The notes below the pieces were generated by a model. That model was not told the origin of the DNA. It did not search any database and was given only the letters and a program-made list of their open reading frames with translations. A stretch of DNA of 64,000 bases from Actinokineospora auranticolor (GTDB lineage Bacteria > Actinomycetota > Actinomycetes > Mycobacteriales > Pseudonocardiaceae). Within the stretch, counting starts at the first letter, position 1; each line of letters opens with the position of its first letter. The position numbers were made by a program, and so were the translations under genes. This document shows positions 1 through 64,000 of this stretch, in pieces. The stretch is from the NCBI RefSeq assembly GCF_002934265.1, contig NZ_PTIX01000002.1:1-64000 (forward strand). The letters are read 5' to 3'.

Positions 1-255
1 GCGATCCAAGCCCGCCATCACATACTCGCGCAGTCGACCAGACTGCTCCAGCTTCCGCGGCTTCGGTCGTTTCCGCATGACCGCGGCACGCGTGCCCGAC
101 TTCAACGCTCGATAGGCCAATCTCCCGCCATCACGGGCGACCTCACGAGCGACCACCGAATGATGCCGACCCAACACCCTGCCGATAAACCGAAACGACC
201 GCCTCGCCCGCAACTCCCGCGAGATCGTCTCCCGCTCCTCGGCACTCAAACTCAC
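1..255 (-). CDS. IS30-family transposase, N-terminal fragment (cut by left edge)
   Basis: Reverse-strand reading from a GTG at 255 gives a basic protein starting VSLSAEERETISREL and continuing through a helix-turn-helix (residues about 8-50, with SVVAREVARDGG) into a KRPKPRKLEQSGRL stretch. This is the usual N-terminal layout of IS30 transposases, in which the HTH binds the IS ends and a DDE catalytic domain follows. The catalytic domain would lie left of the window. The frame is open upstream to a stop at 331-333, so a start further upstream (GTG 267 or 285) is possible. No clear ribosome binding site is visible. Family assignment rests on the HTH alone. Confidence 0.6.
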   Translation of the reverse strand, partial: MSLSAEERETISRELRARRSFRFIGRVLGRHHSVVAREVARDGGRLAYRALKSGTRAAVMRKRPKPRKLEQSGRLREYVMAGLDR

Positions 256-330
256 CCGACACGCCACGACATGATCTCCGATCACCCACCCACGAAGACC
301 ATCGCACGCCAGCGCATCGACCAGTTGAGG

Positions 331-700
331 TCAAGGGCCCCTACGAACCTGCGGCGGGGCAAAAGCGGTGGGGATGGGCAAGCCACCCCACCCGCCGGAC
401 AGCTTGGCAGGCCCACACACACAAAGCAAGTCCACCCAATCAAGGCGTATGGCAGGGGCGCGTTGCGTTCTGGTGGGGGCTGGGATCCTGCGGCGGTTGT
501 GGGGGTGGTTGGGGAGAAATGCGTTAGGTGGGAGTGGGGGTGGGGCTTCTGCGGCGGTTGCGGGGTAGCTCGACAAGAAATGCGATGGGTGGGGGCTGGG
601 GAATTCGGGCAGTCGGTTCTGCGATGGCTTGGGAGAGAAGAGTGCTGGAGTGGGAGTTGGCTGGACCAGGTGGCGGTTTACGGGATCGAGGCTCCGGCCG
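331..700. repeat. Gene-free G-rich tract with two imperfect 61-bp-spaced repeats
   Basis: No credible gene is seen between the transposase fragment and the first EspG gene. The + strand is strongly G-rich. CTGCGGCGGTTG occurs at 488-499 and 549-560, and AGAAATGCG at 515-523 and 576-584; both pairs are 61 bp apart, so this is a decayed tandem duplication. Open frames here are low-complexity and antisense to each other. The tract may be the flank of the mobile element or simple repeat sequence. Confidence 0.5.
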
Positions 701-1528
701 TCAGCGGATGCGCACGGCCAGCGACCGCAGTTCCCCGTACAACTCCTCATTCCCCAACGGATTGACGCTCATCCAAGCGTCCCCGTCCCCATCCCCGTCC
801 ACATTCGCCAGCCGGTACCGCCCGCGGTCCGTGTCCAACCACCGCAGTTCCCGTCCCCCACGACGCCACTGGTCCTCCGACTCGTCCCGGACGGCCACCC
901 CGAGCTGCCCGTTCCCCACCACCGGCTGCAAGCTCGACACCATCCGCCGGGCGACGCGGTCGTCGATCCCGTGTGCGTTCAGGAGTTCCTCGATCTCCCG
1001 CTGGCTCATCGGCACGGGGCCCGCCCCGTTCTCCGGCATCCGCGACATCATCACGTCGAACGCTGCCTGCAGGGGCCGCAGCGGCAGGCTGAACGGCGTC
1101 GTCACCGGTGTCTCCGCGCGCGGGATGAAGGACGCCAGGCGGGCTACCGCCTCGTCCAGGGTCGCCGCCCACAACCAGGTCATCCCGTGTGGGTCCGTGC
1201 TGTCCTGGGTGACCAGCAGCGCCTCGTCCCGCAGGGTCAGCACCGCTGCCGCGAGTGGGCCGGATTCCCGGTTCAGCACCAGGTCCAGCACCCCGGTGCA
1301 GTTGCGCAGCAGGTAGACGAACTCCTCCGCGACGTCCAGCGGTCCGTCCTCGTCCGCCAGTTCCCGGTCCCGCAGTTCCTGCGCCGCCGCGCCGAACAGC
1401 ACCTGCCGTTCCACGTCCGAGGTGCCGGTGGACGGTGCTTCGAGCGGGAACGGGGGCTGGACCTGCGCGAAGGTGCACAGCAGGTCCAGCTCGACCGGGT
1501 GCAGGGCTACGCCGGGCACCGCGTCCAT
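701..1528 (-). CDS. EspG-like type VII secretion chaperone, copy 1
   Basis: Predicted cytosolic chaperone of the EspG family (275 aa), which in mycobacteria binds a PPE-family substrate and keeps the PE-PPE dimer soluble for export by an ESX system. The N-terminal signature HPVELDLLCTF is shared with the second copy downstream on the map (HPAELDLLCTF in 3428-4270), as are GIDDRVARRM/GIDDQTARKM and the C-terminal WMSVNPL. The ATG at 1528 overlaps the stop of the small ESX substrate gene by one base, so translation is probably coupled. Length is close to mycobacterial EspG (about 280-300 aa). No ESX core gene (EccB-E, MycP) lies in the window, so the partner secretion system is elsewhere. Confidence 0.8.
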   Translation of the reverse strand: MDAVPGVALHPVELDLLCTFAQVQPPFPLEAPSTGTSDVERQVLFGAAAQELRDRELADEDGPLDVAEEFVYLLRNCTGVLDLVLNRESGPLAAAVLTLRDEALLVTQDSTDPHGMTWLWAATLDEAVARLASFIPRAETPVTTPFSLPLRPLQAAFDVMMSRMPENGAGPVPMSQREIEELLNAHGIDDRVARRMVSSLQPVVGNGQLGVAVRDESEDQWRRGGRELRWLDTDRGRYRLANVDGDGDGDAWMSVNPLGNEELYGELRSLAVRIR

Positions 1529-1881
1529 CAGGCGCCGTAGCGCTGGGCGTTGGCCGTGTCGCTCTGCTCGTAGTGGTTGGCGGTGCGCTCGGCGCTGGAG
1601 ACGAACTCCTCCATGCGCTGCAGGGCGGTCTCCAGTTGGCCCTTCAGGCCGGACTCGCTGGCCAGGCGGTCGTTGAACTTCTCCGCCAGCTGCTGGCCGA
1701 CCGGGCTGGTGCCGAGCATCGGCAGGTACGCCGGGCTGGTCAGCTCGGCGACCTCGGCGAAGATCTCGTCCAGGTCGGCGCGGACCTCCGCGACCGCCGC
1801 GGCGAACTCGCGGACCTGCTCCGGCTCGACCTGCCAGCCGCTGCCCGCGGCCGAGTTGCTGCCTGGTTCGTCGACGTACAC
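1528..1881 (-). CDS. Small ESX/type VII secretion substrate with YxxxD signal, copy 1
   Basis: Helical 117-aa protein of the PE/EspC/WXG100-like kind. The core LGTSPVGQQLAEKFNDRL (residues 57-74) is nearly repeated in the 338-aa protein of the second cassette. Residues 104-108 read YEQSD near the C terminus, matching the YxxxD/E export signal of type VII substrates. No N-terminal signal peptide is seen. The stop overlaps the ATG of the EspG-like gene, and the PPE-like partner ends 27 bp upstream. Likely role: secreted heterodimer partner of the 471-aa protein. The exact subfamily is uncertain. Confidence 0.75.
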   Translation of the reverse strand: MYVDEPGSNSAAGSGWQVEPEQVREFAAAVAEVRADLDEIFAEVAELTSPAYLPMLGTSPVGQQLAEKFNDRLASESGLKGQLETALQRMEEFVSSAERTANHYEQSDTANAQRYGA

Positions 1882-1908
1882 AAGGGCCTTCTCTCTGCCG
1901 GAAGGGGG

Positions 1909-3324
1909 CTACAGGCCGATGACCGGCGGGGCGGCGGTCAGGTCGGCGGTGGTGAACGGGTCTTCCTCGATCGGGACGCGCCTGCGGTACTCGTCGTCCT
2001 CTTCCTTGTCGCGCGCACCCGGCGGCATGCCGTAGCCGTTGTTGTTGCGCCCGTGCGGGTCCGCGCCGAACGCGTTCGCCCGGCCGAACCGGCTCGCGCC
2101 CCGGGTCCCGTTGCGACCGCCGCGACCCGCGCCGCTGCCGGGCGCGCCGCCGAGACCGCCCGAGCCCGCGCCGACACCGCGGCCCGCGCCGCCGCGGGTG
2201 CGGCTGCCGTCCGCGCCGCGACCGTTCGCACCGGGCGCGCCGAAGGGGCCGCCGCGGCCGCCGCTCGGGCCGGAGCCCAGCCGACCGGAGCCCGGTCCGC
2301 CGATGGGGCGGCCGTTGCCGAACGGTCCGCCGACCGGCCCACCCGGACCGAACGGACCCGTGCCGCCGATGCCGTTCGCGCCCGGACCGCTGGGCAGCGG
2401 GACCCGGTTGTTGTGGCCGTTGTTGGTGATGTCCCGCCAGTGCTGGTCCCAGCCCTTGTCCACGCCGGGGGTGAACGACGGCGTGGTGCCCTGGCTCGGC
2501 GCGCCCGGGTAGTGCGGCGGCGGCTGCGTGCCGGGCAGGTGCGGCGGGTGCGCCGGGCCGGGCGGCAGCGTGACGCCGGGGCCGGGCGGGGTGACCTGCG
2601 GCGGCCGCGGCACGACCGGCGCCGGGCCGGGGTGCACGCCGTCGGCCGGGGTGCCGAAGCGGGGGGTGGTGCCGTCGATGCCCATGACCGCGGTCTCGAA
2701 GCGGCTCATGGTCTGCACGGCCTTGCGCTTCATCTTCTTCTTGTTGCTGCCGAAGCCGAACGCGCTCGCCATACCGCCCAGCGCGGCGCCGAAGGCCGCG
2801 CCGATGGGGCCGCCGACCGCGAAGCCCGCCGCCGCGCCGCCACCGGCGCTGGCCAGGAACGGGCTGCTGGGCGAGCCGCCGGGCATGGTGGACTGGGCCG
2901 AGCGCAGCGCGCCGCCCGCGTCCTGGATCGGGTCGGCCATGCTCTTGGCCGTGCCGCCGAGCTGGGAGATCCAGGCGGCGTTGCCGACCACGACCCGCTT
3001 GGCGTCCTCGGAGGCGGCGCCGGACCAGTACGGCATCAGCTTCGCCAGCGAGCGCGACAGGTCGCGGGAGGCCTGGGCGACCTTGTCGCCGTAGCGGGCC
3101 CACTCGGTGGCCAGCATGTCCAGCTGGGCCGGGTTCGCCTGGTCGCCGACCATCCGCTGCAGCGACTTGAGCGAGTAGCCGTCCCAGTTGGTGCCGCCGA
3201 CGACGTAGCTGTCGTCGACCTCGCGCCGCTGCCTGCGCTGCTGGTCCGCCGCGGCCCTGGCGGCCGAGGCCTGCCGGGCCTGCTGCGTCATCCGGGCGAC
3301 CAGATCGCCAAGATCGCCGATCAT
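1909..3324 (-). CDS. PPE/WXG-like type VII substrate with disordered Gly/Pro tail, copy 1
   Basis: 471-aa protein. The N-terminal helical domain (about 1-200) has YVVGGTNWDGYSL near residue 41 and a WxG-type turn YWSG at 99-102, followed by a Gly/Ala-rich hydrophobic stretch near 175-205. The rest is proline/glycine-rich disorder ending in a short conserved tail, APPVIGL. The paralogue at 5292-6434 has the same N-terminal elements and ends SPPVIGL. Position directly upstream of a small YxxxD protein and an EspG-like gene suggests a PPE-like role: the EspG client exported as a dimer. The function after export is unknown. Confidence 0.7.
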   Translation of the reverse strand: MIGDLGDLVARMTQQARQASAARAAADQQRRQRREVDDSYVVGGTNWDGYSLKSLQRMVGDQANPAQLDMLATEWARYGDKVAQASRDLSRSLAKLMPYWSGAASEDAKRVVVGNAAWISQLGGTAKSMADPIQDAGGALRSAQSTMPGGSPSSPFLASAGGGAAAGFAVGGPIGAAFGAALGGMASAFGFGSNKKKMKRKAVQTMSRFETAVMGIDGTTPRFGTPADGVHPGPAPVVPRPPQVTPPGPGVTLPPGPAHPPHLPGTQPPPHYPGAPSQGTTPSFTPGVDKGWDQHWRDITNNGHNNRVPLPSGPGANGIGGTGPFGPGGPVGGPFGNGRPIGGPGSGRLGSGPSGGRGGPFGAPGANGRGADGSRTRGGAGRGVGAGSGGLGGAPGSGAGRGGRNGTRGASRFGRANAFGADPHGRNNNGYGMPPGARDKEEDDEYRRRVPIEEDPFTTADLTAAPPVIGL

Positions 3325-3427
3325 CTCCCGCGCCCCTCCCTCAGCCCGGGGTCACCGGACCGGGTTGTTCTTCCCCTGAATCCCGTTCGTCACGGTAGCT
3401 GATGACACCGACGGTCCGTACCCACCG

Positions 3428-4270
3428 TCACCACCACAGCTCGCCCGCCAGCCCACGTATTTGCGTGCGTAACTCCTCGCGCGGCAACGGGTTGACGCTC
3501 ATCCACTCGCCGGTCTCGTCGGCGGCCAGCCGGAACCGGCCGCGCGCGGTGTCCAGCCAGCGCACCTCGTCGCCGGACCTGGTCCATTCGTCGCCGTAGC
3601 CCCGGCGGACTGCCACGCCCGCCTGGCCGTTGCCCAGCACCGGTTGCAGGTGCGTGGCCATCTTCCTGGCGGTCTGGTCGTCGATGCCGTGCGCGCGCAG
3701 CAGCCGGTCGACCTCGTCGGGCTCGAGCCTGCGGGGTGAGCCGTCCGGTTCGGTCGCGGCCTGGATGGCCCGGTGCACGCGGTCGAGCGCGGCGCGCGGC
3801 ACGCTGAACGGCGCCGACAGCGCGGGGGCCAGGTCCGGCACCAGGTCGACCATGCGGTCCACGGCGTCGTGCGCGGACAGCGCGAGCAGGTGCGCGCGGG
3901 CGCCCGCGGTCCGGATGTCCTGGGTGATCAGCAGCCCCTCGCCGCGCTGGGCGAGCACGACCGCGCCGTGTACCTGGCCCCGACGGGCAACCATGATGTC
4001 GAGCGCGCCCGCCCCTTCGCGCAACAGGTGCACGAGGTCCGCGGCGATGCCGCGCGGTCCCCGGTGGTCGGCCAGACCTCGGGCGTGGAGCTGGGCGCGG
4101 GCCGCGGCGTACGCGGCGCGGCGGTCGCCGAGGGCCTTGGCGCGCAGCGGGAACGGCGCGGCGATCTCGGCGAAGGTGCACAGCAGGTCGAGTTCGGCCG
4201 GGTGCAGCCACGCCTCGACCCCGCCCCGGAATCCCGGGTCGGGGTCGAGTCCCGTGGGCAGCTCGGTCAC
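3428..4270 (-). CDS. EspG-like type VII secretion chaperone, copy 2
   Basis: 280-aa paralogue of the 701-1528 product with the same landmarks: HPAELDLLCTF near residue 23, GIDDQTARKM and VLGNGQAGVAVRR in the C-terminal half, and EWMSVNPLPREEL near the end. Its ATG at 4270 overlaps the stop of the upstream 338-aa substrate gene by 4 bp (ATGA), as expected for a co-translated chaperone/client pair. It is followed 103 bp later by the first gene of cassette 1, so all six genes may form one transcript. Family assignment is strong. Specificity for its own cassette's client is inferred from gene order. Confidence 0.8.
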   Translation of the reverse strand: MTELPTGLDPDPGFRGGVEAWLHPAELDLLCTFAEIAAPFPLRAKALGDRRAAYAAARAQLHARGLADHRGPRGIAADLVHLLREGAGALDIMVARRGQVHGAVVLAQRGEGLLITQDIRTAGARAHLLALSAHDAVDRMVDLVPDLAPALSAPFSVPRAALDRVHRAIQAATEPDGSPRRLEPDEVDRLLRAHGIDDQTARKMATHLQPVLGNGQAGVAVRRGYGDEWTRSGDEVRWLDTARGRFRLAADETGEWMSVNPLPREELRTQIRGLAGELWW

Positions 4271-5283
4271 GTGCGGCCTGTGCCCGTGATGTCGGTCTGG
4301 TTGGTGGACTCGACGGCGCGGTAGCTGTCGCGGACCTTCTCGGCGCTCTCGATGAACTGGTCCATCCGGCGCATCGCCTCGGCCAGCAGGCCGCGCAGGC
4401 CCTCGTCGCCGTTGAGCCGGTCGTCGAACTTCTTGGCCAGCTGCTCGCCGACCGGGCTGGTGCCGAGCTTGGGCGTGTACGCGTCGCCCTGCATGCGCTC
4501 GACCCGGGTCTGCACGGCGGCGAGCCCGAACCGGGCGGCGGTGACCGCGAGGCTGAACCCGTGCAGGCGGTCGAGGTCGACGTCCCAGTAGCCGCGCGAG
4601 TTCGCGGGCGGCGTGCCGCCGGGCTGGGTCGACCCCGGTTCGGCGCTGCCCGGTTCGACGTGGTCGGGCTGCTCGGTCCCCGGGTCGGTCTTGCCGTTGT
4701 CCGGCTTGTCCTTGCCCGGAGCGGGCAGGGTGACGGTGGCGTCACCGGGCTGCTGGCTGCCCTCCGGCGCACCCGGCAGAGTCGTGACCGGCCCGTTGTC
4801 CTTGGGCGGCAGGGGAAGCGTGCTGGTCGGCGCGTCCGCGGGGACCACCGGGCCAGGCGCGGTCGGTATCGACGGCGCCGTGGGCGGGGCGGAACCGGAC
4901 TGCGCGGGCGGGTGGGTCGGCGCGGGCGGCGGAACCGGCGCGCCGGGCGCGGGCGGCTGGCCGACGCCGGGCTGCACGGGCGAGTCCGGCGGCACGACCC
5001 CACCCGGCGGAACCGGGATGTTCGGCACGGACGCGTCGGGCACCGGCGGCGGGACCGGCGCCGGGCTGGGCACCGGCGGCACGGGGTCCGGTACCGGCAG
5101 CGGATCGGGGCGGTGCACCGGGTCCGCGGCCACCGGGACGCCGCCGTCGGGCAGCACAGAGCCCGAGATCGACCCGGCGGTCAGGTCGCGGGCCGGGATC
5201 GCGAACACGTCCGTGACCGGCATCGGCGGCGGGTTGCCCGCGGCCTGGTCCTCGGCGAGCCGGTACTGCTCCATCTCCTGCAT
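4267..5283 (-). CDS. ESX substrate with long Pro-rich N terminus and YxxxE signal, copy 2
   Basis: 338 aa. Residues about 30-230 are proline-rich and disordered. The C-terminal ~110 residues form the helical domain shared with the 117-aa protein: LGTSPVGEQLAKKFDDRL, then a helix with MRRMDQFIESAEKVRDS and YRAVE at 321-325, a YxxxE type VII export signal. Compared with copy 1, an extra disordered N-terminal arm has been added or lost in the other. It overlaps the EspG-like start by 4 bp and follows the PPE-like gene after 8 bp. No signal peptide is seen. It is expected to pair with the 380-aa protein. Confidence 0.7.
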   Translation of the reverse strand: MQEMEQYRLAEDQAAGNPPPMPVTDVFAIPARDLTAGSISGSVLPDGGVPVAADPVHRPDPLPVPDPVPPVPSPAPVPPPVPDASVPNIPVPPGGVVPPDSPVQPGVGQPPAPGAPVPPPAPTHPPAQSGSAPPTAPSIPTAPGPVVPADAPTSTLPLPPKDNGPVTTLPGAPEGSQQPGDATVTLPAPGKDKPDNGKTDPGTEQPDHVEPGSAEPGSTQPGGTPPANSRGYWDVDLDRLHGFSLAVTAARFGLAAVQTRVERMQGDAYTPKLGTSPVGEQLAKKFDDRLNGDEGLRGLLAEAMRRMDQFIESAEKVRDSYRAVESTNQTDITGTGRT

Positions 5284-5291
5284 TCGTCCCC

Positions 5292-6434
5292 CTACAGCCC
5301 GATGACCGGCGGCGACGCCTTCTGGTCCAGTGCGAACGGGTCCTCGGCGTCGTACGGGTAGCGCCTGCGGTACTCACCGGACTCCGAGCCGCCCGCCCCC
5401 ATGCCCGCGCCGCCCATCGGCATCCCGCCCACGCCCATCCCGGCGCCCGCACCGGCCGACCCGGAAGCGGCGGCCAATCCGCCGCCGCCCCCCATCGGGA
5501 CCGGCGCGCGACCACCACCGGTGACGGCCTCCGTCACCCCGACGGACCCACCGGGCTGCAACGCGGCACGACCGGCGTCGGCACCGCCGTACGCGGCACC
5601 ACCGCCACCACCACCGAACCCACCGCCGATGCCGGCCGAGCCGCCGCCCGCCGACGAGTCGAGGCTCTGCACCGCCGTGCCCGGGTCCCCGGACGCGGTC
5701 AGCGACTCCCAGCGCAGCCGCACGTCCGTCTCGTACGAGATCCGCCCGTCGATCCCACCCGGCGGCAGCGACGGTGGCTGCCGGATCGGGGGGAACTGCG
5801 GGGTCCCCGGGTCGCCCGGCTCCGGGCGCAGCTCGGTGCCGCGCTCCTCGAACCGGGGCGTCGCCTGGTCGATGCCGATGGCCGCGCCCTCGAACCGCTT
5901 CATCGCCTCGACGGCGCGCACCTTGAGCTGGGCCTGCTCCTGCTCGGCGGTGAAGGCGCTCTCCGCGCCCGCGGCCGTGCCGGTGATCGCCGAGACCAGC
6001 GGACCGCCCGCGTCCAGGCCGCGCGCGGCGCTGTCGGCGGCCTGCGCGGGTGGGACGGCGGGCTTGTCGGGTAAGTCGGGCATGGCGTCCTGGGCGGCCT
6101 TGAGCGCGCCCGCCGCCTCCTGGATCGGGTCGCCGATCTGGTGCGCGGTCTCGCCGAGGTCGGCGACCCACTGCGCGTTGAGCGCGACGTCCGTGCGGGC
6201 CTGCTCGGCCGCGGTACCGGACCAGAAGTCCATCAGGTCGTCCAACGCCCGCCGCAGCACGTCGGAGGCGTCCACGACCTCGGTCCCGGCGGCCCGCCAG
6301 TCGTCGGCCAGGCGCTCCAGTTGGGGTGCGCTGGCCTGTTCGGCGACCATCTTGACCAGTTGCTCCAGCGAGTAGGACTCCCAGTTGACCCCGCCGGTCA
6401 CGTACCGGTCGTCCGCCTGCCGCCCTGTCACCAT
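5292..6434 (-). CDS. PPE/WXG-like type VII substrate, copy 2
   Basis: 380 aa, first gene of the six-gene ESX-associated block. The N-terminal domain has YVTGGVNWESYSLEQL (residues 11-26) and a WxG turn FWSG at 70-73, both aligned with the 471-aa paralogue. A Gly-rich disordered region follows (about 260-360), then RRRYPYDAEDPF and the tail SPPVIGL. Both long proteins keep a similar RRR-x2-Y/P acidic segment and the PPVIGL end, so the tail is probably functional. Upstream (6435-6681) is about 245 bp without a gene, the likely promoter region; it contains a small palindrome, CTAACCGTTAG. Confidence 0.7.
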   Translation of the reverse strand: MVTGRQADDRYVTGGVNWESYSLEQLVKMVAEQASAPQLERLADDWRAAGTEVVDASDVLRRALDDLMDFWSGTAAEQARTDVALNAQWVADLGETAHQIGDPIQEAAGALKAAQDAMPDLPDKPAVPPAQAADSAARGLDAGGPLVSAITGTAAGAESAFTAEQEQAQLKVRAVEAMKRFEGAAIGIDQATPRFEERGTELRPEPGDPGTPQFPPIRQPPSLPPGGIDGRISYETDVRLRWESLTASGDPGTAVQSLDSSAGGGSAGIGGGFGGGGGGAAYGGADAGRAALQPGGSVGVTEAVTGGGRAPVPMGGGGGLAAASGSAGAGAGMGVGGMPMGGAGMGAGGSESGEYRRRYPYDAEDPFALDQKASPPVIGL

Positions 6435-6681
6435 CGCTGCAAAGACCCCCCTCGGCGGCCCACCCGGCCGCCGTTCCCCGGAAAACCCCTAGGACGCCCG
6501 CTCCCGACGAACACGCTAACCGTTAGGACGCGGACCCGGCACCAACAGTTCCCTCCCCATCACTCCTCGCTCCGCGCACCGGCATCGATACCCCGCGGCG
6601 GATACCGGAGTTGTCACGAAGAGTTCGACCCGGCGCGCGGAAGTGTTTGCCGCGCAGCGCTTCCGGCGCCACCCGAATGGC

Positions 6682-7086
6682 CTAGGCCCACCAGAAGAAC
6701 CAGATCGCGACACCGGTCGCGATGCCCACCACGAGCATCGCCAGGGCGGCCTCCGGGCCGCGCCTGCGGTCGGCGAACCACTGCGCGAGCACCGCGACCG
6801 CGGCCATCGCGAAGTGCCCGAGCAGCACACCGACGCCGGGCCCCGGCACGCCCTTGCTCCAGGCCACGACCTGCAGAACCAGCACGATGAGCGCGAGAAC
6901 GCACAGGCCGATGGCGAGCGCGCCGCAGATCTCCCGCCAGAAACCGGACCGCGGCCGCCGCTGCTCGGGTTCGGCCCGTTCCGGCACCGCGTCGTCCCCG
7001 GCTTGCCGGACGCGGGGCAGTTCGACGGTGGTGACCTCGTCGTCGGGCTGGTGGTCTTGGGGCAGGCGTTCGGTGGGCCCTGTCAC
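6682..7086 (-). CDS. Small membrane protein with disordered N terminus
   Basis: 134 aa if started at the GTG at 7086, whose first bases overlap the RecB-like stop (GTGA, 4 bp); an ATG at 7104 would add six residues. The N-terminal ~50 residues are polar (MTGPTERLPQDHQ). Three hydrophobic helices follow, with GALAIGLCVLALIVLVLQVV first and a C-terminal ATGVAIWFFWWA. The second gene of a two-gene operon with the nuclease. No family was recognised. Confidence 0.65.
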   Translation of the reverse strand: MTGPTERLPQDHQPDDEVTTVELPRVRQAGDDAVPERAEPEQRRPRSGFWREICGALAIGLCVLALIVLVLQVVAWSKGVPGPGVGVLLGHFAMAAVAVLAQWFADRRRGPEAALAMLVVGIATGVAIWFFWWA

Positions 7087-7916
7087 GGGGACAGCATCGC
7101 CCATGGGTCCAGCGCCGGTCCAGCGGCCTGCCCGTCGGCGCAGCTGCGCCGGAAGTCGCACCACCCGCACTGGCGGCCCGGGTTCGGCGGGAACAGCACC
7201 TCGGGGTCGCCACCGGCCTTGGCGGTGTCGATGGCGAGCTGGAACTCGTCCGCGCTCTCCTCGGCCCGCGACAGGTGGCGGCCCAGCGATTCCTCGGTGT
7301 GCTCCCAGGACGCGACCGTGCCCGTCGGCAGGTGGTGCAGTTCGACCTTGGTGCACGGCCTGCGCAGGGTGCGGCGCGCGGCGAGCACGTAGAGCGCGAG
7401 CGCCTGGGAGCCGCGGGCGTCGTCGGTGGTGAGGGCGTGCTTGCCGGTCTTGTAGTCGACGATCACCAGTTCGTCGCCGCGCTGGTCGATGCGGTCGACC
7501 CGCCCCTCGGCGACGATCGTGCCGACCGGCGCGGACACCCAGCGCTCCAGGCCGACCGGGTCCTCGGTGACGTCGGTGTCCTTGACGTAGTCGTGCACCC
7601 AGCCCGCCGCCCGCTCGCGGAACTGGCCCGCCTGCGCCTGGTCGGCGAAGCCGTCGTCCTTCCAGTGCGCGGCGACGAGCTTGGCCGCGGTCTCCGGGGT
7701 GCGCCGGTCCGGGGGCAGGTCGAACAGGCCCTTGAGCGCGTTGTGCACCACCGCGCCCATGGTGCTGTGCGCCCACGGGCCGCCCCTCGGTGGCGTCGGC
7801 CGGTCGACGTAGGTCATCCGGAACCGGCGGCGGCAGTCCGCCCAGACCCCCAACCGGGAGGGCGTGACCTTGATGAGCCTCTTCGGCATGGCGTCGAACC
7901 CGAGCTGCTCCTGCAC
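7083..7916 (-). CDS. RecB-family PD-(D/E)XK exonuclease
   Basis: 277 aa from GTG 7916 (MQEQLGFDAMPKRLIKVTPS); an alternative GTG at 7946 adds ten residues. Shows the Cas4/RecB nuclease pattern: SRLGVWADCRRRF near the N terminus, the core GRVDRIDQRGDELVIVDYKTG with the catalytic D...DYK, and a C-terminal CGWCDFRRSC cluster. With the N-terminal Cys this could ligate a 4Fe-4S cluster. Stand-alone proteins of this type are common in actinobacteria next to helicase or tRNA-methyltransferase genes. The cellular role is unproven. No CRISPR array is in the window. Confidence 0.8.
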   Translation of the reverse strand: MQEQLGFDAMPKRLIKVTPSRLGVWADCRRRFRMTYVDRPTPPRGGPWAHSTMGAVVHNALKGLFDLPPDRRTPETAAKLVAAHWKDDGFADQAQAGQFRERAAGWVHDYVKDTDVTEDPVGLERWVSAPVGTIVAEGRVDRIDQRGDELVIVDYKTGKHALTTDDARGSQALALYVLAARRTLRRPCTKVELHHLPTGTVASWEHTEESLGRHLSRAEESADEFQLAIDTAKAGGDPEVLFPPNPGRQCGWCDFRRSCADGQAAGPALDPWAMLSP

Positions 7917-7972
7917 GCCGCACACGGTACGCACCGGCACCGACACAAATCGCGCCCGGGCAGAATCGCCCC

Positions 7973-8320
7973 ATGGAGATCTGGCACAACCCGCGCTGCA
8001 CCAAGTCCCGCACGGCCAAGGCCGCCCTCGACGACGCGGCGCCCGGCCACACCGAGCGGCGCTACCTCGACGAGCCGCCGACGGCCGCGGAGCTCGCGGA
8101 GGTGCTGACCAAGCTCGGCAGGCAACCGTGGGAGATCACCCGGCTCAAGGAGCCGCGGGCCAAGGAGTTGGGTCTCGCCGACCTGCCGCGCGACCGGGAC
8201 GCGTGGATCGCCGTCCTGGCCGCGAACCCGGTGCTGATCGAACGCCCGATCGTCATCACCGACGACGGCCGCGCCTACGTCGCCCGCTCCCCCGAGGCCT
8301 TGTCCGAGGCGCTGGACTAG
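7973..8320 (+). CDS. ArsC/Spx-family thioredoxin-fold protein (arsenate reductase-like)
   Basis: 115 aa. Starts MEIWHNPRCTKSRTA with the single catalytic-type Cys of the ArsC family (NPRCTKSR), and has RLKEPRAKELGL and the typical C-terminal NPVLIERPIVITDDG motif. Glutaredoxin-linked ArsC enzymes reduce arsenate; many actinobacterial homologues are annotated only as ArsC/YffB-like. No ars genes are nearby, so the substrate is uncertain. It is divergent from the RecB-like gene (about 55 bp between starts) and its stop overlaps the convergent MarC gene by 4 bp. Confidence 0.85.
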   Translation: MEIWHNPRCTKSRTAKAALDDAAPGHTERRYLDEPPTAAELAEVLTKLGRQPWEITRLKEPRAKELGLADLPRDRDAWIAVLAANPVLIERPIVITDDGRAYVARSPEALSEALD

Positions 8321-8937
8321 CTGCCGCCCGCGATGAAGCCCCGGACCGAGTTCGCCACCAGCTGGACCGCGATGGCCGCGAGCAGCAGACCGGCGATCTT
8401 GGCCAGCAGCGTGATCCCGCTGTCCTTGATCAGCCGGATCACCGCGCCGGAGAACCGCAGGCACAGGTACAGGATCACGTGCACGGCCAGGATCGCCAGC
8501 CCGAGCGCGACGTAGGACTCGATGTGCCCGCCCGCCTCCCGGACGAACACGATCGTCGCCGCGATCGCGCCGGGACCGGCCAGCAGCGGCGTGCCCAGCG
8601 GCACAAGGGCGACGTTGACGTCCTCCACCGCTTCCGGTTCGGTGCTGCCCTTACCGGTCAGCAGGTCGAGCGCGATCAGTAAAAGGAGCAGACCGCCCGC
8701 GCCCTGCAACGCGGGGATACCGATTCCCAGGTAGCGCAGGATCGCCTCGCCGCTGAGCGCGAAAAGGCTGATCACGCCGAGGGAAACCAGCACGGCCTGC
8801 CGGGCGGCGCGATTCCGGGTGGCGCGGGTTTTGCGGCCGGTGAGGCTCAGGAATACCGGCACGGTTCCCGGCGGGTCCATGATGACCACCAGCGTGATCG
8901 TCGCCTCGGCGAACAAGGCGGCGTCGAAGAACGCCAT
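8317..8937 (-). CDS. MarC family integral membrane protein
   Basis: 206 aa with six predicted membrane helices. VVIMDPPGTVPVFLSLT in the first third and LLAGPGAIAATIVF in the middle are the MarC/SNARE-like signature segments. The family is membrane-embedded with no settled transport substrate; the historic multiple-antibiotic-resistance link was not upheld. Its ATG overlaps the stop of the PHP gene by one base (TGATG), so the two are co-translated. Confidence 0.85.
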   Translation of the reverse strand: MAFFDAALFAEATITLVVIMDPPGTVPVFLSLTGRKTRATRNRAARQAVLVSLGVISLFALSGEAILRYLGIGIPALQGAGGLLLLLIALDLLTGKGSTEPEAVEDVNVALVPLGTPLLAGPGAIAATIVFVREAGGHIESYVALGLAILAVHVILYLCLRFSGAVIRLIKDSGITLLAKIAGLLLAAIAVQLVANSVRGFIAGGS

Positions 8938-9800
8938 CAGGCACCCACGAGCAGTTCCGCCCCCGTCGCCCGCGACACGATCTCATCGAGCATTTCCGGG
9001 GCCGTGGTTTCCGCGCCGAGGCGGATTGTCTTGTTCGTCCCGTGGTAGTCGCTCGACCCGGTGATGACCATGCCGCGGCGGTTCGCGATCTCCCGCAGCT
9101 GCACCCGCGCAGGCGGCTCGTGGTCCGGGTGGTCGATCTCCAGCCCGTCGAGGCCCGCGTCGGCGAGTTCCTCGACCACCTCGGCGGTCACCGTCGGGCC
9201 GCGCCGGTGGGCGAACCCGTGGGCCAGCACGGTGACCCCGCCCGCCGCCTTGGTCATCCGGATGGCGTCGAGCACCGGTGTCCGGCGGCTGGGCACGTAG
9301 AAGCGGTTGCGGCCGTGCAGCAGCTCGCTGAACGCCTGGTCGACCGAGTCCACCACGCCCGCGCGGACCAGCGCCTGGGCCAGGTGCGGGCGGCCCGCGG
9401 TGGCGTCGCCGGGCAGCTCGGCCATCAGCGCGTCGGCGTCGACCGGGTAGCCGTCCTCGGCCATGCGGCTGGCCATGGCGTGCAGGCGGACGCGGCGCTC
9501 GGCGCGGGTCTTGGCGTGTTCGGCGACCACGGCCTCAGCGTGCGGGTCGAACAGGTAGGCCAGCAAGTGGATCGTGCACTGCCCGCCGCGGCCGTCGGGG
9601 GACGCGCAGGTCAGCTCGGCACCGCGCAGCAACCGCTGGCCGGGTGCCAGCGCGGCGGCGGCCTCGTCCCACCCCGCGGTGGTGTCGTGGTCGGTGATGG
9701 CGACCGCGTCCAGCCCCGCCGCGCGCGCGGCGGTGACCAGCTCGGTCGGCGTGTCCGTGCCGTCGGACACCGTGCTGTGGCAGTGGAGATCGATCCGCAC
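8937..9800 (-). CDS. PHP-domain phosphoesterase (RnaAM/YciV-like)
   Basis: 287 aa from GTG 9800, giving the family-typical start MRIDLHCHSTVSDGT. A longer GTG start at 9833 is open. PHP metal-binding motifs are visible: DLHCHS at the N terminus, AITDHDTTAG (residues 36-45), a central RGAEL, and GSSDYHG near the C terminus. Relatives are 3',5'-nucleoside bisphosphate phosphatases/5'-3' exoribonucleases or DNA-polymerase-type PHP phosphatases. Co-operonic with marC. Likely a metal-dependent nucleotide or oligonucleotide phosphatase. Confidence 0.8.
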   Translation of the reverse strand: MRIDLHCHSTVSDGTDTPTELVTAARAAGLDAVAITDHDTTAGWDEAAAALAPGQRLLRGAELTCASPDGRGGQCTIHLLAYLFDPHAEAVVAEHAKTRAERRVRLHAMASRMAEDGYPVDADALMAELPGDATAGRPHLAQALVRAGVVDSVDQAFSELLHGRNRFYVPSRRTPVLDAIRMTKAAGGVTVLAHGFAHRRGPTVTAEVVEELADAGLDGLEIDHPDHEPPARVQLREIANRRGMVITGSSDYHGTNKTIRLGAETTAPEMLDEIVSRATGAELLVGA

Positions 9801-9879
9801 CGGCCCAGTGTTCACGATGAGCCAGGTCACCACGACGCGGGTGGTCGCCGCCGTGGCCGGAGCAGCCCGCCGGAACGGA

Positions 9880-10452
9880 CTAGCCGACGGCCTTCTTGGA
9901 CCGCCGCACGCCCCGGGCCAACCGCTGGGCCTTGATCATCGAGAACCGCTCCGCCTGGGCCTTCTTGTCGCCGAAGACCAACTCGGAGATGGCGTCGTAG
10001 ACCTGCTCCGGCTTGGGCAGGTACTCGATGTTGTTCAGCGCCTGGATCTGACCGGCGGACTCCACGACCATCGTGCCGTAGCCGAAGATCCGCCCGGTCG
10101 CCGTGCGCTTGTAGGTGAGGTCGGTGACCTTGCTGATGGGCATCATCAGCACGCGTGTGGTGAACACGCCCGTGGTCATCATGAACCGCTTGTCCGTGAC
10201 CACGATCCGCTCGACCCACCACTCGATCACCTGGTAGGTGAAGCGGAGCACGACCGCGAGCGCGACGTACCAGAGGATGTTCTGGATCAGCCACGCCGCG
10301 GGCGGCAGCAGGTAGGAGATCATCACGCACACCGTGAGCAGCGCGACGGCCTCGAACACCTGCCACGCCAGGCTCGCCCAGTGCCTGCGCACCCGGATCA
10401 CCCGGCGTTCGGAGTCGAGCAGGTACTCGTCGGGGTCCCTGGGGGCGAACAT
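9880..10452 (-). CDS. PH (bPH2)-domain membrane protein
   Basis: 190 aa. N-terminal DSERRVIRVRRHW is typical of the YdbS/YdbT bacterial PH family. Two close membrane helices (about residues 30-75) follow, then the PH-like beta domain (IVVTDKRFMMTTGVFTTRV, MPISKVTDLTYKR, GYGTMVVESAG). The C terminus is basic (RGVRRSKKAVG). Found in many actinobacteria as a conserved single gene. Function is unknown and presumably membrane-associated. It is followed on the same strand by the PHP-marC pair with 79 bp between, so a shared transcript is possible. Confidence 0.8.
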   Translation of the reverse strand: MFAPRDPDEYLLDSERRVIRVRRHWASLAWQVFEAVALLTVCVMISYLLPPAAWLIQNILWYVALAVVLRFTYQVIEWWVERIVVTDKRFMMTTGVFTTRVLMMPISKVTDLTYKRTATGRIFGYGTMVVESAGQIQALNNIEYLPKPEQVYDAISELVFGDKKAQAERFSMIKAQRLARGVRRSKKAVG

Positions 10453-10471
10453 GCTCCGACGCTACTTCGTG

Positions 10472-10636
10472 TCAGCTCGAGAAGACAGTGCGCACGAAGG
10501 TGATCACTGCTTCGGCCCCTTCACGGAGGGTGGTCAGGATCGAGTTGACGATCCCGGCGGATTGGACCGGCTGCGTCACCAGGAAGAAGACGAGCAAAGC
10601 GGCCCCAGTGATGATCAAGACCTTCTTGATGTCCAC
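10472..10636 (-). CDS. 54-aa single-pass membrane protein
   Basis: Short gene read from GTG 10636 (MDIKKVLIITGAALLVFF) to TGA 10472. One membrane helix (residues 5-21) is followed by QPVQSAGIV and a C-terminal amphipathic stretch, LTTLREGAEAVITFVRTVF. The pattern of an N-terminal Lys pair, a helix and an amphipathic tail recurs in small actinobacterial proteins located next to this PH-domain gene. It lies 19 bp upstream of the PH gene on the same strand. Codon use is ordinary for the region. Confidence 0.65.
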   Translation of the reverse strand: MDIKKVLIITGAALLVFFLVTQPVQSAGIVNSILTTLREGAEAVITFVRTVFSS

Positions 10637-10781
10637 TGCGATCTACCCCGTTCCGTACGCACCCGAGATGGCGCCTGCATTGAGATCCGTTGTACCGCAC
10701 CGGGCGGCCCGAGGGGAGGGTAGTCGCGCTCTTGGGGCAACGCGGACGGTCACCACAGTGTGACGGCTACGCTCCGTCGCC

Positions 10782-11204
10782 ATGAGCGGGGAACGCGTTC
10801 GGAAGATCAGGTGCGTCGGCGCGATCATCCGGGACGGGCGCGATCGGCTGCTGCTGATCCGCCGCGGCCGGGAGCCCGATCGCGGCCTGTGGTCGATCCC
10901 GGGCGGGAAGATCGAGCCAGGAGAGTCGGACACCGTCGCATTGCGACGGGAGGTCCGCGAGGAAACCGGCCTCGAGGTGGCGATCGGTCGCCATGTGGGC
11001 AGCGTGGAACGCCCCTCGCCGAAGGGTGTCTACGAGATCCATGATTACCGCTGCGTAGTTACCGGCGGTGATCTTCACCCCGGCGATGACGCCGATGCGG
11101 CCATCTGGGTGGATCTTGCGATGTTCACCACATTGCGCGACACGGATGCCCTGGTCACCGCGCTTTTCGAGCAGTTGACGGACTGGGGTGAGCTGCCCGG
11201 ATGA
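10782..11204 (+). CDS. Nudix hydrolase (MutT-like)
   Basis: 140 aa. A complete Nudix box GX5EX7REUXEEXGU lies at residues 42-64: G42, E48, R56-E57, E60-E61, G63. The N-terminal strand reads CVGAIIRDGRDRLLLIRRG and the substrate loop RGLWSIPGGKIEPGES, the usual MutT/ADP-ribose-type arrangement. Likely cleaves a nucleoside diphosphate linked to another moiety; substrate not determinable. Monocistronic; its stop lies 3 bp from the convergent DUF2332 gene. Confidence 0.9.
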   Translation: MSGERVRKIRCVGAIIRDGRDRLLLIRRGREPDRGLWSIPGGKIEPGESDTVALRREVREETGLEVAIGRHVGSVERPSPKGVYEIHDYRCVVTGGDLHPGDDADAAIWVDLAMFTTLRDTDALVTALFEQLTDWGELPG

Positions 11205-11207
11205 CGG

Positions 11208-12323
11208 TTATCGGACAAGCCAGACCATGCGCTCACCGTGCATGGCCGCGCGGGCCAGCGCGGTGGCCTCCGGGGCGCCGCCGTCCCACCTGGTGAGCGC
11301 CAGGACGCTGAACGCGGTCTGCCCCGGCGCGGGTTCGAGGTCCGCGCGGCCGGGCAGCAGCGGGGCCATGGCCGCCGGGTACGCCTCCTCGCTCACCCAC
11401 CACAGAGGCCGGGCGGCGGCCAGCTCGCCCAGCGCGGCGGTGAACGCGGCGCGCTGGGCGTCGTCGAGGTAGGTCAGCACGTGGCTGGTGATCACCACCA
11501 GCGGCGCGTCGGCGGGCACCCGGTCCGCGGCGGCGGCCAGGTCGGCCACGGCGTCGCCGCGCACCAGCTCCGGCGGGTGCTTGCGCCACAACTGGGCGGC
11601 GGTGCTGAACAGCCGCTGACGCTCGGGCTGGTCGGCCCAGATGCACGCCTCCAGCCAGGCCGCCGCGTCCTCGTCGGCGAGGTCGACCGGCGCCCGGTCC
11701 AGGCCGACCCGGGCGACGACCGAGAGCTTCTTGGGGATGGTCGGCAGCGCGGCGTCCGGGCCGAGCTCGAGCGCGCAGTGCAGGCCGAGCGCGGTCTTGG
11801 TCGGACCGGCCACGACCTGCCCGGACTGCTCGGTCTGGTAGCGGTAGGCGTAGCGGTCGAGGTTGAGCAGCAGACCCGCGCTGCACCCCACCTCCAGCAG
11901 CCCGACCGGGGCGCCCGCCTGCTTGGCCGCGAGCGCGACCGCCGGGTACAGCACGGCGGCGCGGCGGACCTCGTTGGTCTGGGTGGTGTGCCCCGCGACC
12001 AGGGCGCGGACCTTGTCGGCCCGTTCCAGCACGAAGCCGCGGAACAGCGGCCAGGTGCCCGCGTCGAGCCCGTAGCTGCCGCCCATCGACGGGTAGTAGT
12101 TGACCAGCTCGTGGAACGGCTCGGCCTGCAGCGCGCGGTGCGCGGCGGCCAGCAGCAGCGTGGGGTGGCCGAAGCCGGGCTGCGCCGGGCCCAGCAGCGC
12201 GGCCACCTCGTCGTCCTCGGCCGCCTTCGCGGCGAGGTGGGCGTAGAGCGGGGACTCCTCACCCGCCTCCACTTCGGCGAAGCGCCGCAGCCGTTGCTTG
12301 ATCTCGTCCAACGCCACGACCAC
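11208..12323 (-). CDS. DUF2332 family protein
   Basis: 371 aa. Recognised from the overall pattern of this actinobacterial family: a start with IKQRLRRFAEVEAGEESPLY, then FHELVNYYPSMGGSYGLD and a methyltransferase-like glycine motif VGLLEVGCSAGLLLNLDRY near residue 145, with PLVVITSHVLTYLDD later. The SAM-binding-like EVGCSAG motif suggests a Rossmann methyltransferase-type fold, but no activity is established. It sits 18 bp downstream of the MaoC gene on the same strand. Confidence 0.8.
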   Translation of the reverse strand: MVVALDEIKQRLRRFAEVEAGEESPLYAHLAAKAAEDDEVAALLGPAQPGFGHPTLLLAAAHRALQAEPFHELVNYYPSMGGSYGLDAGTWPLFRGFVLERADKVRALVAGHTTQTNEVRRAAVLYPAVALAAKQAGAPVGLLEVGCSAGLLLNLDRYAYRYQTEQSGQVVAGPTKTALGLHCALELGPDAALPTIPKKLSVVARVGLDRAPVDLADEDAAAWLEACIWADQPERQRLFSTAAQLWRKHPPELVRGDAVADLAAAADRVPADAPLVVITSHVLTYLDDAQRAAFTAALGELAAARPLWWVSEEAYPAAMAPLLPGRADLEPAPGQTAFSVLALTRWDGGAPEATALARAAMHGERMVWLVR

Positions 12324-12341
12324 GGGGCTTCCTCCGCGTCT

Positions 12342-12845
12342 CTAGGCCAGGGGTTCGGGCCGCCCCGGCTGTTCGCCCCCTCGGGCCTCGCCGTAGGAGC
12401 GCTTGGGCACCATAACCTTGCGCCGGAACGTGCAGACGACCGTCCCGTCCTGCTTGTAGCCGCGGGTCTCGACGTAGACCACGCCCCGGTCGTCCTTGGA
12501 CTTCGACGGCGTCTTGTCCAGCACCTCGGACTCACCGTAGACGGTGTCACCGTGGAAGGTCGGTTTGACGTGGCGCAGCGACTCGATCTCGAGGTTCGCG
12601 ATGGCCTTGCCGGAGACGTCGGGCACGGACATGCCCAGCAGCAGCGAGTAGACGTAGTTGCCCACCACCACGTTCTTGCCGAAATCCGTGGAGTTCTCCG
12701 CGTAGTGGGCGTCGAGGTGCAGCGGGTGGTGGTTCATGGTGAGCAGGCAGAACAGGTGGTCGTCGTATTCGGTGACGGTCTTGCCGGGCCAGTGCTTGTA
12801 GACGGCACCGACCTCGAACTCCTCGTAATAACGGCCGAACTGCAC
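12342..12845 (-). CDS. MaoC-like hot-dog dehydratase (mesaconyl-CoA hydratase type)
   Basis: 167 aa from GTG 12845 (MQFGRYYEEFEVG) with a GGGAG ribosome site just upstream. The hot-dog fold with the hydratase motif is visible: KTVTEYDDHLFCLLTMNHHPLHLD, with Asp and His in the usual positions, and FGKNVVVGNYVYSL. Homologues hydrate mesaconyl-CoA/beta-methylmalyl-CoA (Mch/MeaC type) or related enoyl-CoAs. The two CitE/malyl-CoA-lyase-like genes and the acyl-CoA dehydrogenase at 22.7-27 kb would fit one CoA pathway, but they are not adjacent. Specificity is inferred. Confidence 0.75.
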   Translation of the reverse strand: MQFGRYYEEFEVGAVYKHWPGKTVTEYDDHLFCLLTMNHHPLHLDAHYAENSTDFGKNVVVGNYVYSLLLGMSVPDVSGKAIANLEIESLRHVKPTFHGDTVYGESEVLDKTPSKSKDDRGVVYVETRGYKQDGTVVCTFRRKVMVPKRSYGEARGGEQPGRPEPLA

Positions 12846-13059
12846 GCGCCCTCCCGATGTGACCGGCGAGTAGGTTCCCTTGTGTACGGGGCGGCCGCCC
12901 GGGGTGCAACCGGTGTGTGAGCCAGTGCACGGTGGTTGTAAAGTGCGTTTCGTATTCACCGGGGCGTGGTCGACTGGGCCTCGCCCTGGAGTACGCTGTC
13001 GGATCGGCAGGGCCTGGGCTCATCCCACGACCGCCGTCGGCTCAAGGAGGTGAGACGCC

Positions 13060-13143
13060 ATGAGCGACCCGCATGGTCATGAATCCGCGACTGGTTGCAG
13101 TAGTACCCGCGTCTCCTCCGGAGGTGCCCGCCCCCTGGGCTGA
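13060..13143 (+). CDS. 27-codon leader ORF upstream of corA
   Basis: ATG at 13060 with a near-perfect ribosome binding site, AAGGAGGTGAG, at 13044-13054. It encodes MSDPHGHESATGCSSTRVSS and then GGARPLG before TGA at 13141. It ends 99 bp before the corA start. The DNA at its end contains the palindrome CCTCCGGAGG. This Shine-Dalgarno is stronger than that of most full-size genes here, so the ORF is probably translated, but composition gives no function. Candidate regulatory leader peptide. Confidence 0.45.
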   Translation: MSDPHGHESATGCSSTRVSSGGARPLG

Positions 13144-13179
13144 CACCGTCGATACCGGCCGGGACGCTCCGTCACCGCC

Positions 13180-13207
13180 GGGTCCGGACCACCGGACCCC
13201 CGGTCCG
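13180..13207 (+). promoter_or_regulatory. Mutually exclusive hairpins in the corA leader
   Basis: GGGTCCGG (13180-13187) pairs with CCGGACCC (13192-13199) across the loop ACCA. The right arm can instead pair as CGGACC (13193-13198) with GGTCCG (13202-13207). The two structures share bases and cannot form together. They lie between the leader ORF stop and the corA start, the place expected for an attenuation switch. No U-tract is present, so any termination would be Rho-type. Confidence 0.35.
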
Positions 13208-13242
13208 CCGCGCGGGCGCGGCGGGAGTCGCTGGAGGTCCGG

Positions 13243-14328
13243 ATGCCTTCCATTCCCTCGTTCGGCGGTCTGAGAGGCCGCGCCAACCGCGTCGCGGCGC
13301 CGCCTGCGCCGCCGGTCCCGGTGCCGTTGTCGGCGTACGTGGTCGATTGCGGCGTGTACGTCGACGGTGTGCGCCTACCCGGCCGCTGGACGCACGTCGA
13401 CGCCGTCGCCGAGGTCCGCCGCCGCGGTGAGGGTTTCGTGTGGATCGGTCTGCACGAACCCGACGCCGAGCAGATCCAGGGTGTGGCCGAGACGTTCGGG
13501 CTGCACGAGCTGGCGGTGGAGGACGCGGTCAGCGCGCACCAGCGCCCGAAGCTGGACCGCTACGACGACAACCTGTTCATGGTGCTCAAGACGGTCCGCT
13601 ACGTCGAGCACGAGTCGCCCACCACGGCCAACGAGATCGTCGAGACCGGCGAGATCATGGCCTTCCTCGGCGCCGACTACGTGGTGACCGTCCGCCACGG
13701 CAAGCACTCCGCGCTGCACCAGCTGCGCGGCGAGCTGGAGGGAGCCCCGGACCGGCTGCGCCACGGCCCCGCCGCGGTGCTGCACGCCATCGCCGACCAC
13801 GTGGTGGACACGTACCTGGCGGTGTCCGAGGCGTTCGAGAACGACATCGACCTGATCGAGAAGGCGGTCTTCGCGCCGCGCAGCCAGGTCAGCGCCGAGC
13901 AGATGTACCTGATGAAACGGGAGATCCTCGAACTGCGCCGCGCGGTCATGCCCCTGGCCAACCCGCTGCGCAGGCTGGCCGAGGGCTGCTCGCCCCTGGT
14001 ACCGGACGAGGTCCGCTCCTACTTCCGCGACGTGGACGACCACCTGACCACCGTCTCGGAACGCGTAACCAGCTTCGACGAGCTGTTGAACACCCTGGTC
14101 GACGCCACCCTGGCGAAGATCACGCTGCAGCAGAACACCGACATGCGCAAGATCACCTCCTGGGCCGCGATCATCGCCGTGCCCACCATGGTGGTCGGCG
14201 TCTACGGCATGAACTTCGAGTTCATGCCGGAAACGAAGTGGCGGTTCGGCTACCCGATGGTGATGGTCGTCATCTTCATCGCGTGCATCGTGCTGTACCG
14301 CATCTTCCGCAAGAACCGATGGTTGTAG
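13243..14328 (+). CDS. corA: CorA-type magnesium/cobalt transporter
   Basis: 361-aa divalent cation channel. Large cytoplasmic N-terminal domain with AYVVDCGVYVDGVRLPG, then FVWIGLHEPDAEQIQ and FGLHELAVEDAVSAHQRPKLDRYDDNLFMVLKT. Two C-terminal membrane helices carry the diagnostic pore motif YGMNF (Tyr321-Phe325), and the C terminus is basic (FRKNRWL). Length and motifs are typical. In M. tuberculosis corA also neighbours sugC. The ATG at 13243 gives a natural start, preceded by a possible leader/attenuator. Confidence 0.95.
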   Translation: MPSIPSFGGLRGRANRVAAPPAPPVPVPLSAYVVDCGVYVDGVRLPGRWTHVDAVAEVRRRGEGFVWIGLHEPDAEQIQGVAETFGLHELAVEDAVSAHQRPKLDRYDDNLFMVLKTVRYVEHESPTTANEIVETGEIMAFLGADYVVTVRHGKHSALHQLRGELEGAPDRLRHGPAAVLHAIADHVVDTYLAVSEAFENDIDLIEKAVFAPRSQVSAEQMYLMKREILELRRAVMPLANPLRRLAEGCSPLVPDEVRSYFRDVDDHLTTVSERVTSFDELLNTLVDATLAKITLQQNTDMRKITSWAAIIAVPTMVVGVYGMNFEFMPETKWRFGYPMVMVVIFIACIVLYRIFRKNRWL

Positions 14329-14415
14329 CCGGACGACCCACCCGCGCTCCCCACCCGCGCGAGTCGTTCAGCCACACCGGATTCCCCGTTCACCCCCGTG
14401 ATGGGAGGTACCACC

Positions 14416-14514
14416 ATGACCCGGCTGCTGACCAATGTGAAGTTCTGGCTACTGGCGATAATCGTCACCTGGATCGCGGTAGTGACCGTGCTCATCGCGG
14501 AAGCCCCGGTCTGA
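14416..14514 (+). CDS. 32-aa single-pass membrane peptide
   Basis: ATG 14416 with GGGAGG at 14403-14408 encodes MTRLLTNVKFWLLAIIVTWI followed by AVVTVLIAEAPV. This is almost entirely one membrane helix with a short basic N terminus. It starts 87 bp after corA on the same strand, so it may be co-transcribed and act as a small partner or regulator of the channel. No family was recognised; support is the ribosome site plus a clean hydrophobic profile. Confidence 0.55.
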   Translation: MTRLLTNVKFWLLAIIVTWIAVVTVLIAEAPV

Positions 14515-14527
14515 CAAGGGATTCCCG

Positions 14528-17194
14528 TCAGGCGGCGGTCGTAGTGGTGGCAGCGCGCGCGGACGACGGCTGCGCGCGCTGAACCACCTGGTCGGCGAAG
14601 TTGTCCAGCATGCGCGTACCGACTTCCTGGGAATAGCCGAGTACCAAGGCGAAAAGCAGCAGTCCCGCGTGCCCCTCGACCAGGTCGGGGAACACCCCGG
14701 CGCGCAGCATCAGCACGCCGACCACGGCGAAGATCGCGCCCAGCAGTATCTTCACGATGGCCTGGTAGGGCGTGAGCGTGTACGGCACGACGCTGGGTTT
14801 GGTGCGCAGCAACAGAACCACGACCGCGATCGACGCGCCGAGCATCCCGACCAGTTGCAGCCACCACACGTCCCCGCTGGTCGGCACCGTGGCCCCGGTC
14901 GCGCAGACGAGGTTGGCCCCTTCCCCGAGGCACAGCGGCAACATCCGCTCGTTGACGGCGGTCAGCCCACCGATCGCGAGGTTTATCGCCAACAGCAGCA
15001 ACCCGAACAGGATGATCCGGTTCCGCAGGCTCCGCACCGCCGTAGCCGCCGCGTGCGAGGCGTCGTGGACCGCGCGGAGACCGAGGAGCACGGCCAGCCG
15101 CTGCCCGGAGTCGTCCATCGTGAAGAACGACACCGGGTCGAGCGCCCGCACCCGAGCGTCCTTCTCGGGCAGCTTCCGCGCCACCCGAGCCCGAACATCG
15201 GACACCCGCCCGTTGAGGTCCGGCGCCGACGACACCAGCACCTCCTCGGCGAGGTGCACCGCCCGCCACGCCCGCTCGATGCTCGTCCCGGAGTACCACC
15301 GGGCAGGCGAACTCCGCTGCCCCGCCGCCCGAGCCGCGATGGCCATCGCCCCGTAAACCGCCCGGGGCACCCGCCCACCACGCCCGTCGATGTCGGCCTG
15401 CAACCGCTGCAACCGCTCCGCGATCCCCATCCGCCAAGGCGAAGCCGGATGCAACTCCTCGATCTTCCGAGACCAATCAGGCCCCACCACCCCGACGACT
15501 ACCCCAACCCCACCTGTCTCCCGCTCGGCAACCCCTTCCGCGAACAACACCCCCTCATCAACCAACGCCAACCCACCAACACCCGCACCCGCCGCACCAT
15601 CCACGACCACCCCGCCGCGCTCGCCGCCGATCCGCCCCGGCTCGCCCGCGGGCAACACCGGATCGCCAACCACAGCCGCCCCACCAACAGCACGCCCCGC
15701 CCCTGGGCCCGTACCCACCTGGACGCCACCGCCCGTCGCCAGGCCGGCACCTACCGCTGCACCACCGCCAACCTCCACGCCACCGCCTTCACCCACACCA
15801 GGGACATCAACCGCGACCCCGGTCGGTGTCCGGACACCGACCGGGACTCGCCCCGGAACCGCCCCTGTCCCGGCGGTCTCTCCCGCAGCCCCGCCGCTCC
15901 CCGCAGCCAGGCCCACGGAACTGCCTTCACCAACCACCCCGGTACCGCCGGCACCTGAGGCACGATCACCGCCGACCACCCCGGCCTGCCCCTCCGAGGC
16001 AGCGACAGAGGTGGCGACACCAACCACCGCCACACCACCGCCGTCACCCACCACCCCGGAGCCACTTTCCGAGGTAGTGCCATCAACGACCGAGGCACGC
16101 CCACCACCGACATCAGGTCGCCCCGCCAAAGCAGCACTGTCGACCACACCACCGGCGCCGCCAACCACACCGGAGCCGCCGTCCAAGGCAGTACCCTCGA
16201 CCCCCGCCGCACGGCTAACTCCCGCTACTCCAAGCCGTCCCTGCAAGACGGCGCCACCAACCCCACCGCCGCCACCCGCAGAGCTGGCACCCAAGGCAGC
16301 ACCCGCAACCCCTACGGCCCGGCCATCACCGACCACACCGGAGCCCCCACCCGAGGCGACACCCTCATCAGCCGGGGCACCACCATCACCGACCACTCCA
16401 GGCCGACGCTCCAAGACGACGCCACCGGCCACAGCCGCACCGCCAACCACGCCGGAGCTGTCCTCCGCCGAAGCGGCGCCACCGCCTGCGGCACGACCAC
16501 CACCAACCACATGGATGCGCCCCGTCGAAGCGACACCGTCAACCGCCACCCCGGCGCCACCCACCCGAGCGCCACTCCCGGCACCCATCTCCGACCCGTC
16601 CACAGCCGGGTCGACCAGACCAACAACAGCGACCGAACCAGCAGCCACACCAGCGCCGTCCACACCACCGCCATCCGCAACACCAAGCCCGTCGGCGGCA
16701 AGCCCGTCGGCGGCAAGCCCGTCGGCGGCAAGCCCGTCGGCGGCAAGCCCGTCGGCGGCAAGCCCGTCGGCGGCAAGCCCGTCGGCGGCAAGCCCGTCGG
16801 CGGCAAGCCCGTCGGCGGCAAGCCCGTCGGCGGCAAGCCCGGCTGTGCCGGGCTTGCCGCCGGTCGGTGCCCGAACTCCGGCTGTTGTGCGGGGCTCAGT
16901 CACGCCGTGGCCGACCTCCGCGTGGGCGTCAACTGCTTGCGCGTCTGCCTGCGCGGTCGGTGCCTGCTCCTCAACCGGGCCCCGGGCCAGGTCCGGCGCG
17001 GCGGGCGGCGTGCCTCGGGAGCCACCGTCGCCCGCCGCGTCGCGGCCGTCCCCTCCCTGGGTGGGGATGGCCCGGGTGCTCAGGGAGAGGGTGAGGCGGA
17101 TCGGTTCCTCTCCGCCCCCAACCACCTCCCCCTGCGGCGACACGGGCGTGGTGGACGACGGCTCCGGCGTGGTCGGCCGGTTTCCTGGCTGCAT
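14528..17194 (-). CDS. Large repeat-rich protein with C-terminal membrane domain
   Basis: 888 aa from ATG 17194 (GGGGA upstream). Residues about 1-540 are Gly/Ala/Val-rich, low-complexity and probably disordered, including ten perfect copies of a 5-residue unit (GLAAD) encoded by a 15-bp repeat. From about 545 the composition becomes normal: WRMGIAERLQRLQADIDG, ARWYSGTSIERAWRAVHLAEE, RVRALDPVSFFTMDDSG, then four hydrophobic helices (beginning IILFGLLLLAINLAIGGL) and a C-terminal MLDNFADQVVQRA. The C-terminal 340 residues look conserved. The N-terminal region could vary in length between strains. Function is unknown. Confidence 0.6.
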   Translation of the reverse strand: MQPGNRPTTPEPSSTTPVSPQGEVVGGGEEPIRLTLSLSTRAIPTQGGDGRDAAGDGGSRGTPPAAPDLARGPVEEQAPTAQADAQAVDAHAEVGHGVTEPRTTAGVRAPTGGKPGTAGLAADGLAADGLAADGLAADGLAADGLAADGLAADGLAADGLAADGLAADGLGVADGGGVDGAGVAAGSVAVVGLVDPAVDGSEMGAGSGARVGGAGVAVDGVASTGRIHVVGGGRAAGGGAASAEDSSGVVGGAAVAGGVVLERRPGVVGDGGAPADEGVASGGGSGVVGDGRAVGVAGAALGASSAGGGGGVGGAVLQGRLGVAGVSRAAGVEGTALDGGSGVVGGAGGVVDSAALAGRPDVGGGRASVVDGTTSESGSGVVGDGGGVAVVGVATSVAASEGQAGVVGGDRASGAGGTGVVGEGSSVGLAAGSGGAAGETAGTGAVPGRVPVGVRTPTGVAVDVPGVGEGGGVEVGGGAAVGAGLATGGGVQVGTGPGAGRAVGGAAVVGDPVLPAGEPGRIGGERGGVVVDGAAGAGVGGLALVDEGVLFAEGVAERETGGVGVVVGVVGPDWSRKIEELHPASPWRMGIAERLQRLQADIDGRGGRVPRAVYGAMAIAARAAGQRSSPARWYSGTSIERAWRAVHLAEEVLVSSAPDLNGRVSDVRARVARKLPEKDARVRALDPVSFFTMDDSGQRLAVLLGLRAVHDASHAAATAVRSLRNRIILFGLLLLAINLAIGGLTAVNERMLPLCLGEGANLVCATGATVPTSGDVWWLQLVGMLGASIAVVVLLLRTKPSVVPYTLTPYQAIVKILLGAIFAVVGVLMLRAGVFPDLVEGHAGLLLFALVLGYSQEVGTRMLDNFADQVVQRAQPSSARAATTTTAA
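16691..16840. repeat. Perfect 15-bp tandem repeat, ten copies
   Basis: The unit GTCGGCGGCAAGCCC on the + strand is repeated ten times without a mismatch, in frame with the 888-aa protein (reverse strand reads GGG CTT GCC GCC GAC = GLAAD). Copy-number change would keep the frame, so this is a likely polymorphic coding minisatellite. Confidence 0.95.
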
Positions 17195-17316
17195 AGCGAG
17201 TCCCCTGTCGCTGGGCGGACGCGCCTGTGGGTGCGCGTCGGGAAGCCCAACCCCCTATCCGGATGATCGGGGGGCGAGGGGTACACATTACGGTTCGCGG
17301 CCGACATGGCGGAGTC

Positions 17317-17655
17317 TCAAGCCCAGGCCTGAATCCCCCGGACCACGAACGGCGTTGACGGGACATAGGTCCCCAGTCCGGGATAGGTTGTGAAGTCCGC
17401 CTCCGTCGCGCACTCCACCGACTCGTACACCGTGACGTCCTGTTTCAGCCGGTTCACGAACGAGCGGTATTCACCCTCCAGTGGCAGGCAGTCACCCAGG
17501 ACCACGTCCTCGATCCCCACGACTTCCATCGGCCCCTGGAAACCGGGTAGCGGCCACAGGCAGATCGTCCCCGGGTCGCACACCGTGGCCGACGCGGGCG
17601 CGGCCAGCCCGAGCATGCCCAGCACGACGACCAGCATTCCCAGCAGTGTTCGCAT
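17317..17655 (-). CDS. Secreted peptidase-inhibitor family I36-like protein
   Basis: 112 aa from ATG 17655. A signal peptide MRTLLGMLVVVLGMLGLAAP-ASA is followed by a mature part beginning TVCDPGTICLWPLPGFQG. The spacing of Cys in CDPGTICLW and the later GDCLPL and EC, together with the Phe/Tyr-Gly pattern, matches the small secreted I36 (SMI-type) fold common in actinobacteria. Exported via Sec, then presumably extracellular. The inhibitor activity is only a family label. It is separated from the sugC operon end by a hairpin terminator. Confidence 0.65.
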   Translation of the reverse strand: MRTLLGMLVVVLGMLGLAAPASATVCDPGTICLWPLPGFQGPMEVVGIEDVVLGDCLPLEGEYRSFVNRLKQDVTVYESVECATEADFTTYPGLGTYVPSTPFVVRGIQAWA

Positions 17656-17676
17656 GGCAGAACTCCGTTGTCCCGT

Positions 17677-17701
17677 GGACGCTCCCCTGGTGGGAGCGTC
17701 C
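17677..17701. terminator. Hairpin after the sugC operon
   Basis: GGACGCTCCC (17677-17686) pairs perfectly with GGGAGCGTCC (17692-17701) around the loop CTGGT. It lies between the end of sugC (17767, reverse strand) and the start of the I36-like gene, so it can end the lpqY-sugABC transcript. No U-run follows, as is usual in actinobacteria. Confidence 0.65.
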
Positions 17702-17766
17702 GACGGGGTCAACGATGGCAGGATTCCGCCGGGGCTGGAGAAAGTTGTCCACAGGCCCTTGACAGG

Positions 17767-18936
17767 TCACTCGACATAGGTCAGCGTGCGCCCGTCGCTC
17801 GGGTCGAACAGGTGGATCTTGTCCGGGTCGAACCACACCGACAGCTCCGCGCCCTCGCGCGCGTCCGAGGCCGCCGACAGCCGCGAGACGATCTGCGACC
17901 CGCCGTCGGCCATCTCGGCCGTGCCCGACTCCGCGGCCAGTTCCTCCAGCTCGGCCGCCATCGCGGCCTCACCCTCGACGGCGAAGTACGCGTACTTGTC
18001 CGACCCCATCGACTCCAGCACCTCGACCGTCGCGGTGAACGCCGCGCCCGGCTCGTCCACCAGCCGCGCGTCCTCGAAGTGCTCCGGGCGCAGGCCCATG
18101 ATCACCTCGCGCGGCGCCGACCCGCCCTCCAGCAGCCGCCGGATCCGGTCGGTCAGCGGGAAGTCGCCGAGCGGGGTGCGCAGCCGACCGTCCTCCAGCC
18201 CGGCGGGGAGGAAGTTCATCGACGGCGACCCGATGAACCCCGCCACGAACAGGTTCACCGGCTGCTCGTAGAGGAACTGCGGCGACCCGATCTGCTGCAC
18301 GTGCCCGCCGCGCATCACCACGACCCGGTCGCCGAGGGTCATCGCCTCGGTCTGGTCGTGCGTGACGTACACGGTCGTCGTGCCCAGCCTGCGTTGCAGC
18401 TTCGACACCGACGTGCGCATCTGCACCCGCAGCTTGGCGTCCAGGTTGGACAGTGGCTCGTCCATCAGGAACGCCTTCGGGCTGCGGACGATCGCCCGCC
18501 CCATCGCCACCCGCTGCCGCTGACCGCCGGAGAGGTTGCCCGGCTTGCGGTCGAGGTGCTGGGTGAGGTCGAGGATGCGCGCGGCCTCCTCGACCTTCTG
18601 CTGCACCACCTTCTTGTCCACCTTCGCCAACCGCAGCGGGAAGGCCATGTTCTCCCGCACGCTCATGTGCGGGTACAGCGCGTACGACTGGAACACCATC
18701 GCGATGTCCCGGTCCTTCGGCGCCCGGTCGTTGACCCGGTCGCCATCGATGCGCAGCTCGCCGGAGGTGATGTCCTCCAGCCCCGCGATCATGTTCAGCG
18801 TCGTCGACTTCCCGCAGCCCGACGGCCCGACCAGGATGACGAACTCGCCGTCCGCGATCTGGATGTCCACATCGGACACCGCGAGGGCGCCGTCCGGGTA
18901 CCGCTTCGTGACCTTGTCCAGGATGATCTCAGCCAT
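17767..18936 (-). CDS. sugC: Sugar ABC transporter ATP-binding protein (SugC/UgpC type)
   Basis: 389-aa ATPase of the CUT1 family. Walker A GPSGCGKSTTL, Q-loop MVFQSYALYPHM, signature LSGGQRQRVAMGRAI, Walker B AFLMDEPLSNLDAKL and H-loop VTHDQTEAM are all intact. The C-terminal regulatory MalK-type domain (about 240-389) includes MGLRPEHFEDA. Last gene of the lpqY-sugA-sugB-sugC order and next to corA, as in mycobacteria where this transporter recycles trehalose. Starts 4 bp after sugB. Confidence 0.9.
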   Translation of the reverse strand: MAEIILDKVTKRYPDGALAVSDVDIQIADGEFVILVGPSGCGKSTTLNMIAGLEDITSGELRIDGDRVNDRAPKDRDIAMVFQSYALYPHMSVRENMAFPLRLAKVDKKVVQQKVEEAARILDLTQHLDRKPGNLSGGQRQRVAMGRAIVRSPKAFLMDEPLSNLDAKLRVQMRTSVSKLQRRLGTTTVYVTHDQTEAMTLGDRVVVMRGGHVQQIGSPQFLYEQPVNLFVAGFIGSPSMNFLPAGLEDGRLRTPLGDFPLTDRIRRLLEGGSAPREVIMGLRPEHFEDARLVDEPGAAFTATVEVLESMGSDKYAYFAVEGEAAMAAELEELAAESGTAEMADGGSQIVSRLSAASDAREGAELSVWFDPDKIHLFDPSDGRTLTYVE

Positions 18937-18940
18937 AGCC

Positions 18941-19777
18941 CTAGCCCTTCACCGCACCCGAGGTCAGCCCCGCGACGATGCGGCGCTGGAAGAACAGCAC
19001 GAACAGGATGATCGGGATGGTGATGACCACGGCGGCCGCGGACACCGTCCCGGTCGGGTCCTCGAACTGCGAGGAGCCCTGGAAGAACGACAGCGCGGCG
19101 GGCACCGTCCTGGACGCGGTCGTCGAGGTCAACGAGATCGCGAACAGGAAGTCGTTCCAGCAGAAGATGAACACCAGGATCGCCGTGGTGAACACCCCCG
19201 GCGCGGCCAGCGGCGCGATCACCCGCCGGAACGCCTGCGCGGGCGTCGCGCCGTCCATCTTCGCCGCCTTCTCCAGCTCCCACGGGATCTCCCTGAAGAA
19301 AGCCGACAGCGTGTAGATGGCCAGCGGCAGCGCGAAGGTGATGTACGGCAGGATCAGCCCGGGCCAGGTGTCGAACAGCCCGAGCGAGCGCTCCACCTCG
19401 AACAGCGGGGTCACCAGCGAGACCTGCGGGAACATCGCGATCAGCAGCGAAACCCCGACCAGCGCGCGCTTGCCGGGGAAGTCCAGCCGGGCGATGGCGT
19501 ACGCGGCCATCGTGCCCAGCACCACCGCGATGAGGGTGGCGATCAGCGCGATGCCGATGGAGTTGACCAGCGCGCGCGGGAACTCGTTGGTGGAGAAGAT
19601 GTCAACGTAGTTCTGGAAGGTCCACTCGGTCGGGATGAAGCTCTTGTCGGTCAGCGTTTCCTTGGTCTTGAACGACAAGGAGAGGATCCACAGCACCGGC
19701 ACCAAGGCGTAGACCACGACCACGATGTCGATGAGCGTCCAGCGGGCCCGCACCCCGGGCCTCGTCGCGGTGGTCAT
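18941..19777 (-). CDS. sugB: Sugar ABC transporter permease (SugB type)
   Basis: 278 aa with six membrane helices. Carries the EAA loop that contacts the ATPase, [25 protein letters not shown], around residue 180, and the MalG-like C-terminal [11 protein letters not shown]. Its ATG overlaps the stop of the SugA gene by one base. Forms the transmembrane pore with SugA. The carbohydrate specificity (trehalose) is inferred from gene order and the corA linkage, not from residues. Confidence 0.9.
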
Positions 19778-20673
19778 CAGCGCTTCCCCCCGTCGTCGCT
19801 ACCGGGTGCGGCGGCGCCGAACACCTTGACGAACACGAACGCCAGCAGCGCCACGGCGATGAAGATGAGCACCGACATGGTCGAGCCGATGCCCAGGTTC
19901 AACCCGCGGATCAGGTTGTTGTAGGTCTGCATGGACACCGATCCGGTTTCCTGCGCGCCGCTGGTGAGCACGAAGATGTTGTCGAAGATGCGGAACGCGT
20001 CGAGCGTGCGGAACAGCAGCGCGACCAGGATCGCCGGTTTCATCACCGGCAGGATCACCTTGGTGAACCGCTGCCACGGCGTCGCGCCGTCCATCGAGGC
20101 GGCGCGCAGCAGGTCGTCCGGCACCAGCGCCAGCCCGGCCATCAGCAGCAACGCCATGAACGGCACGGTCTTCCACACCTCGGCGAGGGTGATGATCCCG
20201 AGTGCCGCGGCGCGATCGGTCAGCGGCGCGGTGGCGCCGAACAGGTCGGTCAGGTAGCCGGTGTTCTCGTCCCACGCGTAGCGCCAGGAGAACGCGGCCA
20301 CCACGGTCACGATCCCGTACGGGATGAGCGCGACCGTCCTGACCAGACCCTTCATGACCAGTGTCCGGTGCATCACCAGCGCGAGCGCCATCCCCAGCAC
20401 CAACTCGATCGCCACCGACACGGCCGTGATGAGGGAGGTGACGCCGAACGCCGTCCACCAGTACGAGTTCGTCAGCACCGTCACGTAGTTCTCGAACCAC
20501 ACGAACTGCCGCTCCGCCGGGAACCGCAGGTCGTAGCGCTGCAACGACAGCCAGATCGAGTAGACGATCGGGTACGCGGTCACCGCCAGCATGACCAGCG
20601 CGGCGGGCGCGCACAGCCACAACCCCAGTCTGCGCTCGGCCTTCTTGCCCTCGCTCAGCTCTTTGCCGCTCAC
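19777..20673 (-). CDS. sugA: Sugar ABC transporter permease (SugA type)
   Basis: 298 aa from GTG 20673, which overlaps the LpqY stop by 4 bp (GTGA). Six membrane helices and the EAA motif [18 protein letters not shown] (about residue 200). N-terminal segment [20 protein letters not shown] is typical of MalF-type CUT1 permeases. Translationally coupled to both neighbours. Confidence 0.9.
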
Positions 20674-21944
20674 GGCAGCACCCCCTTGGAGTCGAGCGCG
20701 TCCTGCAACTCGGCGCGCAGCCGCTGGGCGGTCTTGTCCGGGTCGATGCTCGCGGGCGGCGAGAGGATGGTCGAGATGAGCGTGGAGACGTTCTGGTACG
20801 CGGGGGTCGCGGGCCGGACCGCCGCCTTCTTCAACTGGTCGAGGATGGCATCGCGCATCGGGTACGGCTCGGCCATCTCCGGGTCGTCGTAAACCGACTC
20901 GATCGTCGGCGGCACCCCGGAGTTGATCGCGGAGTACTTCTGGCTCTCCGCGTCCCGCAGGCACTTCACCGCCTCGAACGCCTCGGGCTTGTGCCGCGAG
21001 TGCGCGCTCACGGCCAAGTCGTAGCCGCCGATCGTCGAGGTACCGACCTTGCTCGCGTCGATCGCCGGGAACGGCGCCCACTTGATCAGCTTGGCCACCG
21101 CCGGGTTCTCCTGCGCGGCGGCGTAGACGAACGGCCAGTTGAGCTGGAACGCGGCCCGGCCGCGCTCGAACTCCAGCCGCACGTCGTTCTCCTTGGCGTT
21201 GGACAACGACGCGCTGGCCGACGGCGAGGTCGCGAGATCCCGCAACGCCTGCAGCGCCTTCACCGCGCCATCGTCGACGAGCGCGCGGGTGCCGTCCTCG
21301 GAGATGATCCGCCCACCGGCGCCCGCGGTGAGCGTGTTGAACTCGACGACCAGGCCTTCGTACTGCGCGCCGGTCATCGCGATCGTGTTGGGCTGGTCGC
21401 GCGACCGCAGATCGGCGGCCATGTCCAGCATCTCGGACCACGTCGTCGGCGGCTTCGGCACCAGGTCGCCGCGGTACCACAGCAGCTGCACGTTGGTGTT
21501 CTTCGGCGCGGCGTAGAGCTTGTCCTTCCACCGCGCGGTGTCCAGCGGCCCCTGCAAGGTGCCGCGCTCGACGTCCGCCTTGTCCTGGCCGGTCCACTCG
21601 GCGACCCAGCCCGCCTCGGCGAACTCGGCCACCCACGTGACGTCGAGACCGAGCACGTCCATCTCGTCGTCGCCCGCGGCGAGCCTGCGGACCATCTGCT
21701 CGCGCTGGTCGTCCGCGCCGCGCGGCAGCACGTTCAGCGCGATCCGGTACCTGCCCGCGGCCTCGTCGTTGCACCGCGCGACGACCTTGTCGAAGTTCTC
21801 CTCAGTGGCGTAGTAAACGTTGACGGTGGTCCCGCCGCTTTCTGATCCGCAAGCCGCCACGAGCGGGGACGCGACGAGCGCGGCGCCCAGCGCCACCCTC
21901 CAGCGTCGACCTCGGCGGCCAGGACCCCGATGAGCACGCCCCAT
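20670..21944 (-). CDS. lpqY: Sugar-binding lipoprotein (LpqY type)
   Basis: 424-aa extracellular substrate-binding protein. Basic N terminus (RRGRRWRVALG), hydrophobic stretch and lipobox LVAAC with the lipidated Cys at residue 32. The mature part has family-1 solute-binding features: VYYATEENFDKVV, WVAEFAEAGW, LYAAPKNTNVQLLWYR, FQLNWPF. First gene of the operon with a strong ribosome site (GGAAGGAGG) ahead of ATG 21944. By analogy with mycobacterial LpqY the ligand is probably trehalose. Confidence 0.88.
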   Translation of the reverse strand: MGRAHRGPGRRGRRWRVALGAALVASPLVAACGSESGGTTVNVYYATEENFDKVVARCNDEAAGRYRIALNVLPRGADDQREQMVRRLAAGDDEMDVLGLDVTWVAEFAEAGWVAEWTGQDKADVERGTLQGPLDTARWKDKLYAAPKNTNVQLLWYRGDLVPKPPTTWSEMLDMAADLRSRDQPNTIAMTGAQYEGLVVEFNTLTAGAGGRIISEDGTRALVDDGAVKALQALRDLATSPSASASLSNAKENDVRLEFERGRAAFQLNWPFVYAAAQENPAVAKLIKWAPFPAIDASKVGTSTIGGYDLAVSAHSRHKPEAFEAVKCLRDAESQKYSAINSGVPPTIESVYDDPEMAEPYPMRDAILDQLKKAAVRPATPAYQNVSTLISTILSPPASIDPDKTAQRLRAELQDALDSKGVLP

Positions 21945-22020
21945 CGACCAGCCTCCTTCCGACGGACACGCCGAGAGGCAGTTCGAGCAACCCGTCCAGC
22001 ACCTCGACGTGCTCCGACAC

Positions 22021-22040
22021 GCGGGTAGCTCGGTACCCGC
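22021..22040. promoter_or_regulatory. Inverted repeat upstream of lpqY
   Basis: GCGGGTA-GCTCGG-TACCCGC, a perfect 7-bp inverted repeat, lies 77 bp upstream of the lpqY ATG. The position fits an operator for a LacI/GntR-type sugar regulator or a 5' UTR hairpin. No regulator gene is adjacent, so this is a candidate only. Confidence 0.3.
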
Positions 22041-22111
22041 GACCGGGTCACCTGAAACTAGGCCGGGTGATCAAGGGCCGCAATTCGATGTGGACGGTCG
22101 AGGCGTACGGC

Positions 22112-22639
22112 TTAATCGATGCCGCTGTTCGGCCGCATGGCAAGCTTGGCCAGCAGGTCGCGCCCCCGCTCGGCGTTGCGCGGCTGCGCCAGCACGTCGT
22201 AGCGGCCAGCCACCAGTTGCGTCGCCGAGGCGATCTCGCGGCCGCGACCGCGGGTGCTGGCGTACCCGACGGCGGCGAACACCAAACCGAACACCACGCC
22301 GATGCCCAGCCCGACCAGGATCGGCCCGAAGGACGCCTGCTGCTGGTTGAACAGCCCGAGCAGCAGGCCGACGAACAGGCCGAACCACGCGCCGGAGAGC
22401 GCGCCCGTGCCCAGCACCTTGGGCCAGCTCAGCCGCCCGATGACCCGCTCGACGAGCATGAGGTCGACCCCGACGATGGTCACCTCCTCGACGGGGAACT
22501 CGCTCGTCGCCAGGTGCTCGACCGCGCGGTGGGCCTCCTGGTAGGTGTCGTACGACCCGATCGGCCAGCCGGTCGGCGGGGTCGGGAGCTTGGGCATGCC
22601 CTGGTTCGCTCGTCCAGGGCCGGAGAACGCACCGGTCAT
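22112..22639 (-). CDS. General-stress-17M-like membrane protein (Rv1234 type)
   Basis: 175 aa. The N-terminal domain contains GWPIGSYDTYQEAHRAVEHL and FPVEEVTIVGVDLMLVERV, the pattern of the GSP17M/YflT-like domain. Two Gly-rich membrane helices follow (GTGALSGAWFGLFVGLLLGLF and ILVGLGIGVVFGLVFAAVGY), then a soluble tail with QLVAGRYDVLAQP. The position beside lpqY matches Rv1234 in M. tuberculosis. Function unknown. Confidence 0.75.
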   Translation of the reverse strand: MTGAFSGPGRANQGMPKLPTPPTGWPIGSYDTYQEAHRAVEHLATSEFPVEEVTIVGVDLMLVERVIGRLSWPKVLGTGALSGAWFGLFVGLLLGLFNQQQASFGPILVGLGIGVVFGLVFAAVGYASTRGRGREIASATQLVAGRYDVLAQPRNAERGRDLLAKLAMRPNSGID

Positions 22640-22686
22640 GGCCCCATCCTGCCAACCGGGGCCAAGGCGTGCGAACCCGGCAGTGT

Positions 22687-23880
22687 CTACTTCGCCCGGT
22701 ATTCGCGAAGCAGGCCGCGGGAGATGATCGTCTTCTGGATCTCGCTGGTGCCCTCGCCGATGAGCAGGAACGGGGCCTCGCGCATCAGCCGCTCGATCTC
22801 GTACTCCTTGGAGTAGCCGTAGCCGCCGTGGATGCGGAACGACTCCTGGGTTACCTCGGCGCAGTACTCGCTGGCCAGCAGCTTGGCCATGCCCGCCTCG
22901 ACGTCGTTGCGCTGCCCGGAGTCCTTGAGCCGGGCGGCGTTGACCATGAGCAGGTGCGCGGCCTCGACCTTGGTCGCCATCTCGGCCAGCTTGAACGCGA
23001 TGGCCTGGTGCTCGGCGATGGGCTTGCCGAAGGTGCGGCGCTGCTGCGCGTAGTCGACGGCGAGCTCGAACGCCCGGATGGCGATGCCGCAGGCCCGGGC
23101 CGCGACGTTGACCCGGCCGACCTCGACACCGTCCATCATGTGCGCGAAGCCCTGGCCGGGGGTGCCGCCGAGGACCTGGTTCTTGCAGATCCGGAAGCCG
23201 TCGAAGACCGCCTCGGTGGTGTCGACGCCCTTGTAGCCCATCTTCTCGATCTTGCCGGGGATGGTGAGGCCGGGGACGACCTCGCCGAAGCCCTCCGGCT
23301 TGTCGACCAGGAAGGTGGTCAGGTTCCGGTGGGGCTTCTCGTCGCCCTCGTCGGTGCGGGCGAGCAGGGCGATGAGGTTGGAGCTGCCGCCGTTGGTGAG
23401 CCACATCTTGGCGCCGTCGACGGTGTACATGTCGTCGTCGCGGCGGGCCCGGGTCTTGATGGCGGCGACGTCGGAGCCGAGGTCGGGCTCGGACATGGAG
23501 AAGGAACCGCGGACCTCGCCGGTGGCCATGCGGGGCAGGTAGTGCTTCTTCTGCGCCTCGGTGCCGTGGTGGCGGACCATGTGGGCGACGATGAAGTGGG
23601 TGTTGATGACCCCGGACACGCTCATCCAGCCGCGCGCGATCTGCTCGACGACCAGGGCGTAGGTCAGCAGGGACTCGCCGAGGCCGCCGTACTCCTCCGG
23701 GATGGTGAGGCCGAAGAGCCCCATCTCCTTCATGCCCTCGACGATGTCGGTCGGGTAGGCGTCGGCGTGTTCGAGCGCTTGGGCGTGCGGGATGATCTCC
23801 TTGTCCACGAAGCCCTTGACGGTGGCCAGGATGTCCTGCTGGACGTCGGTCAGTCCGGCGGTCTGCGCGAGGCGTGCCAT
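22687..23880 (-). CDS. Acyl-CoA dehydrogenase
   Basis: 397-aa FAD flavoprotein. N-terminal helical domain with LFGLTIPEEYGGLG, FAD/substrate strand SFSMSEPDLGSDVAAIKTRA, WLTNGGSSN, then C-terminal QRRTFGKPIAEHQAIAFKLAEM, the IHGGYGYSKEYEIERLMREA region and EGTSEIQKTIISRGLL. All catalytic landmarks are present at full length. Near two CitE-like lyases; could act in branched-chain acid or ethylmalonyl-CoA-type metabolism. Substrate is not resolvable from sequence alone. Confidence 0.9.
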   Translation of the reverse strand: MARLAQTAGLTDVQQDILATVKGFVDKEIIPHAQALEHADAYPTDIVEGMKEMGLFGLTIPEEYGGLGESLLTYALVVEQIARGWMSVSGVINTHFIVAHMVRHHGTEAQKKHYLPRMATGEVRGSFSMSEPDLGSDVAAIKTRARRDDDMYTVDGAKMWLTNGGSSNLIALLARTDEGDEKPHRNLTTFLVDKPEGFGEVVPGLTIPGKIEKMGYKGVDTTEAVFDGFRICKNQVLGGTPGQGFAHMMDGVEVGRVNVAARACGIAIRAFELAVDYAQQRRTFGKPIAEHQAIAFKLAEMATKVEAAHLLMVNAARLKDSGQRNDVEAGMAKLLASEYCAEVTQESFRIHGGYGYSKEYEIERLMREAPFLLIGEGTSEIQKTIISRGLLREYRAK

Positions 23881-24034
23881 CGCTGATCCCTCCGTTGGGA
23901 GCCGTGGTTACCGACGAGTATCACGCGGTTAACGCTCGTTCGCGCCAGGACGTGTCCGGGACCACTCTCCCCCGGACAGCACTCGACCCGGAGGCGCCGC
24001 GGCCGTCCGGGTCGATGTCGGTCTTGGGTTGTGG

Positions 24035-24220
24035 TCAGCCCGCTTGCAGTTCCAGCACGTTGCCGCAGTCGCGGCACCCGTCGGCCAGCACGTACACGTC
24101 GGCACCGCAGTCGTCGCAGGACCGGAAGCTGCGGTCGAACAGGTCGTCCCGCTGCCTGCGCCGCCCCGCCAGGATCCCCAGCACGCCGCGCGACTCGACC
24201 GGAAGGCTGTGTCTACCCAT
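24035..24220 (-). CDS. Small zinc-ribbon protein
   Basis: 61 aa from ATG 24220 (MGRHSLPVESRGVLGILAGR). Two CxxC knuckles, CDDCG and CRDCG, 11 residues apart form a zinc ribbon, ending LELQAG. The basic N-terminal half may bind nucleic acid. Such proteins are conserved as singletons in actinobacteria. No partner is obvious: it lies between the acyl-CoA dehydrogenase and a pseudogene, both on the same strand. Confidence 0.6.
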   Translation of the reverse strand: MGRHSLPVESRGVLGILAGRRRQRDDLFDRSFRSCDDCGADVYVLADGCRDCGNVLELQAG

Positions 24221-24363
24221 GCCCCAAGAGCACCCCACCGAACCGCCCCAAGCAAGCCCTCACCGTGATCTGTGCGTTATGTCACGGCAACCTTTCACGC
24301 TTCGTCACGTCGCTGACCTGCACCGTGACCTTTCTGTAGCCAATCGAGAAGATCACGCTCGGG

Positions 24364-24998
24364 TTAACCCTCGAGGGCGAGGAGCCACGAGTCGGCTTCG
24401 AGTTCGAACTGGTCGATCAACGTCGCCGACTGAGTGGCCAAGAGAGAACCGCAGCGAGGTTGCCCGCATCCGACCGAAGAGTGAGGTTCTCGGCCGTCGG
24501 GGCGAACTGCTTGACCGGGGCGTTGCGGCTGGTGTCGTGAAAGTGGAAGACGCGGCAACCGCGAAGTAGGTCAAGGGCTGCGCCAGCCTTGCCATGGCTG
24601 TCGGCCAAGGCGAACAACCGCGTCTCCCGATGACCGCCGCCTAGTTCTTCGACCGTGGCGGCGGAGTGCTCCAGCACCTCGTACTCGAAGATCAAATTGT
24701 CACCGGCGCCCGGCACCAGCGCCGCGCGGTACCCACCGCGTGCGCCGGAGAGGCCCAGCCGGATCCGACGGAGGGCCGAGGCGCGGTTCAGCAGAGCCGA
24801 CGCGCCGCCGTTCAGTCCGGCGCGGCGGGCTAGCTCCTGGTCCGCGATGCGACCGAGGAGCCCGAGGGCATTGTTGAAGTTGCTCTTACCGGTTCCGTTG
24901 GCGCCGACGAACACCGTCACCGCGCCGAGAGTGAGCTCGACGTGCTCTATCGAGGTGTAGCCCTCGATCTCGACCCTGTTGAGCCCGAACCTGGCCAT
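24364..24998 (-). pseudogene. AAA (SMC/RecF-like) ATPase, internally deleted and frameshifted
   Basis: ATG 24998 starts an ordinary AAA_21-type ATPase: FGLNRVEIEGYTSIEHVELT, Walker A VFVGANGTGKSNFNNALGLL, then FEYEVLEHSAATVEEL and FHFHDTSRNAPVKQF. After DAGNLAAVL the frame jumps, and the next bases in another frame read LLATQSATLIDQFELEADS before a stop at 24364. In intact homologues TQS...DQFE belongs to the C-terminal lobe, about 100-150 residues later. So the middle (signature and Walker B) is missing and the tail is short. A dead remnant; the in-frame continuation stops at 24417. Confidence 0.75.
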
Positions 24999-25027
24999 GG
25001 CGTCATCCAACCGCAGGTAGCGCCAAG

Positions 25028-25894
25028 TCAGCGGTCCTCGATCGCGGCGGCCACCGCCAAGACTCGGCGGGCGTTGTCGACGTGGAGGTTTTCGATCATG
25101 CGGCCGTCTACGGTCGCCACGCCTCGGCCGGTGGCCTTGGCTTCGTCGAAGGCGTCGATGACCTTTCTGGCCTGGGCTATCTCCTCCTCCGACGGGGCGA
25201 AGATGCTGTTGCACGGTTCCAGTTGCCCCGGGTGGATCAGGGTCTTGCCGTCGAAGCCGAACTGGCGGGCCTGGGTGCACTCCTCCGCGAAGCCATCCAG
25301 GTCGCGGACGTCGTTGTAGACGCCGTCGAGGATGACTTTGCCTGCGGCGCGGGCACCGAGCAGGGCCATGGACAGGGCGGCCAGGAGGGGGCCGCGGCCG
25401 GGGACGTGTTCGGCGTGCAACTCCTTCGCCAAGTCGTTTGTGCCCAGCACCAGTACCGCGAGGCGGTCCGAGGCCGAGGCGATCTCGAAGGTGCGCAGCA
25501 TCGCCAACGGTGTCTCGACCATCGCCCAGATCGCGGTGTGTGCGGGCGCGCCTGCGGCGACCAAGGCTTCTTCGATGCGCACGACCTGAGCGGCCGAATC
25601 GACCTTGGGCACCACTACGGCATCCGGCCCCGCCGCAGCAGCAGCGCGCACGTCCTCGGCGAACCACTCCGTGTCCAACCCGTTGACGCGGATAGTCACT
25701 TCCCGCCGCCCGTAGTCGCCGGACGCGACCGCCGCGCAGACCTGTGCGCGCCCGTCCGCCTTCGCGTCCGGGGTGACCGAGTCCTCCAGGTCGAGGATCA
25801 GCGTGTCGGCGTCCAGGCCCTTCGCCTTCTCCAGGGCGCGGGCGTTGGCGCCCGGCATGTACAGCACGGACCGGCGGGGGCGCAGGTCAGGCAT
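25028..25894 (-). CDS. CitE/HpcH-family CoA-ester lyase
   Basis: 288 aa TIM-barrel lyase from ATG 25894. Starts [20 protein letters not shown], then [14 protein letters not shown] (acidic metal-binding pair), [36 protein letters not shown] and [17 protein letters not shown]. These are the CitE-like/malyl-CoA lyase or thioesterase (Mcl2) signatures. It overlaps the upstream lyase gene by 8 bp, so the two are co-translated. Substrate may be a malyl-, citramalyl- or HMG-CoA-type ester. Confidence 0.8.
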
Positions 25895-26954
25895 CGGTGT
25901 TCTCCTCGGCTGCGTAGGCACGGGCCAGTTCGGGGTCGCGGGCGGCGAGCGCGTCGGCCAACGACACCACCACGCGGCACTGCTTCACCGTCGCGTCGTC
26001 CTGCATCTTGCCGTCGATCATCACCGCCCCCGTACCGTCCCCCATCTCCGCGATGACCCGCCGGGCCCACGCGACCTCCGCCGGGTCGGGCGAGAACACC
26101 TTCTTGGCGATGGCGATCTGCTTGGGGTGCAAGCTCCACGCGCCAACGCACCCCAAGAGGAAGGCGTTGCGGAACTGGTCCTCACAGGCCACTACGTCCG
26201 CGATGTCACCGAAAGGCCCGTAGTAGGGCAAAATCCCGGCGGTAGCGCAAGCGTCCACCATGCGCGCAACGGTGTAGTGCCACAAATCCTGCTGGTACGT
26301 ATACCGGCCAACAGTGAAGTCCTCCCCCACCGGATCCGTGCGCACCAGGTACCCCGGGTGCCCGCCACCGACCCGTGTCGTCTTCATCCGACGGCTGGCC
26401 GCCAGGTCCGCGGGCCCGAGCGAGATCCCCTGCATCCGGGGGCTCGCCAGCGCGATCTCCTCCACGTTGGCCACGCCCGCTGCGGTCTCCAGCAGCGCGT
26501 GCACCAGGATCGGCCGGGTCAGCCCCGCGCGCGCCTCCAGCTGGGCGAGCAGCCGGTCGACGTAGTGGATGTCCGCGGCGCCCTCGACCTTCGGCACCAT
26601 GATCACGTCGAGCTTGTCGCCGATCTCGGGCACCAGGGTGAGCAGGTCGTCGAGCACCCAGGGCGAGTCGAGGCTGTTGATCCGCGTCCACAGCTGCGCG
26701 TCGCCGAAGTCGGTCGCGCGGGCGATGCGGACCAGCCCGTCGCGCGCCTCCTGCTTGCGGTCGGCGCGGATGGCGTCCTCGAGGTTGCCCAGCACGACGT
26801 CGCACTGCGCGGCCAGGTCGCCGACCTTCGCGGCCATCTTCGGGTTGCCCGGGTCGAAGAAGTGGATCATCCGCGAGGGCCGGAACGGGATCTCCCGCAC
26901 CGGTTCCGGCGCCCCCACCGCGAGCGGGCGGAAGAAGTCCTTGGCTGAGCGCAT
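25887..26954 (-). CDS. Malyl-CoA/beta-methylmalyl-CoA lyase-like protein (CitE superfamily)
   Basis: 355 aa from ATG 26954 ([20 protein letters not shown]). Contains [89 protein letters not shown] and [14 protein letters not shown]. Length and the [11 protein letters not shown] start match Mcl1-type L-malyl/beta-methylmalyl-CoA lyases rather than the shorter CitE. Paired with the downstream lyase by an 8-bp overlap. Confidence 0.8.
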
Positions 26955-27059
26955 GCGGCCTCCGATCCCTGACGCGGCGTACCGGCCGGTAACCACGTGA
27001 GAGTTCTAGTCGACCACGCACCCGAGGGGGCCGCACTGTGGCCCGCGCTACACGATTCG

Positions 27060-27106
27060 ACCCGTCGCGGCCGGGCGCCGGGGGGCATGGCCCGGCCGCG
27101 ACGGGT
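27060..27106. terminator. Long GC hairpin (first of two) between divergent genes
   Basis: A 17-bp perfect stem: ACCCGTCGCGGCCGGGC at 27060-27076 pairs with GCCCGGCCGCGACGGGT at 27090-27106 around a 13-base loop. It sits in the gap between the outward-facing lyase operon (start 26954) and regulator gene (start 27238), where a terminator is not expected. It may insulate the two promoters or act as a UTR structure. Confidence 0.6.
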
Positions 27107-27118
27107 GGCGAGGTAACA

Positions 27119-27148
27119 ACGGCCGGGACGCTCGCGCGTCCCGGCCGT
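27119..27148. terminator. Second GC hairpin in the same gap
   Basis: ACGGCCGGGACG (27119-27130) pairs perfectly with CGTCCCGGCCGT (27137-27148) around CTCGCG. It begins 13 bp after the first hairpin. Both are symmetric and could work on either strand. Confidence 0.6.
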
Positions 27149-27203
27149 CCCCCAGTACCTTGCGCGGCATAGGAGACCGCGGCGCCAACCCCGCCAACAA
27201 CGA

Positions 27204-27222
27204 TTCGAAACGGCTCGAAACG
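27204..27222. promoter_or_regulatory. Direct-repeat candidate operator of the ArsR-like gene
   Basis: TTCGAAACG (27204-27212) and CTCGAAACG (27214-27222) are direct repeats with 10-bp pitch, 16-34 bp upstream of the GTG start at 27238. The placement near the likely promoter suggests autoregulation by the wHTH protein. No binding data. Confidence 0.4.
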
Positions 27223-27237
27223 ACCTAGGCTACGGCG

Positions 27238-28179
27238 GTGATCACCGCCTATCTCGACGCCGCCGCCGTGGGGAATGTCCGGCTGGCGATCTCCCCGGCC
27301 ATCGAGGCCATCTCCTGGCTGCGGCTGACCGTCGCCGGCCGCACCCACCCGATCTACGGCGACCCCGGCGCCGCGGCCCGCTTCGCGCTGCGCGACCCGG
27401 ACGTGCGGATGATCGCGGGCACCATGCCCCGCGGCCTGGTCGGCTACATGCCGGACCTGCTCAGCCCCAGCCCCGCCTTCGGCGACCCGGACCGCGCGTG
27501 GCTCGACCAGGTCGAGCGCATGGCCGCGACCAGCCCCGAGGACGCCGAGTGGCAGGTCGCCGCGACCGACAACCCGTCAGCGGAGGCCATGGCCGCGGTC
27601 GACGACGGCACCTTCGCCCGGCGCGCGGCCGACGCGATGACCCGGTTCTGGTCGGTGGCCATGGCCGACAGCTGGTCCGGCCTGCGCGACCGGTTGCAGG
27701 CGGACCTGGTGGAGCGCGCCCGGGTGATGGCGACGGAGGGCGTGGGCACGCTGTTGAGCAGCCTGCACACCAACGTCCGCTGGACCGGCGCCGCGGTGGA
27801 GATCACCAAGCCGTACAGCCACCCCATCACCCTCAACGGCCTGGTCTTGTCGCCTGCCGCGCTGTCCTGGCCGACGCTGCTGGTGCAGATGGAGGACCCG
27901 GACGACGCGGTGATCAGCTACCCGGCCAACGGGCTGGGTATCCCGGAGAACCCGGACCGCGACGCCGTGGCCCGCCTGATGGGCCCCACCCGCGCCAACC
28001 TCCTGCGCGACCTGGACACCCCGCGCAGCACCACGGACCTGAGCAGGCGCCACGGCCTCGCCGCCGCCACCGTGTCGTACCACCTGTCGGTGCTGCACGA
28101 CTCCGGCCTGGTCACCAAGTCCCGCCACAAGCGCACGGTCCTCTACCAGCGCAACGACCACCACGAAGTCCTGCGCTGA
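27238..28179 (+). CDS. ArsR-like winged-helix regulator with DUF5937-type N-terminal domain
   Basis: 313 aa from GTG 27238. The C-terminal ~70 residues are a winged helix: LMGPTRANLLRDLDTPRSTT, then LSRRHGLAAATVSYHLSVLH and DSGLVTKSRHKRTVLYQR, the ArsR pattern with recognition helix AATVSYHLSVL. The N-terminal ~230 residues resemble DUF5937 (LAISPAIEAISWLRL near residue 18), a domain found fused to ArsR-type HTHs in actinobacteria and possibly a ligand sensor. No metal-binding Cys are seen in the HTH. Probably an autoregulated repressor; target unknown. Confidence 0.75.
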   Translation: MITAYLDAAAVGNVRLAISPAIEAISWLRLTVAGRTHPIYGDPGAAARFALRDPDVRMIAGTMPRGLVGYMPDLLSPSPAFGDPDRAWLDQVERMAATSPEDAEWQVAATDNPSAEAMAAVDDGTFARRAADAMTRFWSVAMADSWSGLRDRLQADLVERARVMATEGVGTLLSSLHTNVRWTGAAVEITKPYSHPITLNGLVLSPAALSWPTLLVQMEDPDDAVISYPANGLGIPENPDRDAVARLMGPTRANLLRDLDTPRSTTDLSRRHGLAAATVSYHLSVLHDSGLVTKSRHKRTVLYQRNDHHEVLR

Positions 28180-28284
28180 CCGACCCGCGGCCCCGGCTCG
28201 CGGCCCAACAGGCAACCGCTGTCGGACCGCCCACGCCGCCTGCCTCGCGGCCAATCCGAGGCCCGCTGCCCAACGCCGGTCCAG

Positions 28285-28530
28285 TCGCGACCACGCTCAC
28301 CTGGTCGCAACAACACCCGGTCCTTCCCTCGGCTGATCGCAACCACGCTCACCTGATTCCCGCTACAACCAAGCTCAACTTGGTTGCAACGCACCTGGTC
28401 AGCCCCACCGCACTGGCTGATCGCGACCTCGCCCGGTCGGCGCCCAGCCACGCCCATCCAGTGGCAACCACGCTCAACTGGTGGCAACCACACCCAGCCG
28501 CAACCACGCTCAAACACCTCCGACAGCCCC
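28285..28530. repeat. Degenerate intergenic repeats (CAACCACGCTCA-type)
   Basis: The motif CAACCACGCTCA(A/C)CTG or close variants recurs near 28290, 28342, 28363, 28463 and 28500, with TGGTCGCAAC and TGGTTGCAAC interspersed as inverse companions. There is no credible gene from 28180 to about 28620. The + strand is C/A-rich, unlike flanking coding DNA. Looks like an expanded and decayed short repeat. Confidence 0.55.
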
Positions 28531-28625
28531 AACCCAGCCACGCCACCACCTGGTCGAGACCGTGCTCGGTCGGCACCGACAACACACGGTCAGTCGTCAC
28601 CACGCAGAGCTATTTCGCGTCGTGC

Positions 28626-28838
28626 TCAGCCGGTTCCTCGCGGTGGAGCCAAGCCCTTCTCGTCGGCGACGCGCTCGGCGGTGTCGCGGTCGTCGACGGC
28701 GGCGTTGTGGTCGTGCGGCGCCTCGACGAGGTCGCGGATCGTGCCGACGGCCCGCTTCGCCGCAGCCGCGTTCGGCCTGTCGCGGCGGCAGAACTTCGCC
28801 GTCCAGGCCGTCTGTCCACATGCGCCAGGTTTGTCCAC
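28626..28838 (-). CDS. Possible 70-aa hydrophilic protein beginning in repeat copy A
   Basis: Frame from GTG 28838 to TGA 28626. The middle reads TAKFCRRDRPNAAAAKRAVG and TIRDLVEAPHDHNAAVDDRD with strongly C/G-ending codons, which favours coding. However, the first ~8 codons overlap the paired TGTGGACA motifs, there is no ribosome site, and no family was recognised. It may be a remnant of a longer gene. Confidence 0.3.
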   Translation of the reverse strand: MDKPGACGQTAWTAKFCRRDRPNAAAAKRAVGTIRDLVEAPHDHNAAVDDRDTAERVADEKGLAPPRGTG

Positions 28839-28930
28839 AGGCGGGCCGCGACCTCTTCTGCCCGTCCACCGGCCCGACCTAAGATCAAAATTAGGGGTTC
28901 CCCCATGCCGGGGACCCCTCGCGGGCGTTG
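28811..28930 (-). repeat. Intergenic paired-box element, copy A
   Basis: On the reverse strand: CGCAACGCCCGCGAGGGG near 28930, an inverted repeat GGGGGAACCCCTAAT near 28895, 52 bases of spacer, then TGTGGACAA and TGTGGACAG with starts 19 bp apart (boxes 28832-28839 and 28813-28820). Nearly the same order and sequence as copy D at 51433-51553, including the 52-base spacer. TGTGGACAA equals the complement of the actinobacterial DnaA box. Confidence 0.8.
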
Positions 28931-29043
28931 CGGGAAGCGCGGGTCGCGGGGCCGGAGGCACGAGTGTGCCGGGGCCGGGAGCAGCGACGCGCGGGGACGA
29001 TCGTTGACGGGTGGTGCGGGCCGACTCGGGCTAGCCTGGCCGC

Positions 29044-30345
29044 GTGGCGGGCGTGAGCAAGATCTTCGTGGCGCAGTTGCTCGGTCTGCCGGTCTTCGGT
29101 CCGGACGGCGAGTCCATCGGGCGGATCCGGGACCTGGTGGCGGGCCTGCGCGTGGACGGCGCGCCGCCGCGCGTGCTGGGGATCGTGGTCGAGCTGGCGA
29201 CCCGGCGGCGGATCTTCGTGCCGATGCTGCGGGTCGCGGCGATCGAGCCGAACGCGATCACCCTGGCCACCGGGTCGGTCAACCTGCGGCACTTCCACCA
29301 GCGCCCCAACGAGGTGCTGGTCGTCGGCCAGCTCCTCGACGCCCGCGTGCAGGTCGTCGCCTCTGACGCGCGCGCCGTGGTGGTCGACACCGCCATGGAA
29401 CCGACCCGGACCCGCGACTGGGTGCTCAACCGGGTCGCGATCCGCGAGCGCACCGGCGGCTGGGGCAGGCGCGGCCCGATCCAGGTGCTGACCTGGTCGG
29501 AGATCCGCGCCCCCGGCATCACCGAGCTGACCGGCCAACCCCAGGACGCCCACCAGCTCATCGCCGTCTTCGACACCATGCGCGCCGCCGACGTGGCGAC
29601 CGCCCTGCAGGACCTGCCCCTCAAGCGCCGCTACGAGGTGGCCGACGCGCTCGACGACGAGCGGCTGGCCGACGTCATCGAGGAACTGCCCGAGGACGAC
29701 CAGAAGGAACTCCTCGCCCACCTCGACGAGGAGCGCGCCGCCGACGTGCTGGAGGCGATGGACCCCGACGACGCGGCCGACCTGCTGGCCGAGCTGTCGG
29801 AGATGGACAAGAACCGCCTGCTGGAGCTGATGGAGCCCGAGGAGTCCGAGCCGGTCAAGCGCCTCCTCGAGTACTCCTACGACACCGCGGGCGGTCTGAT
29901 GACCCCCGAGCCGATAGTGCTGACCCCGGACGCCCCGATCGCCGAGGCGCTGGCCCGGGTCCGCAACCCCGACCTGACCCCGGCCCTGGCCAGCATGGTC
30001 TTCGTCTGCCGACCGCCGACCGCCACCCCGACCGGCCGCTACCTGGGCTGCGTGCACATCCAGCGGCTGCTGCGCGAGCCCCCGTTCGACCTGGTCGCGG
30101 GCGCGGTGGACAAGGAGCTGGCCAGCCTGCGCCCGACGGACTCGCTCGTGGCCGTGACCAGGTACTTCGCCACCTACAACCTGGTCTGCGCGCCCGTGGT
30201 GGACGACGAGGACCACCTGCTCGGCGCGATCACCGTCGACGACGTGCTCGACCACCTGCTGCCGGACAACTGGCGCGACCGCGACACCGCCGACGAGACC
30301 TTCGCGGCCATCGAGACGACCGGGGAGGCGAGGCGCCGTGCCTGA
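29044..30345 (+). CDS. MgtE-N/CBS-domain protein without channel domain (Rv1232c type)
   Basis: 433 aa from GTG 29044. N-terminal PRC-barrel-like domain (LLGLPVFGPDGESIGRIRDL), a second similar segment to about residue 150, then an MgtE N-terminal helical superhelix (VADALDDERLADVIEELP, ERAADVLEAMDPDDAADLL) and two CBS domains with YDTAGGLMTPEPI and a final LLGAITVDDVLDHLLPD. The MgtE membrane channel is absent, so it may be a Mg2+/nucleotide-sensing regulator. It overlaps the DUF1003 gene by 8 bp; in M. tuberculosis the pair is Rv1232c-Rv1233c. Confidence 0.85.
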   Translation: MAGVSKIFVAQLLGLPVFGPDGESIGRIRDLVAGLRVDGAPPRVLGIVVELATRRRIFVPMLRVAAIEPNAITLATGSVNLRHFHQRPNEVLVVGQLLDARVQVVASDARAVVVDTAMEPTRTRDWVLNRVAIRERTGGWGRRGPIQVLTWSEIRAPGITELTGQPQDAHQLIAVFDTMRAADVATALQDLPLKRRYEVADALDDERLADVIEELPEDDQKELLAHLDEERAADVLEAMDPDDAADLLAELSEMDKNRLLELMEPEESEPVKRLLEYSYDTAGGLMTPEPIVLTPDAPIAEALARVRNPDLTPALASMVFVCRPPTATPTGRYLGCVHIQRLLREPPFDLVAGAVDKELASLRPTDSLVAVTRYFATYNLVCAPVVDDEDHLLGAITVDDVLDHLLPDNWRDRDTADETFAAIETTGEARRRA

Positions 30346-30871
30346 ACCCACCACCCGCAGGCGGCTCGACCAGCCGCGCAGGCCCCGCGGCCTGCGCTTC
30401 GCCATCGACCCGGACGCCTTCGGCCGGTTCTCCGAGCGGCTGGCCCGGTTCCTGGGCACCGGCAAGTTCCTGTTCTGGCAGACGATGATCGTGGTCGCGT
30501 GGATCACGCTCAACCTCGTCGCGGTGAGCCTGCGCTGGGACCCGTACCCGTTCATCCTGCTCAACCTGGCGTTCTCCACCCAGGCCGCGTACGCGGCGCC
30601 GCTGATCCTGCTGGCGCAGAACCGGCAGGACGACCGCGACCGGGTGTCCCTGGAGGAGGACCGGGCGCGGGCGGCGCAGACCAAGGCCGACACCGAATAC
30701 CTGGCCCGGGAACTGGCCGCGCTGCGATTGGCGGTCGGCGAGGTGGCGACCCGCGACTACTTGCGCGGTGAACTGGACAAACTGCGCGGCGACCTGAAGG
30801 CGAAACGGCCCAAATCGGGTTCGGCGAAATCCCTGCGCGACGACCCGCGCTGGGACGAGGTCACGAGCTGA
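30338..30871 (+). CDS. DUF1003 membrane protein
   Basis: 177 aa. The middle carries the DUF1003 signature: FGRFSERLARFLGTGKFLFW, then WITLNLVAVSLRWDPYPFIL and LNLAFSTQAAYAAPLILLAQ, with NRQDDRDR following. Two membrane helices, then a basic coiled region (AALRLAVGEVATRDYLRGEL). Translationally coupled to the MgtE-N/CBS gene, suggesting one complex in which this protein anchors the sensor to the membrane. Confidence 0.88.
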   Translation: MPEPTTRRRLDQPRRPRGLRFAIDPDAFGRFSERLARFLGTGKFLFWQTMIVVAWITLNLVAVSLRWDPYPFILLNLAFSTQAAYAAPLILLAQNRQDDRDRVSLEEDRARAAQTKADTEYLARELAALRLAVGEVATRDYLRGELDKLRGDLKAKRPKSGSAKSLRDDPRWDEVTS

Positions 30872-30984
30872 ATTCGCGCACCCTGAGTCATTGTCACTTG
30901 TTGTGTCATTCCCGCCATTCCGACCGCCGGTAGCGCTCCCATTCGTGGACGCTCGTCACCCGTAACGGGGGTGGTATGCGCCGA

Positions 30985-31437
30985 TCAGTCCACGAGTTTG
31001 CCGCAGAGGTCGCCGAGGTGGTGCAGCTGGTCGTGGTCGAGCCGCGCCACGAAGTGCCGCACGATGCCCGCCAGGTGCGTCCGGGAGGCGGTGCGCAGCA
31101 CGTCAAGCCCCCGGTCGGTGAGGGTGGCGACGACGCCGCGACCGTCCCCCGCGACCCGCTCACGGGCCACCATCCCGGCCCGCTCCAGGCGGTCGACCAG
31201 GCGGGTGACGCCGGAGCGCGACAACAACACCGCGTCAGCGAGTTCTGCCATTCGCAATTTGCGTTCCGGTGCTTCCGCGAGTTGGACGAGAACGTCGTAC
31301 CCCCCGAGGGAAAGCCGCTGCTCGGCGACCAGTTCGGTCTCCAACGACCGGGTAATCCTGGCGTGGGCGCGCAGAAACGTGCGCCAGGCGTGCAGTTCTT
31401 CTCGGGTGGGCCGGGCGGACTGGTCCGGCAAGGTCAA
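30985..31437 (-). CDS. MarR family transcriptional regulator
   Basis: 150 aa with the winged-helix core LGGYDVLVQLAEAPERKLRM, AELADAVLLSRSGVTRLVDR, LERAGMVARERVAGDGRGVV and ATLTDRGLDVL, flanked by dimerisation helices. Divergent from mrp with 155 bp between starts. Target unknown; could control itself or mrp. Confidence 0.88.
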   Translation of the reverse strand: MTLPDQSARPTREELHAWRTFLRAHARITRSLETELVAEQRLSLGGYDVLVQLAEAPERKLRMAELADAVLLSRSGVTRLVDRLERAGMVARERVAGDGRGVVATLTDRGLDVLRTASRTHLAGIVRHFVARLDHDQLHHLGDLCGKLVD

Positions 31438-31592
31438 GGTTCCTCCTTGGGCCCAAACAGGGGGACAATGCTACGGAACCCGAGTGGCGGACCCAACAGC
31501 ACCCTTACCGCCCTTGACAAATGGGCTGTGCATCGCTGTGGTGAGTGCCATCCACGGCGACCGGGCCGCGTACCCGCCCGTAGCATGGACTC

Positions 31593-32738
31593 GTGACCAC
31601 CACCGAACAGGTTCCCGGCGTCGAGGCCGTCCGCAAGGCGCTCGCGGGCGTGCAGGACCCCGAGATCCACAAGCCGATCACCGACCTCGGCATGGTCAAG
31701 GACATCGCGGTGCACCCGGACGGGCTGGTCGAGGTCGCCGTCTACCTGACGGTCGCGGGCTGCCCGCTGCGGGACAAGATCACCCGGGACGTGACCGCGG
31801 CGGTCGCCGCGCTGCCCGGCGTGCGCACCGTGACGGTGACCCTCGATGTGATGAACGACGAGCAGCGCACCACCCTGCGCAAGACCCTGCGCGGCGACGC
31901 GGAGGAACCGCGCATCCCGTTCGCCGAACCCGGCTCACTCACCCGCGTCTACTGCGTCGCCTCCGGCAAGGGCGGCGTCGGCAAGTCCAGCGTCACGGTC
32001 AACCTGGCGGTGGCCATGGCCGCGCGCGGGGTGAAGGTCGGCATCGTCGACGCGGACATCTACGGCCACTCGATCCCCCGCATGGTCGGCGCGGGCGACA
32101 AGCCGACCAAGGTCGAGAAGATGATCCTCCCGCCGCAGGCCAACGGCGTGAAGGTGATCTCGATCGGCATGTTCACCCCCGGCAACACCCCGGTCGTCTG
32201 GCGCGGCCCGATGCTGCACCGCGCGCTCCAGCAGTTCCTGGCGGACGTGTTCTGGGGCGACCTGGACGTCCTGCTGCTCGACCTGCCCCCGGGCACCGGC
32301 GACATCGCGATCTCGGTGGCCCAGCTGATCCCGAACGCGGAGATCCTGGTGGTGACCACGCCCCAGCAGGCCGCCGCCGAGGTCGCCGAGCGCGCGGGCG
32401 CCATCGCCCTGCAGACCCGCCAGCGGGTGGCGGGCGTCATCGAGAACATGTCGTGGCTGGAACTCCCGGACGGCAGCCGCATGGACGTCTTCGGCGCGGG
32501 CGGCGGCCAAGCGGTCGCGGAGTCCCTGTCGCGGGCGGTCGGCTCGGAGGTGCCGCTGCTGGGCCAGGTACCCCTCGACCCCCGCCTCCGCGAAGGCGGC
32601 GACGCGGGCGAGCCCCTGGTCAAGTCCCAGCCGGACACGGCGGCGGCCAAGGTCTTGACCGACATCGCGGGCAAGCTCTCCGTCCGCGCCCGCGGCTTGG
32701 CGGGTCGCATGCTGTCGGTCTCCCCGGCGGGCCGCTGA
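31593..32738 (+). CDS. mrp: Mrp/NBP35-type Fe-S cluster carrier ATPase
   Basis: 381 aa from GTG 31593. N-terminal MIP18/DUF59 domain (VQDPEIHKPITDLGMVKDI) followed by the P-loop ATPase: deviant Walker A VASGKGGVGKSSVTVNLAVA, DADIYGHSIPRM, LDLPPGTGDIAISV and VVTTPQQAAAEVAERAG. Family members bind and transfer 4Fe-4S clusters; the CxxC often seen at the C terminus is not evident here (VIENMSWLELPDG in its place), as in several actinobacterial Mrp. Conserved near htrA/tatB in actinobacteria. Confidence 0.9.
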   Translation: MTTTEQVPGVEAVRKALAGVQDPEIHKPITDLGMVKDIAVHPDGLVEVAVYLTVAGCPLRDKITRDVTAAVAALPGVRTVTVTLDVMNDEQRTTLRKTLRGDAEEPRIPFAEPGSLTRVYCVASGKGGVGKSSVTVNLAVAMAARGVKVGIVDADIYGHSIPRMVGAGDKPTKVEKMILPPQANGVKVISIGMFTPGNTPVVWRGPMLHRALQQFLADVFWGDLDVLLLDLPPGTGDIAISVAQLIPNAEILVVTTPQQAAAEVAERAGAIALQTRQRVAGVIENMSWLELPDGSRMDVFGAGGGQAVAESLSRAVGSEVPLLGQVPLDPRLREGGDAGEPLVKSQPDTAAAKVLTDIAGKLSVRARGLAGRMLSVSPAGR

Positions 32739-32858
32739 CCCGATTCTCCGGCGCGCGAGACCGGGCCGAGCACCGGAATTGCTACAGCTGTCGACAAACC
32801 GCATGGCCGATCCACTCGCGGCGACGCGTGGTCGCGACACGTGACGCGCACGTTTGAC

Positions 32859-32876
32859 TGTTGCGCGTACGCAACA
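32859..32876. promoter_or_regulatory. Candidate operator of the HTH/PIN toxin-antitoxin module
   Basis: Perfect 7-bp inverted repeat TGTTGCG-CGTA-CGCAACA about 80 bp upstream of the antitoxin start. A further half-site TGTTGCA lies 18 bp beyond it. Typical position for TA autoregulation. Confidence 0.5.
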
Positions 32877-32957
32877 TCAGTGGTGTCATGAACGGGTGTT
32901 GCAGATACAGGTGCACACACGGTCAGTTATAGGTGTGAGCACTTTGGCGAGGGAGTG

Positions 32958-33404
32958 ATGACGGTGCCGACACAGGTGGCTACGACCGACCGGGATGTCC
33001 TGCTGACCGACGAGCGCGACCAGGCGCAGGCGCAGCGTCTGATGAGTCGGCTCCCCGCGTCGGGTGCCCGATTCACCGCCGTGGTGAACGAGGAAGGCTC
33101 CGCGATCTCGGTTCCACGCGAATTGTCGGCCATCATCGCCGAGGTGGTCCGCGCCGTGGCGCAGGGGCACACAGTCACGGTCAGCGCGATGCCGGAGGAA
33201 CTGACGACCACCGCAGCCGCGCAACTGCTGGGCGTGTCACGACCGACGTTGATGCGCAAGGTCGCCGCGGGCGAGATCCCCTCGCACAAGGTCGGCACTC
33301 ACACGCGGTTGCGGACTGCCGATGTGTTGCGCGAGCGAGGCGCGCGCCTGCAGCGCCAACGGGAGGCGTTCGACGCGCTGCGCGCACTGGAGGACGAGGA
33401 CTGA
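32958..33404 (+). CDS. Excisionase-type HTH antitoxin
   Basis: 148 aa from ATG 32958 (GGGAG two bases upstream; a GTG at 32964 is better spaced). The N-terminal half is variable; the C-terminal half has a MerR/excisionase-type helix-turn-helix: TTAAAQLLGVSRPTLMRKVA, then GEIPSHKVGTHTRLRTADVL. This HTH_17 domain is common in antitoxins paired with PIN-domain toxins in actinobacteria. The PIN gene follows 66 bp downstream on the same strand. Probably neutralises the toxin and represses the operon through the palindrome upstream. Confidence 0.75.
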   Translation: MTVPTQVATTDRDVLLTDERDQAQAQRLMSRLPASGARFTAVVNEEGSAISVPRELSAIIAEVVRAVAQGHTVTVSAMPEELTTTAAAQLLGVSRPTLMRKVAAGEIPSHKVGTHTRLRTADVLRERGARLQRQREAFDALRALEDED

Positions 33405-33470
33405 TCCGATGACTGTCCGCAGGCCAGGCCACACGGCCAAGCGCATCGGGCCGATGGATAGTCTCCCAGG

Positions 33471-34064
33471 ATGATCGCCACGCGAGTGTTCGTCGACGCG
33501 AACGCGCTGTTCTCTCGCACGGTGCGGGATTGGCTCGCCCTGCTGCAGTTGCGATCGGGCGGGGGGATCTACACCGTCTACTGGACCGAGGACGTGCTCG
33601 CGGAGACGATCTACAACCTGCGCCGGAAGTACCCCGCCTGGAACGGCGCGAAGATCACCCGGGTCCGCGACCTGATCGCGAAGACCTTCGAGGGAGGCCG
33701 GGTTGACGACTTCGTCGTCGACGACTCGTTCCCCGGTACTGACAGCGACGACAGGCACGTGCATGCCGCAGCCCTGGCCTGCCGAGCCGACATCGTCCTG
33801 ACCTGCGACAACGGCTTTTCTGCCGCGGACCCGGACTCGCTGCCCTACGAGGTCTACCACCCCGACGCCTTCTTCGTACTGGTCGATGACAGCGCGCCCA
33901 ACCTTGTGCACGACGTGACTCGCGAACAGACCCTGTACTGGGCGAATCGCCAGAACGGACGCGCCGATCTACCGAACAAGCTGATCGCCGCAGGGTGCCC
34001 GAACTTCGCTGAACGAGTTCGTCACCACCAGGGACAGCTGACCCTGCCCGTCGCCCCGAGGTAG
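33471..34064 (+). CDS. PIN-domain toxin (putative ribonuclease)
   Basis: 197 aa. Acidic PIN residues are placed as expected: VFVDANALF at the N terminus, YWTEDVLAETIYNLR, then DSDDRHVHAAALACRADIVL and TCDNGF. These coordinate Mg2+ for RNA cleavage. It is about 60 residues longer than VapC; the C-terminal extension NKLIAAGCPNFAERVRHHQG is typical of the PIN proteins paired with excisionase-like antitoxins. A 21-codon ORF (ATG 33410) ends in the TGA that overlaps this ATG and may couple translation. Confidence 0.8.
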   Translation: MIATRVFVDANALFSRTVRDWLALLQLRSGGGIYTVYWTEDVLAETIYNLRRKYPAWNGAKITRVRDLIAKTFEGGRVDDFVVDDSFPGTDSDDRHVHAAALACRADIVLTCDNGFSAADPDSLPYEVYHPDAFFVLVDDSAPNLVHDVTREQTLYWANRQNGRADLPNKLIAAGCPNFAERVRHHQGQLTLPVAPR

Positions 34065-34238
34065 GCGTCCCCGGCGCACAGGCTTGACCAGAGAGTTGCG
34101 GTTGAGTGCCCGGTGCGGCACGCGAAGCACCGAGCGACCGGCGGGGCCTCCGGGCCGGATGGGACCTGCGCGAAGCACCAACAACGCCGGAGCTGGATGT
34201 GTCTACGCGAGTAGGTTTTGCCAGTTGCCGGATAAGGC

Positions 34239-34267
34239 GATGCCCGCCTCCGGGAGAGGCGGGCATC
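34239..34267. terminator. Bidirectional hairpin between PIN gene and tatB
   Basis: GATGCCCGCCTC (34239-34250) pairs perfectly with GAGGCGGGCATC (34256-34267) around CGGGA. It lies 7 bp after the tatB stop (reverse strand) and 175 bp after the PIN gene, so it can end both transcripts. Confidence 0.75.
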
Positions 34268-34273
34268 GGAAGA

Positions 34274-34681
34274 TCAGGTCGCGTCCGGGTCTACCGGGGG
34301 GCGTTCGCCGGGGGCGAGTTTCGGGGGGTCCGGCGTGGCGGCCGGGGGGGCGGGCGGGACCGGGGGCTGGGGCTGGGACGCGGCGGCGAACCCGTTGGGT
34401 TTGATGCCGTTGGTGTCGTCGCCGAAGAGTTGTTTGGCGACTATCTGCTTCGGGTCGAAGTTGCGCAGTTGCTGCAGGTCCTGCAGCGGTTTGCGCAGCT
34501 CGTCGAAGTCGTTGCCCAGTTCGCCCTTGAGCTGGTCCCGCGCACCGGTCGCGAACTCGCGCACCTTGCGGATGCTGCGCCCGAGCCAGGCCGCCGCCGA
34601 AGGCAGCCGCTCCGGGCCCAGGATGAACAATCCGGCGATGCCGAGCACGAGGATCTCGGCCCAGCCGACGCTTTCGAACAC
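34274..34681 (-). CDS. tatB: Sec-independent translocase component TatB
   Basis: 135 aa. N-terminal membrane helix [20 protein letters not shown] with the family FGPERLP-type hinge, an amphipathic helix ([20 protein letters not shown]) and a proline-rich tail. TatB binds twin-arginine signals with TatC. Located after htrA, the order htrA-tatB seen in mycobacteria near sigE. Length is typical for actinobacteria. Confidence 0.92.
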
Positions 34682-34724
34682 CCTCGCTACCTCCGAACTA
34701 CGCCTCTGCCATCAGAGTAGCCGG

Positions 34725-36251
34725 TCAATCCGACCCCAGGGTCACCTGAATGGTGAGCTCACGTCCCTGCCTGGCCAACACCACGGGAACCGACTGCCCC
34801 GGCTGGTGCTGGCGCACCGCCACGGTCAGCTCGGCCGCGTTGCGCACGAGGCGGTCCCCCACCTTCCGGATGACGTCACCCTCGACGATGCCCGCCTTGG
34901 CCGCGGCGCCGTTGTCGGTGACGTTGACGACCTGGGCGCCCTCGGCGGTCTCCGCGGACACCGACTTGACGTTGGCGCCGAGGTCGGCGTGCTTGACCTG
35001 ACCGTCGCGGATGATGGCCTCGGCGATCCGCTTGGCGTCGTTGGACGGGATGGCGAACCCGAGGCCGACGCTGCCGGTGTTGCCCGCGCTGCTGCGGATG
35101 GCGGAGTTGATGCCGACCAGCGCGCCGGTCGAGTCGACCAGCGGGCCACCGGAGTTGCCCTGGTTGACCGCGGCGTCGGTCTGGATGGCGTCGTAGGTGA
35201 TCGGGGCCTCGCCGTTGTCGCCGCCCGCCACGACCGGGCGGTGCAGCGCGCTGACGATGCCCTGCGTGACGGTGTCGGTGAGGCCGAGCGGTGAGCCGAT
35301 GGCCAGCACGGAGTCGCCGACCTGCAGCTCGTCGGAGTTGCCGAACTGCAGCACGGTCGCGTCCGGCACGTCCACCTTGATCACCGCGAGGTCGGTCTTG
35401 GCGTCGGTGCCGACCAGCTTGGCGTCGACCCGCCTGCCGTCGGTGAACACCGTGGTGATCTTCGCGGACTGGTCGGCGCGGCCCTCGAGGGTGACCACGT
35501 GCCAGTTGGTGACGATGTAGCCCGCGGCGTCGATCATCACACCGGAGCCGGTACCGCCGCCCTGCTGGATCTTGACCTCGATGGACACGACGGCGGGCCG
35601 CACGCGCTGCGCGATGTCGGCGACCGACCCGGCGGGGCGCTCCTTGGCCGGTTCGACCGTGGCGAGGGTGACGTCGCTGGTCAGGCTGTCGCCGCCGCGC
35701 GCGAGGAACCAGCCGACCAGGCCGCCCGCGGCGCCGATGACCAGCGCGACCAGTCCCAGCACGCCGAGGGCCAGGGGCTTGACGCGCCTGCCGAACAGCA
35801 CGTCGGTGAGGCTGAGCTGGGTGCCCGCCCCGGTGACCTCGGCCTTCTTCTCGGCCTCGGGCTCGTCGACGGCGGGCGGTCCGATGACGGCACCGGCCGC
35901 CGGGTCGCGCCACGGGTCGGGCTCGGGCGACCACAGGGCGTCTTCCTGCTCACCGTCGGGCGCGCGCGAGCCCGGGGGCCGCTGCAGCACGGCCGTCTCC
36001 CCGCGCGGCCTGCCGAACGCGCTGACCAGTGCCTCCGGCGTCGGCGGCGCGGACGGCAGCTCGCCGAACGCCGCCCGCCCGGCCGCCGCGGGCGAGAACG
36101 CCCCCGCGACCCCGGCGGGCCGTCCGAACGCCGCAGCGGCGGTCGGATCCACCGCGGGCCGTTCCAACGGCCGCGGCCCCACCCGATCGACCCCGGTGGG
36201 CGACTGCTCGACCGGCGGTGTGGCCTGACTGGGGTCGATGTTCTGGTTCAT
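34725..36251 (-). CDS. htrA: HtrA/DegP-type serine protease with PDZ domain
   Basis: 508 aa from ATG 36251 (MNQNIDPSQ); in-frame ATGs at 36263 and 36257 and a TTG at 36269 are alternatives, without a clear ribosome site. A disordered cytoplasmic N terminus (about 155 residues) is followed by one membrane helix (PLALGVLGLVALVIGAAGGL), the trypsin-like domain with His in TNWHVV, Asp in KTDLAVI and Ser in GNSGGP, then a C-terminal PDZ. Membrane-anchored quality-control protease of the envelope-stress locus; in mycobacteria it helps degrade RseA. Here it is separated from rseA by an inserted gene. Confidence 0.92.
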   Translation of the reverse strand: MNQNIDPSQATPPVEQSPTGVDRVGPRPLERPAVDPTAAAAFGRPAGVAGAFSPAAAGRAAFGELPSAPPTPEALVSAFGRPRGETAVLQRPPGSRAPDGEQEDALWSPEPDPWRDPAAGAVIGPPAVDEPEAEKKAEVTGAGTQLSLTDVLFGRRVKPLALGVLGLVALVIGAAGGLVGWFLARGGDSLTSDVTLATVEPAKERPAGSVADIAQRVRPAVVSIEVKIQQGGGTGSGVMIDAAGYIVTNWHVVTLEGRADQSAKITTVFTDGRRVDAKLVGTDAKTDLAVIKVDVPDATVLQFGNSDELQVGDSVLAIGSPLGLTDTVTQGIVSALHRPVVAGGDNGEAPITYDAIQTDAAVNQGNSGGPLVDSTGALVGINSAIRSSAGNTGSVGLGFAIPSNDAKRIAEAIIRDGQVKHADLGANVKSVSAETAEGAQVVNVTDNGAAAKAGIVEGDVIRKVGDRLVRNAAELTVAVRQHQPGQSVPVVLARQGRELTIQVTLGSD

Positions 36252-36349
36252 CACCATCAACATTGCCAAATGAGCGGTGAAGTGCGCGTGCGAACCCCAC
36301 CGATTCGCTCACTCGTCCAGGTACATGGCCCTGCCCGCCCACCGGGTGA

Positions 36350-37982
36350 TCATGAGCCGTAGAAGGGGCGGCGGGCCACGCGGGGGAGGTCGAGGTGGAG
36401 GTCGATGGCGCACTGCTGCGAGTCGGTGCGGCGGGTGCGGAACTCGATGGCGGCCTGGGGCGGCACGACGACCTCGACGTTCACGGGGACGGTGCTGCTG
36501 GGTTTGGTGATCGTGCCATGGGCGGCGACGGAGTCCTCGGCGTCGGGGTCCTCGCCCACGACGGTGATGTCCCACTCCACAACGCTGTCGAGGCAGCCGC
36601 CGTTGTCGGCGTGCACGGTGCCCATGAGGACCAACTCGGTGAGGCCGGGGTCGATGCCGGACACGTGGTACAGGTTCCGGCCGCGCCCCCCGGGGTCCAG
36701 CACCCAGGAGTAGGAGGGGAACGCGTCCCCGGGACGGGTCTCGACGTGCGCGGCGAGCGAGTTGTCCGGCGCCAACGCCACCGGCGCGGGCACGTCCATG
36801 TCGGGGACGAACGCCAGCAGCAGCGGCAGGCCGACCGCGGGGACCAGGCCCACGGCGGCGAGTCGGAGCAGCGATCGCGGTCGCCGGGGCCCGCTGGCAC
36901 CGACGTTGTCCGGACCCGCACCGCTCGCCTGGTTGTCCGGGTCGGATAACCGGTCTTCCCGGGTCAGGGGGGTTGTCCGGGATCGGGTAGGAGTCCTGGA
37001 CAACCGCGGCCTGGGGTGTCGTGTCCAGGACGTGGATCGCGGTGTCGAGGGTGCCGCCGCCGTCGAGCAGGAGCCGCTCGACGTGGTCCAGGACGCGGCT
37101 GTTCTCGGCCAGCACCGGCTCGACCGGACCGGCGGTCGGGACCAGGGCCTGCTCGACCGGGGCGAGGTCGGCACCGGAGCCGTCCGCCTCGACGCTCAAC
37201 CGCTCGGCGAGGTGCCCGATCCGGGCGTGCAGCGCGGCGGCGGTGGTCATGGCGCGTTCGACCTCGTCGAGTGCGTGGCCGCGTTGCCGGGTCGCGCGGG
37301 TGCGCTGCGCGTCCAGCAGTGCCCGGTGCTCCAGCGCCACGCCGTGCGCGCGCACCGCGCCAGGCACCTCGGGCAGCAGCCGGGCCTGCTCGTCGAGCCG
37401 CAGGATGATCACCGCCAGCGCCACCGCGAGCCGCCGGAACCGGTCCTCCTCGCGCTGGGTCAGCTCCACCTGCTCCCGCAACCGGGCGATCACCTCCAGG
37501 TGCGGCGCCACTTCCGCGCCCGAGCCCGGCGCGCGGACCGCGGGCCCGGGGACGGCCCGGCGCGCGGGCCGGGTCGGCACGGGGGCGTTGACCCGGGCGC
37601 GGACCTGGGTGTCCAGCAGCGTGATCCGCTCGGCGACCGCGCGCACCCCGGCCTGGTCGGTCCGGCCCCGCGCCCACAGCCGCAGGAACGCCAGCACCAG
37701 GTCCGGCGGCAACGGGTGCCGCATCTTCATCAGCTCGGACAACCGGCGCGGGTCGATCTCCCCGGACTCGCGCAGCACCTTGTGCGCGCGGGCCTGCGCC
37801 GGATCCCGCTCGGCCCACCACACCGCGGCGTCCTTGACCGTGAACCCGGCCTCCTCGCGCAGCCGGTAGAGCAGTCCCACCAGCTCCACCCCGGCCTCAC
37901 CGAACCGCGCGCGCAACCCCTCGGTGTCGACCGTCGGGGTCCGGCCGCCGGACTTCCTCCTCGGCTGCGGCACCGCTGCCAC
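36350..37982 (-). pseudogene. Unknown two-part protein gene with +1 frameshift at a six-base homopolymer
   Basis: Frame 1 from 37982 encodes about 335 residues of normal-looking protein (GEAGVELVGLLYRLREEAGF, then KMRHPLPPDLVLAFLRLWAR; HTH-like N terminus, helical coiled middle) up to YPIPDNP. There it enters a six-base run (forward strand G 36967-36972), after which frame 1 becomes arginine-rich nonsense. The next frame, reached by skipping one base, reads LTREDRLSDPDNQASGAG, a membrane helix (LAAVGLVPAVGLPLLLAFVP) and an extracytoplasmic domain to the stop at 36350. The second part has no start codon of its own before the helix, so one original gene is likely. Real mutation, programmed shift or sequencing error cannot be told apart. 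No family recognised. Confidence 0.65.
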
Positions 37983-38114
37983 CTCGCTGTTCGTCGAGCC
38001 CGGGCACCACGTTGTCCGGCGCGCACTGGCGGGGAACCGATCATGCCGCCTTCACTGGGCGCCGACCGACCCGGGCGTACATCGCACCGGGCACCCCGAC
38101 CGCAGGAGCCACCC

Positions 38115-38369
38115 GTGATCACCGCAGCTCGCCACACCATCGCCGCGCTGGCCCAGCCCCTCACCCCGACGAGCGGCCCGCCCGCCCTCTGGCTGGTGAC
38201 CGGCTACCTGCTCCTCGCCGCCGGACTGCTGGCCCACGCCACCCACACCGCGCTCACCGCACCCGACCCCACCCACCGCAACGACGCCTACCGGGTCCTC
38301 AAGCTGCTCACCGCCTGGACCGGCAGCGGCAGCCTGCTGCTGACCACCGCACTGCACCTGAGCGCGTGA
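38115..38369 (+). CDS. 84-aa hydrophobic protein
   Basis: GTG 38115 with GGAGCC just upstream; an in-frame ATG at 38043 would add 24 residues. Sequence VITAARHTIAALAQPLTPTS, a membrane-like segment PALWLVTGYLLLAAGLLAHA, then TGSGSLLLTTALHLSA, possibly two helices. Codons are normal for the region. No family recognised. It is divergent from the frameshifted gene and ends at a shared hairpin with rseA. Confidence 0.5.
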   Translation: MITAARHTIAALAQPLTPTSGPPALWLVTGYLLLAAGLLAHATHTALTAPDPTHRNDAYRVLKLLTAWTGSGSLLLTTALHLSA

Positions 38370-38421
38370 TCACCTCGGTGGGCCGCGGCGCGCCTCGCCC
38401 GCGGGCGTGGTCCGGACAGCA

Positions 38422-38455
38422 TGAAGGCCACCGCCTCGGGGGCTGGTGGCCTTCA
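38422..38455. terminator. Bidirectional hairpin downstream of rseA
   Basis: TGAAGGCCACC (38422-38432) pairs perfectly with GGTGGCCTTCA (38445-38455). It lies between the convergent ends of the 84-aa gene (38369) and rseA (38479), a good shared terminator. Confidence 0.75.
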
Positions 38456-38478
38456 CGTGTGGAGAGTGGTCTTGTGGG

Positions 38479-39084
38479 TTACCGCGCGGCCACCGTGCCG
38501 AAGCTCGGGGACGAGGTGAGCAGGCCGGGGGCCGGGGCGCGGAAGCCGACGGGTTGGACGCCGCCGGGTTGCTGCGGCTGCGGGGGGCTCTCCGGGCTCG
38601 CGCCGGTCGTGTTGACCAGGGCGAGGGCGCCGAGGACCAGGCCGGACACGACCACACCGGCACCTTGCGCGGCCCGGCGGTTGCGCCTGCCGAGGACGAC
38701 GCGGCCCTCGCCCAGCTTGGTCGACGAGCCCAGGGGGGCGCTCGTGCCGAACGCGCCGGGGGCGCGGTCGGGGCGCTGGACCGCGACCAGTTGGCCGTCG
38801 GCCGTCACGGCCAGGCCGTCCGGGGTGGCGGGCAGCTCGGTCTCCTGCGGGATGGCCCGCAACGAGGCCAGCAGCCCGGCGGGCATGGCCGGGGTGTCGG
38901 CGGCGCGGACCGCAGCCCTCGCCTGGCGCTGGGCGCTGATCTCGCCCGCGCACCACGGGCAGTTCACCGCGTGCGCGGCGACCCGGTCGTTGGCGGTGCG
39001 GCCCAGCTCGCCGTCGACGAAGGCGACCACGGCGTCGGGCAGCAGGTGCTGCTCACCCAGCCCGAGGGCGCGTTCGAACGTCAT
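38479..39084 (-). CDS. rseA: Anti-sigma factor RseA-like (zinc-associated)
   Basis: 201 aa from ATG 39084 (GGAGG ten bases upstream). The N-terminal ZAS domain has the HX3CX2C motif in AHAVNCPWCAGEIS; a central disordered linker leads to a membrane-like segment, GAGVVVSGLVLGALALV, and a short C-terminal tail. It starts 31 bp after the sigE stop. Expected to bind SigE in a redox-sensitive way. Order sigE-rseA is as in mycobacteria. Confidence 0.88.
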   Translation of the reverse strand: MTFERALGLGEQHLLPDAVVAFVDGELGRTANDRVAAHAVNCPWCAGEISAQRQARAAVRAADTPAMPAGLLASLRAIPQETELPATPDGLAVTADGQLVAVQRPDRAPGAFGTSAPLGSSTKLGEGRVVLGRRNRRAAQGAGVVVSGLVLGALALVNTTGASPESPPQPQQPGGVQPVGFRAPAPGLLTSSPSFGTVAAR

Positions 39085-39115
39085 GAGACGACCTCCGCGG
39101 GTACGTGCTCGGTGC

Positions 39116-39691
39116 TCATGCCCATGCCTCCTGCGCGGCCAGCGCCCGGCGCCGCTCCAGCGACGCGCGCAGGGCCTGGCGGCCCCGGTGGATCCTGCTG
39201 CGCACAGTACCGAGCTTGACCCCGAGGGTCGCGCCGATCTCCTCGTACGACAGTCCCTCGACGTCGCAGAGCACCACGGCGGCCCGGAACTCCGGGGGCA
39301 GTTCGTCGAGCGAGGCCTGCAGGTCGGGATCGAGGTGGGTCTCCTCGTAGACCTCTTCCGGGCTGGGCTCGTCGCCCTCGATCCGGTCGGTGTCCTCGGG
39401 CAGCCCCTCCATGCGCAGCCGCGAGCGGCGGCGGACCATGTCCAGGAACAGGTTGGTGGTGATCCGGTGCAGCCACCCCTCGAAGGTGCCCGGCTTGTAG
39501 GACGCCAGCGAGCGGAACACCCGGATGAAGGTCTCCTGGGTGATGTCCTCGGCGTCGTGCGCGTTGCCGGAGAGGCGGTACGCCAACCGGTAGACCCGGT
39601 CGCCGTGCTCGCGCACGACCTCGTCCCAGCTCGGGACGGTCCACTCGGCCGCGTCCAGTTCGACGGGCTTGACCTCGGCGGCGGTCTGCAT
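39116..39691 (-). CDS. sigE: ECF RNA polymerase sigma factor SigE
   Basis: 191 aa from ATG 39691; the frame is open further upstream, so a longer form as in M. tuberculosis is possible. Region 2: [60 protein letters not shown]. Region 4: [39 protein letters not shown]. The match to mycobacterial SigE is strong across these blocks. Controls envelope and oxidative stress genes, with RseA next to it. An 11-bp-pitch triple direct repeat lies about 150 bp upstream. Confidence 0.92.
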
Positions 39692-39840
39692 CGTGGGGAT
39701 CCGCACCTCCTGCTGGCTGTCCTGCCCACTCACCGGCTCAACGTGCGACTGGCCCGCTGTGTTCCCCAACCTCACCGTGGTCCCCGATCTCCCTGCTTCT
39801 CCCCTGTTGGTTACCAAGATGGGGTGCGCCCTTATGGTGA

Positions 39841-39869
39841 CGGTGAGAGGCGGCTGAGATGAGGCTGAG
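39841..39869 (-). promoter_or_regulatory. Triple direct repeat upstream of sigE (MprA-box-like)
   Basis: On the sigE strand, CTCAGCC, CTCAGCC and CTCACCG follow each other with exactly 11-bp pitch (forward strand GGCTGAG at 63-69 and 52-58 and CGGTGAG at 41-47 of 398xx). Direct repeats with 11-bp pitch are the usual binding mode of OmpR-family response regulators; mycobacterial sigE is activated by MprA at an upstream repeat of this kind. The regulator gene is not in the window. Confidence 0.5.
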
Positions 39870-39939
39870 AAAACGTGCGGGGTGACCTTCCGGTCAGGTT
39901 CACCCGTTTTGGCCACGTCCGCCGCTAATCTGCGTTCCC

Positions 39940-40587
39940 GTGGGCGGAGAACCAACCGCGGGCGCGGACCTGCGCGACTACGTCGAGGGCTTCCTCGACG
40001 AGGACGACGTGCTCGTCGCCGCGCGCACCCTCGGCCAGCAGCTGGGCTGCGCCCCGGTGAGTCCCGGCTGCGGTGCCGCCCTGCGTTTCCTGGCCGCCGC
40101 GCAGCGCGCGAAGGCCGTGGTGGAGATCGGTACGGGAGTCGGGGTCAGCGGCCTGTACCTGCTCCGCGGCATGGCCGCCGACGGTGTGCTGACCTCGATC
40201 GACGTGGAGCCCGAGGCCCAAGCCGCGGCCAAGCGCACGTTCCGCCAGGCGGGCATCGCCCCCGGCCGCACCCGGTTGATCATGGGCCGCGCGGGCGACG
40301 TGCTGCCCAGGCTGAGCGACGGCGGCTACGACCTGCTCTTCGTGGACGCGACCAAGACCGAGTACCCGACCTACCACGAGCACGGCGTCCGCCTGCTGCG
40401 CCCGGGCGGGGTGCTGGCGTTCTACAACGTGCTGTGGCAGGGCAACGTCGCCAACCCCACCAAGCGCGACGCGGAGACCCTGGCCCTGCGCGAGGTGGTC
40501 CGGACCATCCAGCAGGACGACCGGCTGGTCCCGCTGCTGCTCCCCCTCGACGAGGGGCTCCTGCTGGCCGCCAAGGTCACCACCTGA
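39940..40587 (+). CDS. SAM-dependent O-methyltransferase (Rv1220c type)
   Basis: 215 aa from GTG 39940. Class I methyltransferase of the CCoAOMT-like family: SAM motif [20 protein letters not shown], acidic loop [38 protein letters not shown] with the metal-binding Asp, and [17 protein letters not shown]. Divergent from sigE, the same arrangement as Rv1220c/sigE in M. tuberculosis. Substrate unknown. Confidence 0.9.
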
Positions 40588-40633
40588 CGGTCCCGCGGGC
40601 GGGCCCGACGGTCGGCGCTGCCAGGATCGACCG

Positions 40634-41143
40634 GTGGATGATCTCCGTTATGTGCGGTTCCAGGCCGCGGTCGGTACCCCGCGTGGCCGGTTTCCCGGCG
40701 TGTTCGGCCTGGTCAACGGCCTCGCGCGGGAAGGCAGGTTGACGGCGGAGCAGGAAGCGTTCCGCCGCGCCAACAACGACTGGTTCGAGGCGAACTTCAC
40801 CAACCCCAGCACCGTCGACCCGACGGTCTACGACCAGGACCTCCACCCCGGCGCGACCGCGTGGTTCGAGTCTTCGGCCGCGCACCTGGTCGAACGGGTC
40901 ACGGGCTACCTCTCGATCCTCGACGCGCACGGGGTCGGCTGGGTGCGGCTGGAATCGGCGGACCCGGGCCGGGTCATCTACGAGGACACGGAGCAGGTCG
41001 TCGTGGTCGCCCACCCGCACAACCACCTTCAAGATCACCTCGACCGCCCCCACGCGGAGGCCCTCCCACCCGGGGGATCCCCCTCTTCGAGACTATCGCC
41101 GCAGGTCGGCGGGGTGGAAGAGGTGTCTGAGAGCTGTGGATGA
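40634..41143 (+). CDS. Hypothetical protein; C terminus runs into repeat copy B
   Basis: 169 aa from GTG 40634. The body (MDDLRYVRFQAAVGTPRGRF, FRRANNDWFEANFTNPSTVD, YDQDLHPGATAWFESSAAHL) looks like a real globular protein common in actinobacteria. From about residue 137 (GGSPSSRLSPQVGGVEEVSE) the reading enters the intergenic repeat element, so the last ~30 residues are probably repeat-derived rather than ancestral. Function unknown. Confidence 0.65.
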   Translation: MDDLRYVRFQAAVGTPRGRFPGVFGLVNGLAREGRLTAEQEAFRRANNDWFEANFTNPSTVDPTVYDQDLHPGATAWFESSAAHLVERVTGYLSILDAHGVGWVRLESADPGRVIYEDTEQVVVVAHPHNHLQDHLDRPHAEALPPGGSPSSRLSPQVGGVEEVSESCG

Positions 41144-41172
41144 GATGCGGGCATGTGGATGAGTTGTCCACA
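41068..41172 (+). repeat. Intergenic paired-box element, copy B
   Basis: Inverted repeat CCGGGGGATCCCCC around 41070-41083, a 49-50 base spacer containing GACTATCGCCGCAGGTC and GGAAGAGGT, then TGTGGATGA at 41135 and TGTGGATGA at 41154 (pitch 19). An inverted TTGTCCACA, a perfect actinobacterial DnaA box, follows at 41164-41172. Located between convergent genes, overlapping the end of the 169-aa ORF. Confidence 0.8.
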
Positions 41173-41280
41173 CAGGCGGAGAGTGTGGGCGGGTCGCCCG
41201 GGCAGGCGACAGCGGCGCACGGTCGCGTGAGGCCAAGGGGTGGGCGGGTGGCGGGGTCGGAGGCTCGGGTGATGGCCGGG

Positions 41281-42507
41281 CTATGAAGCGCGGGTGCCCT
41301 TGCCGAGGACGACGATCCCGCTGGTGCTCACCGTGTACTGCTCCCGGTCCGCCGCCAGGTCCACGCCGATCCGGACGCCGTCGTCGACGATGACGTTCTT
41401 GTCCAGGATCGCGCGGCGGACCACCGCGCCCTTGCCCACGCGCGCGCCCGGCAGCAGGACGCTCCCCTCGACCACCGCGCCCGTCTCGATCACCACGTCG
41501 GCGCTGATCACCGAGTCGGTGACCGTGGCGCCGGAGATGATCGAGCCGGGGCCGACGATCGACTCCGTGGCCGTGCCCGAGTTGACGAACTTCGCCGGGG
41601 GCAGCGGGGGCATCGCCGTGCGGATGGGCCATTCCTGGTTGTACAGGTTGAACACCGGGTGCACGGAGACCAGGTCCATGTGCGCGTCGTAGTACGCGTC
41701 CAGGGTTCCCACGTCGCGCCAGTAGCCGCGGTCCCGTTCGGTTTCGCCGGGTACGAGGTTGTCCGCGAAGTCGTAGACGTGTGCCGTGCCCTGGTCGACC
41801 AGCATAGGGATGATGTCGCCGCCCATGTCGTGCAGGGAGTCGCGGTCGGCGGCGTCGGCGCGCAGTGCGTCGAGCAGGGCGGTGGTGGAGAAGATGTAGT
41901 TGCCCATCGACGCGAAGGTGACGTCCGGGTCGTCGGGCACCGACGGCGGGTCGTCCGGCTTCTCGAGGAACCGGGTGATGCGGCCGGAGGCGTCGGAGTC
42001 GATGCAGCCGAAGGCGGTGGCCTCGCGGCGCGGGACGCGGATCCCGGCGACGGTCACGCCCGCGCCGGAGTCGACGTGCTGCTCCAGCATCTGGCTGGGG
42101 TCCATCCGGTACACGTGGTCGGCGCCGAAGACCGCGATGTGGTCGGGGCGCTCGTCGTAGACCAGGTTCAGGGATTGGTAGATGGCGTCGGCCGATCCGG
42201 TGTACCAACGCGGACCTAACCGCTGCTGCGCGGGGACCGGGGTCACGTACTGGCCGAGCACGTTCGACAGCCGCCAGGTCGTGGAGATGTGCCGGTCGAG
42301 CGAGTGCGACTTGTACTGCGTCAGCACGCACAGCTTGTGGAAGCCCGCGTTGACCAGGTTGGACAGCACGAAGTCGACCAGCCGGTAGTTGCCCGCGAAG
42401 GGGACGGCCGGTTTGGCGCGGTCGGCGGTCAGGGGCCAGAGGCGTTTTCCCTCGCCACCCGCCAACACGATCCCGAGTACGCGCGGCTTCCCCTTCACAG
42501 TCCTCAT
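41281..42507 (-). CDS. glgC: Glucose-1-phosphate adenylyltransferase
   Basis: 408 aa. Nucleotidyltransferase domain with [39 protein letters not shown], and later [29 protein letters not shown]; the C-terminal left-handed beta-helix ends in [19 protein letters not shown]. Makes ADP-glucose from glucose-1-P and ATP. Divergent from glgA with about 120 bp between starts, as in other actinobacteria. Confidence 0.95.
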
Positions 42508-42627
42508 CTAACCGTCCGCGTGGTGGTCCTGCCAGACGTGCTACTCCGTGTGGGCGCTCGTTGCCCGTCCGTTCACCCGACGGCCGCAGCGCGTTACGAC
42601 TGGCGCGCGGCGACTACCGTGGGCACC

Positions 42628-43782
42628 GTGCGCATCGGACTGCTGACCCGCGAGTACCCGCCCGAGGTCTACGGAGGGGCGGGGGTGCACGTCGGATACC
42701 TGGTGCCGCGCCTGCGCGAGCTGGTCGACGTGGACGTGCACTGCTTCGGCGGGCCGCGCGAGGACGCGACCGCGCACAACTCGGCGCCCGGCTTGGAGCA
42801 CGCGAACGCCGCGCTGCGCACGCTCTCCGCCGACCTCTCGATCACCGCGGCGACCGGCGACGTGGACCTGGCGCACTCCCACACGTGGTACGCCAACCAC
42901 GCCGGTCACCTGTCCGGTCTGCTGCACGGGATCCCGCACGTGATCACGGCGCACTCGCTGGAACCCCGCAGGCCGTGGAAGGCCGAGCAGCTCGGCGGCG
43001 GGTACCGACTGTCCTCTTGGGTCGAACGCACCGCGTACCTGGCGGCGGACGCGGTCATCGCGGTCAGCGACGGCATGCGCGCCGACGTGCTCGACTGCTA
43101 CCCCGACCTCGACCCGGCGCGCGTGCACGTGGTGCGCAACGGCATCGACTCCACCGCCTACCGCCCGGTCGCCGAGGTCGACGCGCTGCGCGCGCACGGG
43201 ATCGACCCCGACCGCCCGACGGTGGTGTTCGTCGGCCGCATCACCCGGCAGAAGGGCGTCGGCCACCTGGTCGCCGCGGCGCACCGGATCGACCCGGGCG
43301 CGCAGGTCGTGCTGTGCGCGGGCGCGCCGGACACCCCGGAGATCGCGGAGGAGACGCGGGCCGCGGTCGCGGAGCTGTCGGCGGCGCGGGAGGGCGTGTT
43401 CTGGATCCAGCGGATGCTGCCGCAGCACGAGGTGCGGCAGTTGCTGAGTCACGCGACCGTGTTCGTTTGCCCGTCGGTGTACGAGCCGTTGGGTATCGTG
43501 AACCTGGAGGCCATGGCCTGCGGGACCGCGGTCGTGGCGTCGGACGTGGGGGGAATACCGGAGGTCGTCGCCGACGGCGAGACGGGCCTGCTGGTGCACT
43601 ACGACGAGTCGGACGCGGAGCCGTTCCGCGCGGGCTTGGCGGACGCGGTGAACGCCCTGCTGGCCGACCCGGCGCGGGCGGCGGCGATGGGCGCGGCGGG
43701 TCGGGCGCGGGCGGAGCGGGAGTTCTCGTGGTCGTCGGTGGCCGAGCGGACGGTCGAGGTCTACCGGTCGGTGTTGGGGTGA
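42628..43782 (+). CDS. glgA: Actinobacterial GlgA/GlgM-type glycosyltransferase
   Basis: 384-aa GT4 enzyme from GTG 42628: MRIGLLTREYPPEVYGGAGV, HVGYLVPRLRELVDVDVHC, VFVGRITRQKGVGHLVAAAH and the C-terminal EX7E block YEPLGIVNLEAMACGTAVVA. This short GT4 form (unlike GT5 GlgA of other bacteria) uses ADP-glucose; the mycobacterial homologue makes maltose-1-phosphate for alpha-glucan synthesis. Divergent from glgC. Confidence 0.9.
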   Translation: MRIGLLTREYPPEVYGGAGVHVGYLVPRLRELVDVDVHCFGGPREDATAHNSAPGLEHANAALRTLSADLSITAATGDVDLAHSHTWYANHAGHLSGLLHGIPHVITAHSLEPRRPWKAEQLGGGYRLSSWVERTAYLAADAVIAVSDGMRADVLDCYPDLDPARVHVVRNGIDSTAYRPVAEVDALRAHGIDPDRPTVVFVGRITRQKGVGHLVAAAHRIDPGAQVVLCAGAPDTPEIAEETRAAVAELSAAREGVFWIQRMLPQHEVRQLLSHATVFVCPSVYEPLGIVNLEAMACGTAVVASDVGGIPEVVADGETGLLVHYDESDAEPFRAGLADAVNALLADPARAAAMGAAGRARAEREFSWSSVAERTVEVYRSVLG

Positions 43783-43863
43783 CCTGGGGAACGCACAAAG
43801 GGGGAATCGTGACGTGGGACATGCCTGAGAGAACGGTCAGCGACCAGCGCATACGGTGGGGAT

Positions 43864-44337
43864 GTGCCTCGGCGTAACGGTGTTCGGATTCGCTTCACGC
43901 GCTACTCGGTGGCGTCGTTGGTGGCGACCGGCATCAGCCAGTTGGTGCTCTTCGCCCTGTACGGCTGGGGTGGGATGGGCGCGACCGCGGCGAGCGCGGT
44001 GGCGTTCGCGGTGGGGGCGGTCCCGCACTTCGTGATGATCCGCTGGTGGGCGTGGGGGCAGCGGGGGCTGCCGAGGCTGACCAGGCAGGTCGTGGGCTAC
44101 ATCGTGGTGACGGTGCTGGGCGGCCTGGTGTCGGTGCTGCTGACGACGCTGGCGGATTGGCTGGTGGCGCCGCTGCTGGCCGACCGCGCGGCCCGCACCC
44201 TGGTCCTGAACGTGACGTACGTGCTCAGCGGCCTGCCGGTGTTCGTGGCCAAGTACGCCTTCCTGGACCGCGTCTTCGCCACCGACGAGGACGCCGACCA
44301 CGCCGTGGTCCTGCGGCAGGGCGAACTCACGGGCTGA
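43864..44337 (+). CDS. GtrA-like membrane protein
   Basis: 157 aa from GTG 43864. Four membrane helices with the GtrA pattern: FTRYSVASLVATGISQLVLF, SAVAFAVGAVPHFVMIRWWA and a final VTYVLSGLPVFVAKYAFLDR. GtrA proteins assist transfer of lipid-linked sugars across the membrane. Eighty bases after glgA. Its end overlaps the convergent small membrane gene by 11 bp. Confidence 0.82.
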   Translation: MPRRNGVRIRFTRYSVASLVATGISQLVLFALYGWGGMGATAASAVAFAVGAVPHFVMIRWWAWGQRGLPRLTRQVVGYIVVTVLGGLVSVLLTTLADWLVAPLLADRAARTLVLNVTYVLSGLPVFVAKYAFLDRVFATDEDADHAVVLRQGELTG

Positions 44338-44524
44338 ACCCCTGGAAAGCGAAAACGATCGGCGGAACAGCGCTCAGCACGGCAACTATCGCGATGATAG
44401 TCCCGGGGATTCGTTTCGTGTCGCTATTGGCGAGTCGGTGCACGGTGAATCCGATGAGCACCAGAACGGCGATAACTACGGCCCCCACCACCAAAACAGC
44501 AAGACTGTCGAAATGCAGCAACAA
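44327..44524 (-). CDS. 65-aa membrane protein
   Basis: MLLHFDSLAVLVVGAVVIAV, then LIGFTVHRLANSDTKRIPGT and IIAIVAVLSAVPPIVFAFQG: two membrane helices separated by a short basic loop. It resembles small actinobacterial two-helix proteins of unknown role. It overlaps the tail of the GtrA gene on the other strand. The following 44525-44739 has no gene that can be supported. Confidence 0.55.
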   Translation of the reverse strand: MLLHFDSLAVLVVGAVVIAVLVLIGFTVHRLANSDTKRIPGTIIAIVAVLSAVPPIVFAFQGFSP

Positions 44525-44739
44525 GGATATCCTCTGACTTTTTCGTCGATTTCAGCGCAGCAACACGACGCGCCGTTGGTCGCGTGACCAGCCGAAGCCT
44601 ACGACCACCGGAGCGCACGCGAAAGGGCTACCCCCTGTCAGGGTGACACGACCCCACACCGTCACCCGATCGCGAAATCAGCTTGAACCCGATGAATTCA
44701 GCAGCCGCAGCGGCCTGAGCTGACCATTTGCCGGACCGG

Positions 44740-45456
44740 TCACGCCAGCCGGTCGAACAGCGAATTGCCAGCTTCGAGAGAATCGCCCACGGTGTCATGT
44801 CGAAGACCTTCGATCAGTGCATCCACGTCTTGCAAACCCGCTCGCGCAAGCAATTTCTTCTCGTTCGTCACCCACTCGCCCCGGGACGCGAGAATCGCGT
44901 GGGCGGTACACATGGCGGCGACGGCCAGGGCACCCGCCGCCTCGGTGACGCCCCCTCGGCGGGCGTAGTCCAGGGTCGCCCGGGCTCTACCGCGCCAGAA
45001 GGGCGGTGCGGACTCGCGGAGGGGCTCCGGGTAGTCGATCCGCGGGAGGGTGCCGCGCAGCGGCCGGTTGAGCGCCAGTTCGGCCACGACCAGGTAGCTG
45101 GGGATACCCGCCAGGTGGAACATCAGGGGCTCCCAGTGGAACCTCCCCCGCGACGCCTCCGCCACCTCGTGCTCCACCACCGCCAGGTCCCGGTAGTGGA
45201 CGTCCACGGGCACGCCGTCGATCCGCAGCCAGGCACCGCCGTTGAACACGCCGCCGCCCCAGGCGCCGAGGTCGGAGACCTCTCCCTCCCAGCCGACCGC
45301 GCGGAGGTGGGCCGGGTCGAAACCGGAGCGGTAGTAGACGCCCAGATCCCAGTCGCTGTCCGGCCCGTGGGTGCCCCTCGCGCGGGAGCCGCCCAGGGAT
45401 ACCGCCACTACGCCCGGCAGGTCTGCCAAACGGTCAACTACGGGGTCCAGCCACAT
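44740..45456 (-). CDS. Nucleotidyltransferase (MNT/aminoglycoside-adenylyltransferase type)
   Basis: 238 aa from ATG 45456 (a second ATG at 45465). The NTP_transf_2 motif SLGGSRARGTHGPDSDWDLG is intact, with the two metal-binding Asp in DSDWD, followed by a DUF4037-like C-terminal helical part (GALAVAAMCTAHAILASRGE). Substrate could be a small molecule or protein. Its start overlaps the end of pepA by about 20 bp, so they are co-transcribed. Confidence 0.78.
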   Translation of the reverse strand: MWLDPVVDRLADLPGVVAVSLGGSRARGTHGPDSDWDLGVYYRSGFDPAHLRAVGWEGEVSDLGAWGGGVFNGGAWLRIDGVPVDVHYRDLAVVEHEVAEASRGRFHWEPLMFHLAGIPSYLVVAELALNRPLRGTLPRIDYPEPLRESAPPFWRGRARATLDYARRGGVTEAAGALAVAAMCTAHAILASRGEWVTNEKKLLARAGLQDVDALIEGLRHDTVGDSLEAGNSLFDRLA

Positions 45457-46939
45457 AAGAGGCAACGTATTCGACCAAGGTGCGGGCGGCGAAGCCTGAG
45501 GCCCCTGGTACGACGTCGTCGTACGTGCGGTCGGCGCGGGCCGGGCCTGCGATGTCCAGGTGGGCCCACGGCAGGTCGCCGACGAACTCCCGCAGGAACA
45601 GCGCGGCCGTGATCGCTCCCGGGCCGGGCGGGCACTGCCGCACGTCCGCGATGTCGCTGGCCACCTCGGCCGCGTACTGGTCCAGCAGCGGCATCCGCCA
45701 CCAGGACTCGCCGACGGAGGCGCCCGCGTCGGCCAACCGGGACGCCACCTCGTCGTCGTTGGCGAAGAGGCCGCCGATGCGGACGCCGAGCGAGACCTTC
45801 ATGGCGCCGGTCAGCGTCGCCGCGTCCACCAGGATGTCCGCGCCCAGGTCACGCGCGTAGACCAGACCGTCCGCGAGGACCATGCGGCCTTCCGCGTCGG
45901 TGTTGAGGACCTCGGTTGTTCTACCGCCGTAGTGGCGCACGATGTCGCCCGGGCGGTAGGCGGAGCCGGACACGTGGTTCTCCGCGCACGGCACCAACGC
46001 CGTCACGCGGACCGGTAGCGCCAACCGCGCGATGGCCAGGGTGGCGGCGATAACCGCGGCCCCACCGGCCATGTCGGTGCGCATGAGGTGCATGCCCTCG
46101 TTGGGCTTGATCGAGATGCCGCCGGTGTCGAAGGTGATGCCCTTGCCGACGAGGGCGATGTGCGGTCCCTCGGCGTCCGGCGGTGACCACGACAGGTGCA
46201 GCAGCCGCGGGGGTCGGGAGGAGCCGCCGCCGACCGCGAGCAGGCCGCCGAACCCGTGGTCGGCCAGCCACCGCTCGTCGCGGACGTGGGTGTCCAGGCC
46301 CGCGATCCGCCCGGCCGCCTTGGCCGCCGTGCGGGCCAGCCAGGCCGGGTCCTTGACGTTGGACGGGGTGTTGGCCAGGTCGCGGGCGAACGCCGTGGCC
46401 AGGTCCAGGGTGCTCGACCGGCGCACCGCCGCCGCGATCCGGTCGCGACGGTCCTTATCGGACACCACGAGCGCGGCGGAGCGCAGGCGCGGCTCGGGCT
46501 CCTCCTCGGTCACCCGGTAGCGGTAGCCGCCCAGCCGCAGGCCGCGGGCGAGCAGGGCGGCTTCGTCGGCGGTGGTGTCGTCGGGCAGGTGGACGGCCGC
46601 GGTCGCGGACGCCTCCGGGTCGGCGGCCAGACCGGCGTCGATCGCGCGAGCGAGTGCCGCGCCCGCGGTGCGCCAGTGCTCGGGCTTGCCCGCGCCGATG
46701 CCGACGACCCAGGCGGTGGCCGAGCCGAGCGGGCCGGGTAGCACCTCGCCCGCCTTGCCGGTGAGCCCGACGGCGTCGACCCAGTCGGGAGTGAGGTCGT
46801 CGCCGCCGGGACCGATGAGCGCCGGTCCGGCGCCGTCCGACGTGCGGGTCAGCACGATGGACGCCGCGCCCGCGCGGGCCCTGGCGGGCACGTCCACGTC
46901 GGGCAGCGTCGTCGGCAGGGTCGGCACCGGCGTGGACAA
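45434..46939 (-). CDS. pepA: Leucyl aminopeptidase (M17)
   Basis: 501 aa. C-terminal catalytic domain with all metal-site motifs: LVGKGITFDTGGISIKPNEG, MRTDMAGGAAV and the family signature NTDAEGRMVLADGL. The N-terminal domain is regulatory. Removes N-terminal residues from peptides in the cytosol. Follows the DUF3117 gene after 40 bp on the same strand. Confidence 0.94.
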   Translation of the reverse strand: MSTPVPTLPTTLPDVDVPARARAGAASIVLTRTSDGAGPALIGPGGDDLTPDWVDAVGLTGKAGEVLPGPLGSATAWVVGIGAGKPEHWRTAGAALARAIDAGLAADPEASATAAVHLPDDTTADEAALLARGLRLGGYRYRVTEEEPEPRLRSAALVVSDKDRRDRIAAAVRRSSTLDLATAFARDLANTPSNVKDPAWLARTAAKAAGRIAGLDTHVRDERWLADHGFGGLLAVGGGSSRPPRLLHLSWSPPDAEGPHIALVGKGITFDTGGISIKPNEGMHLMRTDMAGGAAVIAATLAIARLALPVRVTALVPCAENHVSGSAYRPGDIVRHYGGRTTEVLNTDAEGRMVLADGLVYARDLGADILVDAATLTGAMKVSLGVRIGGLFANDDEVASRLADAGASVGESWWRMPLLDQYAAEVASDIADVRQCPPGPGAITAALFLREFVGDLPWAHLDIAGPARADRTYDDVVPGASGFAARTLVEYVASYVAGPRS

Positions 46940-46979
46940 GTGTTCCTCCGAGCGGCGTGGTTCTTCTGGGCGGGCCTGC

Positions 46980-47147
46980 TCAGCCCGCGGCGGACTTGAG
47001 CGCGTCGCCGAGGTTGCTGGCCTCCTCCGGTGTCATCTCGACCACCAGCCGCCCACCACCCTCCAGCGGGACGCGCATCACGATGCCCCGGCCCTCCTTG
47101 GTCACCTCGAGGGGACCGTCACCGGTCCGGGGCTTCATGGCCGCCAT
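46980..47147 (-). CDS. DUF3117 family protein (Rv1211 type)
   Basis: 55 aa from ATG 47147 with GGAGG upstream: MAAMKPRTGDGPLEVTKEGR, then GIVMRVPLEGGGRLVVEMTP and EEASNLGDALKSAAG. This near-invariant small actinobacterial family is instantly recognisable (MAAMKPRTGDGPLEVTKEGR start). Function is unknown; in M. tuberculosis it is Rv1211, beside tagA and glgA. Confidence 0.93.
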   Translation of the reverse strand: MAAMKPRTGDGPLEVTKEGRGIVMRVPLEGGGRLVVEMTPEEASNLGDALKSAAG

Positions 47148-47337
47148 AGCGTGCTCCCTCCGTCATAGCCTGCCCACCCGGGCGGCGAACCGACCGGGTC
47201 TGGGACATTCTCCCCTATCCGGCTCCCGGCGGTGAAATCGGAACCGATCATCGCGTGTCGGTGACCGGCCGCGATGCGGGCGCCCGCCCCGTCGGCGGGT
47301 GGCGCCGGGACCCGGGGGCCTGACAGACTGACCGGTC

Positions 47338-48138
47338 GTGCGCGCCCGTTCCGCCCTCTTCGACGTCTTCGGTGGCCACCTGCGTGGACGGGGCGGCTCG
47401 GCCAGCATCGCCGCCCTGGTGAAGCTGCTGGAGCCGCTGGGCTTCGGCGCACCGGCGATCCGGACCGCGGTGTCCAGAATGGTCCGGCAGGGCTGGTTGG
47501 CCCCGGTGCGGCTGGCCGAGGGTCCCGGGTACGCGCTGACCGCCCGCGCCGAGCGCAGGCTGGACGAGGCGGCGGCCCGCATCTACCGCACCGCGCGGTC
47601 CACTTGGGATCACCGGTGGCACGTCGTGGTGCTGGAGGAACTACCCAGCCGGGGTACGCGCGACCGGCTGGCGTCGTCGTTGCGGCTGCTCGGCTACGGC
47701 CCGCTCGGCCCGGCGACCTGGGTGGCGCCGCGCCCGTCGGCCGAGCTGGCGGAGGTGTTGGCGGCCGAGGAGGTGGCCGCGCGGACCTTCCACGGCCCGC
47801 ACGACGGCGCCGACGCGGACCTGGCGGCGCGGGCGTGGGATCTCACCGGTTTGGGTGAGCAGTACCGGGAGTTCGTCGACACCTGGGCGCCGCTGCTGTC
47901 CGCTGTGGACGACCGCGACCCCGCCGAGTCGTTCGCCGCGGCCCAGCGCCTGCTGCACGCCTGGCGCGGCTTCCTGTTCCACGACCCGGGCCTGCCCCCC
48001 GAGCTGCTGCCCGCGGCCTGGCCGGGCGACCGCGCGGCCCGGTTCTTCGACGAGCAAACCGCCCGCCTGGCCCCGGCCGTCGGCGAGTTCCTCGACGACT
48101 GCCTCAACCGAGGTGGTAAGCACAAGTCGACGGCTTGA
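47338..48138 (+). CDS. PaaX family transcriptional regulator
   Basis: 266 aa. N-terminal winged helix LFDVFGGHLRGRGGSASIAA, LGFGAPAIRTAVSRMVRQGW, then the PaaX core TWDHRWHVVVLEELPSRGTR and a C-terminal PaaX_C domain with FVDTWAPLLSAVDDRDPAES and LHAWRGFLFHDPGLPPELLP. PaaX proteins repress phenylacetate catabolism and respond to phenylacetyl-CoA. Followed 19 bp later by a PaaG-like hydratase. Confidence 0.9.
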   Translation: MRARSALFDVFGGHLRGRGGSASIAALVKLLEPLGFGAPAIRTAVSRMVRQGWLAPVRLAEGPGYALTARAERRLDEAAARIYRTARSTWDHRWHVVVLEELPSRGTRDRLASSLRLLGYGPLGPATWVAPRPSAELAEVLAAEEVAARTFHGPHDGADADLAARAWDLTGLGEQYREFVDTWAPLLSAVDDRDPAESFAAAQRLLHAWRGFLFHDPGLPPELLPAAWPGDRAARFFDEQTARLAPAVGEFLDDCLNRGGKHKSTA

Positions 48139-48157
48139 CCCGGTTGAGGAGGAACGC

Positions 48158-48946
48158 GTGGCGCAGGTACTGGCGGTGTCCGACGGCGACGGGGTGCGCA
48201 CGCTGACCCTCAACCGCCCGGACGCGTTCAACTCCTTGACCGTGGAGCTCAAGGAAGCCCTGCTCACGGCCCTGGTCGAGGCCGCGGCGGACGAGGGTGT
48301 GCGGGCCGTGGTGCTCACCGGCGCGGGCAAGGCGTTCTGCGCGGGCCAGGACCTCAAGGAGCACATCGCCCTGCTGCGCGCCGACGACCCGGCCCCGCTG
48401 CGGACCGTCGAGGAGCACTACAACCCGATCGTGACGGCCATCACAACCCTGCCGAAGCCGGTCATCGCCGCGGTCAACGGCATGGCGGCGGGCGCGGGCG
48501 CGTCCTTCGCGTACGCATGCGACCTCCGCGTCGCCGCCGACTCGGCCCGGTTCCTGATGGCCTTCGCGGGCGTGGGCCTGACGGCCGACTCGGGTGCGTC
48601 CTGGACCCTGCCGAGGCTGATCGGGTACGGGCGGGCGATGGAGATGATGCTGCTGGGCAAGCCGGTCGACGCGGCGGAGGCGCTGCGGATCGGGATGGTC
48701 AACCAGGTCGTCCCGGCGGCGGAAGTCCTCCCCGCGGCCCTCGCGCTGGCGACCCGGATGGCGGCGGGACCGACGACGGCGTACGCCAAGATCAAGGAAG
48801 CCCTGCTCGCGAGCGCGGGCGGCCCCTTGGCGGATGGTTTGGCCGTCGAGGGGCGGACGCAGGGCGAGGCGGGCGCGTCGGCGGACCACCGGGAGGGCGT
48901 GGAGGCCTTCGTCGCCAAGCGCACCCCGAACTTCACGGGCCGCTGA
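48158..48946 (+). CDS. Enoyl-CoA hydratase/isomerase, PaaG-like
   Basis: 262 aa crotonase from GTG 48158 with a strong GAGGAGG site. Oxyanion-hole motifs TGAGKAFCAGQDLKEHIALL and NGMAAGAGASFAYACDLRVA are present. The catalytic region VGLTADSGASWTLPRLIGYG has Asp in the position used by PaaG (1,2-epoxyphenylacetyl-CoA isomerase) rather than Glu. Operon with PaaX supports a phenylacetate-type role, but no other paa gene is in view. Confidence 0.85.
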   Translation: MAQVLAVSDGDGVRTLTLNRPDAFNSLTVELKEALLTALVEAAADEGVRAVVLTGAGKAFCAGQDLKEHIALLRADDPAPLRTVEEHYNPIVTAITTLPKPVIAAVNGMAAGAGASFAYACDLRVAADSARFLMAFAGVGLTADSGASWTLPRLIGYGRAMEMMLLGKPVDAAEALRIGMVNQVVPAAEVLPAALALATRMAAGPTTAYAKIKEALLASAGGPLADGLAVEGRTQGEAGASADHREGVEAFVAKRTPNFTGR

Positions 48947-49003
48947 CCCGCTATTCAAGATCACCCCCGGCCGCCCGGCGAACGGACCCCACCCGCCCGG
49001 GGG

Positions 49004-49116
49004 CAGGCCCTTGATTCGACCCTATCGCCGCAGTTCAGGGCTTCGGAAGCGGTTCGAGGAACCTGTGGACAGTGTGCTGGTATGTGGATAGGTCGACCAG
49101 GACCGGGTTATCCACA
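49004..49116 (+). repeat. Intergenic paired-box element, copy C
   Basis: After CCCGGGGGCAGGCCC (about 48997-49011) come 52 bases containing GACCCTATCGCCGCAGTTC and GGAAGCGGTT, then TGTGGACAG at 49064 and TGTGGATAG at 49083 (pitch 19), and an inverted perfect DnaA box TTATCCACA at 49108-49116. Spacer words ATCGCCGCAG and GAAGCGGTT are shared with copies B and D. Between convergent genes. Confidence 0.8.
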
Positions 49117-49342
49117 GGCTTGATCATCTTCGCCGGGAACCGTCGGTGCCCGCCGGTAGAATGGACACCGGGGGCCGGAGGTGTGACCAGACCAGCCCGC
49201 GCGGCATCCACCTAGGCCGGAGGTGCTGGAAGCGGCCGAGCGGGCCAGCGCGTCTTGTGCCCCGTGGACACGCGAACCGCACCCCCAGGGGCGCGGCGGG
49301 GGTGTGCCGTGGCCAGTGCGGCGAGGGCGGCGCGCGCTCGGG
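49117..49342. other. No gene seen downstream of tagA
   Basis: GC-rich stretch between repeat copy C and the end of tagA. GGCCGGAGGTG occurs twice (about 49173 and 49214). No frame with a ribosome site or recognisable protein was found on either strand. Confidence 0.4.
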
Positions 49343-49891
49343 TCAGGCGGCGCGCCAGCAGGTGGCGATGTGGTCGTCGACCATGCCCGTGGCCTGCATC
49401 AGGGCGTAGCAGGTCGTGGGGCCGACGAAGGCGAAGCCGCGGCGTTTGAGTTCTTTGGCCATGGCCTTGGACTCGGGGGTCACGGCGGGGACGTCGGCCA
49501 TCGTCCGCGGGCGGGGGGTGGGGTCGGCGGGGGCGAACGTCCACAGGAGTTCGTCCAGCGGGCGGTCCAGTTCGGCCACCGCGCGGGCGTTGCGGATGGT
49601 GGCGTTGATCTTGGCGCGGTTGCGGACGATGCCCGCGTCGGCCATCAGGCGTTCGACGTCTTGGTCGTCGAACAACGCGATCTTCTCGGGGATGAAGCCC
49701 GCGAACGCCGACCGGAACGACTCGCGCTTGCGGAGGATGGTGATCCAGGACAGTCCGGACTGGAACGCCTCGAGGCTGACGCGTTCGAACAGTTCGTTCT
49801 GCCCGTGCAGCGGAACGCCCCACTCCTCGTCGTGGTAGCGGATGTACTCGGGGGTGCTGTCGCCCCAGGCGCAGCGGGGGCGGTCGGTCAC
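49343..49891 (-). CDS. tagA: 3-methyladenine DNA glycosylase I
   Basis: 182 aa. Starts MTDRPRCAWGDSTPEYIRYH followed by DEEWGVPLHGQNELFERVSL, the TagA hallmark. Zinc-snap residues are in place: Cys and His near the N terminus and DDHIATCW at the C terminus. Removes 3-methyladenine from alkylated DNA. It overlaps the upstream SRPBCC gene by 4 bp. Confidence 0.94.
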   Translation of the reverse strand: MTDRPRCAWGDSTPEYIRYHDEEWGVPLHGQNELFERVSLEAFQSGLSWITILRKRESFRSAFAGFIPEKIALFDDQDVERLMADAGIVRNRAKINATIRNARAVAELDRPLDELLWTFAPADPTPRPRTMADVPAVTPESKAMAKELKRRGFAFVGPTTCYALMQATGMVDDHIATCWRAA

Positions 49892-50331
49892 GCGAGGGCC
49901 TCCGCGCGCGCGGCGAGGCGGCGCAACGACTCGCGCAGGCCGAGCCGGAACGCCGGGCCGAGCACCAGCCAGCCGAGGTCACCGAGCCTGCCCAGCGGCG
50001 GACGCAGGGTTTCGCGCCAGACGAAGGTGGACGCGGCGGCGCCCCGGTCGACGACCTCGAACACGCCCGTGCCGCGCACAACCCGGCCGGTGTGCCGCAC
50101 CACGCAGCGGTGCGGCGGCTCCCACGCGGTGATCTGCATGTGGTCAGTGAACCCCAGGGGTCCGACACCGGTGAACGCGGCGAGGGTCGAGCCGACGGCC
50201 TGGCCGTCGCCGCCCGTCACCCGCACCGACGTGCCGAGCATCCACTCGCCCTGGCTCGCCCAGTCGGTCACCGCCGCCCAGGTCACCGCGGCTGCGGCGG
50301 CCACGTCGACCTGCTCCACGACGTGGATCAC
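49888..50331 (-). CDS. SRPBCC/polyketide-cyclase-like protein
   Basis: 147 aa helix-grip protein: VVEQVDVAAAAAVTWAAVTD, WMLGTSVRVTGGDGQAVGST, GFTDHMQITAWEPPHRCVVR, GTGVFEVVDRG. This START-like fold binds a hydrophobic ligand. Members at this position (between the DivIVA-like gene and tagA) are conserved in Pseudonocardiales. Four-base overlaps on both sides make a three-gene operon. Confidence 0.8.
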   Translation of the reverse strand: MIHVVEQVDVAAAAAVTWAAVTDWASQGEWMLGTSVRVTGGDGQAVGSTLAAFTGVGPLGFTDHMQITAWEPPHRCVVRHTGRVVRGTGVFEVVDRGAAASTFVWRETLRPPLGRLGDLGWLVLGPAFRLGLRESLRRLAARAEALA

Positions 50332-50639
50332 CGCGGTTCGTCCACCGGGGTCCGCTCGCCCTCCAGCTCGGCGACCCGGGCGCGCAGCCGGTCGAGTTCG
50401 CCGCCGACCTGGCGCAGCACCCAGTCGACCTCGGTCATCCGGTAGCCGCGCAGCACCAGCTGGAAGCGGACCTTCCGCACGTCGTCACCGGTGACGTCCG
50501 CCGACGGGAGCCGGGTCGGCGACGCGCCGGGCGGCAGGGCGGGCAGGTCCTCGCCCCGGCCGAACACCAGCGACGCCAGCAGGAACACCACGGCCGCCAC
50601 GAGCACCATGACGACGAGGTAGATGAGCACGGTGGTCAC
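50328..50639 (-). CDS. DivIVA-domain membrane protein (Rv1209 type)
   Basis: 103 aa. One N-terminal membrane helix (LIYLVVMVLVAAVVFLLASL), a Pro-rich linker and a DivIVA-type segment: VRKVRFQLVLRGYRMTEVDW, then VLRQVGGELDRLRARVAELE, a short coiled coil. In mycobacteria this gene lies beside gpgS and tagA. May mark the pole or septum; role not established. First gene of the operon with the SRPBCC and tagA genes. Confidence 0.85.
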   Translation of the reverse strand: MTTVLIYLVVMVLVAAVVFLLASLVFGRGEDLPALPPGASPTRLPSADVTGDDVRKVRFQLVLRGYRMTEVDWVLRQVGGELDRLRARVAELEGERTPVDEPR

Positions 50640-50733
50640 CGGCAGATGGTGTCATGCCCCACCCGGTCGGCGCACCGCCCGCGGTGGGGAAAAACGGTTG
50701 CCGGTGGCGGCGGGTTGACCAGAATTCACCGGC

Positions 50734-51210
50734 ATGGGCGCAACCACGGTCCGACGGGCCGCTCGCGAAGACTGGGCCGACCTGCGCGATGTCCGGCTGG
50801 CGGCGCTCACCGAGGCGCCGTACGCGTTCGCCTCGAACCTGGCCCGCGAGGTCGACCGACCAGACGCGCACTGGCAGGACTGGCCGGACAAGCACGCGGT
50901 CTTCCTGGCCTACGACCCCGACGGCCGACCGGTGGGGCTCGCGGCGGGCATCCCGGGCGACGTGGCGGACCTGATCTCGGTGTGGACCCACCCGGACCAC
51001 CGGGGCACGGACCTGTCGACCACGCTCATCACGGCGCTGATCGAGTGGGCGCGGGCGGACGGCGCGTCCCGGATCAACGCGTGGGTCGTGGAGAACAACG
51101 AGAGGGCCATGGCGTTCTACGTGCGGCTGGGGTTCGCCAAGACGGGTGCGGAGATGGCGTACCCGAACGACCCGTCGCTGACTGAGTACGAGCTGACGAA
51201 GGTGCTCTAG
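50734..51210 (+). CDS. GNAT family N-acetyltransferase
   Basis: 158 aa. VRRAAREDWADLRDVRLAAL at the N terminus, then the acetyl-CoA loop region DLISVWTHPDHRGTDLSTTL, where the usual Q/RxxGxG/A is degenerate, and the final NERAMAFYVRLGFAKTGAE. Substrate unknown. Monocistronic. Confidence 0.85.
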   Translation: MGATTVRRAAREDWADLRDVRLAALTEAPYAFASNLAREVDRPDAHWQDWPDKHAVFLAYDPDGRPVGLAAGIPGDVADLISVWTHPDHRGTDLSTTLITALIEWARADGASRINAWVVENNERAMAFYVRLGFAKTGAEMAYPNDPSLTEYELTKVL

Positions 51211-51274
51211 ACCGCGTTCCCGCGCCAACGCGCGTCCCGGCGTCGAGGGACACGCCCGCCCCGCGTCCGCGCAC

Positions 51275-51420
51275 AGCCGGACCGCTGCACTGCCGCACCA
51301 CCGCGCTGCCGGGCTGCCGGACTGCCGGACTGCCGGACCGTCGCGCTGCCGGACCACCGCACCGCTGCACTGCCTCACCGTCGGGCTGCCGGGCTGCCGG
51401 GCTGCCGGGCTGCCGGGCAG
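51275..51420. repeat. Irregular 9-bp GC minisatellite (GCTGCCGGG/ACTGCCGGA)
   Basis: CTGCCGGGC, CTGCCGGAC and CGCTGCCG-type units recur many times with 9-bp pitch, ending in at least four perfect GGGCTGCCG copies (about 51385-51420). It directly precedes repeat copy D. Non-coding: all frames give repetitive Ala/Gly/Pro or Cys strings. Whole gap 51211-51596 holds this repeat and copy D only. Confidence 0.8.
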
Positions 51421-51432
51421 GCTCGCCCCTGT

Positions 51433-51554
51433 CGCAGCGCCCGCGAGGGGTCCTCCGCAATAGGGGAACCCCTAATTTCAATTCTATCGAGGTCTGACCT
51501 GCGGTTTGAAGCGGTTGACGCCGTCCTGTGGACAACTCGGGCGCATGTGGATGG
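51433..51554 (+). repeat. Intergenic paired-box element, copy D
   Basis: CGCAGCGCCCGCGAGGGG (51433-51450), inverted repeat TAGGGGAACCCCTA (about 51461-51474), a 52-base spacer with ATTCTATCGAGG and GAAGCGGTT, then TGTGGACAA at 51527 and TGTGGATGG at 51546 (pitch 19). Best match to copy A over its whole length of about 120 bp. Between convergent GNAT and gpgS genes. Confidence 0.85.
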
Positions 51555-51596
51555 CGACCCAGCAGGCAAGCTCAAAGAGCGCGGTCAGGAGCGGGA

Positions 51597-52499
51597 TCAG
51601 CGCTGGACCACCGACATCGGGGGACGGTCCTCGGTCAGGATCTCGGTGCGGTCCGGCAGCCACTCGCCGCCCACCTGGATGAACTGGGTCAGTTCGCCCG
51701 GCGGGGTGGGGATGCCGCAGCGGTCCAGGGCGGTGCCGAGGATCTGCCTCGCCATCACGCCCAGTTGCAGCAGCGAGCGGTTGCGGTGCTTGCGCACACC
51801 CAGGTTGACCTGCGCCAACCCGGCCAGGCCGTAGCGGGAGTGGGCGTCGAGGAGCAGGCCGATCTCCACCCCGTAGCCGGGGGCGAAGGGCACCGACGTG
51901 AGGAACTCGCGGGTGCCCGCGTACTCACCGCCCAGGGGTTGGATGACGCCGGAGAGTTCGGGGCGCAGCGCCGAGATGACCGGGCGGGCCAGCAGTTCGG
52001 TGACCCGGCCGCCGCCGGTGCCGATCTCCTCGGACTCCAGGCGCAGCGGGCGGCGGTAGAAGCCCTTGACCAGGTGCACGCCGCTCACGGTCAGCAGTGG
52101 TCCGAGCAGTGACGGCACGAAGGTCGGGTCGGGGTCCACCAGGTCGGAGTCGAGGAACACGACCAGGTCGCCGGTGGTCGCGGCGAGTGAACGCCAGAGG
52201 ACCTCGCCCTTGCCGGGGCGCGGCGGGATGTCGGGCAGCACGTCGTCGCGGTGCACGACCCGGGCGCCCGCGGCGGCGGCCAGGTCGACGGTGCGGTCGG
52301 TGGACCCGGAGTCGACCACCACCAGCTCGTCGACCAGCGTCCCCACCAGCGGCCGGACCGAGGCGACGACCGCGCCGACCGTGCGCTCCTCGTCGAGGGC
52401 GGGCAGCACCACGCTCACCCGGCGGGTGCCCTTGGCCAGCACCAGTTGCGAGACCGTCCACTCCGGACTCTGCCAGGTGCTGCGGTCCAGCGCGGTCAC
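51597..52499 (-). CDS. gpgS: Glucosyl-3-phosphoglycerate synthase (GT81)
   Basis: 300 aa from GTG 52499, overlapping the folP2 stop by 4 bp. RVSVVLPALDEERTVGAVVA, VDELVVVDSGSTDRTVDLAA, GEVLWRSLAATTGDLVVFLD with the metal-binding SD motif FLDSDLVDP, and PFAPGYGVEIGLLLDAHSRY. Transfers glucose from a nucleotide sugar to 3-phosphoglycerate, the first step to glucosylglycerate or methylglucose lipopolysaccharide. Gene pair with folP2 as in mycobacteria. Confidence 0.92.
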   Translation of the reverse strand: MTALDRSTWQSPEWTVSQLVLAKGTRRVSVVLPALDEERTVGAVVASVRPLVGTLVDELVVVDSGSTDRTVDLAAAAGARVVHRDDVLPDIPPRPGKGEVLWRSLAATTGDLVVFLDSDLVDPDPTFVPSLLGPLLTVSGVHLVKGFYRRPLRLESEEIGTGGGRVTELLARPVISALRPELSGVIQPLGGEYAGTREFLTSVPFAPGYGVEIGLLLDAHSRYGLAGLAQVNLGVRKHRNRSLLQLGVMARQILGTALDRCGIPTPPGELTQFIQVGGEWLPDRTEILTEDRPPMSVVQR

Positions 52500-53383
52500 A
52501 CCAGCGCCCGCAGCACCCGCGCGGGCGGGCGGGTGCCCGCGATGCTCGCCACCATGTCCACCACCTGCCGGGTGCGGCCGACCTCGTGCGCGCGGAACAC
52601 CTTCGCCCCCGCCCACGCCGAGACCGCCGTCGCGGCGAGCGTCCCGTCGACCCGGCCGTCGAGCCCGGCGTCCAGGGTCTCGCCGACGAAGTCCTTGTTG
52701 GACAGCGCGATCAGCACCGGCCAACCGGTCGCGACCAGCTCGTCGAGCCTGCGCAGCAGTTCCAGGCCGTGCCAGGTGTTCTTGCCGAAGTCGTGCGTCG
52801 GGTCGATCAGCACGCCCTCGCGCGGCACGCCCAGCTCGACCATCCGCTCGGCGCGGGCGACCAGCTCGGCGACGACCTGGCCGACGACGTCGGTGTAGCG
52901 GACCCGGTGCGGGTCGGTGCGCGGCGCGGCGCCGCCGGTGTGCGAGCAGACGATGCCGACGCCGAACTCGGCGGCCACCTCGGCCAGCCGCGGGTCGGCG
53001 CCCGCCCACGTGTCGTTGATCAGGTCGGCGCCCTCGGCGCACACCGCGCGCCCGACCTCGTGCCGCCAGGTGTCGACGCTGATCACCAGGTGGGGGTGGC
53101 GCTCGCGGACGGCGGCGACGAACGGCACCACCCGCCGCGCCTCCTCGGCGGCGTCCACGGTCTCGCCGTGCGACCCGGCCCGCACCCCGCCGATGTCGAC
53201 GATGTCGGCGCCCTCGGCCACCGCCCGGTCGACGGCGGCCAGCGCGGGCGCCTCGTCGAAGGTGGTGCCGCGGTCGTAGAAGGAGTCCCTGGTCCGGTTG
53301 ACGATCGCCATCACCAGCGCCCGGTCCTGCGGCACGTCGCGTACACCGAACCTGAGTGTGGTCACGGGTCCCGATGGTGCCAT
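52496..53383 (-). CDS. folP2: Dihydropteroate synthase-like protein FolP2
   Basis: 295 aa TIM barrel; a GTG at 53365 is an alternative start. The pterin loop reads MAIVNRTRDSFYDRGTTFDE in place of the NVTPDSFSDG of true DHPS, a FolP2 hallmark. GADIVDIGGVRAGSHG, ISVDTWRHEVGRAV, LINDTWAGAD and LIALSNKDFVGETLD (retaining the Lys) follow. M. tuberculosis FolP2, also beside gpgS, lacks DHPS activity, so a non-folate role is likely. Confidence 0.9.
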   Translation of the reverse strand: MAPSGPVTTLRFGVRDVPQDRALVMAIVNRTRDSFYDRGTTFDEAPALAAVDRAVAEGADIVDIGGVRAGSHGETVDAAEEARRVVPFVAAVRERHPHLVISVDTWRHEVGRAVCAEGADLINDTWAGADPRLAEVAAEFGVGIVCSHTGGAAPRTDPHRVRYTDVVGQVVAELVARAERMVELGVPREGVLIDPTHDFGKNTWHGLELLRRLDELVATGWPVLIALSNKDFVGETLDAGLDGRVDGTLAATAVSAWAGAKVFRAHEVGRTRQVVDMVASIAGTRPPARVLRALV

Positions 53384-53460
53384 GCGTGAGCGGCGTCTCT
53401 GCCGCGCGGTAGCCGGGTAGCGCCGTGGCTACAGTGGTGAGGACCTAGGAGGCCTCCTCG

Positions 53461-54132
53461 ATGTTGTACCGCACGCTGCGCGCCGTGCTCTCGTTCCTGG
53501 CCAGGCTCTACCTGCGCCCCAAGGTCGAGGGCGCCGAGCGGGTGCCCGCCACCGGACCGGTCATCCTGGCGATCAACCACCTGGCGGTGATCGACAGCTT
53601 CGTCGTGCCGATGATGGTGTCCCGCAAGGTCGCGTTCCTGGCCAAGGCCGAGTACTTCGCGGGCGGCTCCCCGCGCAAGGCGCTGGTGCGGACCTTCTTC
53701 CGGGCGACGGGGGCGATTCCCGTCGACCGGGACAACAGCCGCGCGGCGCTGGCGTCGTTGGACGTGGCGGGCAAGGTCCTGGAGGACGGCGACGCGTTCG
53801 CCATCCACCCGGAGGGCACGCGGTCGCTGGACGGGAAGCTGCACCGGGGGCGGACGGGTGTGGCGCAGCTGGCGTTGGAGCACAACGCGCTGGTGGTGCC
53901 GGTGGCGGTGATCGGGACGGACAAGGTGCAGCCGGCGGGGGCGAAGTTCCCCAAGCCCCACCGCATCACGATCCGCTTCGGTGACCCCCTGGACTTCAGC
54001 CGGTACGACGGGCTGGCCAACTCGCTCCCCATCCGCCGGGCGGTGACGGACGAGATCATGTACGCGATCCTGGAGCTGAGCGGCCAGGAATACGTCGACT
54101 CGTACCACAAGCGCCCCGGCGAAGCCGCCTGA
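53461..54132 (+). CDS. 1-acyl-glycerol-3-phosphate acyltransferase (PlsC family)
   Basis: 223 aa. N-terminal helix, then the HX4D catalytic motif in AINHLAVIDSFVVPMMVS, ATGAIPVDRDNSRAALASLD, and the glycerol-phosphate motif FAIHPEGTRSLDGKLHRGRT with the VPVAVIGT block. Makes phosphatidic acid or acylates a related lipid. Good ribosome site (AGGAGG) ahead of ATG 53461. Divergent from folP2. Confidence 0.9.
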   Translation: MLYRTLRAVLSFLARLYLRPKVEGAERVPATGPVILAINHLAVIDSFVVPMMVSRKVAFLAKAEYFAGGSPRKALVRTFFRATGAIPVDRDNSRAALASLDVAGKVLEDGDAFAIHPEGTRSLDGKLHRGRTGVAQLALEHNALVVPVAVIGTDKVQPAGAKFPKPHRITIRFGDPLDFSRYDGLANSLPIRRAVTDEIMYAILELSGQEYVDSYHKRPGEAA

Positions 54133-54327
54133 CTTTCTCGCTCGATTTATTTAGGGAAATCACTAGAATCCAGTGGTTGCCCATTTGGGTCACTCTGTCC
54201 TGTTTCATCCGGGTTAACTCCACGAACAGCCACGACCACCCTTTCAGCGGAGTGCGAGTCGCACACGCCTTGCCTAACGTCGTACGGGCTACGGGAAACT
54301 CAAACCAACAAGGGGAAGAGTTAAACA

Positions 54328-54633
54328 ATGCCTATCGTGAAGTTTCGCGCCGTGACCTCCGCGCTGGCGATCGCGGCACTCTCCGGAAGCCTGGCGCTGG
54401 TGGCGGAAGCGCCCGCCTCGGCGGATGTCCACGTCTTGTCGTGCCGCTACGTGCTCGCCCAGTCCCTGACCCTGTGGAACGCGCCGTCGGGCGGCGCGAA
54501 TGTGGGCGCCTACCACGCGGGTGACACATTCCAGGAATCGGGCATCGAGGGCAGCTACCGATTCCGCATCAACCTGGGCACCGGCGCCACCGTCTGGGTG
54601 ACGGCGGACCCGGCCTATTCGCGCCCCTGCTAA
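54328..54633 (+). CDS. Small secreted SH3-like protein
   Basis: 101 aa with a Sec signal peptide (RAVTSALAIAALSGSLALVA, cleavage near EAPASA-DV). The mature ~65 residues read LSCRYVLAQSLTLWNAPSGG, YHAGDTFQESG and GATVWVTADPAYSRPC, a bacterial SH3-type barrel with two Cys that may form a disulphide. Ribosome site AAGGGGAAGAG upstream. Extracellular; partner unknown. Confidence 0.7.
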   Translation: MPIVKFRAVTSALAIAALSGSLALVAEAPASADVHVLSCRYVLAQSLTLWNAPSGGANVGAYHAGDTFQESGIEGSYRFRINLGTGATVWVTADPAYSRPC

Positions 54634-54685
54634 TACCGGCGAAAGCTCAACCGGTTATCGCTGGCACCGATTACCCGACCGTTGA

Positions 54686-55522
54686 CTAGAGACGTGTCGC
54701 GGTGCGGACGAGGTCGGCGACGGCTTTGGACCGGCTGTGCGGTGGCCAGGCGATAACGGTCGTGACGGCCGGTGCGTCCGGCACCGGCACCGTCGCGTGG
54801 TCACGCAGGTGGGCTTTGAGGGACTCGGGAACGATCGCGCAAGCCCGGCCGAGTGCGATCAGCTGGAACAGTTGGGTGTGGTCGCGCACCTGCGGGCCGG
54901 GTCCGTCCGGATAGCTCCCGTCACGTCGAGGCCAACGCGGCAGGGGCAGGTCTGTCAGGGTGGCGACCTCGGCTATCGACAGGTGAGGTCGACCAGCCAA
55001 GGGATGCCCCGCTGGCAGGACCACGACCTGCCGTTCGGTGCACAGGTCCTCGGTGTCGAGCCCGGCCGTCGTGTCGAAGGGCCGCTGGAGCAGGGCGACG
55101 TCGGCACGCCCGTCGCGCAGCAGCCTTTCCTGCTCGCCGGGCCCGCACAGCACCACCTCGACAGCCACCGCGCCGGGCTCCGCGGCGTAGGCGTCCAGCA
55201 GCTTCGACAGCAGTTCGCGGGAAGCCCCGGCTTTCGTCGCCAGCACCACACCGGGCTTTTCGGCAGCCGCGCGGCGGGTGCGGCGCTCGGCGGCCTCAAC
55301 CGCGTCGAGCGCGGCCCGGGCCTCCCACAGGAGCACCGACCCGGCCTCGGTCAGGGCGACCGCGCGGGCGGTGCGGTGCAACAGGACCACACCGAGCCGC
55401 CGTTCGAGTTGCTGGATCGCCCGCGACAACGGCGGTTGCGCCATGGTGAGCCGCTGCGCCGCCCGCCCGAAGTGCAGTTCCTCCGCGACGGCGACGAAGT
55501 ACCGCAACTCCCGCGTCTCCAC
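54686..55522 (-). CDS. LysR family transcriptional regulator
   Basis: 278 aa from GTG 55522, giving the standard start METRELRYFVAVAEELHFGR; the HTH continues AAQRLTMAQPPLSRAIQQLE, RRLGVVLLHRTARAVALTEA. The C-terminal effector domain includes LTDLPLPRWPRRDGSYPDG. The target is unclear: no divergent metabolic gene is adjacent; the upstream gap holds the copy E repeat. Confidence 0.9.
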   Translation of the reverse strand: METRELRYFVAVAEELHFGRAAQRLTMAQPPLSRAIQQLERRLGVVLLHRTARAVALTEAGSVLLWEARAALDAVEAAERRTRRAAAEKPGVVLATKAGASRELLSKLLDAYAAEPGAVAVEVVLCGPGEQERLLRDGRADVALLQRPFDTTAGLDTEDLCTERQVVVLPAGHPLAGRPHLSIAEVATLTDLPLPRWPRRDGSYPDGPGPQVRDHTQLFQLIALGRACAIVPESLKAHLRDHATVPVPDAPAVTTVIAWPPHSRSKAVADLVRTATRL

Positions 55523-55683
55523 CGCAGCATCGTATCCAGCGTGCACAGACGGTCGCGCTGTTGACCGGTGCGAGCAAAGGAAACGAGTTCACCAGCAGCC
55601 ACCCGAACACCTCAGGCCGACCCGCTGCCTTTCCTTTTCAAACCCCGCCCCGCCCAAGCACAGCCCCCACCCTTCCCTGGGGG

Positions 55684-55722
55684 GACAGCCCTGCTCCACT
55701 CTAGTTGGGGAGCAGGGCTGTC
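55684..55722. terminator. Strong hairpin ahead of repeat copy E
   Basis: GACAGCCCTGCTCC (55684-55697) pairs perfectly with GGAGCAGGGCTGTC (55709-55722) around an 11-base loop. It occupies the place taken by the shorter G/C inverted repeat in copies A, B and D. It could end the CHAD transcript coming from the right. Confidence 0.7.
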
Positions 55723-55768
55723 GGCGGGAGGCGACGGATCTGTGGACAGGTCTGGGGCATGTGGATAA
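55684..55768 (+). repeat. Intergenic paired-box element, copy E
   Basis: The hairpin above, 18 bases, then TGTGGACAG at 55741 and a perfect DnaA-type box TGTGGATAA at 55760 (pitch 19). The spacer is shorter than in the other copies. Lies between the end of the CHAD gene and the start of the LysR gene, both on the reverse strand. Confidence 0.75.
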
Positions 55769-55815
55769 CGCCGACCTGGAAAAATGCGCGAAAAGCGGCC
55801 AGGAGCGGCCGAAGT

Positions 55816-56697
55816 TCACTCGGCTGGGGAGTCGGTGCCCAGGACGGTCAGGGCGAGGGTGTCGACATCGGCCAGGGCGGAGCGCCAGTGGGCGCGGCAG
55901 GTGGACTTCTTGGCGCGCTCCCGTTCGACCAGTCGGCCTGCCACGAAGACGACATCCACCGGGACGCCATCGCCCAAGTCCGACAGGAGGCGGCGGATGG
56001 TTTCCTCCGCGATCACCGCGTCCTGGTGGTCACCGAGGATGTCCTGGAAGTCCTTGGTCGCCTTGACCAGTGCGCGGATCTTCTTGCGGGCGGCCGGTTC
56101 GGCCATTTCGGCCGCGTAGCGGAGGCGCTTGCCGTGGATGCGGAGTTCGTGCAGGTCGTCGTCCGGGGGGTCTTCGCCCAGGGCCTCTGCGGCGCGCATC
56201 AGTTTGCGGTGGGGTTTGCGGATCACCGAAATCAGGGGTGGGGGTTCCTCCTCCTCCGGGGTCTCCACCACTTTCCCGGACTTCGACGCCTCGGCCAGGG
56301 ACTTCAGCAGGCGGGTGTAGCGCTTGCCGCGCAACGCGTTCAGCATCTTCCGGCGGGCCGCGCCGCGTTCGGTGACGAGGCTGTGCAGGAGGGTCTCGAC
56401 GGCGCGCAGTTCGTCGGCGTCGAAGCCGACGGCCTGGGCGCGCAGGTTGTCCAGTTGCACGTCCAGGTCGCGGACGGCGCCGAGGGACGAGCCGAGCCAC
56501 TTGAGTTCGGCGTCCAGCTCCGGCAGGGGCATCCCCGCCTTCAGCGCCGCCCGCGCGCGGCGGACCGCCACCCGCATCTGGTGGACGTGCTCCGGGTCGG
56601 TGCCCTTGCGCGCGCCGTCGGTGCGGGTGGTCAGCTCGGCCAGTTGCTCGCCGAGTCGGGTGCGGATCTGGCCGCCGAGGTCGGTCACGACGGTCAT
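55816..56697 (-). CDS. CHAD domain protein
   Basis: 293 aa, essentially one CHAD domain: DPEHVHQMRVAVRRARAALK with conserved His and Arg, ELKWLGSSLGAVRDLDVQLD, a central KRYTRLLKSLAEAS, and LHELRIHGKRLRYAAEMAE with the second basic motif. CHAD proteins bind polyphosphate through these basic residues. No CYTH triphosphatase domain is fused here. Role probably in polyphosphate granules. Confidence 0.9.
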   Translation of the reverse strand: MTVVTDLGGQIRTRLGEQLAELTTRTDGARKGTDPEHVHQMRVAVRRARAALKAGMPLPELDAELKWLGSSLGAVRDLDVQLDNLRAQAVGFDADELRAVETLLHSLVTERGAARRKMLNALRGKRYTRLLKSLAEASKSGKVVETPEEEEPPPLISVIRKPHRKLMRAAEALGEDPPDDDLHELRIHGKRLRYAAEMAEPAARKKIRALVKATKDFQDILGDHQDAVIAEETIRRLLSDLGDGVPVDVVFVAGRLVERERAKKSTCRAHWRSALADVDTLALTVLGTDSPAE

Positions 56698-56766
56698 CCT
56701 AGTGATCGCCTGTTCAACCAGTGTTCACCCAGCGAACGGTCCCGCCCGGTGGGAGCCCGGTGGGAG

Positions 56767-57747
56767 CTAGTTCGAGTGCAGCGCGGCGTTCAGCTCGATG
56801 CCCCGACCGTCGCGCGAAACGACCTCGACGACGCCGGTGGTCGAGTTGCGGCGGAACAGCAGGCCGGACTCCCCGGACAGCTCCCGCGCCTTCACCAACC
56901 GGCCGTCGGACAGGGTCAGCTTCGTGCCCGCGGTCACGTAGAGGCCCGCCTCGACCACGCAGTCGTCGCCGAGCGAGATGCCGATGCCTGCGTTGGCGCC
57001 CAGCAGGCACCGCTCGCCGATGCTGATGACCTCCTTGCCGCCACCGGACAGCGTCCCCATGATCGACGCGCCGCCGCCGACGTCGGAGCCGTCGCCGACC
57101 GCGACGCCCGCGGAGATCCGACCCTCCACCATGGACGCGCCGAGGGTGCCCGCGTTGAAGTTCACGAAGCCCTCGTGCATGACCGTGGTGCCGGTGGCCA
57201 GGTGCGCGCCCAGCCGGACCCGGTCGGCCTCGGCGATGCGCACGCCGGTCGGCACCACGTAGTCGACCATGCGCGGGAACTTGTCGACGCCGTAGACGGT
57301 CACCTGGCCGCGGGCGCGCAGCCGCAGCCGGGTCGCCTCGAAGCCCTCGACCGGGCACGGGCCGTGGTTGGTCCACACGACGTTGGCGAGCAGGCCGAAG
57401 ACGCCGTCGAGGTTCTGCCCGTGCGGGCGCACCAGGCGCGCGGAGAGCAGGTGCAGGCGCAGGTAGACGTCGTGGGTGTCGGCGGGCGGGCGCTCGAGGT
57501 CGTCGATCGTGGTGCGCACCGCGACCACCTCGACGCCGCGCAGCGAGTCCGGGCCGAGCAGGTCGGCGATGCCGTCGCCCAGTTCCGCCGTGGCCTCCTC
57601 GGCCGACAGCCGCACGGTGCCCGCCTCGCCCGCGGCGCCGAGCCTCGGCTGCGGGTACCAGGTGTCGAGGACGGTGCCGTCGGTGGTCACGGTGGCGAGG
57701 CCGACCGCGTGGGCCCCCTTGGTCTGCGTTGCTTCTGCGCTGCTCAC
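56767..57747 (-). CDS. dapD: Tetrahydrodipicolinate N-succinyltransferase (actinobacterial type)
   Basis: 326 aa from GTG 57747; GTG 57756 and TTG 57765 are alternatives. N-terminal domain with [60 protein letters not shown], then the left-handed beta-helix with [20 protein letters not shown] and [15 protein letters not shown], and a tail [11 protein letters not shown]. Transfers succinyl to THDP in the DAP/lysine pathway. Divergent from dapE with a 44-bp gap. Confidence 0.94.
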
Positions 57748-57791
57748 GGGCAACACGGTAGCCAATGGTCCACCGGGTAGCGTGTGGGGCC

Positions 57792-58856
57792 GTGACCGTT
57801 GAGCTGGATCTCACCGCCGACCCCGTCGACCTCACCGCCGCCCTGGTGGACGTGCCCAGCGTGTCCGGCGACGAGGCCACGCTGGCCGACGCCGTGCAGC
57901 GCGCGCTGCGGACCCAGGCCCCGCACCTGGAGGTCGTCCGCTCCGGCAACGCCGTGCTGGCCCGCACCAACCTGGGCCGCCCCTCGCGGGTCGTGTTCGC
58001 CGGGCACATCGACACCGTGCCGGTCAACGACAACCTGCCCGTCCGCCGCACCGAGACGCACCTGCACGGCCTGGGCACGGTCGACATGAAGGGCGGCGAC
58101 GCGGTCATGCTGCACCTGGCCGCCGCCGTGCCGGACCCGAGGCACGACCTGACCTTCCTGTTCTACGACTGCGAGGAGGTCGAGGCCGTCCGCAACGGGC
58201 TCGGCCGGGTCGAGCGCGACCTGCGGGAGTGGATGGACGGCGACCTCGCGATCGTGTGCGAGCCGTCGAACGCCGTGGTCGAGGCGGGCTGCCAGGGCAC
58301 GATGCGCATCGAGTTGCGCAAGTCCGGCGTCCGCGCGCACACGGCGCGCGGCTGGATGGGCGTCAACGCCATCCACGCCCTCTCCCCCGCGCTGGAGACG
58401 CTCGCCGCCTACCAGCCGCGCACCGTCGACATCGACGGCTGCGTCTACCGCGAGGGCATGCAGGCCGTGCACATCGAGGGCGGTGTCGCGGGCAACGTCG
58501 TGCCGGACGCGGCCCTGTTGCGGATCAACTTCCGGTTCGCGCCGGACCGGTCGGTGGCGCAGGCCGAGGCCCACCTGCGCGAGGTCTTCGCCGGTCACGA
58601 GTTCGAGGTGGTCGACTTCTCGGCGGGCGCGTTGCCGGGTCTGTCGGCTCCGGCGGCCCAGGAGCTCGTCGCGGCGGCGGGTGGTGAGCCGGTCGCCAAG
58701 CTGGGGTGGACCGATGTCGCCCGGTTCGCCGCGTTGGGCATCCCGGCGGTCAACTTCGGCCCGGGCGACCCGCTGCTGTGCCACACGCAGCAGGAGAACG
58801 TCCCGATCGCCGACATCCACCGCTGCGTCGATGTGCTGCGCCGCCTGGTCGGCTAG
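57792..58856 (+). CDS. dapE: Succinyl-diaminopimelate desuccinylase
   Basis: 354 aa M20 metallopeptidase from GTG 57792. Metal ligands: His in [12 protein letters not shown], Asp in [12 protein letters not shown], catalytic Glu pair in [12 protein letters not shown], and a C-terminal His in [11 protein letters not shown]. Also [20 protein letters not shown] with [13 protein letters not shown]. Cleaves succinyl-DAP to LL-DAP. Stop overlaps the convergent membrane gene by four bases (CTAG). Confidence 0.94.
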
Positions 58857-59317
58857 TGCCTCGTGCGGGCTGCGTTCAGGGCACCTGTGCCCAGGGCGGC
58901 CACGAGCGTGAGCCAGGCCGCCGTGGTCAGGTTCTGGTCGTCGGGCAGTTCGGCGTTCAGCCAGAGCACGGCCGGGATGATCCCGACGGCCAGGACGGTC
59001 ATCGTGATCGACGGGCCGCCCGCGGTCGTCGTGCCGAAGAACGCGCCCAGCGCGAGGGCCGTGATGAGCGCGATCACCAGCAGCGCGGGCGCGCCGAAGT
59101 CGAGAACCATGCCCCAGAGGGTGAAGGGCCTGCCTCCGGGGACTGAAGTTTCGGTGTACCAGGTCGAACAGGTGAGGGCGACGATCGCCCCGGCGAGGGC
59201 GGCGGCACCGAGCGCGTCGGCGAACCGGGCGGCCGAGGTCCGTTGCCACTGCTCGAGATCGCGGACCCGGGCGCGCAGCTTGTCCAGTTCGCCCCCTGTG
59301 CCGTCCGTGTCGGACAT
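58853..59317 (-). CDS. Four-helix membrane protein of unknown function
   Basis: 154 aa. A short N-terminal coiled coil ([20 protein letters not shown]) precedes four hydrophobic helices, including [37 protein letters not shown] and [15 protein letters not shown]. No family recognised. Divergent from the first LOG gene by 60 bp. Confidence 0.65.
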
Positions 59318-59377
59318 GGCGCCTCCCGGTTCCGTTCTCCTCCGACGGGGAGACCTCGCTCACCCTAAACTCGCGTT

Positions 59378-60153
<776 letters not shown>

Positions 60154-60157
<4 letters not shown>

Positions 60158-60693
60158 GCTTCGCGGTAGCGGTCTACTGCGCCTCGCACAACACGGTTCC
60201 GCGCTCGTACGTGGACTTGGCCGACGAGGTCGGCGCGGGCTTGGCCGCGCGCGGCTGGTCCCTGGTCTGGGGCGGCTCGGCGGCGTCGATGATGGGCGCG
60301 GTGTCCCGTTCGGCCCGACGGGGCGGAGTGTCCACTGTGGGCGTAATCCCGCGCGGGCTGATGGGGCTGGAACAGGCCGACCCGGACGCGGACGAGCTGA
60401 TCGTCGTGGACACCATGCGCGAGCGGAAACGCGAGATGGACGAACGCGCAAACGCTTTCCTGGCCATGCCCGGCGGGCTGGGCACGGCGGAGGAGCTGTT
60501 CGAGGTCTGGACGTCGCGGTACCTGGGCATGCACTCGAAGCCGGTGGTGCTGCTGGACCCGGACGACCACTACGCAGGCATGCTCGACTGGGTCAGGGAA
60601 CTGCATTCCCGGGGGTTCGTGTCGGATGTGGGTCTGGGCGCGTTGGTGGTGACGCGGACGGTTGAGGAGGCGCTGGACGCCTGCGCGGTCTAG
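60154..60693 (+). CDS. LOG family protein (TIGR00730), shorter form
   Basis: 179 aa from a TTG start whose bases overlap the upstream stop (TTGA). FAVAVYCASHNTVPRSYVDL, LVWGGSAASMMGAVSRSARR, then ERKREMDERANAFLAMPGGL and GTAEELFEVWTSRYLGMHSK: the canonical LOG motifs. Paralogue of the preceding gene and closer in length to Rv1205. Two LOG enzymes from one transcript may have different nucleotide preferences. Its stop overlaps the convergent NTPase gene by 4 bp. Confidence 0.9.
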
Positions 60694-63245
60694 CCGGCGA
60701 GGGTGCCATCGGGGTTCAGGCCGAACTTGCGGAGGCGGTCGCCTTCGGGGATGAGGTCGACCAGGTGCTGGAGGGCGTAAGTGTTGCCCGCGTGCAGTTC
60801 CGCCCACAGTGCCGCGATGTCCGCGCGGTCGGCCAGCACCTGGACCAGACGCCGACTCGCCTCGGAGTCGCCGCGACGGGCGTGCGGGGTGAGCACCCGC
60901 ACCGCTCGCTCCGGATCCAGCCAGGCCACCGCGAAAGCGGCTGAGGCGCTGTCCTCGGCGTAGTCGGCGAGTTCGTCGATCCTGCGGTTCGTGCGGAGCA
61001 GTTCGATCAGCGTTCGCCTGCACCGGCGACTGGTCTCGAAGTACGGGCGAAGAACCGCCAGTGCCTCGTCGACTTCGTCGGCCCGGACTAGATCCCAGGC
61101 CAACGCGACGACCGCGTAGGTGTTCTCCTCGGCCAACTCTCGGAGCTGGGGGATCAGCTCGCGGTCGACCAGCAGCGAGACGAGTTTGCGCTGGGCGGAC
61201 TCGTCGCCCGCGGCCGACCGCTCCTGGAGTTCACCGAGATCGCCGAGTTCGGCCAGCGCGTCGTCCAGGCAGAGCTCGGCGAGCGCTGTCGTGCCCACGT
61301 GCGGCCGTATGACCGCGGCGGCTTGGGCGTGCTCGCCCTTCTCCCTCAGGACACCCGCGAGGGTTCTGGCCGCAATCCCGACTTCAGCGGCATACGGGCG
61401 CAACAGCGCGACGGCGACATCCGCGTGGCCGAGCTCGATGAGCACGTGGGCGAACCGGTCGGCCGCGTACGCATCGGAATCGGGCAGGGCGGATATCGCT
61501 TCATCAATCGCACCGCGCGCCAGCAGGAGCCTGGCGAGTTCCTCCGCGGCGACGGTATCGCCGCTACCTGCCCTGGAGCGCAGGGTCTTCTCGTCTCCGC
61601 GTTCCTTCAGGCTCCTGGCGAGCGCGTGTTGCGCGATGACGTCGCCGCTGTCGGCGAGCGCGGCCAGCTCGTCCCAACGCAGGTTCGTCTCCAGGATGTC
61701 CACCAGCCGCTCCCGACTCGTGGAGTCGTCCACGTGCGGTCGGAGCAGCTCCAGCGCACCGTCCACATCACCGCCGGCCGCCAGCTGGTCGGCCAACCTG
61801 CGCTCGACCCCGTGCAGGTGAAAGCCATCCGAAGTGGCGGCTGCGATCCGCATGACGTCGATCACCTCGGCCGGACGTCCCCCTTCGTCGAGGAGGTCCA
61901 CGAGGCTTCTCCAGAACCGGTCGGCGTTGAACCGCATCGCTTGCCGGAGAACGCTTTCGGCTTCGGGTTCCCGCCCCTCGGCGAGCAGGTGCGCCACCCA
62001 GACGTCCGCCGCTTCCGGGTCCCCGGCAGCGGCCCACGACGCCAACTCCTTGGTCCGACCTTCCCGCAACAGCAGTGTGGCGATGCCGTACCGGGCCCAA
62101 TCGATGTCCCAGTGGTCGGCCAGGCGCCGGAAGAGCGCTTCCGCGCACCGGTACTGCGCGCGGACCTGCGCGCCGTCCGCGAGTCGCCGCACATCGGACT
62201 CGTCGTCGGCGAGGTCGGTGAAGGCTCGCCAGGTCGGGGCCGGAACCGTCTCGCTGCGGCGGTGGTCGAGCAGGCGGGAGAGCAGGTAGTCGGCGACCGT
62301 GTAGCCGACGATGTCGCGGCGTTCGAGGTCGGGGATCGGGAGCAGCGGGGAGGCTCCCCGGTTCGAGGTCGTCAACTCGGCGAGCGCTGGGTCGAACCAC
62401 GAATCGTCCGGGTGCACTGTGGACAGGTAGCCGCGGGCGGCGGCGACCAGGAGTTCCTTGGTCAGGGGACTTTGGATGCCTAGTCGCCGGGCGTCGGCGG
62501 CGGCGTGGATGATCGCGCGTTGTTCGTCGTTGGCGCGGCCGTAGCGGGTCATCAGGTCGCGGGCGCCCGCGAGGAGTTCGGTGACGTTGAAGTCCTTGTC
62601 CGCCACCGCGTCCACGAGCCGGGGATCCCGGGGTGCCAGGCGGACGGCCTCGGCGCGTTCGGCGGTGGTGAAGGTGTGCAGTGGGACCTCGTGGAGCCGC
62701 CGATCGTCGAGGACGTCGTACGCGGCGGGGTGTCGAGCCAGGCCGTTTTCCTTGGCGCGCAGCTCATCCAGGTAGTTGGGCCAGGCGGCGGCCAGGATGA
62801 CGACCGGGGTAGGGGCGTCCAGCAGGCGACGGATGGCGGCGGGGGTGATCGGGGTGGAGCCGGGAGTCAGGTACGGGCCGTCGAGGAAACGCTGGAGTTC
62901 GTCGAGCCAGACGACGAGTTTCGCGGACGGGGTGGTGTTGTTCACCCGGTCGCCGTCGCCGAGATCCGGGACCAAGACGTCGAAGTCGGCCAGTTCGGCG
63001 CGGCCGAGTTCGTAGAGGAGCCGGGACTTGCCGACGGACGAATCACCCGTCAGCAGCAGGAACCCGCCGGTCTCCGCTGCCCGCCGCACCCACCGCCCGA
63101 GGTCTGGCCAGACCCCGCGCGGCACGAACAGCGGCAGGTCCGGGTCCAACTCGGTTGAGGCGTCGAGCGGCAGGGGCACCGCCGGGTTGACGCGCAAGGC
63201 CAGGGCACGAGCCGAGACGTCACCGAAGCGGGGCAGTGCTTCCAT
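60690..63245 (-). CDS. P-loop NTPase with C-terminal helical repeats
   Basis: 851 aa. A short N-terminal segment precedes a STAND/AAA-like ATPase: Walker A GFLLLTGDSSVGKSRLLYEL (about residue 60-75) and Walker B SAKLVVWLDELQRFLDGPYL. Residues ~380-840 are degenerate helical repeats of TPR/Sel1 style (RHALARSLKERGDE-like units; DEAISALPDSDAYAADRFAH; DEALAVLRPYFETSRRCRRT), ending LRKFGLNPDGTLAG. Related proteins are scattered in actinobacteria, and STAND architectures often sense ligands in signalling or phage defence. It is inserted between the LOG pair and dapC. Function not assignable. Confidence 0.65.
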   Translation of the reverse strand: MEALPRFGDVSARALALRVNPAVPLPLDASTELDPDLPLFVPRGVWPDLGRWVRRAAETGGFLLLTGDSSVGKSRLLYELGRAELADFDVLVPDLGDGDRVNNTTPSAKLVVWLDELQRFLDGPYLTPGSTPITPAAIRRLLDAPTPVVILAAAWPNYLDELRAKENGLARHPAAYDVLDDRRLHEVPLHTFTTAERAEAVRLAPRDPRLVDAVADKDFNVTELLAGARDLMTRYGRANDEQRAIIHAAADARRLGIQSPLTKELLVAAARGYLSTVHPDDSWFDPALAELTTSNRGASPLLPIPDLERRDIVGYTVADYLLSRLLDHRRSETVPAPTWRAFTDLADDESDVRRLADGAQVRAQYRCAEALFRRLADHWDIDWARYGIATLLLREGRTKELASWAAAGDPEAADVWVAHLLAEGREPEAESVLRQAMRFNADRFWRSLVDLLDEGGRPAEVIDVMRIAAATSDGFHLHGVERRLADQLAAGGDVDGALELLRPHVDDSTSRERLVDILETNLRWDELAALADSGDVIAQHALARSLKERGDEKTLRSRAGSGDTVAAEELARLLLARGAIDEAISALPDSDAYAADRFAHVLIELGHADVAVALLRPYAAEVGIAARTLAGVLREKGEHAQAAAVIRPHVGTTALAELCLDDALAELGDLGELQERSAAGDESAQRKLVSLLVDRELIPQLRELAEENTYAVVALAWDLVRADEVDEALAVLRPYFETSRRCRRTLIELLRTNRRIDELADYAEDSASAAFAVAWLDPERAVRVLTPHARRGDSEASRRLVQVLADRADIAALWAELHAGNTYALQHLVDLIPEGDRLRKFGLNPDGTLAG

Positions 63246-63267
63246 GAACCGAGTGTCGTTTTGCGGC

Positions 63268-64000
63268 TTACGGGTGTGACAGGCGGGAAACGGCCGCCGC
63301 GATGCGCTCGTCCGTCGCGGTCAACGCGATGCGCACGTGCCGGTCTCCGGTCGGGCCGTAGAAGGTGCCCGGGGCGACCAGGATTCCGCGTTCGGCCAGC
63401 CACTGGACGGTGTCCCAGGCCGACTCGTCGCGAGTCGCCCACAGGTACAGGCCCGCTTCGGAGTGGTCGATCTTGAAGCCGGCTTCGAGCAGGGCCGGGC
63501 GCAGGACGTCGCGGCGGGCGGCGAAGCGGGCTTTCTGGTCGGCCACGTGCGTGTCGTCGGCCAGGGCCGCCGTGATGGCGGCCTGGATGGGTCGGGGGAC
63601 GATCATGCCCGCGTGCTTGCGGACCTCCAGCAACCCGCGCACCAGCGCCGGGTCACCCGTGACGAACCCGGCCCGGTAGCCCGCCAGGCTGGAGATCTTC
63701 GACAGCGAGTGCACCGCCAGCAGCCCGGTCACGTCCCCACCGGACACCGACGGGTGCAGCACCGACACCGGCTCGGTCTCCCAGCCCAGCGCCAGGTAGC
63801 ACTCATCTGACACGACGATCGTGCCGCGTTCGCGCGCCCAGTCGACGACCTTGCGCAGGTGCTCCACCGGCAGCACCCGACCGGTCGGGTTGGACGGCGA
63901 GTTCAGCCACACCATCCCCGGCGCCGCCGGGCCCAGGGCCGTCAGCCCGTCCGACCGGAACAGCTCGGCCTTCGCCAGCCGCGCGCCCACCTCGTAGGTG
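63268..64000 (-). CDS. dapC: Succinyldiaminopimelate transaminase, C-terminal part (cut by right edge)
   Basis: The last 243 residues of a class I/II PLP aminotransferase; the start lies beyond the window. MVWLNSPSNPTGRVLPVEHL, IVVSDECYLALGWETEPVSV, and the PLP-lysine motif HSLSKISSLAGYRAGF are visible, with ILVAPGTFYGPTGDRHVRIA near the end. The actinobacterial DapC pattern plus linkage to dapD and dapE supports the call. A ferredoxin gene usually precedes dapC but would be outside. Confidence 0.88.
   Translation of the reverse strand, partial: TYEVGARLAKAELFRSDGLTALGPAAPGMVWLNSPSNPTGRVLPVEHLRKVVDWARERGTIVVSDECYLALGWETEPVSVLHPSVSGGDVTGLLAVHSLSKISSLAGYRAGFVTGDPALVRGLLEVRKHAGMIVPRPIQAAITAALADDTHVADQKARFAARRDVLRPALLEAGFKIDHSEAGLYLWATRDESAWDTVQWLAERGILVAPGTFYGPTGDRHVRIALTATDERIAAAVSRLSHP

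Follow-up and report, generated by a model that had tools for sequence, protein, structure and literature searches.

Paired DnaA-like boxes with a 19-bp pitch probably form the upstream half of a promoter module in the Actinokineospora group

The five dispersed paired-box elements of the analysed DNA stretch (64,000 nt of the Actinokineospora auranticolor genome, referred to here as the window) are probably copies of a promoter module, the upstream half of which is formed by the boxes, because each pair keeps a near-fixed distance to a -10-like TANNNT hexamer on the other strand. Judging from sequence comparisons, this module looks like one that precedes recA and certain further genes and that is also dispersed, dozens to hundreds of times, in the intergenic gaps of Actinokineospora-group genomes. 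To the account as a whole, namely a DnaA-box promoter module present at host genes (class A) and in amplified insertions (class B), we assign a probability of slightly less than one half (about 0.47).

All five pairs reported in the first-pass annotation were found in the window, and in each the starts of the boxes are exactly 19 bp apart. Their positions and those of the associated -10-like hexamers are as follows.

28814..28839, forward strand: box pair of copy 1, GTCCACA-N12-GTCCACA in promoter orientation, pitch 19
28880..28885, forward strand: -10-like TAAGAT of copy 1, 40 bp past box 2 and followed by the inverted repeat 28893-28919
41135..41160, reverse strand: box pair of copy 2, pitch 19, promoter direction toward lower coordinates
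41090..41095, reverse strand: -10-like TAGTCT of copy 2, 39 bp past box 2
49064..49089, reverse strand: box pair of copy 3, pitch 19
49019..49024, reverse strand: -10-like TAGGGT of copy 3, 39 bp past box 2
51527..51552, reverse strand: box pair of copy 4, pitch 19
51481..51486, reverse strand: -10-like TAGAAT of copy 4, 40 bp past box 2, with the inverted repeat 51446-51473
55741..55766, reverse strand: box pair of copy 5 (B1 subfamily), pitch 19
55698..55703, reverse strand: -10-like TAGAGT of copy 5, 37 bp past box 2, between the arms of an inverted repeat

The boxes of copy 1 occupy positions 28814-28820 and 28833-28839, one base above the numbers given originally. The GCGCA or GGGCA ascribed to the sequence preceding the second box is present in four of the five copies, the 49.0 kb copy having GGTA instead, and the hairpin ascribed to every copy could be recognized in three of them, with inverted-repeat arms of at least 10 nt (28893-28919, 51446-51473, and 55684-55722, the last being a perfect 14-bp repeat that flanks TAGAGT), while at 41.1 and 49.0 kb there are merely 6-nt repeats or palindromes. 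The TANNNT hexamer, 37-40 bp past the second box in all five copies, had escaped the first-pass annotation. Among the 29 boxes of the window, 6 have this hexamer at the set distance: one box, the proximal, in each of the five pairs, plus the single box of a further repeat, class C, described below.

A scan of the whole genome (61 contigs; Actinokineospora group, Pseudonocardiaceae) revealed 79 exact TGTGGAY-N12-TGTGGAY pairs, 38 forward and 41 reverse, compared with 1 pair at the same pitch in the reversed-letter control and 10 pairs in total at pitches 20-24 (on average 2 at each), which bears out both the predicted excess of the 19-bp pitch and the proposed constraint on spacing. The centre of the pair falls inside a gene predicted by a home-made gene caller in 1 of the 79 copies. 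The number of copies per congener ranges from 6 to 316, and the pitch-19 excess is small in the low-copy congeners. In a 197-genome sample of the class no preference for pitch 19 was detected, and a class-wide feature was therefore rejected.

The distance between the boxes and the -10-like hexamer is similarly restricted outside the window. TANNNT is located 35-40 bp past box 2 in 55 of 78 copies of the own genome, in 29 of 30 sampled from the 316 copies of genome G015, in 29 of 30 sampled from the 109 copies of G016, which belongs to another genus, and in 18 of 27 pitch-20 copies of the species G012, while 14 control windows gave 0-2 matches. In these four-genome samples the boxes thus have, as far as can be read from sequence, a fixed place relative to the putative promoter, as is expected of DnaA-regulated promoters. 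The 23 of 78 own copies that are devoid of TANNNT in this interval include class A copies at the recQ-like, ssb, tex, and DUF4192 genes, where looser -10-like words are present. In G012, TTGAC occurs within 40 bp past box 2 in 16 of 27 copies, and 15 of these have it at 14-18 bp; three control windows gave 0-1. In the own genome it is rare (2 of 78 copies), and this rarity, like the copies devoid of TANNNT, weighs against the promoter account.

Class A pairs precede recA, a recQ-type helicase gene, an ssb paralogue, and tex, and are partly retained at orthologous genes. The start codons of the recQ-like, dapA, DPPIV-like, and DUF4192 genes (named according to Pfam) lie 45-51 bp past box 2. The recA pair is present in 12 of 16 Actinokineospora genomes, including the own one (11 at pitch 19 and 1 at pitch 20); among 9 genomes from other families, 2 have it, at pitch 19. 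Less favourable to the account, among 50 orthologous promoters an exact pair of pitch 15-24 was found in 12 (7 at pitch 19), one box in 23, and none in 15.

The 9-mer consensus of actinobacterial DnaA boxes is YYRTCCACA. In the 79 pairs, YYR precedes TCCACA in 77 distal and 72 proximal boxes, and the ideal TTG or TTA does so in 52 and 25, respectively; in 21 of the 79 the proximal box is CCATCCACA, which we counted against the DnaA-promoter account. The resemblance to the actinobacterial DnaA box, already pointed out in the first pass, is confirmed by the fit to TTGTCCACA, which PMC4285127 gives for both Streptomyces coelicolor and Mycobacterium tuberculosis. Each of 41 genomes encodes one protein with PF08299, the sole domain by which candidate readers were sought. 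This protein is presumably DnaA, and a private reader with a DnaA-type domain was rejected on these grounds. DnaA appears to be the likeliest binder of the pair.

We infer that the module is a sigma70-type promoter of the layout YYRTCCACA-N10-YYRTCCACAG-N35-40-TANNNT, oriented opposite to the strand of the first-pass annotation. A DnaA-box-binding protein, most likely DnaA, would occupy the two boxes about 50-70 bp upstream of the start site, and activate or gate RNA polymerase. Class A copies would drive host genes, among them those listed above, while class B copies, often with a hairpin-like block right after the -10, would direct the synthesis of a short RNA toward the 3' end of the neighbouring gene. 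DnaA is described as a transcription factor at DnaA-box promoters, e.g., those of E. coli nrdAB and uvrB, and in B. subtilis (PMC8203912). The module resembles the promoters treated there in box sequence, in its place upstream of promoters, and in its link to replication and repair genes, but differs in its one rigid pitch, its near-rigid distance to the -10, and the number of its sites (dozens to hundreds), non-coding insertions in many cases. It may couple transcription to replication or DNA damage. If the account is true, a rare group of actinomycetes has a genome-wide promoter class, recA included, that is linked to the box of the replication initiator.

Class B appears to have been amplified in the form of small insertions without coding function, located where convergent genes meet. 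Three such junctions of the window were compared with those of congeners.

40582..41287, no strand: 706-bp junction between conserved convergent genes, with an ORF and copy 2
48949..49349, no strand: 401-bp junction between convergent genes, with copy 3 and class C
51211..51614, no strand: junction of about 404 bp between convergent genes, with copy 4

Fourteen congeners have a stretch that covers the first junction: in 9 it measures 6-53 bp, and in 5 the aligned blocks are 124-658 bp apart. The second is 0-43 bp long in 10 of 15 congeners; 4 more carry different inserts there, of 149-746 bp, and 1 is rearranged. The flanks of the third are collinear in 10 congeners, of which 5 have 7-52 bp at this place and 5 have aligned blocks 0.6-7.6 kb apart. 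These near-empty orthologous junctions support the earlier suggestion of a mobile non-coding element. The inserts are 400-700 bp long and in two cases contain more than a single feature; neither clean ends nor a clear target duplication or terminal repeat were seen at the three junctions.

Such lineage-specific insertions are also what a MITE- or REP-like element would leave, the boxes then binding a transposition protein and the likeness to a promoter being incidental. REP and MITE-type repeats are short, dispersed, lineage-specific, intergenic, and often tandem, and all of this applies to the paired-box elements. Also in favour of this reading, copies in G015 occur in tandem about 120-150 bp apart, class C copies form inverted pairs, and at locus L019 a DDE transposase gene (Pfam) is preceded by a pair. 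However, no transposase partner was identified, no clear target duplication or terminal repeat was seen at the junctions, and the layout resembles that of a promoter, the paired upstream site being common to recA across species and families and recurring at other orthologous promoters; this explanation is therefore quite unlikely. The view of the first-pass annotation, that the pairs are DnaA-titration, datA-like, or DARS-like sites, appears more improbable still. The datA, DARS, and other DnaA-box clusters are unique non-coding loci, each with several DnaA boxes. The elements share with them the box sequence and non-coding location, and 79 dispersed pairs could hold much DnaA, but there are two boxes per dispersed copy, a set distance to the -10-like hexamer, and positions at the starts of host genes, including recA. 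A titration device is also unlikely because a range of 6 to 316 copies among congeners is hard to reconcile with it.

The identity of the reader is a separate question. In G012, matches at pitches 20-24 number 135, pitch 20 accounting for 29 of 34 among the matches listed, and the pairs at recA, recQ, and ssb likewise have pitch 20; therefore, the spacing seems to be read in trans. For so conserved a factor as DnaA, a pitch that changes inside one genus is surprising, and the same promoter module might be read by a dedicated, faster-evolving regulator, with the TCCACA core shared by convergence. Consistent with this, the base adjoining the second written box is lineage-specific (mostly A in the own genome, T in G015, and C in G016), and the pair just downstream of dnaA has pitch 20, not 19, in G000, G002, G006, and G015. 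Such a regulator is nevertheless somewhat unlikely, given the 9-mer identical to a known actinobacterial DnaA box, the recurrence of the pitch-19 recA pair in other families, and the retention in G012 of pitch 19 at dapA and in 65 pairs in all. In a more far-reaching and rather doubtful reading, the site and its reader may form a fast co-evolving system, in which one trans-acting protein reads the pitch, the recA, recQ, and ssb promoters and a large population of mobile promoter-carrying insertions follow the 19-to-20 shift, and selfish copies profit from a replication or repair activator, for which they may compete. If the promoter account is true, a natural series of species that differ in copy number (6 to 316) and pitch (two values) would be a ready test of the evolution of a DNA spacing code in trans.

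With 12 element loci as queries, Rfam yielded no match above the gathering score (one sub-threshold match, E 0.32), and in an alignment of 48 B1 copies from two genera neither strand showed noteworthy compensatory changes; an RNA family was rejected on both grounds. B1 had no match in viral contigs, plasmids, or phages, which led us to reject phage or plasmid carriage, and its exact core was absent from the named genome collection, in which the own record is possibly not included. No earlier report of the paired-box layout was found in the open-access literature under the terms used. A looser pair pattern has matches in 22 viral contigs.

The class C repeat reads in the direction opposite to copy 3.

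49107..49184, forward strand: class C repeat

It comprises a single box (49110-49116), GTCGGTG-N8-TAGAAT with the -10 at 49157-49162, and then ACCGGGGGCCGGAGG, and recurs at 23 other places in the own genome among the matches listed. The PafBC RecA-NDp promoter motif is TTGTCRGTG-N8-TAN3T. It is absent from the position profile of the 79-pair family, which as a whole differs from PafBC-dependent promoters in having no GTCGGT-like word. These are the DNA-damage promoters of actinobacteria (PMC6789036). The recA promoter and class C resemble them in carrying a GTCGGT-like word, TAN3T, and a TCCACA box, and a loose PafBC-like form can be discerned by eye in both.

All five box pairs that the first-pass annotation had placed at a 19-bp pitch (distance between box starts) in the window, at 28.8, 41.1, 49.0, 51.5, and 55.7 kb, were found. 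A scan of the A. auranticolor assembly (8.43 Mb, 61 contigs) for two boxes with the TCCACA core (TGTGGAY-N12-TGTGGAY on the written strand) yielded 79 exact pairs at pitch 19 (38 and 41 on the two strands; 1 with the reversed-letter control), and the comparison with other spacings proposed in that annotation thus favors pitch 19: pitches 20-24 combined gave just 10 pairs, so that pitch 19 is about forty times as frequent as the average neighboring pitch. In a looser scan (TGTGGA-N1-30-TGTGGA; 144 places), pitch 19 was the commonest among the approximately one hundred matches listed.

Pitch-19 pairs were present in all 15 Actinokineospora congeners searched, their number ranging from 6 (G003) to 316 (G015), and the excess was small in low-copy congeners (9 pairs vs. 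35 for pitches 20-24 in G014, and 6 vs. 11 in G003). Outside the family but within the order, 16 genomes contained 82 pairs of pitch 19 in total, vs. 41 for pitches 20-24 combined (8 per pitch). No preference for pitch 19 was found class-wide in a sample of 197 genomes, 40 of which contained any pitch-19 pair and 153 any pair of pitch 20-24. Three genomes of a distant genus (G049, G073, and G091; family f25, genus g38) contain 25, 8, and 16 pairs, respectively, at pitches 20-24, many of them at 20 and 21, which perhaps represent a parallel system of different pitch. Three boxes at pitch 21 were seen in A. auranticolor (G000:C6:173051-173099) and in the congeners G006 and G015.

The alignment of 78 A. 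auranticolor copies (one copy near the end of its stretch was left out) revealed a third signal, downstream of both boxes on the complementary strand. A -10-like hexamer, TANNNT, starts 35-40 bp past the proximal box (box 2) in 55 of these 78 copies, in 29 of 30 sampled copies both in G015 and in G016, which represents a different genus, and in 18 of 27 pitch-20 copies of the congener G012, while fourteen control windows of equal width contained 0 to 2 each. Within the window, TANNNT follows 6 of the 29 TCCACA boxes at this distance: box 2 of each of the five pairs, and the single box of a second repeat, described below. In G012, TTGAC occurs within 40 bp past box 2 in 16 of 27 copies, in 15 of them at 14-18 bp (0, 0, and 1 in three control windows), and in A. 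auranticolor in 2 of 78. The simplest reading of this layout is that the module would act as a promoter of the sigma70 type, with the box pair as its upstream site. A cross-check on named loci (365 kb from 54 of 80) gave only three pairs of pitch 9-30, two of which, both in the Actinophytocola algeriensis CECT 8960 locus L338, have pitch 19 and TAGACT at the right distance. Of 16 single YYRTCCACAG boxes in these loci, 5 have TANNNT 35-40 bp further on, vs. 2 in one of twelve other windows and zero in the remaining eleven. In copy 5, the -10-like hexamer is enclosed by a perfect 14-bp inverted repeat (window 55684-55722).

The second family (class C), a repeat of about 85 bp, comprises one box, GTCGGTG-N8-TAGAAT-like words, and a G-run. 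Among the matches listed, 23 more places were found elsewhere in the genome, some copies forming inverted pairs and some being in tandem at 137/149 bp:
Window 49107-49184: class C repeat
G000:C2:139499-140000: other class C place
G000:C21:45000-45519: other class C place
G000:C14:109957-110268: other class C place
G000:C20:65994-66192: other class C place

A subset of the pairs (class A) lies at the starts of host genes: recA, assigned by sequence, and, as named from Pfam, genes of a RecQ-type helicase, an SSB paralogue, Tex, a DHDPS-family protein, a DPPIV-like protein, and DUF4192. The start codons of the RecQ-like, DHDPS, DPPIV-like, and DUF4192 genes are 45-51 bp past box 2, a few bases beyond the -10 position; in recA, a leader separates module and gene. 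Exact TANNNT is correctly placed at recA, DHDPS, and DPPIV-like; at tex, ssb, recQ-like, and DUF4192 it was not found, and only looser -10-like words are present. The recA promoter also contains a LexA-box-type palindrome and a PafBC-like motif. Among 16 Actinokineospora genomes, including A. auranticolor, the recA pair has pitch 19 in 11 and pitch 20 in G012, and four have a single box. In nine genomes of other families, a pitch-19 pair precedes recA in two (G025 and G028, the latter with T before TCCACA in the first box), one box in six, and zero in one. Another 50 orthologous promoters were read, covering seven genes in 5-8 of the eight congeners searched: 12 contain exact pairs of pitch 15-24 (seven of 19; two of 20, both in G012, at recQ and ssb; one each of 16, 17, and 21), 23 one box, and 15 none within the stretch read; therefore, class A pairs are conserved only partly. 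Box pairs also occur upstream of DDE-type-transposase-like ORFs in loci L019 (by Pfam) and L096 (by resemblance).

G012 contains 65 pairs at pitch 19 and 135 matches at pitches 20-24, with pitch 20 accounting for 29 of the 34 listed. Its four readable class A pairs have pitch 20 (recA, recQ, and ssb) or 19 (dapA). The change of pitch, common to unrelated promoters and dispersed copies, is best explained by a trans-acting factor that would read the pitch. Given the promoter reading, we slightly favor DnaA as the candidate reader: as the earlier annotation claimed, the boxes match the actinobacterial DnaA box, the 9-mer being equal to that given in PMC4285127, and the review PMC8203912 describes DnaA as a transcription factor at DnaA-box promoters, with E. 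coli and B. subtilis among the examples. The PF08299 match, presumably DnaA, is present once per genome in 41 of 41 genomes. However, the many proximal boxes reading CCATCCACA (21 of 79 copies) and the pitch change in G012 argue against DnaA.

According to a home-made gene caller, 32 of the 79 copies lie in convergent-gene gaps; the -10-side neighbor reads away from the element in two groups of 17 and 10, both flanking genes are in the written direction in 7, and one side was not callable in 13. In 1 of the 79, the pair center falls within a predicted gene. By eye, many copies have a hairpin-like block directly after the -10, of several sub-families; one such block, B1, passes a simple filter in 49 of 106 copies from two genomes and is nearly identical in G016 and A. 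auranticolor. The earlier idea of a mobile non-coding element gains support from near-empty orthologous junctions. The gap at the 49 kb junction measures 401 bp in A. auranticolor; 10 of 15 congeners have just 0-43 bp there, four have different inserts of 149-746 bp, and one is rearranged. At 41 kb, the gap is 706 bp here vs. 6-53 bp in 9 of 14 congeners, the aligned blocks being 124-658 bp apart in the remaining five. At 51 kb, where A. auranticolor has about 404 bp, ten congeners have collinear flanks: five of them show 7-52 bp, and five have aligned blocks that are 0.6-7.6 kb apart. The congeners examined show rearrangement at the 55.7 kb site, and hardly any of the congener stretches compared includes the 28.8 kb site. 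Loss in the other species is a conceivable but less likely explanation of the near-empty junctions. We read these insertion-like copies (class B) as a putative amplifying, promoter-bearing non-coding element. The insert is not always a single element, since that of 706 bp contains an ORF besides copy 2.

The 1.18 kb between conserved blocks at window 44280-45460, where G006 has about 13 bp, gave zero matches to the other A. auranticolor sequence compared. In G015, copies are often in tandem, about 120-150 bp apart. At the convergent junction orthologous to window 48949-49349, G006 and G015 (loci L183 and L185) contain another intergenic repeat, palindromes of the GAGAGCAGTGCTCTC type.
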